Part shown: positions 1-64,000 of the stretch, piece after piece
How positions within the stretch are numbered: the first letter of the stretch is position 1
Layout of the letters: each line of letters opens with the position of its first letter
Assembly: GCA_017443025.1 (NCBI GenBank)
Contig: JAFSPG010000001.1
Span: 88,457 to 152,456 of the forward strand
Length of the DNA: 64,000 nucleotides
Direction of reading: 5' to 3'
From: Bacteroidales bacterium
GTDB lineage: Bacteria > Bacteroidota > Bacteroidia > Bacteroidales > UBA932
Notes under the pieces: model-generated
Database searches by the model: none
Seen by the model: the letters and a program-made list of their open reading frames with translations, nothing else
Told to the model about the DNA's origin: nothing
Position numbers and translations under genes: made by a program

Positions 1-1197
1 ACCCCTAAGCGTCTCCCGCATGAAAGCCAACGGAATAATTTCAAACTTCTTGCTCTTGTATAAACACTTATTCTTACGAGGGGAATTGCCCTCTTTCTTA
101 TCATCTAAAACTTCCATCTTAATCCTCTCAAAACATTTTTCGGGCTCATATAAGTCACTAGCTACACCTGTCTCCTCAAAAAATTCACGCGCAATTTCCC
201 ATTTTAAGAAATCGACAAGATTATCGTCGATAAATATACCATCCTTTGGGCATTCTATATCCCCAGCCGGAGTGCCTAACCTATTCGCATATACTCCTAC
301 TTCATTAACTCGCGGCAATAGATAGAACCTTCTGTCTTTTGGGCTGTTGGTGTCTTTACCATCCAAACACCAGATTGCAGATACTCCTATCACATTGGCA
401 AGTCGGGATTCTTTAAAATCAACAAAAGTTTTTCTACCTCCCATCTCGATTTCTCTCATTGAAGTATCTACTCCCTTCACTGTTATAGGATAATCCAGAG
501 ATAGATTAGTTCGTATTTGAGCGAAATAGCACGTCTTTTCTAACGAGCAGCGATACAAGTCATTGGATTTCTTTTCAAATTCTTTCAATCTTGGATGTGC
601 GCCATTAAAAGTTTTCGGTTTAGACTTAAGCACTTCTTTTAAAACAGGTTCCGTAGCAGATACTAACTCCGGTGACAAGAGTGCATTTATGAGCTCTTGC
701 TCAGTTTTAACATCCGCATTAGAGACATTCTTCGGGTCTATCTCAATTTTAGCTTTAGGATTACTGATAAAGTTTATCATTTCCTGATATGGAATAATAA
801 TTTCCCTTCTTCCATTTACATCTCGAATTGTCATCTTACGCATTTGAGATGTGCCGTAGATATCATATAGAAACCTCCCCGACAATTGGTAAGTCTCTTC
901 TGCTTCCCGAAAATCAGTTTTTGCAATTCTCTCGTTAAGACTCCCTGAAGTTAATAAAAAGTTAACTCGGAATGATTTTGACCTCCATTTACGGTAGTTT
1001 GAACGTATCCCACGAAAAATTGTAATCAGACCAACTAGCGATGTGATTATTGCAGCTATAAATCCAATAATCGCTGCTATATGGCTAAAACTGATGGATG
1101 AAACAGAAAGATTATCGACCGAAATGGAGTCGATTTGAGCATTTACCGAAAACGGCAACAGGAATATGACAAATAGTACTGATAGAATAACTTTCAT
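1..1197 (-). CDS. Membrane-anchored protein with Nudix-box-like motif (C-terminus cut by window edge)
   Basis: I translated the minus strand myself: 399 codons are open from the ATG at 1197 to the window edge, so the C-terminus is missing. Residues 1-20 look like a signal peptide (hydrophobic, ending SVNAQ), residues 37-61 are a strong membrane segment, and a charged soluble region follows. Residues 337-345 read REFFEETGV, which fits the REUXEEXGU core of a Nudix box, but the upstream GX5E part is not convincing. Nudix enzymes hydrolyse nucleoside diphosphates linked to another group; activity here is inference. The gene is AT-rich compared with the core and lies 38 bp downstream of the ATPase at 1236-2357 on the same strand. 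A TATATTTG box at 1208-1201 is only 3 bp from the ATG, too close to be a normal promoter. The 864-residue protein at 2800-5394 has a similar design. Confidence 0.7.
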   Translation of the reverse strand, partial: MKVILSVLFVIFLLPFSVNAQIDSISVDNLSVSSISFSHIAAIIGFIAAIITSLVGLITIFRGIRSNYRKWRSKSFRVNFLLTSGSLNERIAKTDFREAEETYQLSGRFLYDIYGTSQMRKMTIRDVNGRREIIIPYQEMINFISNPKAKIEIDPKNVSNADVKTEQELINALLSPELVSATEPVLKEVLKSKPKTFNGAHPRLKEFEKKSNDLYRCSLEKTCYFAQIRTNLSLDYPITVKGVDTSMREIEMGGRKTFVDFKESRLANVIGVSAIWCLDGKDTNSPKDRRFYLLPRVNEVGVYANRLGTPAGDIECPKDGIFIDDNLVDFLKWEIAREFFEETGVASDLYEPEKCFERIKMEVLDDKKEGNSPRKNKCLYKSKKFEIIPLAFMRETLRG

Positions 1198-1235
1198 ACA
1201 CAAATATATACAATTTCTTTATCTAAAAGCTTGCA

Positions 1236-2357
1236 TCACATTCCCTCCAGCCACCTGGAGAAGAAGACATTATACACACAATAGCTGCTGCCGGCGAGAG
1301 TTTTGGTCTCCAGGAGGAGTTCTTTCTCAAGGAGGGAGTTCATCAGGCGGGTTGCGGTTGATGGCGCTCCAAGGTGGTATTTCTGAAGGAATGCTGAGCT
1401 TGTAGGCTCCGTCACAGTGTCTTCTTTGGCGACCGCTATCAGGAAGTCCCATTGCTTGACTGTCAGATAGTTGCGACGCTCAAGAAAGGTATCGGTATAC
1501 TCCCTGAGAATAGTATCTGCAGCAACTAGGACGTCAACCATGGTAGCTTCTTTTTTAACTAATTGGAAAACGCGGTTACATAGCATCTGCGTATAGTAAG
1601 TATGGCAACGCGTCCACTCCAAAATGTAGTCGATAGCCTCAGCAGAAATGCTCTTTTTCTGCTCCTTGAATTGCCTGTCGATAAATTCAGCATAGGACTG
1701 ACGATTTATCTTGTCGATAGAATATACGGATGCACTCTCGTAGAAAGGGCTGTGCTCGGCCGTGAACATCTCGGCAATCATATGCTTTTTGCTCCCGGAG
1801 AAAATAAACTGCACATTCTTCAGAGGCTGAATATAGGTTCTAAGCAGGGCTTCCATTGAAACACCCTCATATTCGCGGACCTGCTGGAATTCATCGATTG
1901 CCAGAATGACCTTCTGAGGACGACTGTCAAGATAGTCGAGCAAGGCCTTCAAGGAATAACGGCGCTCTGCGTCTGTCTGGAAGGTGAAAGAAATCTGCGG
2001 ATTACCGCTCAGAGGATCCTGGCTTAATACCGGACGCAGGCTACCAAGGGCCTTGAAAAAGTTCTTGATAGCAGATTCCTTTTTCAGTGTCCGGGAAATT
2101 GCCTCCGCAAGCAAGGCTATGAAATCATCGGCATTCCGTGAAGAATAGATATCCACATAGTAAAGCTCAACCTTGGCTTTTTTGGCTTGAAGCACATCAA
2201 AAACATGATAAATCAAGCCCGTTTTGCCATAGCGTCTCGGCGAAATTAATGCCACATTTGAGCCGTTTTCGAGGTAGTTAACCAGGTCTTCGGTCTCCTT
2301 TTCACGGTCGCAAAAATATTGGGCAGGAGTATGTGGGGTCAAGAAAAACGGATTCAT
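1236..2357 (-). CDS. ATP-binding protein of the archaeal-ATPase (PF01637-like) family
   Basis: A 373-residue single-domain STAND/AAA-type ATPase. Walker A is SPRRYGKTG (about residues 39-47) and Walker B is VILAIDEFQQV (about 150-160); a helical and winged-helix-like C-terminal half follows. The family is common in Bacteroidetes accessory regions. Its members bind ATP, are often found near defence or toxin genes, and mostly have no assigned substrate. The protein has no signal peptide or membrane segment, so it is probably cytoplasmic. It has its own promoter (2375-2405). The minus-strand membrane Nudix-like gene starts 38 bp beyond its stop and may be co-transcribed. The family assignment is firm; the role is unknown. 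Confidence 0.8.
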   Translation of the reverse strand: MNPFFLTPHTPAQYFCDREKETEDLVNYLENGSNVALISPRRYGKTGLIYHVFDVLQAKKAKVELYYVDIYSSRNADDFIALLAEAISRTLKKESAIKNFFKALGSLRPVLSQDPLSGNPQISFTFQTDAERRYSLKALLDYLDSRPQKVILAIDEFQQVREYEGVSMEALLRTYIQPLKNVQFIFSGSKKHMIAEMFTAEHSPFYESASVYSIDKINRQSYAEFIDRQFKEQKKSISAEAIDYILEWTRCHTYYTQMLCNRVFQLVKKEATMVDVLVAADTILREYTDTFLERRNYLTVKQWDFLIAVAKEDTVTEPTSSAFLQKYHLGAPSTATRLMNSLLEKELLLETKTLAGSSYCVYNVFFSRWLEGM

Positions 2358-2374
2358 AAGCGCTCAATTTTTCG

Positions 2375-2405
2375 CAAAAGTAATGAATAATTTTGATTTC
2401 GCAAA
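2375..2405 (-). promoter_or_regulatory. Bacteroidetes-type promoter of the ATPase gene, with adjacent inverted repeat
   Basis: Read on the minus strand, TTTG (2405-2402) is separated by exactly 19 bp from TACTTTTG (2382-2375), matching the Bacteroidetes sigma-ABfr consensus. Transcription should begin near 2368, about ten bases before the ATG at 2357. The -33 element sits in an inverted repeat (TTTCGCA, three bases, TGCGAAA, around 2398-2414) that could serve as an operator. Confidence 0.65.
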
Positions 2406-2799
2406 ATGCGAAACGCATAGTGCGCAATAATAATCCTAAATATATTTGAATGCCAGCAATTCAATTGATAGGCGCATATTCTTAATCAGATTTATCAGAG
2501 TGGTTGTATCACGAAGACGATCCTTTCCAAAAACTCGTTTACATAATTGCCAACTGTGAAATCTGTATCCCACAAGCCCATATTCGCCCAACAAGGCTAG
2601 AGCCACTTGTTTGAAAAGCAGATTACATTAACTTAGTAATTCTCCGTATTCACAAGCGCATCTATCTCCGGCAAAACGGGCATGTCGCAAAGTTTAAGCG
2701 TGATAATAAGGTTGTGCTACTTTCTGGCATCTGCTATTTCATTGTATTTCAGAGCGAAGTGAAGGCAAAAACTATTTGACGGTTGATCTTCGCCCATAG
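2406..2799. other. Intergenic stretch with only broken short frames
   Basis: I see no intact gene in this AT-rich stretch. On the minus strand there is a 26-codon frame starting MGEDQPSNSF just behind the 864-residue gene. Nearer the ATPase promoter a run of about 50 sense codons ends in a stop (contains LLGEYGLVGYRFHSWQ). They lie in different frames with several stops between them, as in a decayed gene. I could not assign the ancestor. Confidence 0.4.
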
Positions 2800-5394
2800 T
2801 TACCTATGTATTGGTTCAGTTTGAACCAATACCAAACTCTCTTCTTGCTTTTCTTCGCGAATCAATGCTAGTTGAAGTGAGTAAATATCAAGAGCAGAAA
2901 TCTTATTTCTATTCTCTCGATGACTAATGAACCTTACTAGGGCATTAATAACATCGGTGGACTGTCCTGTTAACAAAATAACTGAGCTTTGATTCAACGG
3001 TTCAATAAATTCAGAGTATATATTGGTCTCCTTATGAACGTTTACAATATTGACGTTATCAACATCAAATCTATTTGCGCGAACAATCCAATAATAATTG
3101 TTTTGGTAATGAAACAGATCTAGTGGTCTATATGATGGCGCACTGCCTTCTTCAACGTTTAATTGATTTGAAAGCGATGCGAATTTATATTTCAACAAGC
3201 CAGTCTTTGATATCGAGAAGCATTTACTAAGACTAGTAACCTTCTTCTCTGTGAAAGAAGATTCGAATCTTAGAACTGGCGACACTAATTTCTTTGTAAA
3301 CAAATATCTCTTGTTTTTATCTGTCAGTTCGACCGAAAGATATACACTGAGTTTATCATCCGAGGAACTATAAAAAACAGGTATTTCCCTAAAATATAGC
3401 TTTTTCTCGAGACTGGATGAATCAGAAACACGCATCTGATAAAAACTAATTGGTTCCTCCGTATGATTCTTTGCCCCTTCTCTCCTTGTTTTACAATACG
3501 GAGCATTAATCAGTTCCAACTCATTTAAGGGCTTTGTGAGTGTAGTCTTATCAGAATCTGGGATGCAACCAAAGTACATTCCTTCAAAAAGGCCCTTGTC
3601 TATATTCGCAGAGGTAGATTGTATGACAGTTGCATCTCCACCCCACTGCGGGACCAATGGTTTAAATAATCGGTATGCTCGGTATTTACGTGTCGTTTTT
3701 AAATTACGAGTTTTAATTTTATGGATAACTTTGATGATTATCGATAGAATCATGTTTACGAATAGAGTAACCCCGCCACCAACAATAAAATCAGGCTGTT
3801 CTAGCGGACTTTTCTTGGACACAAGTGCAAAGTATAAAAAAAATGCCACTGACACAATGTAGTTAATCACAAGAATGAATCCTTTAGATAATCTACGGTT
3901 CCGAAGTACAAACCGTTGATAAAGTAACGGTGTGAAGCTCTCCCAATTCTCACAGAATGCATCATTCTTAGTATTTCTGAAAAACCATTTACGGTAAACA
4001 TCGGCATCAATATGGAATTTCGGCATCTTGGCTACCATCAATTCTTTAATCTCCATGTATTTATCTTGACCAGGATACATCCTGGCCTGCTCGAGTGGCA
4101 TACACGAGGAAAAATCAACGTAACACGCTAATCCGATTTCACCCTCATCGCACACAACAGAGAAATCTTGAAACACAAAGCCACATCTGCTTTCAACCAA
4201 ATCTTGAGATACACCTAATTCTTCTTCTATGCCGCGTGAGACACATTTTTTTAAGTCATATTTGTCGGATTTCTCCTGCTGATCAGTTTTAGAGAAAGAC
4301 TCATTAACTGGCACATGGATTTTTGACTCTCGGCACCTCTCTATTCTACCATTACGCAAAGCTAGTAGCACACCATTTTCCCCGTTTGCTTGCTTCCCAT
4401 AAACGACGATATCAATTCCGACAGATGAAAAAAGAAATTTTAAAGATTCGACGAGTAGTTCTTTCTCAATTTCGGACGCATAATTAAGTCGTCTTATTAT
4501 TATTTGAAAATTCTCTTTATACTGCTTGTCAAGAAAAATATCCTTAAATACTTTAAAAGTGAAATGGTCAGTGAGATAGATTTTGAGAGATAAAATGCCC
4601 TTGTTTAAGTCATATCCAGAAACGCCGATTTTATCGCCTATAAAATTAATGCTGTTATCGGATTCCATTGATTCACTAACCGCATTAATATGCTTCATTA
4701 TGCTTGACAATGAATAAGGTTCCTGTAGCAAATAATCACAAATATGATTGTCCTCAATATAAAATAACTCCTTGCTGACAATTTTTTTCTCAATAAAATC
4801 ATTAATCTTCTGTTTAAGACCCTCATAATAGGATACGATACGAGAGTTACGTTCCTTTTCTATATCATCTTTATCAAGAATAGGCAGTCGGTCTTCATAA
4901 CTCAATTCATTATTGTTCCTATCAACATGCGTCGCGAAATAAATCTCATCAGGAGAATTAAACGAAGAATTAACACTTGACGGCAGCACTTCTTTGATTT
5001 TATGTGAAATGATTCCAACCAAGCCCTTAGTATCTCTTTTTAATGGTCTGTGTTCCCAAATCATTGCAAATAATGCAAAAAGTGAAAGCAGCAAAAAGAG
5101 CAAATAACTATTATTCCACGGCATCGTGAAAAGATCGAAAAAGAATAATAGTATTCCCAGAATAAAGAGAATCAGCATAAGCAGTTGAAAGAACTCAGTT
5201 ATTTTAGGATTATGCATATTCTCAGACACTTTTTCGCTTTTACCTCGCTTTAAGTATTTATTAAGAGAATAGAGCCAACTATCTTCCCACCATTGTAATA
5301 GAAATCGTACAAAATAGGCGGCAAGAACAGTACTAATTGCGCCGATAATCAAGAGGTGAAGATTATTCTGAATATACTCTATAAATTCCCGCAT
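2800..5394 (-). CDS. Large multi-pass membrane protein with Nudix-like central motif
   Basis: An 864-residue protein I do not recognise as a named family. Membrane segments lie at about residues 12-34, 67-90 and 96-113 (N-terminal set) and 503-525 and 535-558 (central pair). The soluble region between them contains SRGIEEELGV (386-395), close to the Nudix core REUXEEXGU with the second position changed from Glu to Gly; a preceding strand (GVLLALRNG, 341-349) is where a Nudix fold would have one. The C-terminal 300 residues are soluble and uncharacterised. The gene starts 11 bp after the stop of the three-AAA+ gene (5406-8384), so the two are very likely one operon. Its base composition is clearly AT-richer than the AAA+ gene, which suggests a different origin. 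A nucleotide-sensing or nucleotide-cleaving membrane effector is a possible reading, but it is inference. Confidence 0.75.
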   Translation of the reverse strand: MREFIEYIQNNLHLLIIGAISTVLAAYFVRFLLQWWEDSWLYSLNKYLKRGKSEKVSENMHNPKITEFFQLLMLILFILGILLFFFDLFTMPWNNSYLLFLLLSLFALFAMIWEHRPLKRDTKGLVGIISHKIKEVLPSSVNSSFNSPDEIYFATHVDRNNNELSYEDRLPILDKDDIEKERNSRIVSYYEGLKQKINDFIEKKIVSKELFYIEDNHICDYLLQEPYSLSSIMKHINAVSESMESDNSINFIGDKIGVSGYDLNKGILSLKIYLTDHFTFKVFKDIFLDKQYKENFQIIIRRLNYASEIEKELLVESLKFLFSSVGIDIVVYGKQANGENGVLLALRNGRIERCRESKIHVPVNESFSKTDQQEKSDKYDLKKCVSRGIEEELGVSQDLVESRCGFVFQDFSVVCDEGEIGLACYVDFSSCMPLEQARMYPGQDKYMEIKELMVAKMPKFHIDADVYRKWFFRNTKNDAFCENWESFTPLLYQRFVLRNRRLSKGFILVINYIVSVAFFLYFALVSKKSPLEQPDFIVGGGVTLFVNMILSIIIKVIHKIKTRNLKTTRKYRAYRLFKPLVPQWGGDATVIQSTSANIDKGLFEGMYFGCIPDSDKTTLTKPLNELELINAPYCKTRREGAKNHTEEPISFYQMRVSDSSSLEKKLYFREIPVFYSSSDDKLSVYLSVELTDKNKRYLFTKKLVSPVLRFESSFTEKKVTSLSKCFSISKTGLLKYKFASLSNQLNVEEGSAPSYRPLDLFHYQNNYYWIVRANRFDVDNVNIVNVHKETNIYSEFIEPLNQSSVILLTGQSTDVINALVRFISHRENRNKISALDIYSLQLALIREEKQEESLVLVQTEPIHR

Positions 5395-5405
5395 ACAAAT
5401 TCAAT

Positions 5406-8384
5406 TTAAAATCCTATCTTTCCTTTGCGGCTGTCCCATTTGAAGGTCGCGATGTCGGAGAGCTGGACCTCGTGGGCCTTGGGAGGCTCTGGGAGGGCGC
5501 TTTCGCGGAGGATGACCTGCTGGTAGATGGCGCGCGACATAAGTTTCATTGTTCTTGCGCTGGCGCCGGTGGAGGAGCAAAGAGCCTTGAGATATGCGCG
5601 TATGTGCTTTTCGGCGTCGGGGCTGAAGCTTACTCCGTACTTTTCAAGACACTGGCAGAGAATCTGGAAGAGTTCATCTTGAGTGAAATCCTTGAAGACC
5701 AGCGTATGGTCGAATTCATATACACCGGAATCGTAAAGCTGCTCAGCCAAATTCGCGTTGGGCGCATCAAGTTCGGCCAGAATCAGGGCGCACTCCCCAC
5801 CTACCTCTACGGTCAGTTCCTTGACCTTAAGGCGTATCTGCTCGATAATACGCCCATAGCCGTCGCTGAACTTGGGGTCATCCATATCGATGAAGATGAG
5901 GCCGTTGCAGGCTTTCTTCACCGCTTCCTTTAGCACTTCGTCGCAGTTGTAGTCGGAGACTCCGAATAATCTCTCGCCCCTGATTTGAGTAATGTGGCTG
6001 TTGGAAATCAGGCGCATGCCCCTAAGGATACCTGCCATTATTTCAGCCACGGTACTCTTTCCCGTGCCGCTATTGCCGATGAAGCGCCAGCTCAGGAGGC
6101 CTTTACCGACGTATGGCTCCCCTATCGAATGCAGGTAACGGGCCGACTGTACAAAGTTGTGGATGGCTTTCTTGACTCCGTCTAGCCCGGCAAGTGAATC
6201 CATGCGGGCAAGTGCGGCGTCGATGGCGACATCGTCAAATACGGCATCCTTCAATGATTTATCGACGACGACATCCTCCGGGAGGATGGTGCTGAGGTCT
6301 TCTTTTGTCGGATTAGCGAGCTTGGCAGTCCTGGTGCCAATAGTAGCCATAATCTCATTCTGGATAAGATTGGACATGAAGCGGCCGTTTCCGAAACGAG
6401 GCGACGGTTTGTCGGATTCCTCACGGATGATGGCCCTCATATTCTCAATGGCTCCGTCCGTCATGGTAAAGCCCTGCTTGCGAATCATCAGCTTGCCTAT
6501 TTCCAAAAGCTCATCGCTGGTGTAATCTTCAAAGTTGAAGACATTGGGGAAACGGCTTTCTATGCCCTCGTTACTCTCCAGAAGCTTTTTCATAGGGGCC
6601 GTATATCCGGCCAGGATAACCACCATATCCACATTGTCCTTACCCAGCTCGGTAAGCAGTGAATCCATGACGATATGTCCGAAATCTCTTTCTCCCTCAC
6701 CGACAAGCTGATAAGCCTCGTCGATGAAGAGGATGTTACCACGGGCCCGGGCAAGGAGTTTCCTCATCTTTAATTCAGTCTCACCGATGTACTGCCCCAC
6801 CAGCTTGCTCTTTTCGGTATGGATGACATGGCCGCCAGACAGGATACCCCAGGAGGCGAAAACACGGCCGATGATATCGGCGACGGTTGTTTTGCCGGTT
6901 CCGGGGTTGCCGAGGAAGGCCATGTGCAGACGCGGCATATTGGTTGGCAAGCCCATTTCCATACGACGGCTGGCAAGTTTTATGGCTTCAAGATAGTCCT
7001 TGACTTTTTTCTTGATTGTATCCATTCCGATGAGCTCGTCGAGCTCAGCCATGGCATCACCGCCGCTGTTGCCAAGGGTCGGAATATCCTCTGGCATAAC
7101 CAGCTCCAGCTGATCTTTGGAAGGCGACGGAATACCGCTCAGACGATTGTACATCGCGGGGATGATGGAGTCGTCGAAGAGGCTCTTCACGAGCAGTGAA
7201 TTCTGGAATCCGGGGCCACGGCGGTTGTACTTGTGGAGGATATACATCTCAAGCTTTTGCCGGGCTTCGCCGGAGAGTTTGACATTACTCTCCGAGCAGC
7301 ACCGGTCAACTACACTAAAGAGTTCCTCGGGCTTTAAATCTTCAAAGTATATGGGGTCAGCAAGATGTTGTTTGAGGTCGGGATGGGCCGAGAGAAGGTA
7401 CTCCATTCCATCCGGCTCGCCTACAAGGATAGTAACAGATTTCTTAAAATCGGATTTTTCGGCAAGAGCTTCTACCAGTTCATTGACAATATGCCCCTCC
7501 TGTTCAAGGCCGGGGCTCTTGGGCTGGGTTGAATTCAGATCGTCAACCCCTTTAATCACAAGTACTCCGCCCCGGGCATTTGAAACAGCGATATTAATAC
7601 CGGTTTCGGCTCCCGAAACATACTCTGTAGTGATTTCTTCCCTTTCAATCAGCCCAAGCGATTTGTAAAGCTTGGCCATCAGTTCAAGCGCCTTGGTTTT
7701 TCCGGTGCCCGGATTGCCGATAAAGGCAGTATGCAAAACCGGAGGGTTGGCTTTCAATCCGACATCTGCACGCATCTGACCGACTTTACAGCGGTTTGCT
7801 ACCTCATTCATTCGAGCCTTGAAATTTTCCAATCCACTGCATTCGTTGATAGTTTTCAGCACTTCGTCCGCTGCCTGGAAATCGAATTCAAATGATTCTT
7901 CCCCGTTAAGCGGCCACGGCCCTTCGATGGTAATCTGATGCTCGACAATATTCTCGCCGTCTTTCTGAAGGATGATTTGCAGCGTATCCGTCTCCCTGCG
8001 ACCTATCATGTAGCCTTCGCCCATAAGTTCGGTAGTCAGGAATGGAGCCATATGCAGGCGGTTTCCGTCGCGGAACAAAGAGATGTTGTTCTGATTAAAC
8101 CAGGCCTCCTTCTTATTGCGGCCATTATTAGTCTTGACGATAAGATGAAGTTCGCTTTGCTCCTCGACGTCAGGAATCTCGACATCGATATGGATATACT
8201 GACCTTCGGCCGGAACAAGACTGCTGATTAGGCTCTCTACAAGAAATTCATTGCGGGAATCATTTGAGTCGCAGTATAAACGATAACCTCCTGTGCAAAC
8301 AGAGTTTATTTCCTCCTTACCGCCACCGGCTATAAACTCTTCCAGGATACTCTCAAGATCAGAATGGGTTGGCTTCTTTGTCAT
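5406..8384 (-). CDS. Three-module AAA+ ATPase of CbbX/SpoVK type, copy 1
   Basis: A 992-residue protein with an N-terminal region of about 200 residues, partly beta-rich (IHIDVEIPDVEEQSELHL at 64-81), and three AAA+ modules. Walker A motifs are GNPGTGKT (223-230), GNPGTGKT (492-499) and GNSGTGKS (about 769-776). Only the middle module has a normal Walker B (ILFIDEAYQL, 551-560) and a clear arginine-finger region (ESRFPNVF). Module 1 has VLVIKGVDD and module 3 has LIFIDMDD, both lacking the usual Glu. CbbX/SpoVK relatives remodel partner proteins as hexamers. The C-terminus ends KGKIGF, the same as the paralogue at 42029-45322; over modules 2 and 3 the two look roughly 70-75% identical by eye. 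It is divergent from a small partner (8559) and followed 11 bp later by the membrane Nudix-like gene. The family is clear; the process is unknown. Confidence 0.85.
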   Translation of the reverse strand: MTKKPTHSDLESILEEFIAGGGKEEINSVCTGGYRLYCDSNDSRNEFLVESLISSLVPAEGQYIHIDVEIPDVEEQSELHLIVKTNNGRNKKEAWFNQNNISLFRDGNRLHMAPFLTTELMGEGYMIGRRETDTLQIILQKDGENIVEHQITIEGPWPLNGEESFEFDFQAADEVLKTINECSGLENFKARMNEVANRCKVGQMRADVGLKANPPVLHTAFIGNPGTGKTKALELMAKLYKSLGLIEREEITTEYVSGAETGINIAVSNARGGVLVIKGVDDLNSTQPKSPGLEQEGHIVNELVEALAEKSDFKKSVTILVGEPDGMEYLLSAHPDLKQHLADPIYFEDLKPEELFSVVDRCCSESNVKLSGEARQKLEMYILHKYNRRGPGFQNSLLVKSLFDDSIIPAMYNRLSGIPSPSKDQLELVMPEDIPTLGNSGGDAMAELDELIGMDTIKKKVKDYLEAIKLASRRMEMGLPTNMPRLHMAFLGNPGTGKTTVADIIGRVFASWGILSGGHVIHTEKSKLVGQYIGETELKMRKLLARARGNILFIDEAYQLVGEGERDFGHIVMDSLLTELGKDNVDMVVILAGYTAPMKKLLESNEGIESRFPNVFNFEDYTSDELLEIGKLMIRKQGFTMTDGAIENMRAIIREESDKPSPRFGNGRFMSNLIQNEIMATIGTRTAKLANPTKEDLSTILPEDVVVDKSLKDAVFDDVAIDAALARMDSLAGLDGVKKAIHNFVQSARYLHSIGEPYVGKGLLSWRFIGNSGTGKSTVAEIMAGILRGMRLISNSHITQIRGERLFGVSDYNCDEVLKEAVKKACNGLIFIDMDDPKFSDGYGRIIEQIRLKVKELTVEVGGECALILAELDAPNANLAEQLYDSGVYEFDHTLVFKDFTQDELFQILCQCLEKYGVSFSPDAEKHIRAYLKALCSSTGASARTMKLMSRAIYQQVILRESALPEPPKAHEVQLSDIATFKWDSRKGKIGF

Positions 8385-8558
8385 AAAGGGTGTTATTTAG
8401 CTTGCTGAAAGACAAATATAAATAATATACGCAAGAAAGACATCAATTCGGGTAAAATCTATCCTTTTGACAGAAATATTTATGAATGTTATAGATATGA
8501 ATCCCCAGCGTCTTTATTGAGCAACTTTTCCCGAGTTCATTGAAATAATTCAGTTGTT
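8385..8558. promoter_or_regulatory. Divergent promoter region of AAA+ module copy 1
   Basis: This 174-bp AT-rich gap separates the AAA+ gene (minus) from the small partner (plus). A minus-strand -7 box TATATTTG is at 8420-8413, about 29 bp before the AAA+ start; I see no good -33 match at 19 bp. For the plus strand a TTTTG around 8474 is a possible -33, but the -7 box is weak. Sharing one control region supports joint regulation of the pair. Confidence 0.45.
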
Positions 8559-9038
8559 ATGACAAAATCTTATCAACTTGTGGCCTGGACCGACAAAGGA
8601 CAGGTCAAAATGCTTCCATGTGAAGTAAATGCGCTTATCAGCGAGTCTCAGGCTAAGATTGACCGCTTGATCGACGGTATCCGCTTCGATACATATAACG
8701 AGGTGTCTGACATTCTGGAAGTATGCGGGGCATACGAACAACTCGGAATCAGCCTTCTGAATCTGAGCAAAATCGATGAGGCCTTCCGGCAGTTTGCAAA
8801 AGCGGCCGAATGCTGCTGCACCTGTGGCAACAACTGGGAGGATTTCGAAGACTACGAAAGCCTCTGCCCGCCGCTGCGCGAAGAGTTTTACGCGATGTAC
8901 GACCGATGCAAGAATCTGGTCCGCCAATATCCTCAGCTCCGCCACGCCTGGAACGAAAGCGGCCTCTCGGATTACCTCAGCTGGGTTAAGCAGAAAAATA
9001 GGTGGCTCAAGGCCGAGTACGGCTACAGCGGCTTATAA
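8559..9038 (+). CDS. Small helical partner protein of the AAA+ module, copy 1
   Basis: A 159-residue protein of no family I recognise. It opens with MTKSYQLVAWTDKGQVKM, a short beta-like segment, and continues as mostly amphipathic helices that could form TPR-like hairpins (EVSDILEVCGAYEQLGISLL and IDEAFRQFAKAAECCC). It has a CCCTC cysteine cluster at about residues 86-90 and an acidic patch after it. No signal peptide or membrane segment is visible. A clear paralogue (185 residues, minus strand 39886-40443) sits next to the second AAA+ copy, sharing the same opening, the cysteine cluster and the Trp/Tyr-rich C-terminal half. Conserved pairing with the AAA+ gene suggests an adaptor or substrate for that ATPase; this is inference. 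Confidence 0.8.
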   Translation: MTKSYQLVAWTDKGQVKMLPCEVNALISESQAKIDRLIDGIRFDTYNEVSDILEVCGAYEQLGISLLNLSKIDEAFRQFAKAAECCCTCGNNWEDFEDYESLCPPLREEFYAMYDRCKNLVRQYPQLRHAWNESGLSDYLSWVKQKNRWLKAEYGYSGL

Positions 9039-9055
9039 CTTTGTAAAATAATAGT

Positions 9056-9162
9056 TATCTTTGCGGGCGGACGATTGACCGCGAAAGCCGACTTTGGCTC
9101 CCGAAAAGAGAGGGGACCCACAAAGTGGGGAGGATCGGCGCCGCGGAGCAATCGCCGCCCGC
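9056..9162 (+). promoter_or_regulatory. Promoter and potentially structured leader of the queCDE operon
   Basis: A -7 box TATCTTTG lies at 9056-9063. Downstream, 9063-9162 can fold extensively. GCGGGCGG (9063-9070) pairs with CCGCCCGC (9155-9162) and CGATTG (9072-9077) with CAATCG (9149-9154). Inside are CCGCG/CGCGG, GCCGA/TCGGC, a TCCC/GGGA hairpin and a CCCAC-AAA-GTGGG hairpin, giving a branched shape. If transcription starts about 7 bp after the -7 box, the outermost GC-rich arm is partly outside the RNA, but the inner stems remain. The 3' side ends 11 bases before the queC ATG. I do not recognise a preQ1-I, -II or -III aptamer, so a riboswitch is only a possibility. Confidence 0.5.
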
Positions 9163-9173
9163 AGAACAAATAT

Positions 9174-9815
9174 ATGAAAGGCTTACTTATTTATTCGGGA
9201 GGAATGGACAGCACGGTGCTGCTGTACAAGTACCGCAGCGAGATTGCACTTGCCGTCACCTTTACATATGGTGCACGGCAGGACGAGGCGCAGACCGCCT
9301 GCGCCGAGGCGAACTGCAGGAAGCTCGGCATAGAGCATCTGATCATTCCCCTCGAATTCATCGGGCAGTACTTCCAGAGCAGCATTCTCAAGGGCGGAGC
9401 CGATATTCCCCACGAAGACTACGGCGAAGGCAATATGAAGAGTACGGTGGTACCCTTCCGCAACGGCATCATGCTTTCCGTAGCCGTTGGCCTGGCCGAG
9501 AGCCGCGGGCTCGATACCGTGCTGATAGCCAATCACTCCGGCGACCACTCCATCTACCCCGACTGCCGGCCCGGCTTCATTAAAGCCATCAGTAAAGCGG
9601 CCACGGAAGGAACCTATGAGGGCGTCGTCGTGGCCTCGCCCTTCTGCAATATGACAAAGCGCGAAATAGCCCTCGAAGGCAAGGCCCTCGGCGTGCCCTT
9701 CGAGCAGAGCTATTCCTGCTACGAAGGCCGCCCTAAGCACTGCGGCACCTGCGCAACCTGCCGCGAGCGCAAGGAAGCCCTGCAAGGCTTCGACCCCACT
9801 GAATACGAAGAATAA
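9174..9815 (+). CDS. queC: 7-cyano-7-deazaguanine synthase QueC
   Basis: Makes preQ0 from 7-carboxy-7-deazaguanine and ammonia with ATP, in queuosine tRNA-modification precursor synthesis. The protein of 213 residues starts at the ATG at 9174; an in-frame extension further upstream would lie inside the leader and resembles no QueC. The PP-loop SGGMDST is at residues 8-14. The C-terminal zinc site has four cysteines in CYEGRPKHCGTCATC. Length and motifs are normal for the family. It is followed 5 bp later by queD and then queE, so the three consecutive precursor genes form one operon. Cytoplasmic. Confidence 0.95.
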   Translation: MKGLLIYSGGMDSTVLLYKYRSEIALAVTFTYGARQDEAQTACAEANCRKLGIEHLIIPLEFIGQYFQSSILKGGADIPHEDYGEGNMKSTVVPFRNGIMLSVAVGLAESRGLDTVLIANHSGDHSIYPDCRPGFIKAISKAATEGTYEGVVVASPFCNMTKREIALEGKALGVPFEQSYSCYEGRPKHCGTCATCRERKEALQGFDPTEYEE

Positions 9816-9820
9816 AAGAT

Positions 9821-10153
9821 ATGTACTACGTTAGCAAAAGACTCGAGATATCCTCGGCCCACAGCCTCAACCTCTCCTACGAGAGCAAATGCGAAGCCCT
9901 CCACGGGCACAACTGGATTGTAGTCGTGCACTGCAAATCCAAGACGCTCAACGCCGACGGAATGGTATCCGACTTCACCACAATCAAGAAGAAAATCTCC
10001 GGAGCCCTCGACCACCGCAACCTCAACGAAATCTTCGACTTCAATCCCACCGCAGAAAACATCGCCAAGTGGATATGCGACCAGATTGAGAACTGCTACA
10101 AAGTCGAAATCTGGGAATCGGAAAGCAACAAAGCCGCCTACGAAAAAGACTGA
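9821..10153 (+). CDS. queD: 6-carboxy-5,6,7,8-tetrahydropterin synthase QueD
   Basis: Converts 7,8-dihydroneopterin triphosphate to 6-carboxytetrahydropterin, the step before QueE. The 110-residue protein has the zinc histidines of the PTPS fold: ISSAHSL near residue 14 and LHGHNW near residues 29-34. It also has the DHRNLNE motif near residue 67 and a C-terminal IEVWESE-like catalytic Glu region (VEIWESESN). It lies 5 bp after queC and one base before queE, consistent with translational coupling. Short length and domain content match bacterial QueD. Confidence 0.93.
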   Translation: MYYVSKRLEISSAHSLNLSYESKCEALHGHNWIVVVHCKSKTLNADGMVSDFTTIKKKISGALDHRNLNEIFDFNPTAENIAKWICDQIENCYKVEIWESESNKAAYEKD

Positions 10154-10154
10154 A

Positions 10155-10724
10155 ATGAAGTCTTATCTGGTTAACGAGATATTCTACTCTTTCCAGGGCG
10201 AAGGTTTCTGGACCGGAATTCCGGCCCTCTTTCTTCGCCTTGCTCTCTGCAACCTCAAATGCCCCTTCTGCGACACTGATTTCTCTGCCTCGACGCCGAT
10301 GACGGCAGAAGAGATATTGTCTTCGCTGGGGAAATCATCCAAAGACTGCCGTACCGTCGTCCTGACCGGCGGAGAACCGGCACTACAGACAGACGAAGCC
10401 TTGATTAAAGTCCTCCACAAAGCAGGATACACCATCCATATCGAGACAAACGGCACCAAAGCCCTTCCGGAAGGAATCGACTGGATTACCCTCAGCCCCA
10501 AGTCCGACTGGCTGAAAGACGCCGAGCCGGTCATAACCGAGGCTGACGAGTTGAAACTCGTTTACACCGGCCAGAATCCTGAGCGTTGGCTCAGCTTCAA
10601 CGCAAAACATTTCTTCCTGCAGCCCTGCTCGCAGAAAAACACATCCGAGGTGCTCGCTTATATTCTTGAACACCCCGGATGGAGATTAAGTCTTCAGACT
10701 CACAAGTATTTCGGATTCCGCTGA
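10155..10724 (+). CDS. queE: 7-carboxy-7-deazaguanine synthase QueE
   Basis: A radical SAM enzyme that contracts 6-carboxytetrahydropterin to 7-carboxy-7-deazaguanine. The best start is the ATG at 10155, one base after the queD stop, giving 189 residues beginning MKSYLVNEIFYSFQGEG. The cluster motif is CNLKCPFC (CX3CX2C), near residue 33, and the glycine-rich SAM motif is VLTGGEP. The order queC-queD-queE gives the enzymes from dihydroneopterin triphosphate to preQ0. The stop is 3 bp from the convergent lipoprotein gene. Confidence 0.94.
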   Translation: MKSYLVNEIFYSFQGEGFWTGIPALFLRLALCNLKCPFCDTDFSASTPMTAEEILSSLGKSSKDCRTVVLTGGEPALQTDEALIKVLHKAGYTIHIETNGTKALPEGIDWITLSPKSDWLKDAEPVITEADELKLVYTGQNPERWLSFNAKHFFLQPCSQKNTSEVLAYILEHPGWRLSLQTHKYFGFR

Positions 10725-10727
10725 TTC

Positions 10728-11489
10728 CTATTTTCCAACGGCCTTGAGCCTGCTCCTCAAATAATTGGAGAAATCCGTTCCGCCGGCATCGTCGGAAGCG
10801 GCAAGCCATTCGGAAGAAAGATTGTAATCGCCCATCACATAGAAAGCGACAGCGACATTGTATGCGGCGCAGGCGCGGCGCAGACCGCTTTTTCCCTTGG
10901 CAAGAGCCATCCAGAGCTTTATAGCCTCGTGCCACTTCATGTTATAAGCGGCCTTGGCGGGGGCGTCCCATTCTGAAGAATCGTAGTAATACAGGACGAT
11001 GGTTTCAGTTGCCCAGGTGGAAAGGAAGGAATCGAAGTCGAGGGTAGGATTGGCAGTGTAAACCTTGACGGTATCGGTCTTTGCCATTGAATCGTAAACG
11101 CAGAGGCGGGCAGCCTGCGACTTGGCAGAGCCGTCGAGAAGGAAGATGACATCTTTGTCGGTATCCATCACAAGGTTTACGAGAGTATCACGGCTCGCAT
11201 AATCGGCGGCCGGATTGACCGACAGATTATAAAGCCCTACGACGGACTCTCCGCCAAAATAATCCTTTTCGAGAGATGCCGCAAACTCTTCGGCCATTTC
11301 ACGGGCGCGGGCGGTGTCCTTGGGTGCAGCCACATAGACTATGCCCATCGATTTACCGGAAAGGTTGTAACCGGACGGAGATGGCCTCCTCAGCTGAAGA
11401 TCCATCGAAAAGAACTGCGGAGAGCAGGATACTGCCAGGGCAAACAGGCCAAGGCAAAGCATTACCGGATAAAGCAAATTCTTCTTCAT
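10728..11489 (-). CDS. Predicted lipoprotein, possibly DUF6340-like
   Basis: A 253-residue secreted protein. The start chosen is the ATG at 11489, because a GGAGG sequence lies a few bases upstream and the resulting N-terminus MKKNLLYPVMLCLGLFALAV followed by SC is a good lipoprotein signal with the lipobox cysteine near residue 22; the longer reading adds ten unlikely residues and overlaps rimO. The mature part has alternating strands and helices and a helical, TPR-like C-terminal region (AAYNVAVAFYVMGDYNLSS). It probably sits at the outer or inner membrane facing the periplasm. It starts 8 bp after the rimO stop and is probably co-transcribed. Function unknown; the DUF6340 link is from memory and not certain. 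Confidence 0.7.
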   Translation of the reverse strand: MKKNLLYPVMLCLGLFALAVSCSPQFFSMDLQLRRPSPSGYNLSGKSMGIVYVAAPKDTARAREMAEEFAASLEKDYFGGESVVGLYNLSVNPAADYASRDTLVNLVMDTDKDVIFLLDGSAKSQAARLCVYDSMAKTDTVKVYTANPTLDFDSFLSTWATETIVLYYYDSSEWDAPAKAAYNMKWHEAIKLWMALAKGKSGLRRACAAYNVAVAFYVMGDYNLSSEWLAASDDAGGTDFSNYLRSRLKAVGK

Positions 11490-11497
11490 ATTTCCTC

Positions 11498-12820
11498 CTA
11501 TTCCAAAACGGCCTGACATTCCCCGAGAAGGTCATATTCATCGGCCGAAACAATTTTCACATCAAGGAATTTCCCGACCATTGCGGAGCCGTCGGAGCCC
11601 ATCTGCGGAGTCATCTTCACGAGGATTTCTCCGTCCACCTCGGGACTCTCGAACTGGCTGCGGCACACGAGGATACCATCGTCGGTGCAGGCATCGACAA
11701 GCACCTTGACAGTTCTCCCGACGCGGGTCTGGTTGTATGCAAATGATATACCACGCTGCACCTCCATAAGGCGGGCAAGGCGGCTTTTCTTAGTTCGCGG
11801 CGTAACGCTGTCGCGGAGATTGGCCGCGCCATAGGTTCCCTCCTCCTCGGAGTAGGTAAATGCACCAAGCCTTTCGAACTTAGCCTCGCGGACAAAATCC
11901 AGCAGAGCCTCGAACTCGGCCCTGCCTTCGCCGGGATGGCCCACCATCATAGTCGTACGGAGTACGATTCCCGGCACCTTCGCCCGAATCGTCTTTACCA
12001 GAGACTTCGTCCATTCCATATCGACTCCGCGGCGCATGGCGCCAAGAACGGGGTCGGCGACGTGCTGGAGCGGAATGTCGAGATACTTGCAGAGCTTGGG
12101 ATTGTTTTGCATCTCATCCAGGACATCCTCCGGGAAATCCGCAGGATAGGAATAGTGGATTCGAATCCACTCTATCCCGGGGATTGAGGAGAGAAGGCGG
12201 AGCAGATCTGCGAGCGAGCGCCGCCGGTACAGGTCGAGGCCGTAAAAAGTGGTATCCTGTGCAATCAGGATTAGTTCGCGGACTCCCCTTTCGGCCAGAG
12301 CCCTGGCCTCCTGCTCGAGCACTTCCATCGGCACTGAACGATGTCTGCCACGGATAAGCGGAATGGCGCAGTAGGAGCAGCGGCGGTCACAGCCTTCCGA
12401 AATCTTCAGGAAGGCATAGGAAGGGTGTCCTTCTACGAATCGTGCCGATTCAGGCGCGGGCCCCACGCCCAGCGCCTTGAGGACCGGGGCAAGCTCACGC
12501 GCCCCGAACCATCCATCCACCTCCGGAATCAGCCCCGGAAGTTCATCCTTATATCTCTGCGAGAGGCAGCCGAAGACGAGAAGCTTCCCAACGGAGCCCT
12601 CTTTCTTCCGGCCTACCGCATCGAAAATCGCCTGAATGGATTCTTCCTTGGCATCGCCGATAAAGCCGCAGGTATTAATGAGCAGGACGTCGACCTTGGC
12701 GTCGCTTTCCGCCTCAGGCACAATCTCGTAACCCTCCTGCGCACTGGCAAGAAGGTGGGATGTGTCCACCGTATTCTTGGAACATCCCAGAGTAATTACC
12801 TGAAGACGGGGCTTTTTCAT
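11498..12820 (-). CDS. rimO: Ribosomal protein S12 methylthiotransferase RimO
   Basis: Adds a methylthio group to the conserved aspartate of ribosomal protein S12. The 440-residue protein has the N-terminal UPF0004 domain with cluster cysteines (TLGCSKN, NTCGFI, VFGCLSQ), the radical SAM core CDRRCSYC (CX3CX2C) near residue 145, and a C-terminal TRAM domain. The opening KPRLQVITLGCSKNTVDT separates RimO from MiaB. Its start lies directly against the stop of the DUF5606 gene, and the lipoprotein gene follows, so the three are probably one transcript. Confidence 0.95.
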   Translation of the reverse strand: MKKPRLQVITLGCSKNTVDTSHLLASAQEGYEIVPEAESDAKVDVLLINTCGFIGDAKEESIQAIFDAVGRKKEGSVGKLLVFGCLSQRYKDELPGLIPEVDGWFGARELAPVLKALGVGPAPESARFVEGHPSYAFLKISEGCDRRCSYCAIPLIRGRHRSVPMEVLEQEARALAERGVRELILIAQDTTFYGLDLYRRRSLADLLRLLSSIPGIEWIRIHYSYPADFPEDVLDEMQNNPKLCKYLDIPLQHVADPVLGAMRRGVDMEWTKSLVKTIRAKVPGIVLRTTMMVGHPGEGRAEFEALLDFVREAKFERLGAFTYSEEEGTYGAANLRDSVTPRTKKSRLARLMEVQRGISFAYNQTRVGRTVKVLVDACTDDGILVCRSQFESPEVDGEILVKMTPQMGSDGSAMVGKFLDVKIVSADEYDLLGECQAVLE

Positions 12821-13258
12821 TTATTTGGCTTCTGCTTCGGCCTTACGGTCTTCGTCGGTCATGAAATCGAGCGAAGCGTGTTTCTTGAGAAGGTTGTACC
12901 AGAGAACGACCTTGCGCATATGGGACACGTAAAAGCGATTGGCATCGTAATCCGGAACGGCCTTGGCAAAAAGCTCGCGGAGTTCATCGTCGGAGGCCTT
13001 GGCGGAAGGGGCGTCCTTTTCGCCGAGGGCGGCTTTGAGCTTGAGGAATACCTCGCTGAGCTTCATCTCTCCTTCGTCGGTATAAATGGAGATGTCTTCG
13101 AGGGAAGTAATCTTGCTGCGGACGTTAAGGCAGGTCCTTGAATCGTCGGCCAGATTACGGGCGATGGCGCCGTTGCGGGCCTGAGCAATATATTCGAAAA
13201 GACCTCCGTTACCTGAAACGGAAAGAATTTTTGTGAGATCGGTTTTCTTTGTAGCCAT
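12821..13258 (-). CDS. DUF5606 family protein
   Basis: A 145-residue cytoplasmic protein starting MATKKTDLTKILSVSGNGG. The start at 13258 is preferred to one 27 bases upstream because it gives the conserved opening of this Bacteroidetes-restricted family. The protein has a small beta-rich N-terminal half (LSVSGNGGLFEYIAQARNGA, SKITSLEDISIYTDEGE) and a charged helical tail ending in Glu/Ala/Lys repeats. No catalytic motif is evident and the function is not known. It lies between coaE and rimO on the same strand, 13 bp after coaE. Confidence 0.8.
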   Translation of the reverse strand: MATKKTDLTKILSVSGNGGLFEYIAQARNGAIARNLADDSRTCLNVRSKITSLEDISIYTDEGEMKLSEVFLKLKAALGEKDAPSAKASDDELRELFAKAVPDYDANRFYVSHMRKVVLWYNLLKKHASLDFMTDEDRKAEAEAK

Positions 13259-13271
13259 AGTTATGATGTTT

Positions 13272-13865
13272 TTATTTATTTCCAAACTGCAAATATAATG
13301 AATTCAGGGCAGATTCAACCTGGCTGCGCAGATTCTCAAGGCCTGAATCATTGCGGACGACGGCTCCGGCCGCGGCCCCGGCCAGATTCCTCTGGCTGGC
13401 CATGCGGCGGCGTACATCCTCGGCAGATATGCCGTCACGGCCGCAAACCCGCGCGATTCGCTCTTCCTCCGGAGCATCCACGAAGATGATGAAGTCAAAA
13501 ATATCCTTGAAGACGGGCTTCTCGAAGGCGATGGCCGATTCCATAGCCGAATATGCCGAATCAAACCCGTTCTGCCAGGAACGGAAGTCCTTCAGAAGGG
13601 CAGGATATACGATGGCCTCGAGGCGTTCCAGGCTGGCGGAAGAGGAAAAGACGATTTTTGAGAGAACCGTCCTGTTTACTCCTTCCGGCGTGAGTACTTC
13701 CTGCCCGAAAGCCTCTGCAACACTGCTCCGCAGGGCTATATCTTCGCGGTACAGGCGATGTACGGCGGAATCGCTGTCATAAACCGGGATACCGGATTCC
13801 GACAAGACACGAGAAACTTCGGTCTTGCCGCTGCCGATACCACCTGTAACCAAAATGGTTACCAT
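13272..13865 (-). CDS. coaE: Dephospho-CoA kinase CoaE
   Basis: Phosphorylates dephospho-CoA at the 3' hydroxyl in the last step of coenzyme A synthesis. The P-loop GGIGSGKTEV is at the N-terminus and the family motif YDSDSAVHRLY follows at about residue 30. The start at 13865 overlaps the ybbR stop by 7 bases, which fits translational coupling, and is preferred over a slightly longer frame. At about 197 residues the protein has the usual length. It is part of the nusB-yajC-ybbR-coaE cluster. Confidence 0.93.
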   Translation of the reverse strand: MVTILVTGGIGSGKTEVSRVLSESGIPVYDSDSAVHRLYREDIALRSSVAEAFGQEVLTPEGVNRTVLSKIVFSSSASLERLEAIVYPALLKDFRSWQNGFDSAYSAMESAIAFEKPVFKDIFDFIIFVDAPEEERIARVCGRDGISAEDVRRRMASQRNLAGAAAGAVVRNDSGLENLRSQVESALNSLYLQFGNK

Positions 13866-14830
13866 AGAGTAACCTCCATACAATCAAAGACTTCCGGCTC
13901 GAGAGAAACCGAAAGGACGCCATCGTGCAGATTGTCGATACGCCCGACACACTGCCCCTGCAAAGAGGTTCGGAAGTCGTTGTAATCGACATATACGGAC
14001 ACCTGCTTCATTTCGGCAGAAACCGGGAAACGGCAGCGCATTACCACACGGGCGGTTGAAGGATAAACGATAAGATTCTTGCCCTGCGGAACCCCGCGGA
14101 CCTCCACCGGAAGCTCCGAAACCAGCTCGACATATCTGACTACGTCGAAGCTGTAGTCGACCTTCTCGACAGAGTACCTCAGCCCCTGCATCTTTTGCAG
14201 ACTGACGGAGGAAAAATACTTCGAATTGACTCCGGAGGGCGAAATAGTTTCGGTTTTAACCGACGTAAGCGTCTTCAGAAGCGCAGGGTCTCCGAAGACA
14301 GTGACGGAATCAGGGTCGCATTCAATATCCCCCACTCTCACGTACTGCGGGCTGCAGGAGATGTCGGATACCGGCTCTACCGGAAGAACACGGCTGTCCT
14401 GATAGGGAAAACGGAAAAGCAGGGTATCCGAGAGGAAGGCCTCAACGGTAACTCCGTCTCCGAAAATACTGGAGGCAGCATTCTTTAGACCTGCGACCGT
14501 AACATAGAACAAGTCGCCTCCCTTCGGGTGCAGGTCAGATGGTGAAAAAGTAACGGGAACCGGAAGCTCCCTTTCCTTACGCGAAAGGCGAATCATCCGA
14601 TATCCCGTACTGCGGCAGTCGGCCTTTACAAGGGCCGGCGAAGATGCCCTGAAAGCGTGCCCGGGCAGGTTGCACTGGGCCACGACAGGCACCGACACAA
14701 TATCCCGGTAATTTAGCGAAAGATTGTGAATCAGCCATATACCAAAGGACAGCAGAAGGGCCATGACGAAAACCGCCAGGTCCCTTCCGCCGAAGCCTTT
14801 TTCTCCTTCACTGCCGCTCCGGAGTTTCAT
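13859..14830 (-). CDS. YbbR-like domain protein
   Basis: A 323-residue protein with a short cytoplasmic N-terminus, one membrane anchor (DLAVFVMALLLSFGIWLIH, about residues 17-35) and an extracytoplasmic part made of YbbR-type beta repeats (YVRVGDIECDPDSVTVFGD, typical of the repeat). In Firmicutes YbbR (CdaR) regulates the diadenylate cyclase CdaA. In Bacteroidetes the gene instead sits between yajC and coaE as here, and no cyclase gene is adjacent. It overlaps coaE by 7 bases and follows yajC by 6. Confidence 0.82.
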   Translation of the reverse strand: MKLRSGSEGEKGFGGRDLAVFVMALLLSFGIWLIHNLSLNYRDIVSVPVVAQCNLPGHAFRASSPALVKADCRSTGYRMIRLSRKERELPVPVTFSPSDLHPKGGDLFYVTVAGLKNAASSIFGDGVTVEAFLSDTLLFRFPYQDSRVLPVEPVSDISCSPQYVRVGDIECDPDSVTVFGDPALLKTLTSVKTETISPSGVNSKYFSSVSLQKMQGLRYSVEKVDYSFDVVRYVELVSELPVEVRGVPQGKNLIVYPSTARVVMRCRFPVSAEMKQVSVYVDYNDFRTSLQGQCVGRIDNLHDGVLSVSLEPEVFDCMEVTLW

Positions 14831-14836
14831 CGGATA

Positions 14837-15190
14837 CTATTTCTGGGTGTCTGAGAAATCCTTTACCAGGGAAGCCTTGGCAACGCGGAGTTTGGTCTCG
14901 CCGTCGACCTTGATGAGGACGCTGGCTTCTTCGACCTGATCGACAGTGCCATAGATACCGCCGGCAGTCACGACTTTGTCGCCTTTCTTGAGGCCGTCGC
15001 GGAACTTCTGGAGTTCCTTCTGCTGCTTGCGCTGGGGACGGATCATGAAGAACCACATGACGCCGAAGATGAGGAGAAGCATGATCCACATCATTCCGCC
15101 GCCCTGGGGTGCGGGCTGGGCACCTTCGCCGGCAGCTGCGGGAGCAGCCATTTCGGCGCCGGCCTGAAGAAGAGTAAGTAAGTTAATCAT
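14837..15190 (-). CDS. yajC: Preprotein translocase subunit YajC
   Basis: A small accessory subunit of the SecDF-YajC complex in the inner membrane. The 117-residue protein has one membrane segment (MMWIMLLLIFGVMWFFMIRP, about 33-52) followed by the family motif RPQRKQQKELQKF and a basic-acidic beta domain (GLKKGDKVVTAGGIYGTV). The N-terminal stretch is rich in Ala, Gly and Pro. It belongs to the nusB-yajC-ybbR-coaE cluster, 30 bp after nusB. Confidence 0.93.
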   Translation of the reverse strand: MINLLTLLQAGAEMAAPAAAGEGAQPAPQGGGMMWIMLLLIFGVMWFFMIRPQRKQQKELQKFRDGLKKGDKVVTAGGIYGTVDQVEEASVLIKVDGETKLRVAKASLVKDFSDTQK

Positions 15191-15220
15191 CGTTATAAAA
15201 TTTAATTAAGTATTTGATTA

Positions 15221-16162
15221 TTAAATAGTCCTTCCGTTTTCACGGGCAAGTTTGTCGAGTAGTCCGTTGACAAAGCCCGCACTCTTGGGAGAGCAGTAGA
15301 ACTTGGAAATCTCGACATATTCATTAATCGATACCCTGACGGGAATGTCGGGGAAATTGTCGATTTCAGCCATCGCACAGGCTATCAATGCCATGTCCGA
15401 AGAGAAAAGGCGGTCCTTGTCCCAGTCCGGTACCATAGTGACTACCTTTTCGAAATACTTTTCATATCCTGCAAGTGCGCAGCTGAGGAGCTTGAGGGCA
15501 AAATCCTTGTCGCTCGTCATAGTCGCCCCGGGATTCTTTTTCAGGATTATGTCGCTCTGATAAAGCTCGGGCAGGCGCCAGGGCTTTCCGGATGCCATGT
15601 CGTCCATGGTACGGCAGCACCAGGTAAGAGCATAGCCGATATCGTCGGTCCAAAGGATGGAAAGTTCTTCGAGAATCGCCTCCAGAGCGGCATTATCTTC
15701 GAATTCCCTCTCGAAGATGGTCTTGAAAAGGCGGCAGTCGCCGGCGAGGGTATTCTCCCCCTTGCGGAGATAATCAGCGTAGTAATCGCTTGCTGAAACG
15801 GCATCGAAGAGGTCGCGGATGAAGATGTCGAACCTTTCCCAGGAGAGTTTCTTGCGCTCGAGAAGCTTCTGAAAATCGATATCTTCGGCCAGAATCGGGG
15901 CAAGGAGATTGTTTACGAAGGTTTCGTTGGGATGAAGTTCCTCCTCTGTGGGAGCGAACTTGCCACGTGCCGCTTCAATCCTGGATTTCGCCTCGGCGGT
16001 AAGGGGCTGGATGACAGCCATCATCAGGAGGTAAAGGTCGCGGGTGGCTTCGCACGAGGCTTCGAACATTTTCTTCGCATCTTTCTGTGAGAGCTCGCCC
16101 GTAACTGCGTATCCATAAATGATTTTGAAGGCTTTAACCCTTAGAATCCGTCTGTTCAGCAT
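15221..16162 (-). CDS. nusB: Transcription antitermination factor NusB (long Bacteroidetes form)
   Basis: NusB binds BoxA RNA with S10 and promotes antitermination on rRNA operons. The protein is 313 residues, about twice the length of the E. coli protein, as is usual in Bacteroidetes. It opens MLNRRILRVKAFKIIYGYAV, matching the NusB first helix (R..R..A...LY), and the NusB core with RVSINEYVEISKFYCSPKS is at the C-terminus (about 275-295). The extra middle part is helical. A minus-strand TATATTTG box at 16191-16184 is a likely -7 element. It is divergent from the PUR-like gene. Confidence 0.88.
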   Translation of the reverse strand: MLNRRILRVKAFKIIYGYAVTGELSQKDAKKMFEASCEATRDLYLLMMAVIQPLTAEAKSRIEAARGKFAPTEEELHPNETFVNNLLAPILAEDIDFQKLLERKKLSWERFDIFIRDLFDAVSASDYYADYLRKGENTLAGDCRLFKTIFEREFEDNAALEAILEELSILWTDDIGYALTWCCRTMDDMASGKPWRLPELYQSDIILKKNPGATMTSDKDFALKLLSCALAGYEKYFEKVVTMVPDWDKDRLFSSDMALIACAMAEIDNFPDIPVRVSINEYVEISKFYCSPKSAGFVNGLLDKLARENGRTI

Positions 16163-16252
16163 AATATTTTGAAAAATTTCTCACAAATATAGTCGCATTT
16201 TCACAAATTTCATTAAATTTGACAATTATTATTGAAAAATTTAGGTTGAGAT

Positions 16253-16582
16253 ATGTACAGAGATGATTACGACGGCAGCTTTTCCCGGGACAAACTGGGA
16301 GAGGATGTGTATTCAAAGCCGGTGAGAGCCGGAAAACGAACGTATTTCTTTGACGTTAAGGCTACTAAAGGTCGCCGCGACTTCTTCCTGACCATCACCG
16401 AGAGCAAACGCCGCACCGAATCCGACGGAAGGTTCTCTTTCGACAAGCACAAGATTTTCCTCTACAAGGAAGATTTTGACAAGTTTGCCGAAGGTTTGCA
16501 GGAGGTTGTGGATTATATCCGTAACAACTGCCTCAGCGGCGAAGGTTCCAACATTCAAAGCGATTCTGTTGACGAGTTTTAA
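16253..16582 (+). CDS. PUR-alpha-like nucleic acid binding protein (DUF3276)
   Basis: A 109-residue cytoplasmic protein of the bacterial PUR family, found in Bacteroidetes and spirochaetes and thought to bind single-stranded DNA or RNA. The PUR repeat signature is visible in TYFFDVKATKGRRDFFLTI and the following RRFSFDKHKIFLYKEDF-like region (residues about 28-75). A TAAATTTG -7 box at 16214-16221 precedes it by about 31 bp. The deaminase gene begins 3 bp after its stop. Target sequences in this group are unknown. Confidence 0.85.
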   Translation: MYRDDYDGSFSRDKLGEDVYSKPVRAGKRTYFFDVKATKGRRDFFLTITESKRRTESDGRFSFDKHKIFLYKEDFDKFAEGLQEVVDYIRNNCLSGEGSNIQSDSVDEF

Positions 16583-16585
16583 CGT

Positions 16586-17857
16586 ATGAGGGCCATTCTG
16601 CTTAAAAACATCGCGCTGGACGGTTCTCAAAAGGACATTTTAATCAAAGACGGCATTATCGCCGACATCTGCGCGCCTGAGGGTGCGGGGGCTGACATAA
16701 CCCCCGACGCCGAGATAGTTGATTGTAGAGGAAAGGCAGCGTTCCCCGGTTTCATCAACATGCATACCCACGCCGGAATGGCTCTGATGCGCGGGATGCA
16801 GGAAGATGTCAACTTCCAGGTATGGATCGACAATGTCTGGAAGATGGAGAAAGGCATTGACCCCGACTTCATCTACTGGAGCACGAAAGCGGCCGCCCTG
16901 GAAATGATAAAGACAGGCACCACCACCTTCAACGACCAGTACTGGTTCATCCCTGATGCCCACAGAGCGGTCGCGGAAATGGGAATCAGCCCGGTATTTT
17001 CCTATGTCTTTCTCGACGGCGGCGATGCCTCCAAGGCCGAAAGGCAGAAAGACGAGTTCCTTAGCCTCTACGAGCAGTCGCTTTCCTGGAAAGACGATGC
17101 CAAACTCATCGTCACCTTCCACGCCGTCTACTCAGTAAGCGAAGAACTGATTGTCTGGGCCGCGGAATTCGCCCGCAAGCACAATCTCCTGCTTCACGCC
17201 CATCTCAGCGAAACAAGGAGTGAAGTTGAAAACTGCAAGGCCTCCCACGGAGGGCTCTCCCCCGTCGAGTACCTCGACCGCCTCGGCATACTCGGCCCCG
17301 ACCTCATCGCAGCCCACACCCTGTGGCTCTCCGATAACGACATCCGTCTTCTCGGCGAGCATAAAGTCAACTGTGTCCATAACATAAATTCAAACCTCAA
17401 ACTAGCGTCGGGATACCAGTTCAAGTATCAGGAACTGCGTGATGCCGGCGCCAATGTCTGCCTAGGAACCGACGGCTGCGCCTCTTCGAACAACCTCGAC
17501 ATGCTCGAGGCCATGAAAACATCAGCCATCGTCCAGAAAGCCTGGAGAGATGACCCTACGGCCATGCCTCTCGAAGAACTTGCCGCCGCCGCAACGATTA
17601 ACGGTGCCCGCGCCCTGCACCTGAACACCGGAGAAATCGCCGTCGGCAAACGCGCCGACATCCTGATTGTCGACACCGACAACAGTTTCTTCCTCTCGCC
17701 CGCCCCCTTCCTCGCCAACTTCGTTTACTCGGCCCACAGCGACTGCATCGATTCAGTAATCGCAGGAGGCCGTTTCGTAATGAAGCACCGCATAGTCACC
17801 GGAGAGAAGGAAATCCTTGAAGGCGCCAGGACAGTATTGTACAAAATCAAACCATAA
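16586..17857 (+). CDS. Amidohydrolase: 5-methylthioadenosine/S-adenosylhomocysteine deaminase-like
   Basis: A 423-residue metal-dependent deaminase of the MtaD/SsnA/TrzN group. Metal ligands are visible: [10 protein letters not shown] (HxH near residue 60), FHAVYSVS (near 178), [11 protein letters not shown] (near 206) and [14 protein letters not shown] (catalytic Asp near 296). Family members deaminate adenine-type nucleosides such as 5-methylthioadenosine or S-adenosylhomocysteine, producing inosine analogues; the exact substrate cannot be fixed here. It lies between the PUR-like gene (3 bp) and purine nucleoside phosphorylase (26 bp), which fits purine salvage. Confidence 0.88.
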
Positions 17858-17883
17858 TAAACTTCATAAGCACATATAACACA

Positions 17884-18717
17884 ATGGATCAGAGAGTTGA
17901 AAGAATTTATAACGCAGCCGATTATATAAAGGGAATCCTTGAGCCTAAGGGGCTTAAACCTACTGTGGGTATCGTTCTCGGAAGCGGCCTCGGCAAGCTC
18001 GCCGAGCTCATCGAGAATCCTACTGTTATCCCGTACAAAGACATTCCCTGGTTCCCGTTGTCAACGGCCATCGGCCATAAGGGCAACTACATCGTAGGTA
18101 CCCTCGGAGGCAAGACGGTCATAGCGATGCAGGGCCGCGTACACTATTACGAGGGCTATACGATGGAGCAGGTAACCATGCCAATCAGGGTAATGAAGGT
18201 GGTCGGAATCACCCATCTGTTCGTATCCAATGCCGCCGGCGGCGTAAACTACGACTACCACCTCGGGGACCTGATGATTATCAAAGACCACATCAATCAC
18301 ATCCCCAATCCCCTCGTAGGCCCCAACATGGCTGAATTCGGCCCCCGTTTCCCCGACATGACAAGGCCTTACGACCTCGAGCTCATCAAAAAGGCCGAGA
18401 AGATTGCGGCCGAGCTCGACATCAAAGTACACAAGGGAGTTTACTTCGGAGGCACGGGGCCCACTTATGAAACCCCGGCCGAATACAAGTTCATCCGCAT
18501 CATCGGCGGCGACGTTACCGGCATGTCCACCATCCCGGAGGTTATCATCGCCAGGCATATGGACGTCAAGGTATTCGGTATGTCGGTGGTAACCAACGAG
18601 GCCCACGACCACTACGCCGAAGATTACGTGAACGACGGCGACGATGTCATCGCAGCAGCGAACGCCGCAGCCGACAAGATGGCCAAGATATTCGTCCGCC
18701 TTCTTGAATCAATCTAA
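17884..18717 (+). CDS. Purine nucleoside phosphorylase (PNP, trimeric type)
   Basis: Splits purine nucleosides with phosphate to the free base and ribose-1-phosphate. The 277-residue protein has the trimeric PNP motifs: [11 protein letters not shown] near residue 30, [11 protein letters not shown] near 82, VSNAAGGVN near 116, [10 protein letters not shown] near 198 and GMSTIPEVI near 220, where the Met-Ser-Thr stretch is part of the base-binding site. It follows the deaminase gene, so together they could convert adenine-type nucleosides to hypoxanthine. A promoter for the next genes overlaps its last codons. Confidence 0.94.
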
Positions 18718-18733
18718 TTTTTTTGTAAATTTG
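18703..18733 (+). promoter_or_regulatory. Promoter of the zapA cluster
   Basis: CTTG (18703-18706) and TAAATTTG (18726-18733) are separated by 19 bp, an exact fit to the Bacteroidetes promoter consensus. The -33 element lies inside the last codons of the PNP gene. Expected transcription start is near 18740, about 19 bases before the coiled-coil gene. Confidence 0.65.
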
Positions 18734-18758
18734 CGCCGATTAGACCGAACGTAACGCT

Positions 18759-19031
18759 ATGCTTGAAGATCTGAGGACATATTTTGAGCGGCTCGTCGCC
18801 CTTTACGAGGGGCAGAAAGCCGAGTGCAGCAGGCTGTCCGCAGAGCTCGAAAGCAGCAAGCTTGAACGCGAGGCCTTGTCGGAAAAGATAAAAGGGCTGG
18901 AAAGGGAGATAGATAACCTTAAACTGACCCATGCTTTCAGTACCCCGGAAGGCGGAAACCACGTCGCCCGGGAGAAGATAGAGAAGATGATAAGGCAGCT
19001 GGACAAATGCATAGCCCAGCTTGAACAATAA
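18759..19031 (+). CDS. Small coiled-coil protein upstream of zapA
   Basis: A 90-residue, highly charged protein, almost entirely helical with heptad-like spacing (AELESSKLEREALSEKIKGL and LEREIDNLKLTHAF). It ends in a second helix IEKMIRQLDKCIAQLEQ. No membrane segment or catalytic motif. It sits 11 bp upstream of zapA, and in many Bacteroidetes a similar small coiled-coil gene occupies this place; a role at the division site, as for ZapB, is inferred only from position and shape. Confidence 0.78.
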   Translation: MLEDLRTYFERLVALYEGQKAECSRLSAELESSKLEREALSEKIKGLEREIDNLKLTHAFSTPEGGNHVAREKIEKMIRQLDKCIAQLEQ

Positions 19032-19042
19032 AACGGAGTTCG

Positions 19043-19327
19043 ATGGACCAACGGATTACGATACGCATCGCCGACAAAGACTACGCTCTAAAGGCAAGTT
19101 CCCCCCAGCAGGAGGAACTTATCAGGCGTGCCGCAGCCTCCATCAACAGAAAAATTGCCGCATTCTCGGAAAAATATCCAGGCAAGGAGATGGTCGACAT
19201 CCTGTCGTTTGTCGCCCTCAACGAAGCCATGGGTTCTTTTGGCGCACAACAGTCGGTTGACGCCGTAAAAGCTGAAGCAGAGTCATTGCTAAAAGACATA
19301 TCGTCTTACCTCGACAGCTCCAAGTAG
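19043..19327 (+). CDS. zapA: Cell division protein ZapA
   Basis: ZapA binds FtsZ and bundles its filaments at midcell. The 94-residue protein begins DQRITIRIADKDYALKAS, the beta strand pair of the ZapA head. It continues QQEELIRRAAASINRKIAAF and has a C-terminal helix for tetramerisation. Length is normal. The probable 6S RNA gene starts about 10 bp beyond its stop, an arrangement also known for zapA (ygfE) and ssrS in E. coli. Confidence 0.88.
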   Translation: MDQRITIRIADKDYALKASSPQQEELIRRAAASINRKIAAFSEKYPGKEMVDILSFVALNEAMGSFGAQQSVDAVKAEAESLLKDISSYLDSSK

Positions 19328-19336
19328 AGGAATAAA

Positions 19337-19517
19337 TACCGCCGCCCTGCCGGCTGAAAACAACAGTTCTTCAACGAACAGGGTAGTTTATCCCGTGGAA
19401 GGCGGGCCTGAACCGGCATAAGCCGGTCTGCCTCAAGGCAGCGCAGGATTACTGAAACCGGGATGGCCCCAAATCTTGCAATATAGATTTTTCTGACCTT
19501 ACGGCGGCGGTTTTTTA
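19337..19517 (+). ncRNA. ssrS: Probable 6S RNA
   Basis: A roughly 180-nt non-coding stretch that folds into a long rod. ACCGCCGCC (19338-19346) pairs with GGCGGCGGT (19503-19511), which is followed by a T-run. Further in, ATCCCG (19390-19395) pairs with CGGGAT (19459-19464), leaving a large central open region. That region contains the hairpins ACCGGC-ATAA-GCCGGT (19412-19427) and CTGCC-TCAA-GGCAG (19428-19441). Length, rod with central bubble, and position right after zapA all fit 6S RNA, which binds housekeeping RNA polymerase. I identified it by shape and position, not by a covariance model. Confidence 0.75.
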
Positions 19518-19538
19518 ACTATATATAAAAACAACGAT

Positions 19539-21083
19539 ATGACAACTGTTTTAGCATTGGTTATCGGAGCCGCAGCAGGCGGCGCGGTATCACTTGGAGC
19601 CTACGCAATCGTGAGGAAGATTGTTCTCGGCAGCCGTAAGGCAAGCATCATCGAAGAAGCCGAGAAAGAAGGAGAGAACATCAAGAAGGAAAAGATACTC
19701 CAGGCCAAGGAAAGATTCCTCCAGCTCAAAAGCGAGCACGACAAATACGTAAACGAAAAGAACGCTCAAATCCGCGAGACCGAATCCCGCCTCAAGCAGA
19801 AGGAAAACACACTCAATCAGCAGAGCGGAGAGCTCCAGAAGAAGATTCACGAGAATGAAAATATCAAGAGCTCCCTCAACGGCCAGCGCGAGAGTCTCGA
19901 GCGCAAGAGCAAGGAACTCGACGAACTCAAAGCCGGAGTGAACAAGCAGATTGAAAGCATAGCCGGACTTTCCGCCGCCGACGCCAAGGCCCTCCTCATG
20001 GAGAATATGAAAGCCGAGGCCAGGACGGAAGCTGCCGCTTACATCAACGATACAATGGACGAGGCTCGCCTTAACGCAGCCCGCGAAGCCAAGAGAATAG
20101 TAATTTCAACGATTCAGAGGACTGCCGCCGAAACGGCCATCGAAAATGCCGTCACCTCCTTCCCTATCGACAACGATGAGATAAAAGGTCGCATCATCGG
20201 CCGTGAGGGCCGCAACATCCGCGCCCTGGAGGCCGCCACCGGAGTTGAAATCGTGGTTGACGACACTCCCGACGCCATCCTCCTTTCTGCCTTCGACCCT
20301 GTGCGCCGTGAAGTAGCCCGCCTGGCCCTTCACCAGTTGGTCGTTGACGGCCGTATCCATCCGGCCCGCATCGAGGAAGTCGTAGCCAAGGTCCAGAAGC
20401 AGCTCGAAGAAGAGATGCTCGAAACCGGTAAACGCACCTGCATAGACCTCGGAATCCACGGCATGCATATTGAGCTTGTCAAGCTCATCGGCCGAATGAA
20501 ATACCGTTCATCCTACGGACAGAACCTTCTGCAGCACGCCCGCGAGGTGGCCAATATCAGTGCGATAATGGCCTCCGAACTTGGCCTCAACGCCAAGATG
20601 GCCAAGCGCGCCGGCCTCCTTCACGATATCGGAAAAGTCTCCGATGAAGACCCCGAACTGCCGCACGCCCTTCTCGGTGCCAAGCTGGCCGAGATGTACA
20701 AGGAGCGTCCCGAGATTTGCAACGCCATAGGTGCGCACCACGAGGAAATGGAGATGACCACCATCATCGCCCCTATCGTGCTTGTGGGTGATGCCATTTC
20801 CGGCGCCCGTCCCGGTGCCCGCCGCGAAGTCATCGAATCCTACATCAAGAGGCTCAAAGGTATGGAAGACCTTGCCAGCAGCTATCCCGGCGTCACTAAG
20901 AGCTATGCCATCCAGGCCGGCCGCGAACTCCGCGTAGTTGTCGGAGCCGAGGAAGTCTCCGACGAGCAGGCCGCCGATCTCTCCGGACAGATTGCCCAGA
21001 AGATTCAGAACGAGATGACATATCCCGGACAGGTCAAGATTACTGTTATCCGCGAAACCCGCGCTGTAGCTTACGCAAAATAA
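19539..21083 (+). CDS. rny: Ribonuclease Y
   Basis: A membrane-anchored endoribonuclease that starts mRNA decay. The 514-residue protein has an N-terminal membrane segment ([20 protein letters not shown], residues 4-23), a long coiled coil (about 35-160), a KH domain with [15 protein letters not shown] (near 220), and an HD domain with [12 protein letters not shown] (near 365) and GAHHEEME (near 395). The order and length are typical. It follows the 6S RNA terminator and is 4 bp upstream of the DsbD-like gene. Confidence 0.95.
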
Positions 21084-21087
21084 GTAG

Positions 21088-22953
21088 ATGAAAAAGCTCT
21101 TCGCATACTTCACTTCGTTTCTGGCCCTGGCAGTTTTCCAGGCCGGAGCACAGTCGGTCAAATGGTCCGCAGCCTTTTCTTTCGACGGCGGCTCAGGTGA
21201 GGCGGAGCTTGTCTTCTCCGGCACCGCCGCAGAGGGCTATCATATTTACGACGTCACAGACCAATATAGCGCACCTTACATAGAATTCACCCTTCTTGAA
21301 GGATGCAAGAAAATAGGCAGCCTTTATTGCAAGACCGAAGCTGAAGCGGGCGAGAACGGAGAAAAGATTCTTCAAGGAAGCTTCCAACTGGCCCAAAAAA
21401 TTGAGTTAACTTCAGGCGAAGGCGCCGTCAAGGCTGCCGGAACCATCTCCTGGATTGCCTGCTCCGGCCATATGTGCGGCTCTCCCGAAGACTGGGAGTT
21501 CAGCATCGAGGCCGCTGCGCCGGCAGAGAGTGACGGAAACCTCTGGGCCCTGATAATCGAGGCCATACTCTGGGGCTTTGCAATGCTCCTTACTCCCTGC
21601 GTATTCCCGATGATTCCGATGACGGTTTCATTCTTCCTTAAGAACGGAGCCGCTGCGGCAGGGCGCTTCAAGGCCTTGATGTACGGAGTCTTCATTATCC
21701 TGCTATATACCGTCCCGATTTCCATCATCATAGGCCTTACCTGGCTGATAGGCGGAGAGGCAGTAACTGCAGACATTTTCAACTGGCTCGCTACGCACTG
21801 GATTCCGAACGTGATATTCTTCGCGGTATTCCTGATTTTCGCGCTGTCGTTCTTCGGGGCCTTCGAAATCACACTTCCCTCGAAGCTTGTCAACAAGAGC
21901 GACGCCAAGTCCGACCAAAAGGGGCTTGCAGGAGTATTCTTCATGGCTCTCACCCTCGTGCTGGTATCATTCTCATGCACAGGGCCAATAGTCGGAACCG
22001 TCCTTATAAAATCCACCCAGGGAGAGTTCTGGGCTCCGATGGTAACGATGCTAGCCTTCTCGGCTGCCTTCGCCTTCGGCTTCACCCTCTTCGCCCTCTT
22101 CCCTACTATTCTGAAGAACGGTCCCTGGCTTAATTCCGTAAAGGTTGTATTCGGCTTCCTCGAACTGGCCTTCGGCCTCAAGTTCCTCAGCGTCGCCGAC
22201 CAGACCTATCACTGGCACCTCCTCGACCGCGAAGTTTACCTTGCAATATGGATAGTGATTTTTGCCCTGCTCGGATTCTACCTGCTCGGCAAAATCCGCT
22301 TCAAATACGACGAAAAAGTCGAGCATATAGGCATCGTAAGGCTTGGTCTGGCAATAGCCAGCTTCGCATTTACCGTATATATGCTTCCGGGGATGTGGGG
22401 CGCTCCGCTCAAGGGAATCTCGGGGTATCTGCCTCCGCTTGAAACCCAGGATTTCATAATGGGGCAGGGCGCGGCAGGGCCGAAGGCCGCCGTCGCCTCA
22501 AGGTACGATTTGAGGCTCCCATTAGGACTGGACGGATACTTCACAATCGAGGAAGGGCTCGAAGCTGCCAAGGCGCAGGATAAGCCGGTATTCATCGATA
22601 TCACCGGACACGGCTGCGTCAACTGCCGCGAGATGGAGCAGCGGGTTCTCTCCGACGAAAGGATTCTCGGCCTTCTGCGCGACAAATTCATAGTCGTAGC
22701 CCTTTACACCGACGACAAAACTTCCCTCCCCGAATCCGAGTGGCTTACCACCAAAAACGGCAAGGTTCTCAAGGACATCGGGCGCGTCAATTCATATATA
22801 GTGCGTGAGCGCTTCGGGGTTGCGGCCCAGCCCAACTACACGATTCTCGACAAGGAAGGAAAGCAGCTCGTTCCGGTGCGCGGATACAACCTCAGCGTAG
22901 AAGATTACGAGGCCTTCCTGCAGAAAGGCCTGGAGGCATTTTACAATAAATAA
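21088..22953 (+). CDS. DsbD-family thiol:disulfide interchange protein
   Basis: Carries reducing equivalents from cytoplasmic thioredoxin across the inner membrane to periplasmic proteins. The 621-residue protein has a signal peptide (about 1-21), a periplasmic DsbD-alpha-like domain with a Cys pair (IACSGHMCGS), and eight predicted membrane segments with the conserved TPCVFPMIPMTVSFF and SFSCTGPIVG cysteine motifs. A C-terminal thioredoxin domain follows with HGCVNCREME (CVNC active site, near residue 511). The domain order matches DsbD. It lies 4 bp after rny. Confidence 0.9.
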   Translation: MKKLFAYFTSFLALAVFQAGAQSVKWSAAFSFDGGSGEAELVFSGTAAEGYHIYDVTDQYSAPYIEFTLLEGCKKIGSLYCKTEAEAGENGEKILQGSFQLAQKIELTSGEGAVKAAGTISWIACSGHMCGSPEDWEFSIEAAAPAESDGNLWALIIEAILWGFAMLLTPCVFPMIPMTVSFFLKNGAAAAGRFKALMYGVFIILLYTVPISIIIGLTWLIGGEAVTADIFNWLATHWIPNVIFFAVFLIFALSFFGAFEITLPSKLVNKSDAKSDQKGLAGVFFMALTLVLVSFSCTGPIVGTVLIKSTQGEFWAPMVTMLAFSAAFAFGFTLFALFPTILKNGPWLNSVKVVFGFLELAFGLKFLSVADQTYHWHLLDREVYLAIWIVIFALLGFYLLGKIRFKYDEKVEHIGIVRLGLAIASFAFTVYMLPGMWGAPLKGISGYLPPLETQDFIMGQGAAGPKAAVASRYDLRLPLGLDGYFTIEEGLEAAKAQDKPVFIDITGHGCVNCREMEQRVLSDERILGLLRDKFIVVALYTDDKTSLPESEWLTTKNGKVLKDIGRVNSYIVRERFGVAAQPNYTILDKEGKQLVPVRGYNLSVEDYEAFLQKGLEAFYNK

Positions 22954-22987
22954 GATTTCTCCACTCGCTTCGCTCGGTCGAAATGAC
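22954..22987 (-). repeat. Dispersed palindromic repeat, copy 1 (inverted)
   Basis: Read on the minus strand, this 34-base stretch is GTCATTTCGACCGAGCGAAG continuing to GAGAAATC. It matches 63801-63835 in the opposite orientation with one visible mismatch. The core CGAGCGAAGCGAG is itself nearly palindromic. It begins on the last base after the DsbD-like stop codon, filling most of the gap to the next gene. It resembles short REP-like elements seen between genes. Confidence 0.7.
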
Positions 22988-23002
22988 AGTTTCTTTTATA
23001 AA

Positions 23003-24751
23003 ATGAAAATATTCCCTTTAATTCTCGTCGCAGCAGTTTCGGTTTCCTGCGGGCGTAGTATCGCCGACGGAAGCTATGAACTTCACGTTCTTTCGACGAA
23101 CGACGTTCACGGAGCCTGGTTCGACTCAACATATACGGGCGGGCACATCAGGAATTCCCTTTTTGCTGCAAATCACTACATCGACAGCGTCAGGGCCGCG
23201 GCCGGAGCATCATCAGTACTCCTGATTGACGCTGGCGACTGCCTTCAGGGCGACAATGCCGCCTACTATTATAATTATGTAGATACCCTCTCGCCGCATC
23301 TTTATCCGAGAATAGCCCGGTATATGAAGTACGATGCCATTGCAGTGGGCAATCACGATATCGAGACGGGGCATAAGGTTTACGACCGCGTGGCAAAGGA
23401 GCTCCACGAAGCCGGAATCCCCTTCCTCGGAGCAAATGCCGTCCGCAACGATAACGGCAAGTCCTATTTCCCGGAATATGCAATCATTGAAAAGGGCGGG
23501 CTTAAAGTTGCCGTTCTAGGATACGGCAATGCCAACATAGATGCCTGGCTCGCCGAAGAAATCTGGAGCGGAATGACCTTTGGGCTTATCAGGAAAAGGA
23601 TTCAGGAAGATGTCGACCGCATAAAATCCAAGGAGAAACCCGACGTAATGATAGTCGTGATGCATTCAGGTACCGGCAGCGGAGACGGCCTGTCCCGCGA
23701 GAGCGAAGCCCTGGACGCCTTCAACTCCGTGAAGGGCGTGGACTTCCTGCTCTGCGGCCACGACCACAGGCCAGTTGTCATAACCCGCGACTCCACCTGC
23801 CTTCTCAATTCCGGCAGCCATTGCCGCTACATCGCCCACGGCATCCTGAACCTTGAAGTCAAGGACGGAAAAATTGCGGAAAAGAAATTCAGCAGCGAAC
23901 TCATCAAAGTGGGCCGGGAAAAGGCCGACACCGCCATGCGGAGCGCCTTCGCACCCGAATTCAAAGCCGTAAAGGCCTTCTCCTGCAGGGAAATCGGTCA
24001 GCTGAACGTACCGCTTGTCATACCCTCGGCCTACAGGGGAATGAGCGAATATATCAATCTCCTGCACACCGTCTGCCTGGAGGCGAGCGGAGCCGACATC
24101 TCCATGGCCGCTCCCCTCACCTACAAAGGAAGCATCGAGGCCGGAACGCTGATTTACAACGACCTCTTCAAGATTTATCCATTCGAAAACCAGCTTTATG
24201 TAGTCAGGATGACTGGGGCCGAAATCAAGAATTATCTCGAAAAATCATACGACAACTGGATCAACACCATTTCATCCTCAAAAGACCATCTGCTGAAAAT
24301 AAGGCAGAGGGATGATGCCCGCACAGGGCAGAAGGGCTGGTCCTTCGTCAACCGTTCCTACAACTTCGACTCCGCCGGAGGTCTATTCTATTCGGTAGGC
24401 GTAACCAAACCCTTCGGGCAGAGAATCCATATCTCCGGAACGGCCGGAGGGGAATTATTCCTTCCCGACAAGGAGTATACCGTCGCACTTACCTCCTACA
24501 GGGCCAACGGTGGCGGAGGCCTGCTCCGCGAAGGCGCAGGAATCGATACGGACAGGATTGAAGAAAGGATTGTAGCCAGATATCCCGAAATCAGGGAGCT
24601 GGTATATCAATATATCCTGAAGAACGGTTCCATCGAAAAGGACGCCATAGGAAATACAGGTTTGATAGGCGCCTGGAGTTTCGTTCCTTCAGCGCTGGCA
24701 GACTTCGTCCTTAGCAAGGACATGGAGTTGCTTTTCCCCTCAAAGAAATAA
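23003..24751 (+). CDS. UshA-like 5'-nucleotidase/metallophosphoesterase lipoprotein
   Basis: A 582-residue periplasmic or surface phosphoesterase. The N-terminus MKIFPLILVAAVSVSCG is a lipoprotein signal with cysteine at about residue 16. Metallophosphatase motifs follow in order: STNDVHG, DAGDCLQGD, GNHDIE, MHSGTG and CGHDH. The C-terminal 5'-nucleotidase domain has TYKGSIEAGTLIYNDLFKIY and a late RANGGGG substrate-pocket motif. Such enzymes release phosphate from nucleotides or related esters. A second UshA-like lipoprotein (49039-50832) lies in the SusCD locus. It is convergent with ffh, 8 bp apart. Confidence 0.87.
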   Translation: MKIFPLILVAAVSVSCGRSIADGSYELHVLSTNDVHGAWFDSTYTGGHIRNSLFAANHYIDSVRAAAGASSVLLIDAGDCLQGDNAAYYYNYVDTLSPHLYPRIARYMKYDAIAVGNHDIETGHKVYDRVAKELHEAGIPFLGANAVRNDNGKSYFPEYAIIEKGGLKVAVLGYGNANIDAWLAEEIWSGMTFGLIRKRIQEDVDRIKSKEKPDVMIVVMHSGTGSGDGLSRESEALDAFNSVKGVDFLLCGHDHRPVVITRDSTCLLNSGSHCRYIAHGILNLEVKDGKIAEKKFSSELIKVGREKADTAMRSAFAPEFKAVKAFSCREIGQLNVPLVIPSAYRGMSEYINLLHTVCLEASGADISMAAPLTYKGSIEAGTLIYNDLFKIYPFENQLYVVRMTGAEIKNYLEKSYDNWINTISSSKDHLLKIRQRDDARTGQKGWSFVNRSYNFDSAGGLFYSVGVTKPFGQRIHISGTAGGELFLPDKEYTVALTSYRANGGGGLLREGAGIDTDRIEERIVARYPEIRELVYQYILKNGSIEKDAIGNTGLIGAWSFVPSALADFVLSKDMELLFPSKK

Positions 24752-24759
24752 GGACTCCG

Positions 24760-26082
24760 CTATCTGCGGAAGCCCTTCATTTTCTGCATCAGATTACCGG
24801 TCATTGCCGTCTTCATCATCTTTCTAGTTCCTTCGAACTGCTTGATTAGGCGGTTGACTTCGGCTATGTTTGTGCCCGAGCCGTCCGCGATTCTCTTGCG
24901 GCGGCTGCCGTTAATGGCATCCGGGTGCTCCCTCTCGTAGGGAGTCATCGACATTATGATGGCCTCTACGCTCTTGAAGGCATCGTTGTCCATATCGACG
25001 TCCTTCAAGGCCTTGCCTACACCGGGAATCATTGAAGCGAGGTCCTTGATGTTGCCCATCTTCTTGACCTGCTGAATCTGCTCGTAGAAGTCGTTGAAGG
25101 TAAACTGGTCCTTGGCGAGTTTCTTCTTGAGTTCGCGGGCCTGCTTTTCGTCGAACTGCTGCTGGGCCTTCTCCACGAGCGAAACGACATCGCCCATACC
25201 GAGGATGCGGTCGGCGATACGGTCGGGGTGGAAGATATCGAGGGCCTCCATCTTTTCTCCGGAGGAAACGAACTTGATGGGCTTGCCTACGACAGCCTTG
25301 ATGCTGAGAGCCGCACCGCCGCGAGTATCACCGTCCATCTTGGTAAGGACCACTCCGTCGAAGTCGAGCCTGTCGTTGAAGGCCTTGGCCGTCTCGACGG
25401 CATCCTGGCCGGTCATGGCATCGACGACGAAGAGGGTTTCCTGAGGGTTGACGGCCTTGTGGAGGGCGGAGATTTCATTCATCAGCTCCTCATCTACGGC
25501 AAGGCGGCCGGCGGTATCGATGATAACTACGGAATAACCTTCGGTCTTGGCCGTCTTGATGGCTTTGTCGGCAATCTTGATAGGGTCTTTCTCGCCTTCG
25601 ATTGTGAACACAGGCACTTCAACCTGTTCTCCGAGAACTTTCAGCTGTTCGATGGCAGCGGGGCGGAAAGTATCGCAGGCCGCGAGCATTACCTTCATTC
25701 CCCTGCGGCTCTTGATATGCAGGGCGAGCTTTCCTGAGAAAGTAGTCTTACCAGAACCGTTAAGACCGGCTACAAGGATGACGGCCGGACTGCCCTTGAG
25801 GTTGATATCGCTGGCATTGCTGCCCATGAAGGCGGCAAGTTCGTCGTGGACGATCTTGACCATCTGCTGCTGCGGCTTGACAGCAGTAAGCACGTTCTGG
25901 CCGATGGCTTCCGACTTGACGCGGTCGCAGAAGTCCTTGGCCACTCGGTAGCTGACATCAGCGTCGAGCAGGGCCTTGCGTATATCCTTGACAGTTTCGG
26001 AAATATTGATTTCGGTGATTTTGCCTTCACCGCGAAGTATCTTGAACGACCTCTCCAGCCTTTCACTCAGATTCTCAAACAT
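24760..26082 (-). CDS. ffh: Signal recognition particle protein Ffh
   Basis: The GTPase that, with 4.5S RNA, binds signal peptides and delivers ribosomes to the membrane. The start at 26082 (MFENLSERLERSF) is the family start; a longer frame would add unrelated residues. The N domain is about 1-90. The G domain has GLNGSGKTTFSGKLA, DTFRPAA, DTAGRLAVDEE and TKMDGDTRGG, and the methionine-rich M domain ends with MMKTAMTGNLMQKMKGF. At 440 residues it is normal length. Confidence 0.96.
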   Translation of the reverse strand: MFENLSERLERSFKILRGEGKITEINISETVKDIRKALLDADVSYRVAKDFCDRVKSEAIGQNVLTAVKPQQQMVKIVHDELAAFMGSNASDINLKGSPAVILVAGLNGSGKTTFSGKLALHIKSRRGMKVMLAACDTFRPAAIEQLKVLGEQVEVPVFTIEGEKDPIKIADKAIKTAKTEGYSVVIIDTAGRLAVDEELMNEISALHKAVNPQETLFVVDAMTGQDAVETAKAFNDRLDFDGVVLTKMDGDTRGGAALSIKAVVGKPIKFVSSGEKMEALDIFHPDRIADRILGMGDVVSLVEKAQQQFDEKQARELKKKLAKDQFTFNDFYEQIQQVKKMGNIKDLASMIPGVGKALKDVDMDNDAFKSVEAIIMSMTPYEREHPDAINGSRRKRIADGSGTNIAEVNRLIKQFEGTRKMMKTAMTGNLMQKMKGFRR

Positions 26083-26216
26083 AAAGCCTTTCCAATTTTT
26101 TGCAAATTTAATCAAAAAAATCTCTAATTTTGTGTTTTGTGACCGCAGCGCGGGAATTTACTTGATTATTCAGCGCCGGCCGAGTTTAAATATTTGGTTT
26201 ATAACTATTCGGAAAA

Positions 26217-27191
26217 ATGGAAAAAGGACCTGTATCACAGTTCATTACCCATCACTATCGCCACTTCAATTCCGCAGCTCTCATCGACGCTGCCAAGGCT
26301 TACGAAGACCTTCTGAACAAGGGTGGCAAGATGTTTCTCGCAATGGCCGGCGCGATGAGTACGGCCGAGCTCGGACTTTCCCTCGCCGAGATGATTCGCC
26401 AGGACAAAATCGCTTTTGTCTGCTGCAGCGCCAACAACCTTGAGGAAGACATCATGAATCTCGTGGCCCACTCCCACTATTACAGGGTGCCCGGCTACCG
26501 CGATCTCACCCCCAAGCAGGAGCAGGAGCTTCTCGACAACCACTACAACCGTGTCACCGACACCTGCATCCCCGAAGAGGAAGCATTCCGTCGTCTTGAA
26601 AAACACCTTGTAGAGGTATGGGACAAAGCCAAGGCCGAAGGCAAGCGCTATCTTCCCTACGAATTCATCTATCAGATGATTCGCAGCGGCGTTCTGGAGC
26701 AGTACTACGAGATTGACCCCAAGGACAGCTGGGTCGTGGCCGCCTGTGAGAAGAATATCCCCATCATCTGCCCTGCCTGGGAAGACTGCACCACCGGCAA
26801 TATCTTCACGGCACACGTAATCCGCGGCGAATATGATCCGCATATGGTTATCCAGGGCGTAGAGGTAATGATGTTCCTCGTAGACTGGTACAAGAAGAAT
26901 TCCGCAGGCGCTGGAGTCGGCTTCTTCCAGATTGGCGGCGGTACCGCCGGCGACTTCCCCATCTGCTGCGTTCCGATGATGGAGCAGGACCTCGGCTGGA
27001 CCGGAACTCCCCTCTGGGCATACTTCTGCCAGATTTCCGACTCCACCACTTCATACGGTTCCTATTCCGGCGCCGTTCCCAACGAAAAGATTACTTGGGG
27101 CAAGCTCGCCCCCGAAACTCCTAAGTTCATAGTAGAATCCGACGCCACAATCGTAGCGCCGCTGATTTTCGCCTATGTACTTGGCTGGTAA
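26217..27191 (+). CDS. Deoxyhypusine synthase-family protein
   Basis: A 324-residue protein of the deoxyhypusine synthase fold. Bacterial members are not involved in eIF5A modification, and some act in polyamine metabolism (homospermidine-synthase-like). Visible family features are AMAGAMSTAELG (nucleotide-binding loop, about residues 42-53), CPAWEDCTTGN, IGGGTAGDF near residue 240, and NEKITWGKLAP near 289-299. In the last of these the Lys corresponds to the lysine that carries the butylamine intermediate in DHS. A TAATTTTG -7 box at 26125-26132 precedes it. The next gene, an AraC-type regulator, overlaps its last 17 bases. Confidence 0.87.
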   Translation: MEKGPVSQFITHHYRHFNSAALIDAAKAYEDLLNKGGKMFLAMAGAMSTAELGLSLAEMIRQDKIAFVCCSANNLEEDIMNLVAHSHYYRVPGYRDLTPKQEQELLDNHYNRVTDTCIPEEEAFRRLEKHLVEVWDKAKAEGKRYLPYEFIYQMIRSGVLEQYYEIDPKDSWVVAACEKNIPIICPAWEDCTTGNIFTAHVIRGEYDPHMVIQGVEVMMFLVDWYKKNSAGAGVGFFQIGGGTAGDFPICCVPMMEQDLGWTGTPLWAYFCQISDSTTSYGSYSGAVPNEKITWGKLAPETPKFIVESDATIVAPLIFAYVLGW

Positions 27192-27657
27192 AAACCTTTA
27201 CGGCATATTCAGGGTCTCCCCCGCTGTCAGACTATTCCTGTTTGGAGCGGAGGGGACTCCTGCTTACGCCATAAAGAAAGCTGGCAGGAAAAGACATTCA
27301 GAGCCCGATTATGACGCCATTCACGAAGCCGTCAACCTCTGGATTTCGAGACGTAGCGCCCGTAATGCCGATTTCACCATCGACGAAGTCTCGCGTGGAG
27401 CCCTCGTCAGCATCAGCGACCTCAGCCGCTATTTCCGTTTCTATCTTAACAAGGACTTCCGTACCTGGAAGCTCGACCTCCGCATCAACGAGGTAATGGA
27501 AGAACTCCTTATCAACCAGAGAGATACCGTATCCGTCATTGCACGGAAACTGGGCTTTGTGGACATTTCAAATTTCCACCGGAGATTTAAACAAATCGCG
27601 GGATGCACCCCCTTCCAATGGCGAAGCAGCGGAGGACATCCCGGATTCGAAAACTGA
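27175..27657 (+). CDS. AraC-type DNA-binding protein, helix-turn-helix domain only
   Basis: A 160-residue protein whose C-terminal 100 residues form the double helix-turn-helix of AraC regulators. The first is FTIDEVSRGALVSISDLSRY (about 68-87) and the second runs through VSVIARKLGFVDISNFHRRF (about 122-141), ending in the usual GCTPFQWR. The N-terminal 55 residues are basic with no ligand-binding domain, so this is a stand-alone DNA-binding module. It overlaps the 3' end of the DHS-like gene by 17 bases in another frame, implying co-translation. Its targets are unknown; autoregulation or control of the DHS-like gene is a guess. Confidence 0.78.
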   Translation: MYLAGKNLYGIFRVSPAVRLFLFGAEGTPAYAIKKAGRKRHSEPDYDAIHEAVNLWISRRSARNADFTIDEVSRGALVSISDLSRYFRFYLNKDFRTWKLDLRINEVMEELLINQRDTVSVIARKLGFVDISNFHRRFKQIAGCTPFQWRSSGGHPGFEN

Positions 27658-27669
27658 CCTTTTCGGCCT

Positions 27670-29175
27670 CTATTGATGGGCCGGACGAAGCAGGTCAAGA
27701 ACCACCTTTACAGGATTGAAAGTTTCGAGCGGAACCTCTACGAACAGAGTGTTCCAGTCGCTCATTGCGCCGTTCCACAGGCCCGGAAGCTCCAGGGCCT
27801 TCAGCTCGCGGCCCTGATAGCTCTTCGAGCTGATGAAGCCGGCATCCTCATCCACATACTCGGGCAGATTGAATTTCTCGCCTTTGTAGTTGCGGAGGCA
27901 GCAGACCAGGTCAACAGGGTTGAAATGCGTGACTTCCTTCATTATGAAACCGTACTGAGGGTCCTGCTTGTTGATCTGGACGCTCTCGAGTATCTGAAGG
28001 TTCGAAGAACCGTCTTTGCCGGAAATGATGAAGGGACCGCCGCCGGGCTCGCCTTCGTTGCGGACCATTCCGCAGACGCGAATCGGACGGTTGAGCTTGG
28101 CGCGGATAAGGTTGAAACGGTCCATCGGATTGGTGCAGAGCGGCAGCTGAATGCAGAGTTCACGGTCGAGGAAGGACTCTGCCCTGTCGCACAGGGCACG
28201 GGCATTTGCCGAAAGAGGATTCGGCTCGGCGTCAAACTCACGGAGGAAGTCGAAAATCTCATCCCTCAGCTGCAGGGCCTTGCCCATCAGAACCTTTTTA
28301 TAACGTGCGGTAAGAGGAAGCATCCTCTCCTGCGAAACATTGTCGATATTCTTTATGGATACCAGTTCCTCTTCAATCTGGTTGAGATTGTGAATCAGGG
28401 CTCCGTGGCCGGCCGGGCGGAACAGAAGGCGTCCTTCGTCGGTGCGGAAAGGCTTGTTGGATGCATCCACGGCGATGGTATCGGTGGATTTGTCCTGATA
28501 GGTAAACCTTACATTGTAGCGGACTCCGTAACGGGCTTCGTATTCCTTGCGAACCTTGGCAAAGGCTTCTTCAAAAAGATTACGGTGCTCCGGAGAGATG
28601 GTGACGGTAAGGCTCACCGAACCGTCGGCGTTACGCATATAGTTCTGTGCCTCGACAAGATGCTCGGCAAAAGCTGTACGGACTTCTTCGGGGTAACGAT
28701 GGAAGTCAAGTACTCCTTTGGGTTTCGAGCCATAGGCAAGACCTTTGTCGGTAAGAAGCTTCTCGGCTACATCCTTCACGTAATCAGGCGTGGAGGATGG
28801 TTTCCCGAACAGTTCCTCGCGGTAGAAGGCGAATTTTTCAATTTGCGCGGCAAGGCGGCAAACTGGAGCATCTTCCGGAAGAGACTCGCCTGCTTTAAGT
28901 TTTTCCAGGCCGGAGAAAATATCCTTGAACATTCTGGAAGCCGCACCGGAGGCGGGAACGAACTTGCATTTTCCGGCCACCGGGGCTGTATCGGCGTATT
29001 TCACGGCTTCGTCGGCCTCGGCATCCGAAAGCACCTTGATACCCCTCTGTGGAGTGGCGGCACCGACAATCTTCATCCACGGAAAGCCTTTCTTGAATCT
29101 TTCCACCTGTGCCTCAGCGGTCTTTTCGGGAATCCCGAGACCTGAGAGCTGATTGAGATCTTCTTGAGAGAACAT
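27670..29175 (-). CDS. DUF4301 family protein
   Basis: A 501-residue cytoplasmic protein of a Bacteroidetes-enriched family with no established function. The start at 29175 (MFSQEDLNQL) is preferred to one 48 bases further upstream, which would add a low-complexity tail. Recognisable segments are FVPASGAASRMFKDIFSGL (near residue 77; it resembles nucleotidyltransferase or sugar-nucleotide pyrophosphorylase G-rich loops) and RPAGHGALIHNLNQIE (near 250). A nucleotidyltransferase-like fold is possible but unproven. It converges with the AraC-type gene, 12 bp apart. Confidence 0.82.
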   Translation of the reverse strand: MFSQEDLNQLSGLGIPEKTAEAQVERFKKGFPWMKIVGAATPQRGIKVLSDAEADEAVKYADTAPVAGKCKFVPASGAASRMFKDIFSGLEKLKAGESLPEDAPVCRLAAQIEKFAFYREELFGKPSSTPDYVKDVAEKLLTDKGLAYGSKPKGVLDFHRYPEEVRTAFAEHLVEAQNYMRNADGSVSLTVTISPEHRNLFEEAFAKVRKEYEARYGVRYNVRFTYQDKSTDTIAVDASNKPFRTDEGRLLFRPAGHGALIHNLNQIEEELVSIKNIDNVSQERMLPLTARYKKVLMGKALQLRDEIFDFLREFDAEPNPLSANARALCDRAESFLDRELCIQLPLCTNPMDRFNLIRAKLNRPIRVCGMVRNEGEPGGGPFIISGKDGSSNLQILESVQINKQDPQYGFIMKEVTHFNPVDLVCCLRNYKGEKFNLPEYVDEDAGFISSKSYQGRELKALELPGLWNGAMSDWNTLFVEVPLETFNPVKVVLDLLRPAHQ

Positions 29176-29219
29176 GGTGTATTCAGTTTTAGTGTCTTGC
29201 AAATATATGTAAATATGTG

Positions 29220-30263
29220 TCAATAATCAAGATAAAATTCGCGGCGGTATCTGTATTCCTTTCGCATCCTTTCGAAATCGCCGGGATTGATGCGGAGAAG
29301 GAAGTCGTCCGTGAATACAGGATAATTATATGAAAGCATCGAGGCAATCTCACCCTGGCTGAGACCGAGCAGCGACAGCTTGACGGATTCGGCCTCTGGC
29401 ACATCCTTGGGAGGATAGAATTCGTAAAGCTGGCTCATTCCGAGCACGCGGGCAACAGCCCTTACAGCCGCCGCTGTGGCATTCTGCTTTCCCTGATATG
29501 AATAACCGGCGATGTGCGGCGTAGCTATGTCCACGACATCGAGGAGAGCCCTATTGATGTCCGGCTCGTTTCTCCAGGTATCGATGATGGTGGCCCCGAG
29601 ATGGGGAATTGCCTCCAGCAGGGCGGCCTCGTCGACGACCTCTCCCCTGCTGGCATTGATGAAGATGGCGCCTTTTTTCATCTTCTTGAAAAAGACGCGG
29701 CCGGCCATGTCGCGGGTGGAGTCATCGAGCGGAACGTGAAGCGTGACGATATCCGACTGCCTTAGAAGCTCTTCGAGGGTACAGAACTCGTAGGGGCCTT
29801 CGATGGCGGCCCTCGGAGGGTCGCAGAGAACGGTTCTGAAGCCGAGCGACTCCAGGGCCATCTTTACTCGCCCGCCCACGTGGCCGACACCGATGATGCC
29901 GACCGTCTTCCTGCGAAGGTCGATGTTCTTCCTCGATGCCACACCGTAAAGGGCGCAGAGCACGTATCCCATCACTCCTCCCGCATTGCAGCCGGGCGCA
30001 TTCCTGACAATGATTCCCTTGCTTCCGCACCACTTGAGGTCAATGTGGTCAGTGCCAATCGTGGCCGAAGAGACAACTTTTACTTTTGAACCTTCAAGAA
30101 GATTCTCGTCGCAGATTGTTCGGGTTCTGACGATGATGGCGTCTGCGTCTTTAACGGCTTCCCTGTCGATTTTTTCTGCAGGAAGATACTCCACATCGGC
30201 GTAAGGTTCGAAAACGCCTTCGAGAAAAGGGATTGCTTTATCTGCTACTATCCTGCTCATCAC
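29220..30263 (-). CDS. pdxB: Erythronate-4-phosphate dehydrogenase PdxB
   Basis: Oxidises 4-phosphoerythronate in the DXP-dependent vitamin B6 pathway. The 347-residue D-2-hydroxyacid dehydrogenase has GIIGVGHVGGRVK (NAD-binding loop near residue 118), INASRGEVVDE (near 203), a catalytic Arg/Glu/His set ending in TPHIAGYSYQGK, and a C-terminal extension typical of PdxB. It starts inside the stop of the DUF721 gene (ATGA overlap), so the two are translationally coupled. Confidence 0.92.
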   Translation of the reverse strand: MMSRIVADKAIPFLEGVFEPYADVEYLPAEKIDREAVKDADAIIVRTRTICDENLLEGSKVKVVSSATIGTDHIDLKWCGSKGIIVRNAPGCNAGGVMGYVLCALYGVASRKNIDLRRKTVGIIGVGHVGGRVKMALESLGFRTVLCDPPRAAIEGPYEFCTLEELLRQSDIVTLHVPLDDSTRDMAGRVFFKKMKKGAIFINASRGEVVDEAALLEAIPHLGATIIDTWRNEPDINRALLDVVDIATPHIAGYSYQGKQNATAAAVRAVARVLGMSQLYEFYPPKDVPEAESVKLSLLGLSQGEIASMLSYNYPVFTDDFLLRINPGDFERMRKEYRYRREFYLDY

Positions 30264-30607
30264 TGAAGAACTATTCCTTTAATGAAACTGATTTTAGGGT
30301 CGTCGGGAGAAAACAGGGAATCATCCTTCAGAATCTCATTGATTTCACAGACGAGTTCCTCGCGGCGGAAAAAGAGCTGCTGCCGCAGCATCGACGACGA
30401 TATATAACAGTATAATATATTGTTTTTCAAATATTTGCGCGTAGTGTACGGAGCCGCTCCGCTGATGGCATCCCAGGCCGCGAATATCCTCTGCTCGTTG
30501 AGCCCTGACGCCAGCTTCATCTCCTTGATGAAGGCATCCACGAGATAATCCATCCCGACGGCTTCTCGCCGGGCAAGTCTGGCGTTGTTGTCATTCTTGA
30601 GAGCCAT
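30260..30607 (-). CDS. DUF721 (DciA-like) protein
   Basis: A 115-residue protein of the DUF721 family, related to the replicative-helicase operator DciA. The conserved region is FAAWDAISGAAPYTTRKYLK (about 43-62) followed by the strand LYCYISSSMLRQQLFFRREE with the KH-like fold. It lies directly downstream of recF (4 bp) and overlaps pdxB by 4 bases. The recF-DUF721 pairing is common in Bacteroidetes and supports a DNA-replication link; direct helicase loading here is inferred. Confidence 0.86.
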   Translation of the reverse strand: MALKNDNNARLARREAVGMDYLVDAFIKEMKLASGLNEQRIFAAWDAISGAAPYTTRKYLKNNILYCYISSSMLRQQLFFRREELVCEINEILKDDSLFSPDDPKISFIKGIVLQ

Positions 30608-30611
30608 CTTC

Positions 30612-31715
30612 CTAGAGATTCTGGGTTTGGAACGAGCCGTCGGAGGTTTCGATATACACTCTGTCGGATGTGACGGTGTCGACTATCGACTGGAGACGCA
30701 CCTTGTTGCAGTCGGTAATGAAAATCTGGCCGAAATCCTTGCCCGCCACCATGCCGATAAGGTTCGACACCCTTTCCATGTCGAGCTTGTCGAAAACGTC
30801 GTCAAGAAGGAGAATGGGCGGGAAGCCATACGTCGAACGCATCAGTTCGTACTGGGCGAATTTTAGCGCCACGAGGAAGGATTTCTGCTGCCCCTGGGAG
30901 CCTCCTGTCCTGATCGGATGGCCTCCGAGGCTGAAGAGAAAATCATCCCTCTGAATACCTGCAGAGGTATATCCGAGGGCGATATCTTTGTCGATGCTCG
31001 CGTGAAGTATGTCTTCAAGGGGGGCCTTGTCGAGGTCAGAGAGATATTTTATGCCGATGGTTTCCTTACCTCCGGAAATGAGTTTATAATACTCAGAGGC
31101 GAGCGGGGCGATGCCTTCCACGAATTTGGCGCGGGCCTCGTGAATTCCGGCGGCGAGGGCCGACATCCTCGTAGCGAGGACGTCAAGCAAAGAGTGGTCG
31201 GGCGACTGCTCCTTGAGGAGTTTGTTTCTCTGGGCAAGGAAACGGCCATACTGCTGAATGTCAGACAGATACTTCGGGCTCATCTGCGACAGTACTCCAT
31301 TCACGAACTTGCGGCGGAATTCGCCGGACTCACTGACCAGCGCGGTATCGGATGGCGAGACGAGTACTACCGGAAGCAGGCCGATATGGTCAGCCGCCCG
31401 TTGGCAGGCCTTGCCGTCGCGGCGGATTTTCTTCTCGAGCCCTTCGCCCACCTGAATGGTGAATTTCGACACCATGCCGTCGGGCATAGAGTAGGTTCCG
31501 GTGATGGTGAACTGCTTGGTTCCATAACGGAAATTCTGCCTGTCGCTGCTCTGGAAGGCGCTTTTTGTCATCGACAGATAATAGATTGCGTCGATAAGAT
31601 TGGTCTTCCCTTCTCCGTTGTTGCCGGAGATGCAGTTTATGTTGGGAGAAAACTCCAGCTGGGCGGAAGCTATGTTCCGGAAATCCCCGATTATTATCTT
31701 CTCAAGTATAGCCAT
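30612..31715 (-). CDS. recF: DNA replication and repair protein RecF
   Basis: An SMC-like ATPase that helps load RecA at single-strand gaps. The 367-residue protein has Walker A GNNGEGKTNLIDAIYYL near residue 33, the ABC-type signature GGSQGQQKSFLVALKFAQ near 267 and Walker B PILLLDDVFDKLD near 297. Length is normal. It is first in the minus-strand recF-DUF721-pdxB operon and divergent from the TPR gene. Confidence 0.95.
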   Translation of the reverse strand: MAILEKIIIGDFRNIASAQLEFSPNINCISGNNGEGKTNLIDAIYYLSMTKSAFQSSDRQNFRYGTKQFTITGTYSMPDGMVSKFTIQVGEGLEKKIRRDGKACQRAADHIGLLPVVLVSPSDTALVSESGEFRRKFVNGVLSQMSPKYLSDIQQYGRFLAQRNKLLKEQSPDHSLLDVLATRMSALAAGIHEARAKFVEGIAPLASEYYKLISGGKETIGIKYLSDLDKAPLEDILHASIDKDIALGYTSAGIQRDDFLFSLGGHPIRTGGSQGQQKSFLVALKFAQYELMRSTYGFPPILLLDDVFDKLDMERVSNLIGMVAGKDFGQIFITDCNKVRLQSIVDTVTSDRVYIETSDGSFQTQNL

Positions 31716-31748
31716 AACACTACAAAGTTATTAATTATTCCCATCAAA

Positions 31749-31779
31749 TTGCGCGATAATTATATTTTTTGTATTTTTG
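31749..31779 (+). promoter_or_regulatory. Promoter of the TPR protein and yebC
   Basis: TTG (31749-31751) is followed after 20 bp by TATTTTTG (31772-31779). Transcription should begin near 31786. This rules out a more upstream start codon at 31777 for the next gene and supports the ATG at 31831. Confidence 0.6.
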
Positions 31780-31830
31780 CAGGCTATTTGCCCGATGGGC
31801 TGTTTATTGAAAATAAAAAATCTAGATATT

Positions 31831-32520
31831 ATGGCAAAAGAAAACCTCAAAGAACAGGAAAAGCTCCAGCAGGAAAAAGTCGCTGAAAGCATTTCCAAAG
31901 TTGACGCATTCTTCAACGAGAACAAAAAGACCATCACCTCAATCCTTTGCTGCCTCGTAGTGCTCGGACTCGGCATCCTCGCCTATCAGCACTTCGTCCG
32001 CGCTCCCAAGATTGCCGAAGCTCTCGCCCAGTCTTATCAGGCCCAGGCCGCTTTTGACAAAGGCGAATTCGAGCTCGCTCTCAAAGGCGACGGCAACACC
32101 CTCGGATTCGAGCAGGTAATTGAAGATTACGGCAGCGCCGCCGGCGAGTCCGTTTTTCTTTATGCTGGTCTTTGCGAACTGCAGCTCGGCAACTACGAGA
32201 ACGCCATCAATTTCCTCGACAAATATGAAGGCGATGATACCATCCTCGCAGCCAGGGCAATTTCAGCCAAGGCCGATGCCTATTCAGCCCTCGAGAACTA
32301 CGACAAAGCCATCGCCCTTTACAACGATGCCGCAAAGAAAGCCGACAACGCTTACGCTGCCGAGTATCTCCTGAAGGCCGCCGTCGTCTGCGAAGAGACC
32401 GGCAACACCGCAAAGGCCCTCGAGACCTACAAACTGATTAAGGACCAGTATCCTATGACCAGAGAAGGCCAGACCATCGACAAATACATTTCCAGAATCG
32501 AGAACGCACCTGCCAAATAG
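31831..32520 (+). CDS. TPR membrane protein, YfgM-like
   Basis: A 229-residue protein with a charged N-terminus (KENLKEQEKLQQEKVAES), one membrane segment (about 35-52, TSILCCLVVLGLGILAY) and an extracytoplasmic region of tetratricopeptide repeats. Repeat-like segments include SVFLYAGLCELQLGNYENAI, ALENYDKAIALYNDAAKK and ETGNTAKALETYKLIKDQY. YfgM-type proteins attach to the SecYEG translocon and periplasmic chaperones; this is the closest match in shape. It lies 6 bp upstream of yebC. Confidence 0.8.
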   Translation: MAKENLKEQEKLQQEKVAESISKVDAFFNENKKTITSILCCLVVLGLGILAYQHFVRAPKIAEALAQSYQAQAAFDKGEFELALKGDGNTLGFEQVIEDYGSAAGESVFLYAGLCELQLGNYENAINFLDKYEGDDTILAARAISAKADAYSALENYDKAIALYNDAAKKADNAYAAEYLLKAAVVCEETGNTAKALETYKLIKDQYPMTREGQTIDKYISRIENAPAK

Positions 32521-32526
32521 TCAATT

Positions 32527-33285
32527 ATGGGAAGAGCTTTTGAATTCCGCAAGGAAAGGAAAATGAAAAGATGGGGTCACATGGCCCGCGTCTTCACCAA
32601 ACTCGGAAAGGAAATCACCATCGCCGTAAAGCAGGGAGGCCCTGACGTAGTCGGCAACCCCCGTCTCAGAGCCCTCATGGCCGAGGCCCGCGCCGAGCAG
32701 ATGCCCAAGGAGAACATCGAGCGCGCCATCAAGAAGGCCACCGACAAAACCCTCGGAGATTTCAAGGAAATCGTATATGAGGGATACGGCCCCTTCGGTA
32801 TCGCCTATCTCGTAGAGACCGCCACCGACAACAACACCCGTACGGTCGCCAACGTCCGTTCCTACTTCACCAAGTGCGGCGGCTCGCTCGGAACCAGCGG
32901 CAGCGTGGCCTTCATGTTCGACCACAAGTGCGTGTTCCGCATCAAGGAAGATCCCGCCAAGCCCATCGACATCGATGAACTCGAGCTTGAGCTGATCGAC
33001 TACGGCGCTGAAGATGTATTCAAGCAGGAAATCGAGGACGAAGACGAGAACGTTACCGTCGAAATCTGCATATACGGCGATTACACCGCCTACGGAGCTC
33101 TTCAGAAATACATCGAGGAAAACGGTTACGACCTTGTTTCCGGCGGTTTCGAGCGCATCCCCAACGTGGAGCTCAAGGATGTAACTCCGGAGCAGCGCGC
33201 AACCCTTGACAAGCTCACGGGGCTGTTGGAGGACGACGAAGACGTCACCAACGTTTACACCACGGCAAAGCCCGCAGAAGAATAA
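32527..33285 (+). CDS. yebC: YebC/PmpR family protein
   Basis: A 252-residue cytoplasmic protein of the YebC/TACO1 family, described both as transcription regulators and as helpers of proline-rich translation. It opens MGRAFEFRKERKMKRWGHMA, with the typical domain I (about 1-80, PRLRALMAEARAEQMPKENI) followed by two ferredoxin-like domains (YEGYGPFGIAYLVETATDN). The C-terminal acid tail ends EEDE-like. It is followed by a good terminator. Confidence 0.92.
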   Translation: MGRAFEFRKERKMKRWGHMARVFTKLGKEITIAVKQGGPDVVGNPRLRALMAEARAEQMPKENIERAIKKATDKTLGDFKEIVYEGYGPFGIAYLVETATDNNTRTVANVRSYFTKCGGSLGTSGSVAFMFDHKCVFRIKEDPAKPIDIDELELELIDYGAEDVFKQEIEDEDENVTVEICIYGDYTAYGALQKYIEENGYDLVSGGFERIPNVELKDVTPEQRATLDKLTGLLEDDEDVTNVYTTAKPAEE

Positions 33286-33304
33286 ATTGAACGGATAATC
33301 AGGG

Positions 33305-33333
33305 AAAGACGAAGCTTCGGGCTCCGTCTTTTC
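33305..33333 (+). terminator. Intrinsic terminator after yebC
   Basis: AAAGACG (33305-33311) pairs with CGTCTTT (33325-33331), extended by AGC/GGCT-type pairs across a TTCG loop, and followed by a short T-run. It ends the TPR-yebC transcript just before the carboxyltransferase gene, whose ATG lies 7 bp away, so the decarboxylase operon must be started by a promoter in or before the hairpin, or by read-through. Confidence 0.7.
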
Positions 33334-33339
33334 TATGAA

Positions 33340-34914
33340 ATGACAAAGACTATGTCAATACAGCAAGACAATATCCAGAAACTGGTTGAACGCAGGGCCA
33401 AGGCCCGCCTGGGCGGCGGTGAGAAACGCATCGAAGCCCAGCACCAGAAAGGGAAGAAAACCGCCCGCGAGAGAATAGCCCTCCTGCTCGACGAAGGCAG
33501 CTTCGAAGAGTTCGACATGTTCGTACAGCACCGCTGCACCAACTTCGGGATGGACAAACAGCATTTCGACGGCGACGGCGTCGTAACCGGCTGCGGCACC
33601 ATTGCTGGCCGCCCCGTTTACGTTTTCGCCCAGGATTTCACCGTGTCGGGAGGTTCTCTTTCGAAGACTATGTCCGAGAAAATCTGCAAGGTAATGGACA
33701 TGGCCCTCAAGAACGGCGCTCCCTGCATCGGCATCAATGATTCCGGCGGCGCCCGCATCCAGGAAGGCATCGACTCCCTGGCCGGCTTCGGCGAAATCTT
33801 CGAGCGCAACATCCTTTCTTCGGGCGTAGTGCCCCAGATTTCCGGAATCTTCGGTCCCTGCGCAGGCGGAGCCGTTTACTCCCCCGCCCTCACCGACTTC
33901 ACCCTCATGGTCAAGAATACCTCCTACATGTTCCTTACCGGCCCTGCCGTAGTAAAGAGCGTTACCGGAGAAGAAGTCGACCAGGAGCACCTCGGAGGCG
34001 CCAGCGTCCACGCTACCAAGAGCGGTGTGGCCCATTTCGCCGCAGAGAACGAGGATGAAGCCATCGAGACCATCAAGACTCTCCTCTCCTACATTCCCCA
34101 GAACAACATGGAGGAGGCTCCGGTGGTGCCGACCAACGATCCTGTTTCCCGCGTGGATGACAGCCTCAACGAGATTATCCCCGACAATCCCAATAAAGCC
34201 TACGATATGTACAAGGTCATCGGCGCCATCGTCGATGACGGCAAGTTCTTCGAGGTTCACCAGGGATTCGCAAAGAATATCATCGTGGGCTTCGCCCATA
34301 TGAACGGCCGCAGCGTAGGTATCGTCGCCAACCAGCCCAACATGCTGGCCGGCGTGCTCGATATCAACGCCTCCCGAAAGGCCTCACGCTTCGTCCGCTT
34401 CTGCGACGCCTTCAATATTCCGCTGGTAACTCTGGTGGATGTTCCAGGCTTCCTTCCCGGAACTCAGCAGGAGTACGGAGCCATCATCTCCAACGGAGCT
34501 AAACTGCTCTACGCCTATGGCGAGGCTACAGTTCCCAAGGTTACCGTTACCCTTCGCAAGTCCTACGGCGGCGCACATATCGTGATGAGCTGCAAGCAGC
34601 TCCGCGGTGACATCAACTACGCCTGGCCTTCGGCTCAGATTGCCGTTATGGGAGCAGACGGAGCCGTTAACATCCTCTATGCCAAGGATTTGAAGAGCAC
34701 CGAGGACCCTGCCGAGCAGGCCGCAATCAGGGATGCCAAGAAGAAGGAATACGAAGAGCTGTTCAACAATCCTTACCGTGCCGCCGAGAAAGGCTACATC
34801 GACGATGTGATTGAGCCGCGCAACACCCGTTTCCGCGTAATCCGCGCCCTCGAGATGCTTGCAGGCAAGAAACAGAACATCCCTGCCAAAAAGCACGACA
34901 ATCTTCCTCTTTAA
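33340..34914 (+). CDS. mmdA: Methylmalonyl-CoA decarboxylase/acyl-CoA carboxylase carboxyltransferase subunit (alpha)
   Basis: Transfers the carboxyl group between methylmalonyl-CoA (or propionyl-CoA) and biotin. The protein is 524 residues from the ATG at 33340; an alternative ATG at 33352 gives 520. It has both crotonase-like halves: N-terminal with [20 protein letters not shown] and [17 protein letters not shown], and C-terminal with [17 protein letters not shown] and [15 protein letters not shown]. Gene order with an OadG-like subunit, a biotin carrier and OadB shows that it works in the sodium-pumping decarboxylase, linked to the succinate-propionate route. Confidence 0.93.
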
Positions 34915-34929
34915 TTACTGCGCCTACAG

Positions 34930-35835
34930 ATGAAAAGATTTATAACAGTCATCTTGCTCGCCGCCTTCTGCCTCGTGGCAAAGGGCCAGAACGTCTCCGA
35001 CATGATTATTTCGGAGATTCTGCCCGTGCCCGACAGCACCGGCATCAGGGATGATTTCGGGCGCCAGACCGGATGGATCGAGCTTATGAACACTTCCCAG
35101 GGGACGGTTCTCCTGGGCGGCTGCCATCTGACCGACGATCTGTCCGACCTGAAGAAAAGCCTTATTCCCAAGAGCGACAGCCGTGCACAGGTAGGCCCCA
35201 GACAGGTTGCCCTGTTCTTTGCGAGCGGCCGTGGCGCCGATGGCACCTTCTACGCCAATTTCGAAGTCCGCAAGGGCTCTACTGTATATCTTATCAGCAA
35301 CGACGGCCGTACAGTCATCGACTCGCTTGCAATTCCGGCCGACCTTCCCGACGGAAAGTCCATTGCAAAGTTCGCAAACGATGCCAAGAAGATGGATTTC
35401 CAGCCGGTATGGCCTTCCGAGCCCAGCCCGATGATAGTCAACGGCAGCGGCGAACAGCTCAGCAACGCCCAGATAATGGCCGAGAAGGACCCGTTTGGTA
35501 TAGTTCTTACGGTTGTATCGGTTTCGGTCGTATTCGTGGCTCTTGCAGTGCTCTGGTTCCTGTTCTCTTCGCTGTTCAAGGATAAGAAAGACAAGAAGGC
35601 CCCGGCTCCAAAGAAAGTGAAGGCCGGCGAAGTCAGCCCCGAGGTTGCCCTTGCAATTGCAATGGCGCTTGAGGCCGAGGCTGGCGGAGACGACGAAGCC
35701 GCGATAGCCATGGCCCTGCACCTTTACCTTACTGACTGCATCCACGACCAGGAGAGTTTCGTGCTCACCATCAGGCCTTCCGGCCCCACGCAGTGGAACG
35801 ACAAGCAGCAGACATTCAGACAATTGCCCAGATAA
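34930..35835 (+). CDS. OadG-like gamma subunit with N-terminal lamin-tail-like domain
   Basis: A 301-residue membrane subunit. Residues 1-20 are a signal peptide. Residues about 25-175 form a beta domain resembling a lamin-tail (LTD) fold (MIISEILPVPDSTG, GWIELMNTSQGTVLLGGCHL). One membrane segment follows at about 195-215 (GIVLTVVSVSVVFVALAVLW), and then comes a Lys-rich and helical cytoplasmic tail with EVALAIAMALEAEAGGDDEA. OadG subunits are usually short, 80-100 residues, so the long extracytoplasmic domain is the notable part, though similar fusions occur in Bacteroidetes. It lies 15 bp after mmdA. Confidence 0.82.
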   Translation: MKRFITVILLAAFCLVAKGQNVSDMIISEILPVPDSTGIRDDFGRQTGWIELMNTSQGTVLLGGCHLTDDLSDLKKSLIPKSDSRAQVGPRQVALFFASGRGADGTFYANFEVRKGSTVYLISNDGRTVIDSLAIPADLPDGKSIAKFANDAKKMDFQPVWPSEPSPMIVNGSGEQLSNAQIMAEKDPFGIVLTVVSVSVVFVALAVLWFLFSSLFKDKKDKKAPAPKKVKAGEVSPEVALAIAMALEAEAGGDDEAAIAMALHLYLTDCIHDQESFVLTIRPSGPTQWNDKQQTFRQLPR

Positions 35836-35846
35836 TAATCAGAAGT

Positions 35847-36287
35847 ATGAAACAATATAAATTCAAAATCTCCGGTAAGGAGTACAACGTGACCATAGAG
35901 TCCGTCGAAAACAAAATCGCAAAGGTTAACGTAAACGGCAATGCCTACGAAGTTGAGCTTGAGAACGAAGTAGCTCCCGCTCCGGCTTCCGCCGCTGCAC
36001 CTGTTGCCGCTGCTCCTTCAGCCGCCCCGGCACCCGCCGCTGCCGCACCTGCGGCAAAGCCTGCCTCCGCCGCCGGCGTAAAGGTTACTTCCCCGCTCCC
36101 GGGCGTTATCATCGAGGTTTCCGTCAAGGAAGGCCAGGCTGTGAAGGCCGGCCAGAAAGTAGCCGTCATCGAGGCCATGAAGATGGAAAATGAGATTACC
36201 GCCTCTCAGGACGGTACAATCTCCGCCATCCACGTAAACAAGGGTGATTCAGTGCTTGAGGGCGCAGATATAGTTTCCATAGCATAA
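35847..36287 (+). CDS. Biotin carboxyl carrier protein of the decarboxylase
   Basis: A 146-residue protein that carries the CO2 as carboxybiotin between the carboxyltransferase and the beta subunit. The start at 35847 (MKQYKFKISGKEYN) is chosen over a longer frame because it is preceded by an AAG-rich leader and gives the usual N-terminus. An Ala-Pro linker (about 50-90) leads to the biotinyl domain with EAMKMENEI near residue 111, whose Lys is biotinylated. It lies 11 bp after the OadG-like gene and 6 bp before oadB. Confidence 0.92.
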   Translation: MKQYKFKISGKEYNVTIESVENKIAKVNVNGNAYEVELENEVAPAPASAAAPVAAAPSAAPAPAAAAPAAKPASAAGVKVTSPLPGVIIEVSVKEGQAVKAGQKVAVIEAMKMENEITASQDGTISAIHVNKGDSVLEGADIVSIA

Positions 36288-36293
36288 TCCGAT

Positions 36294-37439
36294 ATGGATC
36301 AGATTATCAGTAGTTTGCAGCAGTTCTGGCAGTTCACTGGCTTTGCCAACGTGGCCTGGCAGAATCTGGTCATGATTGCTATCGGAATCGGTTTCATCAC
36401 CGTGGCAATCCTGAAGGAGTGGGAGCCTCTTCTGCTTGTTCCCATCGGTTTCGGCATGATACTGGGCAACATTCCCATGTTCCCCGGCCTGAACATCGGC
36501 ATTTACGAGAATGGTTCCGTGCTTAACACTCTGTATCAAGGAGTTAAGCAGGGATGGTATCCGCCTCTCATATTCCTTGGAATTGGCGCCATGACTGACT
36601 TTTCTGCGCTAATATCCCAGCCTCGGTTGATCCTGATCGGCGCCGCCGCGCAGATAGGCATCTTCGGCGCCTATCTGCTGGCCTTGTCGGCAGGTTTCCT
36701 GCCGAACGAGGCCGGTGCTATCGGCATCATCGGCGGCGCCGACGGCCCTACAGCCATCTTCCTGTCCTCGAAGCTTGCACCGGACCTGATGGGAGCCATC
36801 GCCGTATCGGCATATTCCTATATGGCCCTCGTCCCCGTCATCCAGAGGCCTATAATGCTGGCCCTCACGAATAAGAAAGAACGTCTGATAAAGATGCCTA
36901 CGCCTCGTCAGGTCGGCCAGAAGGAAAAAATGATCTTCCCTATCGTAGGCTTCCTGACAACTGCATTCATCGTGCCTTCAGGCCTGCCGCTGCTGGGTAT
37001 GCTCTTCTTCGGTAACTTACTGAAAGAGAGCGGAGTAACCCGCCGTCTCGCCGAGACCGCACGCGGTCCGCTCGTGGACGTCGTGACCATACTCATCGGA
37101 CTTACTGTAGGTGCATCCACCCAGGCTGACAAATTCCTCAGCGGTAAATCACTGCTGATTTTCGGCCTCGGTCTGCTTTCCTTCGTAATCGCTACTTCCT
37201 GCGGAGTCCTCTTCGTGAAGTTCATCAACCTCTTCATCAAGAATCCCGCAAAGAAGATTAACCCGCTGATTGGTAACGCAGGCGTTTCCGCAGTGCCCGA
37301 CAGCGCCCGTGTATCCGAAGTTGTAGGCCGCGAGTTCGACAAGAACAACCACCTTCTGATGCACGCGATGGGTCCGAACGTAGCAGGAGTGATCGGCTCG
37401 GCCGTCGCCGCCGGTATCCTCCTCAGCTTCCTCGGATAG
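36294..37439 (+). CDS. Sodium-pumping decarboxylase beta subunit (OadB/MmdB)
   Basis: The membrane subunit that decarboxylates carboxybiotin and exports Na+. The 381-residue protein has about nine hydrophobic segments and the conserved GGADGPTAIFLSSKLAP motif (near residue 147), where the Asp is essential for Na+ transport, plus GNAGVSAVPDSARV near 322. Its NMVGVVGSAVAAG-like C-terminal region is GPNVAGVIGSAVAAGILLSF. It is the last gene of the operon before the tRNA. Confidence 0.94.
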   Translation: MDQIISSLQQFWQFTGFANVAWQNLVMIAIGIGFITVAILKEWEPLLLVPIGFGMILGNIPMFPGLNIGIYENGSVLNTLYQGVKQGWYPPLIFLGIGAMTDFSALISQPRLILIGAAAQIGIFGAYLLALSAGFLPNEAGAIGIIGGADGPTAIFLSSKLAPDLMGAIAVSAYSYMALVPVIQRPIMLALTNKKERLIKMPTPRQVGQKEKMIFPIVGFLTTAFIVPSGLPLLGMLFFGNLLKESGVTRRLAETARGPLVDVVTILIGLTVGASTQADKFLSGKSLLIFGLGLLSFVIATSCGVLFVKFINLFIKNPAKKINPLIGNAGVSAVPDSARVSEVVGREFDKNNHLLMHAMGPNVAGVIGSAVAAGILLSFLG

Positions 37440-37476
37440 CAATCAGCGCAGTTTTCGCAAAAACTGCAAAAGATAC

Positions 37477-37506
37477 TTGCAAATACGAAAAAACTTCGTA
37501 CCTTTG
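37477..37506 (+). promoter_or_regulatory. Promoter of tRNA-Ala
   Basis: TTG (37477-37479), 19 bp, then TACCTTTG (37499-37506) matches the Bacteroidetes consensus exactly. Expected start is near 37513, about 27 bases before the mature tRNA. A small palindrome (37448-37467, GCAGTTTT/AAAACTGC) lies between it and the oadB stop but has no T-run. Confidence 0.75.
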
Positions 37507-37539
37507 CAATCCCAAAACGGGTAAATCCCGCAGGGAAAT

Positions 37540-37612
37540 GGGGTATTAGCTCAGTTGGTAGAGCGTTTGAATGGCATTCAAAAGGTCAGGAGTTCGATTC
37601 TCCTATGCTCCA
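37540..37612 (+). tRNA. tRNA-Ala (GGC anticodon)
   Basis: Folds as a cloverleaf. The acceptor stem is GGGGTAT with ATGCTCC and an A discriminator. The D arm is GCTC-AGTTGGTAGA-GCG. The anticodon arm TTTGA-ATGGCAT-TCAAA has GGC at the anticodon position, and the T arm is AGGAG-TTCGATT-CTCCT. The CCA end is not encoded. A promoter precedes it and a terminator follows 35 bp later. The accessory island begins directly downstream, so this tRNA is a plausible old integration site. Confidence 0.95.
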
Positions 37613-37647
37613 CGAAGATAAATTACTGATTATCAAACAGTTACAAG

Positions 37648-37679
37648 ACTCCTGGAAAGCAAATTCCGGGAGTTTTTTT
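37648..37679 (+). terminator. Terminator after tRNA-Ala
   Basis: ACTCCTGGAA pairs with TTCCGGGAGT (one internal G-T/T-G pair) around an AGCAAA loop and is followed by seven T residues. It is a strong intrinsic terminator. Confidence 0.8.
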
Positions 37680-37876
37680 ATGTGTTTTTGGCGTTTGACC
37701 AAGCTTTTTGATATAATTGCCATTTAACTTTGCCGAAATTGGGGGATGCAAAGTTACCGATTACATCTCTGGCGATCGTACTGCTGGAGACTTTGTATTT
37801 ATCTGCAAGCTGTTCGAGAGTCTGCTTGCCCTCAATGTAATCCGTAATTACCTGCGCCCTATCCCAGTTGGATGAT
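37678..37876 (-). pseudogene. Helix-turn-helix fragment, probably a mobile-element relic
   Basis: On the minus strand about 65 codons stay open and end at the TAA at 37680-37678. The peptide includes VITDYIEGKQTLEQLADKY and VSSSTIARDVIGNF, a clear helix-turn-helix of the kind found at the N-terminus of transposases and recombinases. I see no good start codon; upstream, the frame runs into the opposite-strand frame at 37868. It may be a stub left by an element inserted at the tRNA. Exact family unknown. Confidence 0.45.
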
Positions 37877-38176
37877 TTCAGGGAGCAGCTCAGGAACTCC
37901 CACCCCGAAGAAGAAGAGAAGGAACAACCGAAAGCGGAGCTCCGGACGCCCCCTGCCCCGAAGATGGTGAGAAGAAAAAAGGAGTCGAGGGCGGCCGACC
38001 ACTCATCGGTCTGGCTGTCCAGGGATGCTCAGCGGAAGGCAAAGCTACTCACCCTATGGATGGATGCCGAAGGGATGGAACGTCCAGGTTCCATCGGTGA
38101 TTTGCTTGAGGAAGCCCTGGATGTGCTGATCGAGAGTAAATACCCCAAGGCGAAGAAATATGTCGAGATGAAGTAG
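37868..38176 (+). pseudogene. Truncated mobilisation-type (DUF3408-like) protein
   Basis: An open frame of 102 codons with only a TTG at its left end; the first internal ATG would give about 71 residues. The N-terminal half is acidic and Pro-rich and the middle is basic (KMVRRKKESRAADH). The C-terminal half (AQRKAKLLTLWMDAEGMERP, LLEEALDVLIESKYPKAKKY) looks like the ribbon-helix-helix proteins found in Bacteroides mobilisation regions (DUF3408). The missing start and the adjacent helix-turn-helix stub suggest a remnant of an integrated element. It could still be expressed from the internal ATG. Confidence 0.45.
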
Positions 38177-38179
38177 CAC

Positions 38180-38224
38180 TTGTTTTTCTTCGTATTTTAA
38201 TTTATATTTGCGGTAAATATTACC
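38180..38224 (+). promoter_or_regulatory. Promoter and possible AbiEi operator of the abiE pair
   Basis: TTG (38180-38182), 20 bp, then TATATTTG (38203-38210). Directly after the -7 box is the inverted repeat GGTAA-ATA-TTACC (38212-38224), which covers the expected start of transcription and ends 3 bp before the ATG. AbiEi antitoxins repress their own promoter by binding inverted repeats, so this is a natural candidate operator. The transcript would have almost no leader. Confidence 0.55.
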
Positions 38225-38227
38225 ACA

Positions 38228-38986
38228 ATGGCAACAAAGATAAAGAAAATACTCGATTTAGTTCCCAAGGATTCCCTGCTGTTTTCATCCTGGATGGCCA
38301 ATCAGGGTTTGGACCGAAAGGAACAGACGCTGTATGTCCGTAGCGGATGGCTTGAACGGGTGGCTCAAGGGGTGTATAAGATAGCCGGCAGTACGCCAAC
38401 ACTCTATGGCGCTGTCGCTTCATATAACAACCAGCTGGGCAAGAGTTGCCATGTCGGAGCTTCGTCCGCACTGGATCTGCGCGGCTTCTCCCACTTTGTT
38501 TCCATGGGAAAGCCCCAGGCTTACCTGTTCACGGCCAAAGAGTCCCGTCTGCCCGGATGGCTTCCTAAAAGCGAATGGGAAATGACGGTGAAGTATTTCA
38601 CATCCTCCGTCTTTGGCGCCGAAACAGGACTTGAGCTATATGATTACAACGGTGCGCAACTGCTCATTTCCTCCCCGGAACGGGCTTTCATGGAGTGCCT
38701 GCTCTTATCCCCCGAACAGTTTTCCCTCATGGACAGTTACTATGTGATGGAGATGTTGACAACGCTCCGTCCGTCACTTGTCCAGCAACTTTTGGAAGAG
38801 TGCTCTTCCGTCAAGGTCAAGCGCCTGTTCCTGTATATGGCAGAAAAAGCCGGCCACAGCTGGTTCAGAGCCCTGGATTCTTCAAAGATCAATCTTGGCA
38901 GCGGCGTGAGGAATATCTCCGCTACTGGACGATTCATAAGTAAATATCAGATGATTATACCTTCAGACTTGGCAGACTATGAATAG
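38228..38986 (+). CDS. AbiEi-family antitoxin (type IV toxin-antitoxin)
   Basis: A 252-residue cytoplasmic protein. It has an N-terminal winged-helix domain (LLFSSWMANQGLDRKEQTLY, VRSGWLERVAQGVYKIAG, residues about 14-55) and a larger C-terminal AbiEi domain (SSPERAFMECLLLSPEQFS near residue 155). AbiEi antitoxins neutralise AbiEii without binding it stably and repress the operon. The next gene overlaps its stop by 8 bases, as is typical. The gene is intact although the toxin frame is broken. Confidence 0.86.
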   Translation: MATKIKKILDLVPKDSLLFSSWMANQGLDRKEQTLYVRSGWLERVAQGVYKIAGSTPTLYGAVASYNNQLGKSCHVGASSALDLRGFSHFVSMGKPQAYLFTAKESRLPGWLPKSEWEMTVKYFTSSVFGAETGLELYDYNGAQLLISSPERAFMECLLLSPEQFSLMDSYYVMEMLTTLRPSLVQQLLEECSSVKVKRLFLYMAEKAGHSWFRALDSSKINLGSGVRNISATGRFISKYQMIIPSDLADYE

Positions 38987-39883
38987 AGAATATGCAGAGA
39001 AAGTGGAGGTCCTCCTGAGGCTCCTCCCCATCGTGATGGAAGAGAAGGTTTTTGCCGTCCATGGAGGTTCGGCTATCAACCTCTTTGTCAGGAACTTACC
39101 TCGTTATTCGGTTGACATTGACCTTACATACATACCCCTGGAAGGCCGGGAGGAAAGCCTGGAGCACATCAACGCTCATCTTATGAGTATCGCGGGTAAG
39201 GCAAGACGCGCTTTCCCCGGGATGCACATTGTACCAAAACTCAATACTTGCAAACTCCTCTGCGAATATCAGCGCAAGCAGATAAAAGTGGAAGTGAACC
39301 AAACCAAGCGTGGGATTGTTGGCGGTGATGTGCTGACAGTGCCTCTGTGCAAGAAAGCGCAGGATGAATTCGGCCTGTATTGTGAAGCCGATATCGTGCC
39401 CATGACTCTGCTTTACGGCGGGAAGATTGCAGCGGCGCTTTCAAGACAACACCACGAGACCTCTTCGATGTCAAGTACATGGAGTACCCCTTTGAAAAGA
39501 CACGGGAGGGCTTGCTGTTCTGCCTTCTGGGCAGCGACCGTCCTTTGTACGAATCATTTGCTCCCAACCTTATTGACCAGAAGGATGCACTTGCCAATCA
39601 GTTTGAAGGGATGACAGACACGCCCTTCTCGTATGAGGAATATGAGGAGGCACGTGCAAAACTTATTGCCGATGTAAATGCCATGATGACGGCAGAAGAC
39701 AAAGATTTCCTTGTGAGTTTCGAGATGGGTGAACCGGACTGGGACAGTTTTGATTTCCCTTATTTCAAAGACTATCCTTCCGTGCAATGGAAGCTCAATA
39801 ACCTTCTGAAGCTGAAAAGACAAAATCCATTGAAGCTACGCGAAGAAGCCGAAAGACTCCGAAAAATCTTTCGGCTTGATTAA
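38979..39883 (+). pseudogene. AbiEii-family nucleotidyltransferase toxin, frameshifted
   Basis: The nucleotidyltransferase toxin of the AbiE pair, read in two frames. Frame 1 (from 38979) carries VHGGSAINLFVRNLPRYSVD and then IDLTYIP, the G[GS]xxxxL and DxD metal-binding core, to about residue 158 (YGGKIAAALSRQH). Frame 2 (to 39883) continues DLFDVKYMEYPFEKTREGLL through the C-terminal helical domain. The frames join if one C is restored at the CACCAC around 39452-39455; QHPRDLFD would then be regained. The full protein would be about 300 residues, the normal length. One missing base could be a real inactivating mutation or a sequencing or assembly error. The gene converges with the partner gene at 39886, 2 bp apart. 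Confidence 0.82.
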
Positions 39884-39885
39884 GT

Positions 39886-40443
39886 CTATCCCCGGCGACG
39901 GCGATAGACTTCGTTCCGACCGAAGTTCAACGACTTCGTGAATTCCCAGTTCTCTTCCCGTTCCCGAACCTCGTCAGCCCTGTACATCGCCAGGGTCTGG
40001 TCAACCTCGGTAACGCAGCTGAGCGTCCGGTCAAGGCCGGTTTCGGCCCACGAATACTTGAGCCTCGGATACTTCCGGACCAGATCCATGCACTGGCAGA
40101 ACATCGCGAAGAACCTTCCCCGCAGGGGGCGGCAGAGAGAAGCACCGAACTCGTCGTCGTAGGTCCAGTTGTTGTAGGAGTTACAGCAGCAACCGGCCGC
40201 CTGGGCAAACTGGAAGAACGCATCCTCATACCTTCCCAGATCCAGAAGCTCTCGTCCGAACTTCTCGTAAGCGCTGCTCAATTGCAGGAGGTCCGAGACT
40301 TCGAAGCGGGTCCCGTACCGGACCTGGTCGCTGATTCTGTCGATCTCGCCGATAGACTGATGCATGAACGCGGTAACCTCGCTGGGAATCATTCTGACCT
40401 GACCCTTCTCGGTCCAGGCCACAAGTTGATAAGCTTTTGCCAT
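39886..40443 (-). CDS. Small helical partner protein of the AAA+ module, copy 2
   Basis: A 185-residue paralogue of the protein at 8559-9038, starting MAKAYQLVAWTEKGQVRM at the ATG at 40443; a longer frame upstream does not share the family start. It keeps the helical middle (EVSDLLQLSSAYEKFGRELL, YEDAFFQFAQAAGCCC) with the cysteine cluster and the Tyr/Trp-rich C-terminal half (LVRKYPRLKYSWAETGLD). It adds a basic tail of about 26 residues ending in Arg repeats. A dispersed repeat with promoter-like boxes (40595-40679) lies upstream. It is in the minus-strand group that opens with the 48-codon ORF and phosphoesterase, divergent from AAA+ copy 2. Function unknown; probably works with the AAA+ protein. 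Confidence 0.8.
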   Translation of the reverse strand: MAKAYQLVAWTEKGQVRMIPSEVTAFMHQSIGEIDRISDQVRYGTRFEVSDLLQLSSAYEKFGRELLDLGRYEDAFFQFAQAAGCCCNSYNNWTYDDEFGASLCRPLRGRFFAMFCQCMDLVRKYPRLKYSWAETGLDRTLSCVTEVDQTLAMYRADEVREREENWEFTKSLNFGRNEVYRRRRG

Positions 40444-40594
40444 AACAGTAACGTATTTCAATGAACTTCCCGGCCACCCGGTCCTTCGCATCAGGGTGCA
40501 GTGCTCCCTGGGAGTGGACCTTCGTCCGGGCTTGTTCAGTTACATGTTATGGTCGGAAAAGATTTTCAGGTGCTCATAAAAACCGCTTCGGTTT

Positions 40595-40679
40595 GCAAAT
40601 TTACGGGCCAGCCGAGAGAAATACAAATTTATTTGCATTTCCGAGGCGCCGCCGTAAATGCCGGCGCAGCCGGAACTTA
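40595..40679. repeat. MITE-like repeat, copy A
   Basis: An 85-bp element that matches 48892-48977 over its full length with scattered mismatches. Inverted ends ATTTACGG (about 40599) and CCGTAAAT (about 40652) flank a hairpin (AAATACAAATTTATTTGCATTT). Read on the minus strand it contains two TAAATTTG boxes, so it could act as a moving promoter for the small partner gene 150 bp downstream. Copy B sits upstream of another minus-strand gene in the same way. No transposase is linked. Confidence 0.65.
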
Positions 40680-40739
40680 CGATATAAAGACGGAGCTGCA
40701 AGCGAAATCTATCACACCCAGGGACAAATTTCTTTTCCG

Positions 40740-41723
40740 TTATCCAGCACTCTCATCCACGTAGAGAGCCGCCGGATAAAAGACTGAGATGTGGTATCTG
40801 CTGCCAGTTCTCAGATTGGTTACATAGATGTGAGATTCGTCAACATCGACTATTTTCCATTCTATATGAAAGTTCCTTTCGATGCCCTTCACAAATTCTT
40901 TATTAGCCTCACAGAGCTCGTGATAAACCGGATGCTCTTTCAAAGAACCACAGAACTCCAATTCTGCTAGAGCTAATGAGAAATCCTGTCTGATTTTTTG
41001 TTCAACTTCTCTCATTTTGTCTGACTCCACGCTGATGTGGAAACGAATCGGCAGCCGGATTAATTGCTTCTGGTTGTCGCAGCAGGCGACGTTGACCATT
41101 TCCGTGTGGCGAGGGCCGAAATCCATGTGGGCAACCCTTTCCCGCGTCTCGTGAATGTGGCCGCCGATAAGGAAGCGGACATTGCGGGAAGCAACGGCCT
41201 CACGGAGTTCTTTGCTGCCAAGGTCACGCATATCCCTGTCGGAAAAACCGATATAGTTGCAGTCGTACGGGACTGTATGGGTAATGAGTATGTCCACGTT
41301 CTGGGGAATCCCGGAATACTTTTCCCTCAGGAAATCGGAATCATCCGAGGAGAACGCCTTGTTAACAAAAGGCGTCGGCACCCAGGGCGTGCCATACATC
41401 TTTATACCATAAAACTCGAATTCGCTGTCGCACAGATACACCAGCTTCTTCCCGGCCGATGGAGCAAACTCTTTCAACAACTCCTCATTATGCGCCTCAA
41501 TCCAGTGGTCATGATTCCCGGCAACCAGAACGACACGCCGGCATGCAATCTTATCCACCCAGGGAAGAAAGACATCACGAAACCACGCTCCCTGGGCATC
41601 CGGTTTTATATCCAGTTCACCCGGGAAGATGTCTCCGCCAATGAAAACCAGACTTGCAGATTTCATCTCGGGAAGATTCCCGTGAAGGTCGGCAACTGCC
41701 GATATTGAGACGTCCCTAGTCAT
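40740..41723 (-). CDS. Calcineurin-like phosphoesterase
   Basis: A 327-residue cytoplasmic metallophosphoesterase without signal peptide. The motifs are in order: AVADLHGN (residues 10-17), FIGGDIF, VAGNHDHW, ITHTVPYD and GGHIHET. An unassigned C-terminal domain of about 100 residues follows (IRQDFSLALAELEFCGSLKE, FVKGIERNFHIEWKIVDVDE). Relatives act on many phosphodiester or phosphomonoester substrates, so the substrate is open. Its start overlaps the stop of the 48-codon ORF at 41716-41862 by 8 bases. It lies between that ORF and the small partner gene on the same strand, divergent from AAA+ copy 2. It has no counterpart at copy 1. Confidence 0.87.
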   Translation of the reverse strand: MTRDVSISAVADLHGNLPEMKSASLVFIGGDIFPGELDIKPDAQGAWFRDVFLPWVDKIACRRVVLVAGNHDHWIEAHNEELLKEFAPSAGKKLVYLCDSEFEFYGIKMYGTPWVPTPFVNKAFSSDDSDFLREKYSGIPQNVDILITHTVPYDCNYIGFSDRDMRDLGSKELREAVASRNVRFLIGGHIHETRERVAHMDFGPRHTEMVNVACCDNQKQLIRLPIRFHISVESDKMREVEQKIRQDFSLALAELEFCGSLKEHPVYHELCEANKEFVKGIERNFHIEWKIVDVDESHIYVTNLRTGSRYHISVFYPAALYVDESAG

Positions 41724-41862
41724 TAGTATTGCCTTGCCTTTCTCTAAAACTGTCTTTCCTTATTATCAGGCGGATAATCTGCCTGAACAGGGACATGTGC
41801 TCGGAGTATCCGAGCATGTCCTTTTCTTCATTTTTGGTGGAGGGGTTTTTCTTTATTGCCAT
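41716..41862 (-). CDS. Short basic protein overlapping the phosphoesterase gene
   Basis: A 48-residue frame that I found by translating the minus strand: it opens MAIKKNPSTKNEEKDMLGYS and ends RQGNTND, with a basic helical middle (LFRQIIRLIIRKDSF). The phosphoesterase ATG lies inside its last codons (8-base overlap), which is a usual sign of translational coupling. A 31-base palindrome (GGACATG...CATGTCC, 41791-41821) lies in its coding part. Function unknown. No close counterpart is visible at AAA+ copy 1. Confidence 0.55.
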   Translation of the reverse strand: MAIKKNPSTKNEEKDMLGYSEHMSLFRQIIRLIIRKDSFRERQGNTND

Positions 41863-42028
41863 GTGAAATCGGGTTTGCAATAAAGACGTCTCCGGCCAGG
41901 AAATCTATCATCATTTTGAAAATATTTCTATCACGTCGATAGATTTTCGAACAACCTCCATCTTTCTTAAGGAAGAAATTATAAGGAATATTTGTTAAAT
42001 TTGTAAGTCACAGCAAAAATAACACTTT

Positions 42029-45000
42029 ATGGCGAAAAAGACCACTCTGGCCGAAATGCTTGAAAATCAGCCTGACATTTTAAAGGATGCTTTCAAACTT
42101 ATCGATGAACAAGGGCAACTTGGCGTCGTTGAACGTAAAGCCGTCGATGAAACCCTCCAGGCCTTACTGAATGATGACGGGCTCATGGAAATTTGCCGGG
42201 CCTATATGGATTGGAAATATCCCGATTCAACCGGGAAGTCAGAAGACGAACGCAACCAGGAAGACATTCTTGAGTTCGGTGCCGACTTGGACGATGACGA
42301 TGATGACGAAGAGGACGATGCCGAGTTCAATCGCCTGCTGAACCTCTTCATGAAAGGCTCATCTAAAGACGATAATGAAGATGAGGATTCCAGCTCTGAT
42401 TATGAGTTTCTCTGCGACGTGGATGAGAAACCGACCGAGTATCTGGTTCAGGAATGCATCAAGGAGATAGAACCCGAAAGAGGATTGTATGTCCACGTCG
42501 ATCTGGTCATCCCCGATACCGAAGAAGAGGATGAGCTTCGCGTAGAGGTGACCACTCTCAGGGGAACAGAAATGATTCAGGGCTGGTTCGACAAGAACAG
42601 CATTCCGCTTTACCGTGACGGTGACCACATGCATCTGAAGCCGACCCTTCTAACCGACCTTTTGGGCAAAGACTACAAGCTGGACAAAGACGAGCAGGAC
42701 CAGCTGGTAATGATTCTCTATAAGAACGAAAAGGAGCATTACTCCCGCAAGATTCCTATCAAGGGCCCCTGGCCGTCGGCCACTAAACCGTACGATTCAT
42801 GTATGAAAGCGTTCAAAGCAAATGAAGACATTCCCGAGCAGATGGCGATTATCAACGAGCGTCCCGGCTGGCAGAATTTCAAGGCCAGAATGGACGAAAT
42901 GGTCTCCCGCTGCAAGGTGGGCGCACTCCGGAAAGAGGCCGGGCTGACCAGCAACACTCCTACGCTGCATACCATCATCATGGGAAATCCGGGCACCGGA
43001 AAGTCCAGTTGCATACCGTTCATGACCGGCCTTTATAAGACGCTCGGCCTGCTGGACACCGATGAAATCTGTACTACCCGTGTTTCTAAGCTTGCCGCAT
43101 CAACCGTGAACGGCGAATACGAAAATATGATGTCCGTTATTGAGAAAGCGCAGGGCGGCACGCTTGTCTTTGAGAATGCCCATGAGCTTTACCGTACGGA
43201 GAAAAACAACAACTACGATACCGAGCAGCGTATCATTCGCGCCTTGATTGACGGGCTGGAAAACGTCAAGAAATATCCCAGGTGGATGCTGGTTCTGGTC
43301 GGTGAACCCGACGGCCTGGAGTCCGTCCTTGCCTCCAATCCGGACCTGAAGAAGTATATTGGTACGCCCATTGTCATGGAGGATTTCAATCCTCAGGAAC
43401 TGTCCTGGATTGCCCAGGCCTGCTGCAATGGTCGCAAACTCAAACTCACTCCTGACGCTCAGGCAAAACTGGAGATGTACATTCTCCATAAGTACAACCA
43501 CCGCGGCGACGGCTTCCAGAATGCCTGGATGGTGCAGGGGCTCCTTGACGAGCACATCATTCCTGCTATGTACCGCCGCCTGCAGGGCATTACGAACCCG
43601 ACCAAAGAGCAGTTGGAGACGGTCGAAGCCCAGGATATCCCGATGGTAAGCAGCTCCTCCGGCACTGAAATGGCGGCGCTCGATGAGCTTATCGGCCTAG
43701 GGAAAATCAAGACCAAAGTCAAAGACTATCTGAACGCCGTGAAACTCGCCGGCCGCCGTATGGAACAGGGCCTGCCCACGAATATGCCCCGCCTGCACAT
43801 GGCCTTCCTGGGCAACCCGGGAACCGGTAAGACCACCGTGGCCGAAATTATCGGCAAAGTGTTCGCTTCCTGGGGCATCCTTTCCGGCGGCCGCGTCATC
43901 CGCACCGAGAAGAGCCAGATGGTGGGACAGTGGATTGGTGAGACCGAGCAGAAGATGCGTACCCTCCTTGAGCGCGCCCACGGGAACATCCTTTTCATCG
44001 ATGAGGCCTATCAACTTGTGGAAGGCGGCGAGAAGGATTATGGCCGCATCGTGATGAATTCGCTGCTCACGGAGCTGGGCAAGGAGAATTCCGATATGGT
44101 GGTTATCCTGGCCGGTTATACTGCTCCGATGAAGCAGCTTCTGGAGAGCAACGAAGGTATTGAGAGCCGATTCCCGAATGTATTCAACTTCGAGGACTAC
44201 ACCACCGACGAGCTGGTGGAGATTGGCAAGCTGATGATCAAGAAGCAGGGCTTCACCCTCACCGAAGGAGCCGAAAAGAACATGCGTGCCATCATCGAGG
44301 AGGAAGCTGAGAAACCGTCACCCCGCTTCGGCAATGGCCGGTTCGTGTCCAATCTCTTGCAAAACGAGATTCTGGCAACGCTGGGAGCCCGTACCGCAAA
44401 ACTGGAGAACCCCTCCAAGGAAGAGCTTAGCACCATCCTTCCGGAAGATGTAGTCATCGGCAAGGCTCAAAAAGATGTGGTATTTGACGATGTGGCCATT
44501 GATGCCGCCCTGGCCCGGCTGGATGCCCTGGCCGGACTCACCGGCGTAAAGGCCGCCATTCACAACTTCGTCAAATCTGCCCGCTACCTGCATTCCATCG
44601 GCGAGCCGTATGTGGGCAAAGGCCTTCTGAGTTGGCGCTTCATAGGAAAAAGCGGCACCGGAAAGAGTACCGTAGCGGAGATTATGGCCTGCATCCTCAA
44701 GGGAATGCGCCTGATTGCCAACAGCCACATCACCGAAGTGAAGGGCGAACGCATCCTTGGTGCTTACGACGAAAGCCAGGAAGTGCTTCGGGAAGCCGTC
44801 AAGAAGTCTTGCAACGGCCTCATCTTCATTGACGTGGACGACTCCAAGTTCAACGATGACCGCGCCCGCTACGGCCGTATCGTAGAGCAGATGCTCCTCA
44901 AGCTCAAAGAGATGACCGTGGAGGCCGGTGGCGAATGCGCGCTGATTCTGGCTGAGCTTGACGCCCCTAACGTGGACGTGGCAGAGCAGCTTTCCGAGGC

Positions 45001-45322
45001 AGGTATTTATGAGTTTGACCACACCCTCATCTTCAAAGACTTCACCGCCGACGAACTCTACGACATTCTCTGCTACTGCCTGAAGAAGTTCGAAGTGGCC
45101 TTCACGTCCGAGGCTGAGAATCATATCCGTAGCTACCTGACCACCTTGAGTTCTTCCATCTACGCCAATGCACGCACGATGAAACTCATGGCCCGTACCA
45201 TACACCAGCAGGTCATCCTTCGTGAAGCCGGTCTGTCCGAGCGCCCGGCGGCACATCAGGTTGAGCTGGCCGACGTAGAGACGTTCAAGTGGGACGGCAA
45301 GAAAGGTAAGATTGGTTTTTGA
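42029..45322 (+). CDS. Three-module AAA+ ATPase of CbbX/SpoVK type, copy 2
   Basis: A 1097-residue paralogue of the protein at 5406-8384. It has an extra N-terminal stretch with a very acidic run (DLDDDDDDEEDD, about residues 86-97), then the shared beta-rich segment (YVHVDLVIPDTEEEDELRVE) and three AAA+ modules. Walker A sequences are GNPGTGKS (318-325), GNPGTGKT (595-602) and GKSGTGKS (about 872-879). Walker B is intact only in module 2 (ILFIDEAYQL); module 1 reads TLVFENAHE and module 3 LIFIDVDD. The C-terminus ends KGKIGF. By eye the two proteins share about three quarters of residues over modules 2 and 3 and less at the N-terminus. A TAAATTTG box at 41996-42003 is a likely -7 element. 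It probably remodels an unknown partner; the divergent small protein is the first candidate. Confidence 0.86.
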   Translation: MAKKTTLAEMLENQPDILKDAFKLIDEQGQLGVVERKAVDETLQALLNDDGLMEICRAYMDWKYPDSTGKSEDERNQEDILEFGADLDDDDDDEEDDAEFNRLLNLFMKGSSKDDNEDEDSSSDYEFLCDVDEKPTEYLVQECIKEIEPERGLYVHVDLVIPDTEEEDELRVEVTTLRGTEMIQGWFDKNSIPLYRDGDHMHLKPTLLTDLLGKDYKLDKDEQDQLVMILYKNEKEHYSRKIPIKGPWPSATKPYDSCMKAFKANEDIPEQMAIINERPGWQNFKARMDEMVSRCKVGALRKEAGLTSNTPTLHTIIMGNPGTGKSSCIPFMTGLYKTLGLLDTDEICTTRVSKLAASTVNGEYENMMSVIEKAQGGTLVFENAHELYRTEKNNNYDTEQRIIRALIDGLENVKKYPRWMLVLVGEPDGLESVLASNPDLKKYIGTPIVMEDFNPQELSWIAQACCNGRKLKLTPDAQAKLEMYILHKYNHRGDGFQNAWMVQGLLDEHIIPAMYRRLQGITNPTKEQLETVEAQDIPMVSSSSGTEMAALDELIGLGKIKTKVKDYLNAVKLAGRRMEQGLPTNMPRLHMAFLGNPGTGKTTVAEIIGKVFASWGILSGGRVIRTEKSQMVGQWIGETEQKMRTLLERAHGNILFIDEAYQLVEGGEKDYGRIVMNSLLTELGKENSDMVVILAGYTAPMKQLLESNEGIESRFPNVFNFEDYTTDELVEIGKLMIKKQGFTLTEGAEKNMRAIIEEEAEKPSPRFGNGRFVSNLLQNEILATLGARTAKLENPSKEELSTILPEDVVIGKAQKDVVFDDVAIDAALARLDALAGLTGVKAAIHNFVKSARYLHSIGEPYVGKGLLSWRFIGKSGTGKSTVAEIMACILKGMRLIANSHITEVKGERILGAYDESQEVLREAVKKSCNGLIFIDVDDSKFNDDRARYGRIVEQMLLKLKEMTVEAGGECALILAELDAPNVDVAEQLSEAGIYEFDHTLIFKDFTADELYDILCYCLKKFEVAFTSEAENHIRSYLTTLSSSIYANARTMKLMARTIHQQVILREAGLSERPAAHQVELADVETFKWDGKKGKIGF

Positions 45323-45333
45323 TAATCATTGAT

Positions 45334-45582
45334 ATGAACAATAATGAATTCAACAAGTTCGCACGGATGCACCAGGGCATCAGTTCGACCACTTTGAGCC
45401 GCTATGAATCAGCGGTTGACGCTTATATCAACCCGTCCATCACGTCATAGCTCACTCCGCCCTCCGGCCAGCCCTACGACAAAGTCGCCGCCGACGGCGA
45501 ACGCGACTTCTGGATGACCGCCCAAGAGGCGTTGGATTACGGAATGGTGGATCAGATATTGACGAAGAAAGCTATCAAATAG
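45334..45582 (+). pseudogene. Collapsed clpP relic (N- and C-terminal ends joined)
   Basis: A stretch of 83 codons in one frame, broken by a TAG at 45448-45450. The first 38 residues (NNNEFNKFARMHQGISSTTL) match the N-terminus of Bacteroidetes ClpP. The sense codons after the stop give [20 protein letters not shown] followed by ILTKKAIK, the C-terminal end of ClpP. About 110 internal codons with the catalytic Ser and His are absent, so it cannot be a protease. It lies 11 bp after AAA+ copy 2. A full clpP is expected elsewhere in the genome. Whether this relic arose by deletion of a gene copied next to the AAA+ gene is not known. Confidence 0.75.
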
Positions 45583-45643
45583 TCGGTAAAAGCAATCACG
45601 TTGTTAGTTTTTTTCTTGTTGAAATAACATTAACCTTAATTAT

Positions 45644-45796
45644 ATGGGACACTATGAAGATGTAACATGCCCGAAATGTGGTGGAGCATGTTTTCGTGAT
45701 GATTACTATGACTCAGAACTCGGTAAGTGGATTCAAAGTCCTTGCCCGGAGTGCAATGGACTCGGCGTTGTTTCTCGGTGGACTGAAGATGACTAA
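45644..45796 (+). CDS. Tiny zinc-ribbon protein
   Basis: A 50-residue frame opening MGHYEDVTCPKCGGACFRDD, with a CPKC pair and a CPEC pair (SPCPECNGLGVVSRW) as in DnaJ-type zinc ribbons. It is AT-rich compared with its neighbours and lies among relics, but the frame is intact and the two CxxC motifs are well spaced. Probably cytoplasmic metal-binding. No family assigned. Confidence 0.6.
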   Translation: MGHYEDVTCPKCGGACFRDDYYDSELGKWIQSPCPECNGLGVVSRWTEDD

Positions 45797-45877
45797 CCCA
45801 TCAATGTTCTGAGCAGGCACTTTAAAGAATGGATAAGCAGTCGTTTATTGTCGTATCGTTTTGTTTTTATAATTAGC

Positions 45878-46344
45878 GTGAAATCTGACGAAAAGTATCA
45901 ATTAGCAGTTTCATATTGGAAAAACCACGACCTTGAAAAAGCGTGGGATTTGTTTCTCGAAGCATATCGTGAGGGGCATATTCTGGCTGGTGCTTCGATA
46001 GGCGATTTTTACTATTATGGGGTATGGGGGGGGGGGAGAGAGATTATCTTGAAGCCATACGCTGGTTTATGATTGGAGCAAATGCAGGTGAGCCTAAGTA
46101 TTATCATGCAATTGGATCAGCCTATCATCAAATGCATAATAGCCAAGAAGCGATTATTTGGTATATGAGAGCTGCTAATCTTGGTTATTCCGACGCATGC
46201 TTTGATTTAGGTTATATGTATGAAAACGGTGATGGCGTATATGAGAATAAGAGTCTTGCCACCAAGTACTATCAACAAGGTGCAAAACTTGGAAACACAT
46301 ATTGTGTGGAGGCCCTAGACCGTCTTCGCTACATGGATATTTAG
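45878..46344 (+). pseudogene. Sel1-repeat protein split at an 11-G tract
   Basis: A short Sel1-like repeat protein read in two frames that meet at a run of 11 G residues (46026-46036). Frame 1 can start at GTG 45878 (or TTG 45848) and gives DEKYQLAVSYWKNHDLEKAW and a following repeat. Frame 2 continues with GANAGEPKYYHAIGSAYHQ, GYSDACFDLGYMYENGDGVY and the last repeat (ATKYYQQGAKLGNTYCVEAL). With 12 or 9 G residues the gene would be one frame of about 155 codons. Long G tracts are classic slippage sites, so the gene may be phase variable, or may be broken, or the count may be a sequencing error. Sel1 proteins are helical solenoids that bind partners. Confidence 0.72.
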
Positions 46345-46421
46345 CTGCTGCCGATGTGGTAAGAATCAACGGGTAATTTTTTTTCCAACGAGCATCTCAG
46401 GTATTGTAGTGTGTAAACGTT

Positions 46422-46574
46422 CTAATAATCCCAGGTATTCTCTTTGATTGCCGCCTCGTAGGCGCTGATTAGTCGTGTGTCCGTCTTCCGGTCAGCTCCG
46501 GTCCTGCGGGCAATCTCCCGCAAACTCAGTTCTTCTACCCTGTAGTAGTGAAGGATTTGTTGTTTGATGTCCAT
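46422..46574 (-). pseudogene. IS21-type transposase istA fragment
   Basis: A 50-codon minus-strand frame opening MDIKQQILHYYRVEELSLRE and continuing IARRTGADRKT, the N-terminal helix-turn-helix start of IS21 IstA transposases. It stops after ENTWDY, far short of the roughly 400-500 residues of IstA. No istB is adjacent. It is a stub of an insertion sequence. Confidence 0.7.
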
Positions 46575-46723
46575 AGAAATCATTGTTTAAAGATTTGCTT
46601 ACCACAAATCTACAAACCCTCTTTCTATGGTCCCTATTTCAAATATTTTTCTTGGGGATATTTACTTTACTATCTACAAGTGAGCACATTATAGAATTGA
46701 CGCATATGGTTTGTTGTGGCTAA

Positions 46724-46775
46724 ATTTTCGCAAAAGAGGACAGATGAAGATACTGAGGATTTCTTTTGCGAAAAT
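46724..46775. repeat. Inverted repeat, 13-bp arms
   Basis: ATTTTCGCAAAAG (46724-46736) and CTTTTGCGAAAAT (46763-46775) are perfect inverted copies 26 bp apart. The same 12-mer TTTTCGCAAAAG is part of the ATPase promoter region near 2369-2380. It could be an element end or a protein-binding site. No gene crosses it. Confidence 0.55.
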
Positions 46776-47045
46776 ATTGCTCATATTAACCCCTCATAGG
46801 GCCATTGTTTTTCGAAACCGTCTTCAATAGCCGTACTCTGAATGTCTATTGCGATTTCAGTTTTCTTGTCCGTAGAGTGTTTCGGGGCGGTTTTGTGATG
46901 AAAATTAATGTGAAAAGGCTTGGATAGAAACAAAAAAAAACAGATATTTGCGAAAAACAATTCTAAAACTGTATCTGAGTGTTTACAAGGCGTTTTTTAT
47001 GGTGGAATAAAGGGACAGCTTATGTATTCAATTGAAACAGATGCG

Positions 47046-47151
47046 GTTTTAGAAGCCCTTCTTTGAGAGGGTATGGAAACTTCCTGATGGGCAGGAACGA
47101 CGCTCATACCGGCCGCGTTTTAGAAGCCCTTCTTTGAGAGGGTATTGAGAC
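47046..47151 (+). CRISPR. Two-repeat CRISPR remnant
   Basis: Two 35-bp direct repeats, 47046-47080 and 47117-47151, begin GTTTTAGAAGCCCTTCTTTG and differ at only two positions near the 3' end. They flank one 36-bp spacer (47081-47116). Repeat length, spacer length and a GAAAC/GAGAC end are CRISPR-like, and the repeat has a small inner hairpin (CCCTTC/GAGGG). No cas genes are in the window. A nine-base anti-repeat match (46971-46979) lies 67 bp upstream and would suit a type II tracrRNA, but nine bases is weak evidence. Confidence 0.6.
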
Positions 47152-47193
47152 AAAGATTCATCTGTTTAAGGCGCTTAAATTGCGCTATTTGAA

Positions 47194-47240
47194 AAGGAAT
47201 TGCTATCTTTGGTAAAATAACCAGATAGCAATTCCTTTTT
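47194..47240 (+). repeat. Long inverted repeat with embedded -7 box and T-run
   Basis: AAGGAATTGCTATCT (47194-47208) and AGATAGCAATTCCTT (47223-47237) are perfect 15-bp inverted copies with a 14-bp loop and a T-run behind. The left arm holds TATCTTTG (a Bacteroidetes -7 form). It could be an intrinsic terminator, or a promoter whose early transcript folds back. A 23-codon frame starts 3 bp later. Confidence 0.55.
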
Positions 47241-47528
47241 ATGGCACAAACACAGTATTACGGCTATCGAAGCAAAGAAAACAAAACAGGAGGCCTGATG
47301 ACCTCCTGCTAAATTTGCCCCAAGACTACGTGGCGGAATTACTTCTAGAGCGAGGGCCTCGCGGGCGGGGACTTTTGCGCGACTCGATTACCCATCCGTA
47401 TCACGGTGTTACTGTCTCGTTGCAAAGTTAATGACTTATTTTTATACTACAAAATGAAACAGCTTTAACCTGTTGGAGGTACCGGAGTGTACACTTTTAA
47501 AATATTATCCTGGTATAGTTTTCAGTTA

Positions 47529-47684
47529 CTATTTACAGTCCTTGATCTTCGGAGCCGCTTCGTCCAGGATCGTCTGGATGTCAATCCGGTTCTTCCCGGC
47601 TTCCTTGAACATTGCCAGCAGGTCGTACGCCTTCGTAACGTCGACCTGCTGCATCAGTATGGTGATATCGCTTCTCGTCAGCAT
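47529..47684 (-). CDS. Short protein downstream of the DUF4143-type ATPase
   Basis: A 51-residue minus-strand frame starting at the ATG at 47684, 7 bp after the ATPase stop. It opens MLTRSDITILMQQVDVTKAY and continues DLLAMFKEAGKNRIDIQTIL, all helical, mixed charge, ending in KIKDCK. Its placement, intact frame and codon usage like its neighbour suggest a real co-transcribed gene, but I recognise no family. Confidence 0.5.
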   Translation of the reverse strand: MLTRSDITILMQQVDVTKAYDLLAMFKEAGKNRIDIQTILDEAAPKIKDCK

Positions 47685-47691
47685 AGGCGTA

Positions 47692-48852
47692 TCAAATAAT
47701 CTCGCCGGCCCAGAGGGCTTTGAAGAAGTCGGTCACGTAATAGAGGTCCACATCACCGCTACGGCGGCTGATACGGTCCTTGGACACAATGATTTGTTTG
47801 GTGTCCGGATGCTCCTTCGCGAACTCCGTTACTCCCTTCTTGTCATCGTGGTCAATATGCTCCTTCGATTTGATCTCAATGGCAACACGAGCGTCACCGA
47901 TGACGGCGTCCACTTCAAGATTTTCATAGGTGCGCCAGTAGGTCAGCTCCTCATCGCTGTTCGTATAGCCCAGATAGGCGACAATCTCCTGCATGATAAG
48001 GTGCTCTAAGGCATGGCCATACTCTGGCGTCTTTGGCGCAAGGTGGTATCTCTTGGTCAGGTGATTGGCAATGCCAACATCGAAATAGTAGAATCTGGGT
48101 GACTTGTACAGTTTCCTTTTGATGACCTTCCTGTATGCCGGCACTTCAAATCCCAAAAGCGTATCCACCAGAATCTTATAGTATGCTTTCACCGTATTGG
48201 CAGACACCTCGCAATCACTGGCCACATTCTCATAATTGAGGATTTCTCCATCCATGAGGGCAGCCACTTCCATAAAGCGGACAAACTCATCCACATTCTG
48301 GACAAGCGCCTCTTCGATAATCTCCTCCTTCAGATACAGGTCAATGTATGCTCTCATACGGTTCCGGGCATTGGCAACCATATAATGACGGGGAATCATG
48401 CCATTCTGGACGGCACGCTCCAGGTCGAAATCCGGGATCTCGGCGCTTACCAGAGGGAACAAAGTCTCCGGTATAGCACGGCCGCCCAGGTTGTTTGCAC
48501 CGCTCTTCTTGATTTTGCGGGCGCTTGATCCGCTGAGGATGAACCATAGCCCTTTCTCGACCATCAGCCAGTGGACTTCGTCCAGGAGGTCCGGGACCTT
48601 TTGGATTTCATCGACGATGACGAGCGTCTCGGGCGGATACCTCAGAAGGCTCTCCCGGAATTCCTCCGGATGCTGCTTAAAGCGATTTCTCACATCGGAC
48701 TTCAAAAGGTCAATGTAGACCGCCTTGGGGAAGCGCTCTTTAAGAAGGGTTGATTTCCCTGTCTGACGGCCGCCAAAGAGGAACATTGCCTCATCCAGCC
48801 GGTTCTCTATGTCGAATATTCTATGGTACATAATAGCTCTAAATTTCATCAA
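47692..48852 (-). CDS. AAA_14/DUF4143 ATPase
   Basis: A 386-residue protein with an N-terminal AAA_14 ATPase (GGRQTGKSTLLKERF near residue 27; LVIVDEIQKVPDL near 76) and a C-terminal DUF4143 domain. The latter contains LEVDAVIGDARVAIEIKSKE (about 325-344), which resembles a PD-(D/E)XK nuclease core with an (D)AVIG...EIKSK pattern. The best start is the Met at 48831 (MYHRIFDIENRLDE), a few residues into the frame. The family is widespread in Bacteroidetes, often as decoy-like orphan genes. Possible nuclease activity is inference. MITE-like copy B lies just upstream. Confidence 0.85.
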   Translation of the reverse strand: MMKFRAIMYHRIFDIENRLDEAMFLFGGRQTGKSTLLKERFPKAVYIDLLKSDVRNRFKQHPEEFRESLLRYPPETLVIVDEIQKVPDLLDEVHWLMVEKGLWFILSGSSARKIKKSGANNLGGRAIPETLFPLVSAEIPDFDLERAVQNGMIPRHYMVANARNRMRAYIDLYLKEEIIEEALVQNVDEFVRFMEVAALMDGEILNYENVASDCEVSANTVKAYYKILVDTLLGFEVPAYRKVIKRKLYKSPRFYYFDVGIANHLTKRYHLAPKTPEYGHALEHLIMQEIVAYLGYTNSDEELTYWRTYENLEVDAVIGDARVAIEIKSKEHIDHDDKKGVTEFAKEHPDTKQIIVSKDRISRRSGDVDLYYVTDFFKALWAGEII

Positions 48853-48891
48853 ACTGATTGCGGATTTTTCGGAAATATCCGCAACGACAAT

Positions 48892-48977
48892 GCGAATTTA
48901 CGTGCAAATCGAGAGAAAAGCAAATTTATTTTGCTTTTCCGAGATGCAGCCGTAAATGCCCACGCAGTGGGAATTTA
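48892..48977. repeat. MITE-like repeat, copy B
   Basis: An 86-bp copy of the element at 40595-40679, with the hairpin AAAAGCAAA/TTTGCTTTT preserved by compensating changes relative to copy A. It lies 40 bp upstream of the AAA_14 gene and contains a TAAATTTG box on the minus strand. Preserved pairing in the hairpin with changed bases suggests that its structure matters. Confidence 0.65.
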
Positions 48978-49038
48978 ACAAAGTTTATCTGAATACCAAA
49001 ATCTTTGCGAGGTTTACCATTATTTCTTCAATTCCTCG

Positions 49039-50832
49039 TCAAAGAGTTTCATAGCGGGGGCCTTCGTCTTCTCGGCAGATGAAGTGGGGCTTGAGGTCGA
49101 TGTAGAGGAGGCCGCCGGAGGAGGAGGCTTCGGCCTTGAGGACCTCGATGGCGCCTTCGTTGTCGATGAGGTCGCAGCGAAGCAGGCGCGAAGTTGAATT
49201 CCATCCGGGCAGAGGGTTGGAAATGCCCGTATAATAATCTGTTCGCTCCGATGTTGCCACATATGAGGCGGCTGCAATCACTACGGGCTGCGAGGCCCAG
49301 TTGCCTGTCCAGGTGCCATTCTGGTAAATCACAGTGCCGCCCTTGCTGAGCGACTGAACGGCATAGGTGCTGTATGAGCCGTGATTCGTTTGGGTATAAT
49401 AGCAGTCCACGCCTGTCATTGAAGCAAACTGTCCCTTTCCTCCTGAAGTCATAGAATACTCGAACAGGCCGAGAAGTTCCGCGTAAGTAATCTGATACAC
49501 GTAAATCTGGTTGCCGAAGGGAAACATTTCATAAACGTCAGCCACCGTGATATTGCGGCTGGCCTGCCCCGACAGAGGGAAGGTGGTGCGTACTGAACCA
49601 GAATTCACAAAAGCCACATCAGCCCCGCCTATCCGTCTGGTTATATCGCACATCCAGTTCGTCATTGGAGTGGCCCGGCCGCCGCTGCCACTTATATTGT
49701 AGTTTGTAGCATTGACCTTTATATATCCGACGATATCTTTGTACTGCTGCTCCGTGGCTTTGAGAGCGGCGTCCGACACCTGAATTATATCATCCGAAAG
49801 ATCTTCGGCATTCTCGCTGTCATAGGTATGGCTGTCGCGCGAAGATTCCACGGCAGGTGTATCCTGGGCACCTATGCTCTTGAAAGTCACCTTGCCGCTG
49901 GAGCTTACAGAGAACCTTATATCCGCGTAAGCATAATGCTCACAATATCTTCCGCCCTGCAAATACGGTAAGCCCCAGCTCGTCTGCCCCGAAAGGGTAC
50001 GGTGCGAATGTCCGCCAAGAACAAGGTCGATTTTGCTGCCCGAACCGAGATTCTGAGCCACGCCCTCAGCCGCGCCGTGAACAAGGAGCACCGTGGCGTC
50101 GCAGCCCTGATTTGTCTCCAATTCATTGGCAATCCTGTTGGCAATAGAATAATCAGCGCTGATTGAAAAGCCCTTCCCTGAAAACTTGGCCCCCATTATG
50201 CTGCTTTCGTAATTGACGGCAAAGCCGATAACGCCTATCTTCACAGGCACCGTCCCGCCCTGAACCCCAGTGGCTGTCTTTTCAACAATGACATAATCGC
50301 GCGTACAGGACGCCCTGTTGCCATTATGGAACAGATTCGCACACAGCACGGGCACCTCATTTACGAAATGACTGCCGCTCCAGTCATAGTCAGGTACGGT
50401 AGCATCGGCATCGACGACATTCTCGATACCCCAGTCGAATTCGTGGTTTCCAAGGGCCACGGCATCGTATCCCATCCGGTCGATTGCAACGAAAACGGGC
50501 CATCCGGACAAAAGATTCGAAATGCCGGCTCCCTGATAAAGATCACCGCCGTCGAGGAGAAGGAGACGGTCATTCTTACGCTGCGCTCCCCTTCCTCTGA
50601 TATCATCGGCCTTGTCGGCAATATAGGCAAGGCTGTAATGGACTTTGCCAGCGGCATCATGGCTTAGTATATGCCCGTGTATGTCGGTAGTTTCAATGAG
50701 AGGAAGGACATATTCCCCGGGATGAAGCGACTCATCCTCAGGCCCCGGATTATATTCAGGGATGGATTTCGACTTGGCGCACGATGCCGACACAAGGATA
50801 AAGGTCAGCAGAAGGGAAAGACAGCGTTTCAT
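49039..50832 (-). CDS. UshA-like 5'-nucleotidase/metallophosphoesterase lipoprotein, divergent from susC
   Basis: A 597-residue lipoprotein with signal MKRCLSLLLTFILVSASC (Cys 18). Metallophosphatase motifs are in order: TTDIHGHI, DGGDLYQGA, GNHEFDWG, VHGAAEGV and GGHSHR. The C-terminal 5'-nucleotidase domain is present (RATPMTNWMCDITRRIGGAD, SVRTTFPLSG, SMTSGGKGQF). Likely substrates are nucleotides or similar phosphate esters outside the inner membrane. It is divergent from susC across 175 bp; a minus-strand TAAGTTTG box (50859-50852) is a likely -7 element. It probably belongs to the same locus as the SusCD genes. Confidence 0.87.
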   Translation of the reverse strand: MKRCLSLLLTFILVSASCAKSKSIPEYNPGPEDESLHPGEYVLPLIETTDIHGHILSHDAAGKVHYSLAYIADKADDIRGRGAQRKNDRLLLLDGGDLYQGAGISNLLSGWPVFVAIDRMGYDAVALGNHEFDWGIENVVDADATVPDYDWSGSHFVNEVPVLCANLFHNGNRASCTRDYVIVEKTATGVQGGTVPVKIGVIGFAVNYESSIMGAKFSGKGFSISADYSIANRIANELETNQGCDATVLLVHGAAEGVAQNLGSGSKIDLVLGGHSHRTLSGQTSWGLPYLQGGRYCEHYAYADIRFSVSSSGKVTFKSIGAQDTPAVESSRDSHTYDSENAEDLSDDIIQVSDAALKATEQQYKDIVGYIKVNATNYNISGSGGRATPMTNWMCDITRRIGGADVAFVNSGSVRTTFPLSGQASRNITVADVYEMFPFGNQIYVYQITYAELLGLFEYSMTSGGKGQFASMTGVDCYYTQTNHGSYSTYAVQSLSKGGTVIYQNGTWTGNWASQPVVIAAASYVATSERTDYYTGISNPLPGWNSTSRLLRCDLIDNEGAIEVLKAEASSSGGLLYIDLKPHFICREDEGPRYETL

Positions 50833-50916
50833 CGGTCAAGTTTTATATGGGCAAACTTAGCTATTTATTTTGATAATACCGAACCAAAACCATTGATTAT
50901 TTTTTTATTTAAATCT

Positions 50917-50947
50917 ATTGATTTAATCGTTTTATTGATTATTTTTG
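50917..50947 (+). promoter_or_regulatory. Promoter of the susC operon
   Basis: ATTG (50917-50920) and TATTTTTG (50940-50947) are 19 bp apart, a good Bacteroidetes match. The start would be near 50954, leaving a leader of about 54 bases before the susC ATG. No sigma or anti-sigma gene or hybrid sensor is adjacent, so the regulator is not visible in the window. Confidence 0.6.
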
Positions 50948-51007
50948 TGAGGTAATTTGCAATAAAACGCATACAATACAAAAATCAATATCTAACTAAA
51001 TCAAGAG

Positions 51008-54000
51008 ATGAAAAACTTTTTCAGATTCCTTATCTCGACGATGGTACTCGCTCTTGCCTTCTCTACCCTCTCAAGGGCCCAGGATGTGCAAACATACAGC
51101 GGTATCGTTGTTGACTCGAACGGCGAGGCTCTTCCCGGCGTTGCCGTCATCGTTCAGGGAGGAGGCGGTCTGACGGACGAAAAGGGTGAATACAAAGTCA
51201 CCGCAAAGCCCGGTTCCGACATCCAGTTCTCCTGCCTTGGTTTTGAAACAGTAACTATCAAGGCCGGCTCGCCCGCTCTCAAGCGGGTTGTCCTCAAGGA
51301 CGACAGCATCGTCCTCGGCTCGGCGGTCGTAACCGCCCTCGGTATCAAGAGGGACGAAAAAGCCATCGGTTACTCCGCCCAGAAAGTCGGCTCCGAGAAG
51401 TTCGCCGGCGCCGGAACCACCGGAAGCTGGCTGAACGGTATTTCCGGCCAGGTTGCCGGTCTCAACATCGACCGAAGCAGCTCCCCCAACGGTTCAATGC
51501 GTGTTACCGTCCGTGGTGAAGCTACAGCCAACCTCGAGAACAACACCGCCCTCTTCGTCGTCGACGGAGTCCCGATGTACAATACCTCGACCGCATCCGA
51601 CGCCGGCGGCGAAGGCAGCAGCTTCGCAATCGACTATGGTAACGGTACAGCTGATATCGACCCTGAGAACATCGAGAGCGTAACCGTCCTTAAGGGTGCA
51701 GCCGCAACCGCACTTTACGGTTCACAGGCAGCCAACGGCGCCATCATCATCACCACGAAGAGCGCCGAAAGCCAGGACGTAACCTTCAGCGTCAACTACA
51801 AGAGCAGCATCGCCCTCGACAAACTCATCAGTTCCCCGGATTTGCAGTACACCTATGGCCAGGGTAATGCCACCCAGCCTTACTACTACTATCTGGTATC
51901 CGGCGAAGGCGACGATGTAGCAGGTATCAACCCCCGTCCTGATTACACGACCACAGCCTCGATGGAGTCATGGGGTCCCAAGATGGACGGCACTCCTTAC
52001 TATCAGTACTACAACATTGAAAGGGGTATAGGCGGTCACATCAACGATATGGGTGACTTCGTCCGCGAAGAAACTCCCTTCAAGAGCTACGGCGACTGGT
52101 TCAAGAACTATTTCCAGACCGGCGTCACCCTCCAGAACTCCATCGTTCTCTCGGGCAAGCTCAACAAGGAGAACAGCATCCGCGTAAGCTATACCAACAA
52201 GAACATCAGAGGCATAACCCCCAACAGCCCCAGCCAGACGCACTTCTTCTATGTGCGTACCACCAGCAAGCTCGCTTCCTGGCTGAAGGTCGACAGCTCC
52301 GTAAACTTCCGCAGGACAGATCAGGACAACATCCCCACATCCTCCGGTTACGGTTCAACCTCTATCATGTACAGCCTCTGGTGCTACGCTCCCAACATCG
52401 ACATGACCTGGCCTTCCTTCTACTGGAAAGACGAAAAGGCATTCACCCAGGATGCTTCCCTTTCCAGCGGCAAGAACAACGCCTACTTCATTGCAAACCA
52501 GTGTATCAACAACCAGATCCGCGACCGTGTGTACGGTAATGTAACCATGAAGGCCGACATCATGAAAGGCCTTGACCTCACCGTCCGCGGCGGCCTCGAT
52601 ATCACCAGCGACTTCCGTACCCAGCGCCAGGCCTACTCAACCCAGGCCAAGCCCAACGGATGGTACCGCGAGCAGGACATCGACTCCAAGCAGTTCTCCG
52701 GTGACTTCCTTCTGAAGTACAACACCAAGCTCCCTTACGAGCTCGATTTCACCGGTAACGTCGGCGGCAGCATCATCTACCGCACATACAGCAATCACAC
52801 CCAGACGGCCAGCGCCATGAAGATTCCCGGTGTGTATTCGCTCGTAAATACCGCTTATGAGCCCCTGACCAGCAACAGCAGCTACAGGCGCCAGACCAAC
52901 TCCCTCTACGGAATGATCTCTCTCTCCTGGAAGAACGCTGTCTTCCTCGATGTTACAGGCCGTAACGACTGGTCCAGCACCCTCGCCTCCAACAACCGTT
53001 CGTTCTTCTATCCTTCGGTTTCCGGTAGCGTGGCTCTCAACGACCTCTTCGACTTCGGCCGCCAGGGCGGACTCATCAACCTGATGAAGATTCGCGCTTC
53101 CTGGGCTCAGGTAGGTAACGACACCGCCCCTTACAGGGTCAACACCTATCTCCAGGGCACCGGCTTCCCCGGAACCGTTGCCATCCAGACCAGCAAGACC
53201 AACAAGATGCTCAAGCCCGAAAGGGTGACATCCACCGAGGTCGGTCTCGAACTCAGGATGTTCAAGAACAGGCTCTCCCTCGACCTGGCGTGGTACAATG
53301 CAGTTACCAAGGACCTTATCTCCCAGATGCCTGTTTCCTACGCCAACGGTGTAAACTACGTATATATCAACGCAGGTTCCATCCGCAACCGCGGTATCGA
53401 GGCTTCCATCAGCGGAACGGTCATCAAGACCCGCGACCTCCAGTGGAAGATTGGTGCCAACTACACCCGCAACCGCAATACCGTCGTTTCCCTCGGCAAG
53501 GGCATTGACTCCTGGATTGTGGCTCAGTACAGCTCCCACGCTTACATGACAGCCTACGAAGGCGGCAGCCTCACGGCCATGTACGCCAAGGGATATGTCC
53601 GCGCTCCCAAGGGCGCAACCGCAATCGACGCCGACGGTAATATGGTTGACGTAAGCGGAATGCTCGTCCTCGACAGCAAGAACAATCCTCAGACCGGCAC
53701 CGAGCTCCAGTATCTCGGCGACTGCGCTCCCAAGTGGAAAGGCGGTATCAACACCACCCTCAAGTACAAGGGATTCACCTTCTTCGTAGCCCTCGACGGA
53801 CAGGTTGGCGGACACGTATTCTCCTACACCAACTGGGTACTGAACTATCGCGGTAAAGGTACTGCCACACTGGCTGGCCGTGACGGCACCCTCGTTCCTA
53901 TGGGTGTCCGCGAGACCGGCGACGGCAACTACGTCATCAACACCACCGCGATTCCCGCAAAAGAAATCTCCACTTACTACCACAACAAGTACGACCAGTC

Positions 54001-54274
54001 CAACGGTGAGGCCAACTTCGTAAGCACGCAGTACCTCAAACTCCGCGAGGTCCGTCTTGAATACGCCCTGCCCAAGAAGCTGCTTGCCAAGACCAAGATT
54101 CTCAGCGCAGCCTCCGTTGCCGTGTACGGCAACAACCTCTGGTGCTGGAGCGACTTCCCCGGCTGGGATCCTGAAGCCGTCACGATGCGCGGAAGCGCCG
54201 TCATCCCCGGCTTTGATATCCTCCAGATGCCTACCACCGCACAGTTCGGTGCTACAATCAACCTTACATTCTAA
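51008..54274 (+). CDS. SusC/RagA-type TonB-dependent outer membrane transporter
   Basis: A 1088-residue protein with a signal peptide (about 1-24, ending SRAQ), a carboxypeptidase-like N-terminal extension (TYSGIVVDSNGEALPGVAVI, about 29-48), a plug domain (about 110-250, with VFVVDGVPMYN-like LFVVDGVPMYN and TVLKGAAATALYGSQAANGA) and a 22-strand barrel ending in aromatic TINLTF. SusC proteins import ligands held by their SusD lid with TonB energy. The next gene is SusD. The operon continues with phosphoesterases, which points to a phosphorylated cargo; this is inference. Confidence 0.93.
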   Translation: MKNFFRFLISTMVLALAFSTLSRAQDVQTYSGIVVDSNGEALPGVAVIVQGGGGLTDEKGEYKVTAKPGSDIQFSCLGFETVTIKAGSPALKRVVLKDDSIVLGSAVVTALGIKRDEKAIGYSAQKVGSEKFAGAGTTGSWLNGISGQVAGLNIDRSSSPNGSMRVTVRGEATANLENNTALFVVDGVPMYNTSTASDAGGEGSSFAIDYGNGTADIDPENIESVTVLKGAAATALYGSQAANGAIIITTKSAESQDVTFSVNYKSSIALDKLISSPDLQYTYGQGNATQPYYYYLVSGEGDDVAGINPRPDYTTTASMESWGPKMDGTPYYQYYNIERGIGGHINDMGDFVREETPFKSYGDWFKNYFQTGVTLQNSIVLSGKLNKENSIRVSYTNKNIRGITPNSPSQTHFFYVRTTSKLASWLKVDSSVNFRRTDQDNIPTSSGYGSTSIMYSLWCYAPNIDMTWPSFYWKDEKAFTQDASLSSGKNNAYFIANQCINNQIRDRVYGNVTMKADIMKGLDLTVRGGLDITSDFRTQRQAYSTQAKPNGWYREQDIDSKQFSGDFLLKYNTKLPYELDFTGNVGGSIIYRTYSNHTQTASAMKIPGVYSLVNTAYEPLTSNSSYRRQTNSLYGMISLSWKNAVFLDVTGRNDWSSTLASNNRSFFYPSVSGSVALNDLFDFGRQGGLINLMKIRASWAQVGNDTAPYRVNTYLQGTGFPGTVAIQTSKTNKMLKPERVTSTEVGLELRMFKNRLSLDLAWYNAVTKDLISQMPVSYANGVNYVYINAGSIRNRGIEASISGTVIKTRDLQWKIGANYTRNRNTVVSLGKGIDSWIVAQYSSHAYMTAYEGGSLTAMYAKGYVRAPKGATAIDADGNMVDVSGMLVLDSKNNPQTGTELQYLGDCAPKWKGGINTTLKYKGFTFFVALDGQVGGHVFSYTNWVLNYRGKGTATLAGRDGTLVPMGVRETGDGNYVINTTAIPAKEISTYYHNKYDQSNGEANFVSTQYLKLREVRLEYALPKKLLAKTKILSAASVAVYGNNLWCWSDFPGWDPEAVTMRGSAVIPGFDILQMPTTAQFGATINLTF

Positions 54275-54289
54275 AATGGAGGAACGAAT

Positions 54290-56047
54290 ATGAAAAAGAT
54301 ATTTATACCTTTTATTATAATAGCAGGCATCTTCTCATCGTCGTCTTGCACCAAAGACTTTGACGGCATGAGCGAGAATCCCTATGCTCTCGTTACGGCA
54401 CCTGCCGAAGAATATGTCCATCCGGCCGTATTCAAGACTCAGTCCTGCCTTATCGACCTCTACCGCGGCACAATTTCGATGCTGGTGCAGCATGCCGTCT
54501 CGACCAACTCCGAGATTGCATCCCGCGTAATCGACAACTATCACATCGCCGACGTCACCGCTGCCGGCCCCTGGCAGAAACTTTACCTGCAGCTCGGCAA
54601 CGCCGAAGCCATGCTCAACCAGGCCCTGAAAGATGAAGATCAGGAGATGATAGCTATAGCCTACATCCTGAAATCCTTCATCATCCTCAACATCACCGAC
54701 ATCTACGGCAACGTCCCCTATTTCGAGGCCGCCCAGATGCCCCTCCACGAGGAGATTACAAGCTACACCACAAAGTATGACGACCAGAAAGACATCTACC
54801 GCAGCGTTGTAATCATGCTCGAAGAAGCCAACGAAATCCTCGGAGCTACCGAGAAATACGGCTTCTCGGCCATCTGCGACAAAGTCTTTGATGGCGACTT
54901 CGCACAGTGGCGCCGCTTCGGAAACTCCATCTACGCCCGCGTGCTGATGCGTATCGGCATGAAGGTCATCGAGGAAGACGGAGGAATCTTTGAACTCGGC
55001 GACGACAAATGGGAGGCCATTTCCGTCAAGAGCAAACTCGGCGAGCTCTACTCCTGCTTCATGAACGCCGGCGGCGATTATCCCCAGATGCGTTCCATCG
55101 ATGACCGCCCGAAGGTTCCTTTCAGCACTCTCAACGAGACTGAGCATACTCCGTTCTTCTCAACCACCTCCGGCAACTGGAACGTAGTGGCCGTCTGCGA
55201 CGTACTTACCCGCCGCATGCTGGATTACACCACAAAGGTTGACTCCCAGAACATTACTTACTACGAATACCGTGCTTCCAGCGACGGCGGACACATCGAA
55301 GACCCACGTTACGACTGCTGGTGGCGCAAGGCCAACGGTATGCCTACACAGCTGTTCAACGACCAGCGCAAGACCTTCCTTGACGCACCTGAGCACAAGT
55401 CAAGTGCAGGTAACTCCAAGATTGGACGTATGGTAAGGGGCAAGAACGCCAACGGCGAGCCCGAGCCCAGTATCATTACCGGCAAGGTCTATGACCTCCA
55501 GAATGCAGATTTCTATCCGCTGATGCAGTATTCCGAGCTTCCTTTCATCTATGCAGAGGCCGGAGCACGCGGCTGGATTCCTTCTATCTCCGGACTTGGC
55601 GCATACCTGGGCCTGTTCAAGCAAGGAATCACCAACAGCATCCTCGAGTGGAATCCCTACGTTACAGCTGATGACCCCGATGTCATAGCCTACGTCAACT
55701 ACTGTGCTGCTACTGAGAAGTACAGCGGCGAAACCTTCAACTCCGACAATGCCGTCGAGGCCATCCTTACCCAGAAATGGCTTTCACAGTTCTTCATCGG
55801 AATCGAGCCCTGGTGCGACTACCGCCGTACCGGCTATCCCATCCTGAAGACAAACGGCCCTGCCGCAGACAACGATTGCATCCTGCCTACAAGGTTCCGC
55901 TATCCTACCGACGAACTCTACCGCAACCCGGTATATTATCCTGAGGCCGTTAACGGCTGGCTCGGCGGCACCGACAACATCCAGACCGATGTCTGGTGGG
56001 CCGACACCCAGGAGAGTAAAGAAATCCGACTTCTTGGCAGACAATAA
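54290..56047 (+). CDS. SusD/RagB-type outer membrane lipoprotein
   Basis: A 585-residue lipoprotein with signal MKKIFIPFIIIAGIFSSSSC (Cys 20) and the helical TPR scaffold of SusD-like proteins (PWQKLYLQLGNAEAMLNQAL, YILKSFIILNITDIYGNVPY). The C-terminal region has the family segment AILTQKWLSQFFIGIEPWCD and RFRYPTDELYRNPVYYPEAV. It forms the surface lid of the SusC transporter and binds the ligand. It follows susC by 15 bp. Confidence 0.92.
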   Translation: MKKIFIPFIIIAGIFSSSSCTKDFDGMSENPYALVTAPAEEYVHPAVFKTQSCLIDLYRGTISMLVQHAVSTNSEIASRVIDNYHIADVTAAGPWQKLYLQLGNAEAMLNQALKDEDQEMIAIAYILKSFIILNITDIYGNVPYFEAAQMPLHEEITSYTTKYDDQKDIYRSVVIMLEEANEILGATEKYGFSAICDKVFDGDFAQWRRFGNSIYARVLMRIGMKVIEEDGGIFELGDDKWEAISVKSKLGELYSCFMNAGGDYPQMRSIDDRPKVPFSTLNETEHTPFFSTTSGNWNVVAVCDVLTRRMLDYTTKVDSQNITYYEYRASSDGGHIEDPRYDCWWRKANGMPTQLFNDQRKTFLDAPEHKSSAGNSKIGRMVRGKNANGEPEPSIITGKVYDLQNADFYPLMQYSELPFIYAEAGARGWIPSISGLGAYLGLFKQGITNSILEWNPYVTADDPDVIAYVNYCAATEKYSGETFNSDNAVEAILTQKWLSQFFIGIEPWCDYRRTGYPILKTNGPAADNDCILPTRFRYPTDELYRNPVYYPEAVNGWLGGTDNIQTDVWWADTQESKEIRLLGRQ

Positions 56048-56059
56048 AATACCAGAAAG

Positions 56060-58990
56060 ATGAGAAACTACATTTATACATCAATACTTGTCCTTGCAAC
56101 CCTCGGCGTAGCCGTCGGTTGTACCAAGGAAAAGGACCCGTACGATTCGCAGACAGCCAAGGGGCGCCCTATTGTCCCCATTGAAGTGTCCTACCTGGTC
56201 GACGGTTCCGAAATCTCCGTGCTGAACTTCAACCATTCAGCAGCCCGCAAGGAGGTTTTCGTACAAGTCAACAACGAAAACCTCAGCTGGACCCTCGAAA
56301 GCAACCGTAACTGGTGCAGGATAGCAGCCGGCGATCATAAGGGCCCCGGCAGCGTCACTCTTGAGATTGACGCCAACGAGAGCCTCGATGCCCGCGAGCC
56401 CGCCACACTTACCTTCGTGGCCGGCGAATACCGCGGCTTCCAGATGAACATCAGCCAATCGGCTACCGCCTTCATCATCAGCCAGCCTTACTTCCTTTCT
56501 CCCCTCGAAGCCACCGACCTCCAGGCTATCGTTACAGTTGAGGCCGGCACAGAATGGGACATCGAGAGCTCAGAATGGCTGACCGTATCCAAGGGCGAGC
56601 CTCTTGTAACTGAGGGATTTGAGACTTATACTCTTAATATTTCCACAGATCTCAACGACGGTGATTCCCGTTATGGTGCTGTTCACCTTTCAGCAGGCCT
56701 TGAAGAAGAGGATATCAATCTATATCAGTTCGGTAACGAACTCACATACGACGACTTGGGCAATGTCCTTCTCGCCGCCTCTGATGCAACTTTCAGCTTC
56801 ATCGCTCCTTCGTATGTAGTTGCACAGGTAGTCGCCCCTGACTATGTACAGTCTGAGATTACCGACAACGGCGACGGCACTGCTACCGTTACCCTGTCAT
56901 TCGATGAAAACCTCAACGACTGCGCCGAAACAAGGTCGATTGATTCTTTCATTAAACTCGCAAATGCTTCGGCTACCGAAATCGGTCTTCCTTCAATGGT
57001 CCAGGATTTCATCCCGGCAGGCGGCCTCGTAACTGCCAAGGGCCTCAAGGCCTTTGCCGCAGCAGTCGCCGAAGGTGAATCCACCGAGGCTTGGGAGAAA
57101 GACGGAGTTGTTACCGTCATCAAGGATATCGATATGACAGACGCCGAAGAATGGGCTGGCGTAGGAACTGAGAATGCTCCTTTCACCGGCAAATTCAACG
57201 GCGGTGGCAACGCTATCAAGAATCTCTCAGCCGCAGCGCCTCTGTTCAATGTTTGCCAGGGTGCCACGATTGAGAATGTCGTGATTGACAAGAGCTGCAA
57301 TCTCTATACTTCAAGCGGAGAAATGATTGGCGGCCTTGTAAACGAAGCCATCGAAAGCAAGATTGAGAATTGCACCGTCAACGGCAAAGTCGAGTTCTCT
57401 TCAACCTCAACTCCCGCCTATGTAGGCGGCGTAGTTGCCAAGGCAGACGAGACATCATCAATCAAGAGCTGCAAGCTGAACGGCTCCGTGAAGAGCTCTT
57501 CCGCCTCAGCTTCTGAGCTCTACCTCGGCGGTATCGTCGGAAGTTGCGAAGGTACTGTCACCAACTGCGAGACAGGCGGTACCATCACCCTTGCATCCGG
57601 CCACAACACCGTATATCTCGGAGGAACTACCGGCGTGCTTGCAGAGACTACCGTTGCCCGCACCAATTCCTTCCTCGGCAAGATTGAGCTTAGCGGCACT
57701 ACCTACAGACTCTACGCCGGCGGCCTCTATGGCATTGCCCTCACCGACAGGGAATTCGACGTAGCTTCTGACAAGAGCGCCTCTATGGGTAACATTTCCC
57801 TGACCAATTACTCAGCAACCACCACCACAAGGCTCTATATCGGCGGTTATATCGGCAGACTCGAAGACGGTGCCTCCATCAGCGTCAAGGGCATTGAGAA
57901 CCAGACCGGCATGTATTTCGACTTCTCAGTCGCAAGAGCCGCAGAATATCTCATTGCAGGTGGTATCCTCGGCGGTTGCGAGCCTGACCACAACACTGAG
58001 CTGTCTTCCAGCGAAGTTTCGTTCAGCGGCGCTTCCAACAGCGGCGAGATCTCCTTCAATTACGTCACTACAGTAGCGGTTAACATCCGTCGCAGCTGCC
58101 TTGGCGGCCTCGTAGGCCTTGTAGATGGACCTGCAACCTTCACGGATTGCTCCAACAAAGCGACTCTTGGCGCAGCCAAGGGTGGCGATTACAATGCCAA
58201 CTCCAATAGCTACACCATGATTATGGGCGGTATCGCCGGTCAGTGCTACGGAGGCAACATGACCTTCGACAATTGCACCAACGACGCCAAAGTAGCTACC
58301 GACTTCTACTCGAACCGTCCTGCCGGACACATTGTCGGAAATTACTTCTCTTCAGTTGCTACCGGCGGTATTATCGGAGCATTCAACTACAAGCCCAATC
58401 CTCAGGATTACACCCTTACCGTCAACAAGTGCTCCAGCAATGGCTTCCTGTCATCAATGCGTGGATTTATCGGCGGCATCGCGGCTTACGCCTATGGCGC
58501 CACCTTCACCGACTGCACCTGGAACGGTAATTCCTACCACCTTAAGCAGGACACCTCCGGTATTCCTTCCGACAACCTCGCCTCTTACAAGGGAGGTATC
58601 CTCGGCGGCGGCGGAAATGTCACTCTCAACGGCTGTACAGCCAAGGGCAACATCGAGGCCTTCCGTTATGGTAGCGCACTGTCGGCAGATCCGGGCGGAA
58701 TCGTCGGCCACGTTATGAGCGCCATCGACCACGCTAACTTTGAAGGCGTCGGAGTCAACCTCTACAACTGCTCTTACTTCGGCGAAATTTCAGTAGGCAA
58801 GCATAAATCCGCTCAAGCCTCATATCCCGGCGGTTTGATTGGCGTAGGCACCGCTGAAAGTGTCGCTGAGAACTGCCGCTACGGCGGAAAGGTACAGGGC
58901 ATTGAAGTAACGTCGAATACCGTCGACACCTATGCGATTGGTAACAACCTCGGTACTGCTACCAACACCCAGCTCTGGAGTGGTAATTAA
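56060..58990 (+). CDS. Surface lipoprotein with BACON-like and GLUG-repeat regions
   Basis: A 976-residue lipoprotein (signal ends VAVGC, Cys about 21). Residues about 50-220 hold two BACON-like immunoglobulin-type units (VQVNNENLSWTLESNRNWCR and TVEAGTEWDIESSEWLTVSK). From about 350 on there are many GLUG-type beta repeats (GAPFNVCQGATIENVVIDKS-like LFNVCQGATIENVVIDKS, IGGLVNEAIESKIENCTVNG, LGGIVGSCEGTVTNCETGGT) that likely form a solenoid. No enzyme motif is visible, so it is a binding or display protein. It follows susD by 12 bp in the same operon. Confidence 0.82.
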   Translation: MRNYIYTSILVLATLGVAVGCTKEKDPYDSQTAKGRPIVPIEVSYLVDGSEISVLNFNHSAARKEVFVQVNNENLSWTLESNRNWCRIAAGDHKGPGSVTLEIDANESLDAREPATLTFVAGEYRGFQMNISQSATAFIISQPYFLSPLEATDLQAIVTVEAGTEWDIESSEWLTVSKGEPLVTEGFETYTLNISTDLNDGDSRYGAVHLSAGLEEEDINLYQFGNELTYDDLGNVLLAASDATFSFIAPSYVVAQVVAPDYVQSEITDNGDGTATVTLSFDENLNDCAETRSIDSFIKLANASATEIGLPSMVQDFIPAGGLVTAKGLKAFAAAVAEGESTEAWEKDGVVTVIKDIDMTDAEEWAGVGTENAPFTGKFNGGGNAIKNLSAAAPLFNVCQGATIENVVIDKSCNLYTSSGEMIGGLVNEAIESKIENCTVNGKVEFSSTSTPAYVGGVVAKADETSSIKSCKLNGSVKSSSASASELYLGGIVGSCEGTVTNCETGGTITLASGHNTVYLGGTTGVLAETTVARTNSFLGKIELSGTTYRLYAGGLYGIALTDREFDVASDKSASMGNISLTNYSATTTTRLYIGGYIGRLEDGASISVKGIENQTGMYFDFSVARAAEYLIAGGILGGCEPDHNTELSSSEVSFSGASNSGEISFNYVTTVAVNIRRSCLGGLVGLVDGPATFTDCSNKATLGAAKGGDYNANSNSYTMIMGGIAGQCYGGNMTFDNCTNDAKVATDFYSNRPAGHIVGNYFSSVATGGIIGAFNYKPNPQDYTLTVNKCSSNGFLSSMRGFIGGIAAYAYGATFTDCTWNGNSYHLKQDTSGIPSDNLASYKGGILGGGGNVTLNGCTAKGNIEAFRYGSALSADPGGIVGHVMSAIDHANFEGVGVNLYNCSYFGEISVGKHKSAQASYPGGLIGVGTAESVAENCRYGGKVQGIEVTSNTVDTYAIGNNLGTATNTQLWSGN

Positions 58991-59004
58991 TTAAACTGTT
59001 GAAT

Positions 59005-60642
59005 ATGAAAATAAGCATATATTATCTTATCGGAATTCTTGCCATCGCCCTTGCATGTTCTAAGGGCGACGGCACCCCCGAGGGGGGTGGCGGTGGCGGC
59101 GACAGGCCTGGAGAATATACCATCAGCGGAACCATCACCGGCGACGATGCAAATCCTATCTCGGGAGTTGTGGTCTCCGATGGTATCAACTGCGTCAAGA
59201 CCGACGCCCAGGGTCGCTATTACCTTAACTCCGACCTTTCCAACACTGATTATGTCTTTGTATCTACTCCTTCCGGATGGGCCGCTCCCAAGCAGGACGG
59301 CCACGCCATCTTCTGGAAATTCCTGAAAGACTGCACCAAGACCGGAGGAAAATACGACATTCCTTTTACCCTGTACAAGATTTCCAATCCTGAGAGGTTC
59401 ACCATCTTCATCTTCGGCGACCCTCAGCCCAGGAAATCGACAGCAAACCTCGACAAGGTTGCATTCCACTCTCTGGAGATGTGTCAGGACATGTACCTTG
59501 ACATGAAGGAATATGCCGCCACGATGAGCGACCGTCCGGTTTATGCAATCGGCCTAGGTGACATTGTCCACCAGGATGTATCCCTGCTCGACCAGTATCG
59601 TGCAGGTATGGCATCTACGCTGAACATCACCACCTATAACGTCATCGGCAACCACGACCAGCAGCACAAGCTCAACACCACCGACAAAGAGGCTTCAAAG
59701 GCCTTTGAGGCAAAGATGGGCCCCTGCAACTATTCCTTCAACCTCGGAGGAATGCACTTCCTGATGCTCGATAACATGATTGCCCCTGACCATTCGGCTA
59801 CAACGTACAGCGACGAGTGCGCGACCGGCCTGACCGACGATATCTGGACCTTCGTTCAGAACGACCTCAAGTACGTTCCTGTTTCGACGCCTATCATGGT
59901 CTGCGCCCACTCCCCCATGATGCGCCAGCAGAGCGGCAGCGACCGCAGCGGCGAGCATCTCGGCGACCTTCGCAACCTTCTCAAGAAGTATGTGAAGGCT
60001 TACGTCTGGGCAGGACATACCCACACTTCCTTCAACTACGTCGACAAGAATGCTCCTACCATCGAGACTCACACCGTGAGCCGCGTCACCGGACAGCTCT
60101 GGCACAACGACTATCTCGGAGGTAACGGTACTCCCCGTGGCTATATTGTGTTCGAATACAGCAACGGCGACGTAAGTTGGAAGTTCAAGCCTACATATTA
60201 CCAGACGGGTGCATTCGTTGGCTCCACCAAGCCCGACTACACTCTCTGCGACTGGACTTACAACGACGCCGGCCGCGCCATCCTCAAATCCAACGGCCAT
60301 GAGCTCGACGACAGCTACCAGATGCAGGTATTCAAGCCCGGCACATACGGCGACTCTTACGTTTACGTGAATGTTTTCCTCTGGGATGAACTCTGGAAGA
60401 CCCCTGTGTTCACTGCCGGAGGAGTTCAGACTGTAATGAAGAGGGTTAATCCTTCCTATTCATACGCCGACTGGACCCTTGCCAGCTTCTACCACACAAA
60501 GGTGAGCGACATCACTGCCAAGACCGACAATTGCTCGTCGATTTTCCGCGCATACATCGATCCTGAGGGAGAAATCCACGCCGGTACCATATCGGTCAGG
60601 GACCGTTTCGGAAATGAATATAGCCAGCAAGTTTCATGGTAA
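59005..60642 (+). CDS. Calcineurin-like phosphoesterase lipoprotein
   Basis: A 545-residue lipoprotein (signal MKISIYYLIGILAIALACS, Cys about 18; the ATG at 59005 is preferred to a TTG at 58999). An N-terminal carboxypeptidase-like or MetallophosN beta domain (ISGTITGDDANPISGVVVSD) precedes the metallophosphatase domain with IFGDPQPR, GLGDIVHQD, GNHDQQH, CAHSPMM and GHTHTSF. A C-terminal domain follows (about 420-545). This domain order is the Bacteroidetes family with PF16371/PF00149/PF16370-like parts. It follows the BACON/GLUG gene by 14 bp. Confidence 0.87.
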   Translation: MKISIYYLIGILAIALACSKGDGTPEGGGGGGDRPGEYTISGTITGDDANPISGVVVSDGINCVKTDAQGRYYLNSDLSNTDYVFVSTPSGWAAPKQDGHAIFWKFLKDCTKTGGKYDIPFTLYKISNPERFTIFIFGDPQPRKSTANLDKVAFHSLEMCQDMYLDMKEYAATMSDRPVYAIGLGDIVHQDVSLLDQYRAGMASTLNITTYNVIGNHDQQHKLNTTDKEASKAFEAKMGPCNYSFNLGGMHFLMLDNMIAPDHSATTYSDECATGLTDDIWTFVQNDLKYVPVSTPIMVCAHSPMMRQQSGSDRSGEHLGDLRNLLKKYVKAYVWAGHTHTSFNYVDKNAPTIETHTVSRVTGQLWHNDYLGGNGTPRGYIVFEYSNGDVSWKFKPTYYQTGAFVGSTKPDYTLCDWTYNDAGRAILKSNGHELDDSYQMQVFKPGTYGDSYVYVNVFLWDELWKTPVFTAGGVQTVMKRVNPSYSYADWTLASFYHTKVSDITAKTDNCSSIFRAYIDPEGEIHAGTISVRDRFGNEYSQQVSW

Positions 60643-60651
60643 TTTTTCAAT

Positions 60652-63486
60652 ATGAAAAAAATACTTATATCCTTTAGCGTTCTGCTCACGTGCCTTTACG
60701 CGTGGGCAGACGGCATTAGTAGCTTCAGTGATCTGCAGGCTTTCATAGAGGCCGCTAACAAGGGCGAAAGCCTCATGGCCTGGTGTAACGCCGATACGGT
60801 GGTTGTGCTTACCGCCGATATCGATATGTCCAAGGCCAAGAAACTGCCGCAGGTCGTAAAGTTCTCCGACAAGTTCGACGGCCAGGGCCACAAGCTTAAA
60901 AACTGGAAGTCCCAGCGCGGCCTCTTCGGTGAAATCACAAAGAAGGGCATCGTAGCAGGAATCGTGATTGATGCTTCCTGTTCGCTGAACTCTTCGAGCA
61001 AAGGCGATGATTTCTACGCCGGCTTTATCGCCGACAAGAATTATGGCGTTGTCAAGAATTGTATCAACTATGGTAAAGTCAGCCACAAGTGCGGCTACAA
61101 CATGTCTGCAATCGGCGTCGGAGGCCTGGTTGGATACAACCGCCACGCTATAACGAATTGCGCCAATTACGGCGAAATTTCGGCCGATGTCTCCGGAGTC
61201 AACAAGGAAGATGCCTTCATATCCCTCGGCGGTATTGCCGGTCTGGGAGCAGGCAAGGCTAAATACGCCAGTGTCATCGCCCACTGTGTCAATGAAGGTG
61301 AAGTCAAGGCTATATCCAACCTTGCCGTCATATGCTGTGGAGGTATGATTGGCAATGCAAACCGTACCTCTCTCAAGTACAACGACAACCGCGGCAAGAT
61401 TTCGGCCGACATCAGGGCTGCCGAAGACGGCGGCACCAAAGGTGTTGCCAAGGTCGGCGGCATGGCTGGACAGACCAAAACCACTATTATTCGCTGCTAT
61501 AACTACGGTGCAATCAGCACTGTTGGAGAGTGCGGAGGATATACCGGAGGTATTGTGGGTATTCCTCACGAGTCCCTCGTTATTGCCGACTGCATCAACT
61601 ACGGCCCGGTCAAGGCCGAGGGTGAGCAGCCTTCGCAGGTTGGCGGCATAGCCGGCAACGTCGGAAGGCCTGTCCACATCCGAGGCTGCATCAATTACGG
61701 CGAGATTCGCTTTGACGGCGTGAGCTCGCGCGCGAGGAGCACGGCGGGCGGCATTGTGGGCAGTATCTACTGCCCCAAGAGCCAGACGGCCGGCGCCTAT
61801 GTGCGCGAGTGCTACAACCACGGCAATATCAGCGCAGGCAGCGGCGGCAACAAGTATGACGCTTCCAACCGCAATGCTATCCACGCCGGCGGTGTCGTGG
61901 CTTACGCAGAGGCCCGTCCCGAGCTCCGCGCTTTCGTCTCTGACTGCTTCAACGACGGTAAGGTCTCCTGCGCTTCAGGGCGCAAGGGCGACATTGTCGG
62001 CAATGCAGTGAACGTAAAGACCGGCGGCGCAGCTGCCCAGGATTTCGCACAGGCCGTCAAGCCGAAGGCCGACGGCACCAATCTCTGGGGCCGCGTCACC
62101 ACTCCTGAGGGCAAGGGCATTGAAGGCATCATCGTTACCGACGGCCGCCAGTGCGTAAAGACTGCCGCCGACGGCAGTTACGCGATGACAAGCGACCTTA
62201 AGGTTACTCGCTTTGTATATCTGAGCCTTCCTGCAAACGTTGAGATTCCCCTTCGCGACGGGCGTCCGCAGATGTTCCGCCGCATTCCTCACAATGCAGA
62301 GGCCGCTACGGCAGATTTCCAGCTCAAACCCCGCGAAGCATCCAAGGATTACACCGTGCTGATGATTGCCGACCCTCAGGTGCGCCCCTACGGCTGGGAT
62401 ACCTCCATGGAGCGCTGGGACGATACCGTGGCTCCTGACGCCGAGGCATTCCGCGCTTCCTGCAGCGGCGAAGTCTATTCAATCAACCTCGGCGACCTCG
62501 TTTACAACGAGATGCCCGCCTGGGATGATTATCTCGACGTTGCAGCCAAGATCAAGTGCCCGACCTTCAACGTTATCGGCAACCACGACTACGACCAGAA
62601 CACCCTCTTCGAAATTGAGCAGGGTAACGTCTATTTCGAGACCTACGTGGGTCCGGAGCACTATTCCTTCGACCTCGGCGACATCCATTATGTCGTGATG
62701 AACAACATCATGTACGACCGTCCGTCGGTTGACTCCAAGTACCTTTACGGACTCGACGACCGCACGCTCGAATGGCTCAAGGCCGACCTTTCGTATATCG
62801 ATAAGGACAGAGTCGTGATGACTTGCAGCCACGGCAATCCTTTCAAGACTCCTAACAAATCCCCCCGCGGCTCGCACAACTTCTACAGCCGCCACTATCG
62901 GGATTACCTGGCGCTCTTCAAGGATTTCAAGGCTGTGTATGCCTGGAACGGCCACTACCACCAGAACTTCTACTACAACTACGCCGGCAAGGATGTGAGG
63001 TTCGGTTCCCCGAACATTCAGTGCATCAGCGTAGCTCGTGCTACCGGAGCCCTGCGCTTCAACCGCCCTATCGCCGCCAAAGGCGAGCCTCAGGGCTATA
63101 TGGTAATGAACGTGCACGGCGACAAAGTTGACTGGTACTACAAGGCTGTAGGTTACGGCAAGGAATACCAGATGAGGGCCTACTCCCCTGCCCAGACCGG
63201 CGATGAGACCGTTAAGGTCAACATTTGGAACTGGTCAGAGGGTTGGAGTATCCCCGAGTGGTACGAGAACGGTGTAAAGGTGGCCGACATGGAGTATTCT
63301 CCCGGCATCGATCCCGCCTATTACGAGATGTTCATGGCTTTCGACAACGAGCGTGACAGGAAGTACTGCCAGCCGGACAAGGAGGCCGTCCTCTTCAAGG
63401 TCACGCCCACTTCCGGCGCCACCTCCGGCGAAATCCGCGTCACCGACATGTTCGGCAACACCTACACCCAAACCGTCGCGCTGTAA
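60652..63486 (+). CDS. GLUG-repeat protein fused to a calcineurin-like phosphoesterase
   Basis: A 944-residue secreted protein (signal about 1-19, ending AWA). Residues about 50-460 are GLUG-type repeats with the regular pattern CINYGxV..GGIVG (for example CANYGEISADVSGVNKEDA, GMAGQTKTTIIRCYNYGAIS). A beta domain (WGRVTTPEGKGIEGIIVTDG, about 478-497) and a metallophosphatase domain follow, with IADPQVRP, NLGDLVYNE, GNHDYDQ, CSHGNPF and GHYHQNF. The C-terminal domain ends in TQTVAL. The second half is a paralogue of the protein at 59005-60642, while the first half resembles the GLUG part of the protein at 56060-58990, so it is a fusion of the two neighbours' designs. It is the last gene of the locus. 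Confidence 0.86.
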   Translation: MKKILISFSVLLTCLYAWADGISSFSDLQAFIEAANKGESLMAWCNADTVVVLTADIDMSKAKKLPQVVKFSDKFDGQGHKLKNWKSQRGLFGEITKKGIVAGIVIDASCSLNSSSKGDDFYAGFIADKNYGVVKNCINYGKVSHKCGYNMSAIGVGGLVGYNRHAITNCANYGEISADVSGVNKEDAFISLGGIAGLGAGKAKYASVIAHCVNEGEVKAISNLAVICCGGMIGNANRTSLKYNDNRGKISADIRAAEDGGTKGVAKVGGMAGQTKTTIIRCYNYGAISTVGECGGYTGGIVGIPHESLVIADCINYGPVKAEGEQPSQVGGIAGNVGRPVHIRGCINYGEIRFDGVSSRARSTAGGIVGSIYCPKSQTAGAYVRECYNHGNISAGSGGNKYDASNRNAIHAGGVVAYAEARPELRAFVSDCFNDGKVSCASGRKGDIVGNAVNVKTGGAAAQDFAQAVKPKADGTNLWGRVTTPEGKGIEGIIVTDGRQCVKTAADGSYAMTSDLKVTRFVYLSLPANVEIPLRDGRPQMFRRIPHNAEAATADFQLKPREASKDYTVLMIADPQVRPYGWDTSMERWDDTVAPDAEAFRASCSGEVYSINLGDLVYNEMPAWDDYLDVAAKIKCPTFNVIGNHDYDQNTLFEIEQGNVYFETYVGPEHYSFDLGDIHYVVMNNIMYDRPSVDSKYLYGLDDRTLEWLKADLSYIDKDRVVMTCSHGNPFKTPNKSPRGSHNFYSRHYRDYLALFKDFKAVYAWNGHYHQNFYYNYAGKDVRFGSPNIQCISVARATGALRFNRPIAAKGEPQGYMVMNVHGDKVDWYYKAVGYGKEYQMRAYSPAQTGDETVKVNIWNWSEGWSIPEWYENGVKVADMEYSPGIDPAYYEMFMAFDNERDRKYCQPDKEAVLFKVTPTSGATSGEIRVTDMFGNTYTQTVAL

Positions 63487-63562
63487 GGGCACATTAACTG
63501 CTCTTCAAACCGAACACACTAACGTTTCTATAAACCAGACTCGACAAATACTTTTAAGCGGC

Positions 63563-63642
63563 GCAGACGTCCCGGTTTTTGGGACGTCTGCTCTGTTTTT
63601 GCCCTATTTCGGCGCCGTCGTCCCAGATTTTGGGACGTCTGC
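63563..63642. repeat. Tandem hairpins sharing a 15-bp core
   Basis: Two inverted repeats sit in line. The first is GCAGACGTCCC (63563-63573) with GGGACGTCTGC (63581-63591), 11 bp, perfect. The second is CGTCCCA (63619-63625) with TGGGACG (63631-63637), 7 bp. Both contain TTTTGGGACGTCTGC. The first is followed by TCTGTTTTTG and may terminate the susC operon. Confidence 0.6.
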
Positions 63643-63800
63643 ACCGATCTTGGCGAGTATGGCGGTAGCCTTCGCGAAGAGGGAAAAAGTTTTCTCGGGC
63701 AGAAAAATGCCCTCGAAACTCTTTTTCCCTCTTCTCCACCATCCCCACGCACAGTAATTTCGAGCTACTCATTCTCTGTCATTTCGACCGACCACTCATT

Positions 63801-63835
63801 GTCATTTCGACCGAGCGAAGCGAGCGGAGAAATCT
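63801..63835 (+). repeat. Dispersed palindromic repeat, copy 2
   Basis: Begins GTCATTTCGACCGAGCGAAG and ends GAGAAATCTTC. It is the plus-strand counterpart of 22954-22987, with one mismatch. A partial copy (GTCATTTCGACCGACC) precedes it at 63778-63793. Confidence 0.7.
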
Positions 63836-63912
63836 TCTTCGCCAATCGTTGCAGGCAGCACACATTTGCGACCCCTCGCATCACGCACAGAAAAAAGGCC
63901 GCACGCGTGACA

Positions 63913-64000
63913 TGAACCCCGAAAGTTAGACAAAAAACTTTCGGGGTTTTGTTATGAAACACAATTACGAGCAGTTATTGCATTACATGCATTTATTGGA
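63913..64000 (+). mobile_element. Probable left end of an IS3-family (IS150-type) element
   Basis: The end TGAACCCCGAAAGTTAGACA resembles IS150-group inverted repeats (TG...CCCC-AAAGTTAGACA). AACCCCGAAAGTT is repeated inverted as AACTTTCGGGGTT (about 63915-63948), and a transposase-like frame begins at 63954. The element runs off the window, so no right end or target duplication can be checked. Confidence 0.5.
63954..64000 (+). CDS. Start of a frame behind the IS-like end (cut by window edge)
   Basis: An ATG at 63954 opens 15 codons (MKHNYEQLLHYMHLL) before the window ends. It lies 6 bp after the inverted repeat of the probable IS end, as a transposase orfA would. Too short for a family call. 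Confidence 0.4.
   Translation, partial: MKHNYEQLLHYMHLL

What the first reader, a model, noticed from the sequence alone, without database searches (positions are those of the whole stretch)
5406..45322. A duplicated two-gene module: a three-module AAA+ ATPase with a small cysteine-containing partner, flanking the core block
A 992- and a 1097-residue AAA+ protein (5406-8384, 42029-45322) are paralogues. Each lies divergent from a paralogous small helical protein (8559-9038, 39886-40443) that begins with the same YQLVAWT[DE]KGQV segment and has a CCC cluster. Independent duplication of both parts, with the same divergent geometry, is strong evidence that they work together. I know of no named system with this composition. 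CbbX/SpoVK relatives remodel protein partners, so an ATPase plus adaptor or substrate is the simplest reading. Both copies lie in accessory regions with defence-type genes (AbiE, Nudix-like membrane proteins, ATPases), which makes a conflict role possible.
Basis: partly seen in the sequence, partly recalled or inferred. Interest (0 to 1): 0.82.

Follow-up and report, generated by a model that had tools for sequence, protein, structure and literature searches.

The report
Leader-RNA-controlled small protein beside swappable cassettes
The small gene in this gut-bacterial window belongs to a family that carries its own folded RNA leader, which no RNA library searched here lists, and the big ATPase next to it is one of several exchangeable neighbours.

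Summary
Both gene pairs exist: AAA+ copies 60% identical, small proteins 50%. "Two genes that work as a pair" is only half right. (1) Close AAA+ homologues mostly sit divergently beside a small gene (5 of 6 evaluable loci), but the small gene mostly lacks the AAA+: 8 of 39 loci have it, 7 of the 25 with 7.5 kb or more of leader-side DNA. (2) The near-constant partner is a structured 5' leader RNA, present in 29 of 31 loci found without it: three hairpins and a stem over or beside the start codon (swapped-flank test 0 of 20,000), absent from Rfam 15. Of 22 model hits at E<=1e-6 in 398 genomes, 21 precede a small-family gene; one is at a contig end. 24 of 25 long leaders hold a start-stop minimal ORF. 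(3) In three genomes of one genus, leader-small-lpd is kept while the divergent cassette differs. The AAA+ is a SpoVK/CbbX-clade protein with one complete module of three. Conflict role, and small protein as common controller of the cassettes, are inferences.

The parts
5406..8384 (-). AAA+ copy 1, 992 aa: variable N-terminal domain and three SpoVK/CbbX-type modules
42029..45322 (+). AAA+ copy 2, 1097 aa
8559..9038 (+). small protein copy 1 (TPR-like, 159 aa); its leader RNA core is missing (only the GTTCATTGAAATA end remains)
39886..40443 (-). small protein copy 2 (TPR-like, 185 aa)
40452..40530 (-). core of the structured leader RNA: three hairpins, then GTTCATTGAAATA
40539..40552 (-). 5' strand of the closing stem P1 (CCATAACATGTAAC)
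40440..40452 (-). 3' strand of P1, which contains the ATG of small copy 2 (GTTACTGTTATGG)
40566..40577 (-). minimal upstream ORF ATG AGC ACC TGA
40596..40603 (-). Bacteroides-type -7 box (TAnnTTTG) of the leader transcript (consensus recalled)
40706..40714 (-). TGATAGATT box, here about 100 nt upstream of the -7 box (34-35 nt in 13 other leaders)
41926..41943 (.). palindrome TTCTATCACGTCGATAGA in the promoter of AAA+ copy 2; the only perfect TCTATCnnnnnGATAGA in the whole genome
8458..8474 (.). one-mismatch version of the palindrome between AAA+ copy 1 and small copy 1
40740..41723 (-). metallophosphoesterase; its C-terminal part is also found next to the small gene in G113 (L008)
1236..2357 (-). 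ATPase_2/AAA_14 protein, recurrent cassette gene (CL4): 5 of 39 loci
2800..5394 (-). 864-aa membrane protein directly downstream of AAA+ copy 1, Nudix-like by eye only (no Pfam Nudix match)

Best explanation
The near-constant unit is a cis-regulatory leader RNA plus the small TPR-like protein that it precedes. SHOWN by sequence: a promoter-like box, a start-stop minimal ORF, a ~80-nt core of three hairpins, and a closing stem whose 3' side overlaps or abuts the start codon of the downstream gene, conserved with compensatory changes. INFERRED: in the closed state the stem hides the start codon and the small protein is not made; an event in the leader (a change in how ribosomes use the minimal ORF, or binding of the small protein or a ligand to the hairpin core) opens it. 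No terminator was found in the copy-2 leader, so control is probably translational. The AAA+ gene is one of several exchangeable accessory modules on the divergent, leader side of this unit and in part shares a GATAGA-type operator with it. The AAA+ is most likely a dedicated remodelling chaperone of the SpoVK/CbbX/EccA clade, with one complete ATPase module, two degenerate ones and a fast-evolving N-terminal recognition domain. The small protein most likely acts as a regulator or adaptor that different divergent modules can use. Rough probabilities: leader is a real cis-regulatory RNA 0.85; AAA+ is an exchangeable cassette beside a constant RNA+small unit 0.85; small protein functionally serves the divergent cassettes 0.3; small protein is a physical adaptor of this AAA+ 0.15.
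For: Leader RNA: present in 29 of 31 loci found by protein searches (27, two window copies, G188, G273; missing in W1 and, apart from its third hairpin, L014). RNAalifold gives the three hairpins unaided; in hairpin 1 one pair is A-U in 21 and G-C in 8 of 29. 95.9% of cells paired, slid controls 21-59%. P1: mean cognate duplex -17.6 vs -12.5 (sd 0.76) with swapped flanks, 0 of 20,000. Tied to the small gene: 21 of 22 hits at E<=1e-6 in 398 family genomes (13 matched by contig and position to known small loci, 8 by protein HMM); one hit is at a contig end. Minimal ORF: 24 of 25 long leaders, 17 distinct sequences, stops TGA 18, TAA 4, TAG 2, chance about 0.011 per leader. Exchangeable cassettes: G273, G226, G252 share leader-small-lpd at 90-95% DNA identity with different divergent genes. 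All 31 hits of seven recurrent families in 39 loci lie upstream on the opposite strand. Shared box: 6 of 8 AAA+ promoters and 14 of 30 leaders vs 37 of 331 ORFs. AAA+: SpoVK/CbbX/EccA models match; Walker B with DE only in module 2, 8 of 8; N-terminal domain 33% mean identity vs 83% for module 2.
Against: No expression, probing or genetic data. W1 and L014 keep a small gene without the full core. Four short leaders (L029-L032) lack the minimal ORF, L027/L028 lack the box, L036 lacks the ORF. In seven loci the core is 94-335 nt from the small gene and another ORF comes first (94-95 aa in five; interrupted by N in L020, 13 codons in L034), so there the occluded start is not that of the small gene. 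Most hairpin pairs hardly vary; pairs with double change are within shuffles (2; 193/500). In single loci swapped flanks sometimes pair as well (up to 8 of 22). The composite box TGATAGATTnnnnCTTGC of other leaders is absent from the window (0 matches with 2 mismatches). The seven cassette families were picked from these neighbourhoods; in the unbiased clustering, of seven clusters with three or more loci (leader-overlapping or leader-adjacent ORFs CL5 and CL9 left out) five are upstream, one downstream, one mixed. One upstream family is capsule CpsB, not defence. Nothing shows that the small protein touches any cassette product.
Confidence: 0.5

Rival explanations
1. One reading: AAA+ plus small protein is a dedicated two-gene machine, the small protein being its adaptor or substrate.
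For: Small gene beside the AAA+ in 5 of 6 evaluable loci found by the AAA+; correlated distances; shared box.
Against: 31 of 39 small loci have no AAA+ in the DNA held (many contigs are short, but 18 of 25 with 7.5 kb or more also lack it); 4 of 26 genomes of the small-protein scan hold a close AAA+; cassette swapped beside a constant block.
Confidence: 0.15
2. Passive hotspot: RNA+small is a self-contained regulated gene with its own job, and the divergent side is merely a favoured place for accessory genes, with no functional link.
For: Neighbours are very diverse: AAA+, ATPase_2, sigma-C39, Cas13b, caspase, CpsB; the G273-G226 homology ends right at the leader promoter.
Against: Box in 6 of 8 AAA+ promoters; the same few families recur, divergent.
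Confidence: 0.35
3. Autoregulation: the hairpin core is the binding site of the small protein itself (as in ribosomal-protein leaders), and the minimal ORF only sets basal translation.
For: 21 of 21 evaluable strong RNA hits precede this one protein family, unlike metabolite riboswitches, which usually precede several gene kinds (recalled).
Against: No known RNA-binding domain found; TPR-like proteins typically bind proteins (recalled); in seven loci another ORF comes first.
Confidence: 0.3
4. Type III toxin-antitoxin-like: the RNA is an inhibitor of a toxic small protein.
For: RNA directly upstream of a small protein, defence-like neighbours.
Against: No tandem repeats in the aligned RNA; no terminator found between RNA and gene (window copy only); no toxin family match; two small genes lack the full RNA.
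Confidence: 0.04
5. The element works as folded DNA, for instance a recombination site for cassette exchange.
For: Cassette homology breaks next to the leader in G273/G226; inverted repeats.
Against: Promoter-like box, minimal ORF and start-codon overlap fit RNA; nine G-U/U-G cells of the transcribed strand in the counted helices. Integrase genes were not searched for.
Confidence: 0.06

Closest known systems
SpoVK / CbbX / EccA clade of AAA+ chaperones
   Same: Three stretches each match TIGR02881, TIGR02880 and TIGR03922; module 2 has Walker A, Walker B DE, the GY sensor-1 signature and an ESRFPN arginine segment; clade features as read in passages of PMC10659427.
   Different: Three modules in one chain, two of them degenerate; own N-terminal domain; below the curated cut-offs for SpoVK, CbbX and EccA.
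cis-regulatory leader RNAs that occlude the start codon; leader-ORF systems (recalled)
   Same: Structured 5' leader, start codon within or next to a closing stem, short upstream ORF.
   Different: No Rfam 15 family matches the window copy; tied to a single protein family; minimal ORF of one or two codons after the ATG, with a peptide that is not conserved.
Defence islands and hotspots with exchangeable modules
   Same: Neighbours include AbiE (Pfam), Cas13b (NCBIfam), caspase (Pfam) and HicB-like (by eye) genes; cassettes differ beside one constant block.
   Different: The constant element is a leader-controlled small protein gene; CpsB neighbours in five loci are not defence genes.

Membership tests
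SpoVK/CbbX/EccA clade | GY signature at sensor-1 (PMC10659427, passages) | tested here: met
   Module 2, 8 of 8 proteins; module 1 lacks it in 8 of 8, module 3 in 7 of 7 visible
SpoVK/CbbX/EccA clade | curated score of one named member (SpoVK, CbbX or EccA) | tested here: not met
   391/393 vs 422.95, 318/335 vs 459.25, 286/315 vs 466.65 bits: clade relative, none of the three
SpoVK/CbbX/EccA clade | hexameric ATP-driven remodelling of a dedicated client | not testable with these tools
TPR proteins | clear TPR match | tested here: inconclusive
   Only weak matches, TPR_14 in 7 of 27 members, best E 0.0031, none for P0004; one helix pair aligned to designed CTPR. 'TPR-like' only
Known Rfam RNA family | gathering score in the window, or E up to 5 for 40300-40900 | tested here: not met
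   only a tRNA; nothing
Riboswitch (metabolite) | conserved aptamer plus ligand | not testable with these tools
   Conserved core exists; no ligand test
Riboswitch (metabolite) | in front of several metabolic gene kinds (usual, not universal; recalled) | tested here: not met
   21 of 21 evaluable strong hits precede the small family
Type III toxin-antitoxin | tandem RNA repeats and terminator before the toxin gene (recalled) | tested here: not met
   single three-hairpin unit; no terminator-like site between leader and gene in the window
IetA or other listed anti-phage ATPase | full-length family match | tested here: not met
   only partial AAA-domain matches; IetA/IteA 31-39 bits

The most novel reading that the evidence does not exclude
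The leader RNA with its start-stop minimal ORF is a translation-state sensor (for instance of phage-imposed translation change) that switches on a common TPR-like adaptor, and the divergent cassettes, the triple AAA+ being one, are interchangeable effectors that plug into this common trigger.
Probability: 0.15. Interest if true: 0.88.

Novelty: new variant of a known kind. Interest (0 to 1): 0.6.

Why it matters
It gives a testable new leader RNA family in one Bacteroidales family known here from metagenome assemblies, with an unusually small upstream ORF kept in 24 of 25 long leaders, and a natural exchange site where the RNA and small gene stay and the effector-like genes change. If the RNA is a sensor shared by different conflict modules, it would be a rare case of a common RNA-controlled trigger for exchangeable effectors; if not, it is still an orphan regulatory RNA tied to one orphan protein family.

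Tried and rejected
Rejected: AAA+ and small as an obligate pair. Rejected: recent duplication inside this genome. Rejected: conserved CCC cluster. Rejected: ORF 40461-40787 (+) as a gene; it lies over the leader on the other strand and its likeness in L033/L035 is the conserved leader DNA. Rejected: leader as an invertible promoter; a search for inverted 12-mers in eight leaders found them only in L016 and L018, and P1 pairing explains these. Set behind: nested long-range fold of the core; RNAalifold and the A-U to G-C change favour three local hairpins, though the nested fold wins in single sequences and could be an alternative state. The G138 hit is by eye a LytTR regulator, dropped. R1 hits above E 1e-6 were not counted: nine such loci (L124, L141-L148) hold no small-family protein in the DNA held, nor does L169 (2.6e-6); the G018 hit (0.003) lies near its distant AAA+ gene but not before a small gene. 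Led nowhere: plasmids, phages, viral contigs (no relatives; the viral scan matched 5 stretches, none confirmed); RNA model on 393 genomes of the order, own genome only at E<=1e-5; composite promoter pattern in the window, no match; PDB profile, only TPR-like matches. PHROGs was not searched. Literature: five answered searches; only the listed top papers and the starts of their abstracts were seen, and none of these concerns this RNA, this protein or a triple SpoVK-like protein beside it; passages were read in PMC11090510 and PMC10659427; no paper was read whole.
Full report
Observation. The four genes are at the stated places. AAA+ copies are 60% identical, small proteins 50%; the genome (1.66 Mb, 19 contigs) holds two of each. 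Copy 1 is head-to-head with 174 bp between; copy 2 has a metallophosphoesterase gene between. The copies are not a local duplication: AAA+ copy 2 is 80% identical to the copy in another genus (G113) and 61% to copy 1.

AAA+ anatomy. Three stretches of each protein match the SpoVK, CbbX and EccA models, below each curated cut-off. In an alignment of eight proteins all three Walker A motifs are kept. Walker B with DE is found only in module 2 (8 of 8); the GY sensor-1 signature and the ESRFPN segment likewise, with module 3 of L021 cut before that point. Mean pairwise identity of the seven full-length proteins is 0.33 in the N-terminal 180 residues, 0.53 in module 1, 0.83 in module 2 and 0.74 in module 3. 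This suggests one working motor module with a fast-changing recognition part. Characterised members of this clade are described as dedicated chaperones (PMC10659427, abstract and passages).

Small protein. No Pfam, NCBIfam or PADLOC match for either window copy; weak TPR matches in some homologues and a profile match to a designed TPR protein. One scan of the 84,980-species collection gave 27 loci, all in assemblies titled Bacteroidales, Bacteroidia or Bacteroidaceae, some titles naming rumen or other forestomach. That scan used two peptide patterns and missed the G188/G273 type, so it is a lower bound. No relatives in plasmids, phages or viral contigs.

Does it go with the AAA+? Of the 27 loci, 4 have a close AAA+ (L014, L015, L021, L023), and in the 26 genomes no further close AAA+ was found (six others hold distant relatives, at 30-42% over parts of the chain, none on a contig with a small gene). 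With all loci known at the end, found by protein, AAA+ or RNA searches, 8 of 39 have it (W1, W2, G113, L014, L021, L023, G188, G273); of the 25 loci with at least 7.5 kb on the leader side, 7. In the other direction, the family search with AAA+ copy 2 (398 genomes) found eight genomes at E<=1e-60: close relatives in G000 (two), G113, G188, G273 with a small gene beside them, G294 without one nearby (its small gene is on another contig), G312 cut by the contig end; and two distant ones (G018, G234) without a small gene in the stretch held.

The leader RNA. Comparing upstream DNA showed that about 155 nt before the small gene are 81% identical between window copy 2 and L033, whose proteins are about 30% identical, and that in L033 this block lies 310 nt further upstream. 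In seven loci (L013, L020-L022, L033-L035) the core lies 94-335 nt before the small gene instead of about 21-27; another ORF comes first, 94-95 aa in five of them, interrupted by N in L020 and only 13 codons in L034. The core is hairpin GGRC-GAWG-GYCC, hairpin CAGGG...CCCTG, hairpin CCGG-N4-CCGG, then GTTC[AT]TTGAAATA, with exceptions. RNAalifold finds the three hairpins on its own; in hairpin 1 the third pair is A-U in 21 and G-C in 8 of 29 sequences. On the named structure 95.9% of cells are paired, slid versions 21-59%; cells with double change 9 against 2.2 in shuffles (0/500), but pairs with double change only 2 (193/500), because most positions hardly vary. The closing stem P1 varies in sequence while pairing is kept: cognate flanks -17.6 kcal/mol on average, swapped flanks -12.5 (sd 0.76), none of 20,000 permutations as good; for some single loci foreign flanks do as well (up to 8 of 22). 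In many loci, window copy 2 included, P1 contains the start codon of the small gene. The window leader folds with z -3.57, 0 of 200 shuffles as good. No Rfam 15 family matches.

Association of RNA and gene. Of 31 small loci found without the RNA (27, two window copies, G188, G273), 29 have it. Window copy 1 has lost the core and L014 keeps only the third hairpin; in both the AAA+ starts about 175 bp away. Model R1 on 398 genomes of the family gave 22 hits at E<=1e-6 in 20 genomes. So 21 of 21 evaluable. Weaker hits look like chance: none of ten examined has a small gene. In 393 genomes drawn from the order only the own genome has it at E<=1e-5.

Minimal ORF. Of 31 leaders examined (G252, G265, G294, G362, G319, G348 and the second G154 leader not included), 25 have a -7 box (TAnnTTTG; consensus recalled) at least 55 nt before the core; 24 of these 25 have, 25-29 nt after the box start (26 in 20 of them), ATG, one or two further codons and a stop; L036 does not. 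There are 17 distinct versions with all three stop codons; the chance in shuffled leaders is about 0.011 each, though the leaders are related. The peptide itself is not conserved. Two leaders have no box and four are short; these six were not counted.

Shared box. GATAGA or TCTATC lies within 110 nt upstream of the -7 box in 14 of 30 leaders, in 13 of them with GATAGA at -34 or -35; window copy 2 has it only at -110, and the composite pattern of other leaders has no match in the window. It is within 150 nt of the AAA+ start in 6 of 8 loci (background 37 of 331 ORFs, 150 nt, these included); where both genes share one short intergenic stretch, as in G188, it is one and the same site. In W2, L014 and L021 the AAA+ promoter has the palindrome TCTATCnnnnnGATAGA; L020 and L022 have it upstream of the leader without an AAA+ in view. 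The perfect palindrome occurs once in the whole genome, nine places with one mismatch or less against two for the control. This is the best evidence for shared control of AAA+ and small gene.

Exchange at one site. In G273 and G226 (same genus) the block leader-small-lpd is 94.8% identical over 2.07 kb and lies between the same two core stretches (a glycosyltransferase-like gene and a secA-like gene by eye; 96.5 and 97.2% identical), the block being inverted between them; G252 shares the block at 90-91% and the glycosyltransferase side, its other side being a contig end. The divergent side differs: AAA+, a 789-aa protein and an SH3-membrane protein in G273; SH3-membrane protein, caspase and a CHASE2-like membrane protein (by eye) in G226; on the contig that probably continues G252, an 846-aa protein, KDO-type genes (by eye), a 643-aa membrane protein and the SH3-membrane protein. 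The G226-G273 homology starts about 71 nt before the core, at the -7 box.

Neighbours. In 39 loci, hits of AAA+ (8), ATPase_2 (5), CpsB-like (5), sigma-C39 (4), SH3-membrane (4), CL6 (3) and CL11 (2), 31 in all, lie upstream on the opposite strand and none downstream, with 275 kb upstream and 240 kb downstream held within 10 kb. The list was chosen from these neighbourhoods; in the unbiased clustering, of seven clusters with three or more loci (small family and leader ORFs CL5, CL9 left out) five are upstream, one is downstream and one mixed. L018 has Cas13b (8e-155). AbiEi/AbiEii near copy 2 are confirmed by Pfam but lie downstream of the small gene.

Conclusion. The near-constant unit is RNA leader plus small protein; the AAA+ is one of the modules that come and go beside it, with partly shared control. 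What the small protein does is not shown.

Noticed in passing
window 45334-45570 (+): Remnant of an accessory clpP starting 12 nt after AAA+ copy 2: two stretches match residues 1-36 and 187-222 of a ClpP in L018 at 92%, the middle is missing; a full ClpP is elsewhere in the genome (C3), 76% identical to the L018 protein.
   Followed up: partly
L018:2761-9720 (-): Cas13b with a ClpP paralogue, an ATPase_2 protein and a small membrane protein on the divergent side of a leader-small unit.
   Followed up: partly
window 38979-39883 (+): AbiEii-like gene appears split into two overlapping frames; only the first matches Pfam AbiEii.
   Followed up: no
L013, L021, L022, L033, L035 directly after the leader core: A 94-95 aa ORF of two related types sits between the leader RNA and the small gene; no Pfam match for the L013 one; a 13-codon remnant in L034.
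   Followed up: partly
L014:5717-6751 (-); also L012, L016, L023: Fusion of an ECF-type sigma factor with a C39-peptidase-like domain as a recurrent neighbour.
   Followed up: partly
L012:7278-8792 (-); also L014, L091, L160, L162: SH3 plus membrane protein with a C-terminal part that by eye resembles ADP-ribosyltransferases (not tested).
   Followed up: no
window 9075-10724 (+): queC/queD/queE-like genes (by eye) directly downstream of small copy 1.
   Followed up: no
L043-L050: Distant AAA+ relatives (38-42% over the middle module, 30% over a longer stretch; open frames of about 1100 aa) in six genomes of the small-protein set, none on a contig with the small gene.
   Followed up: no
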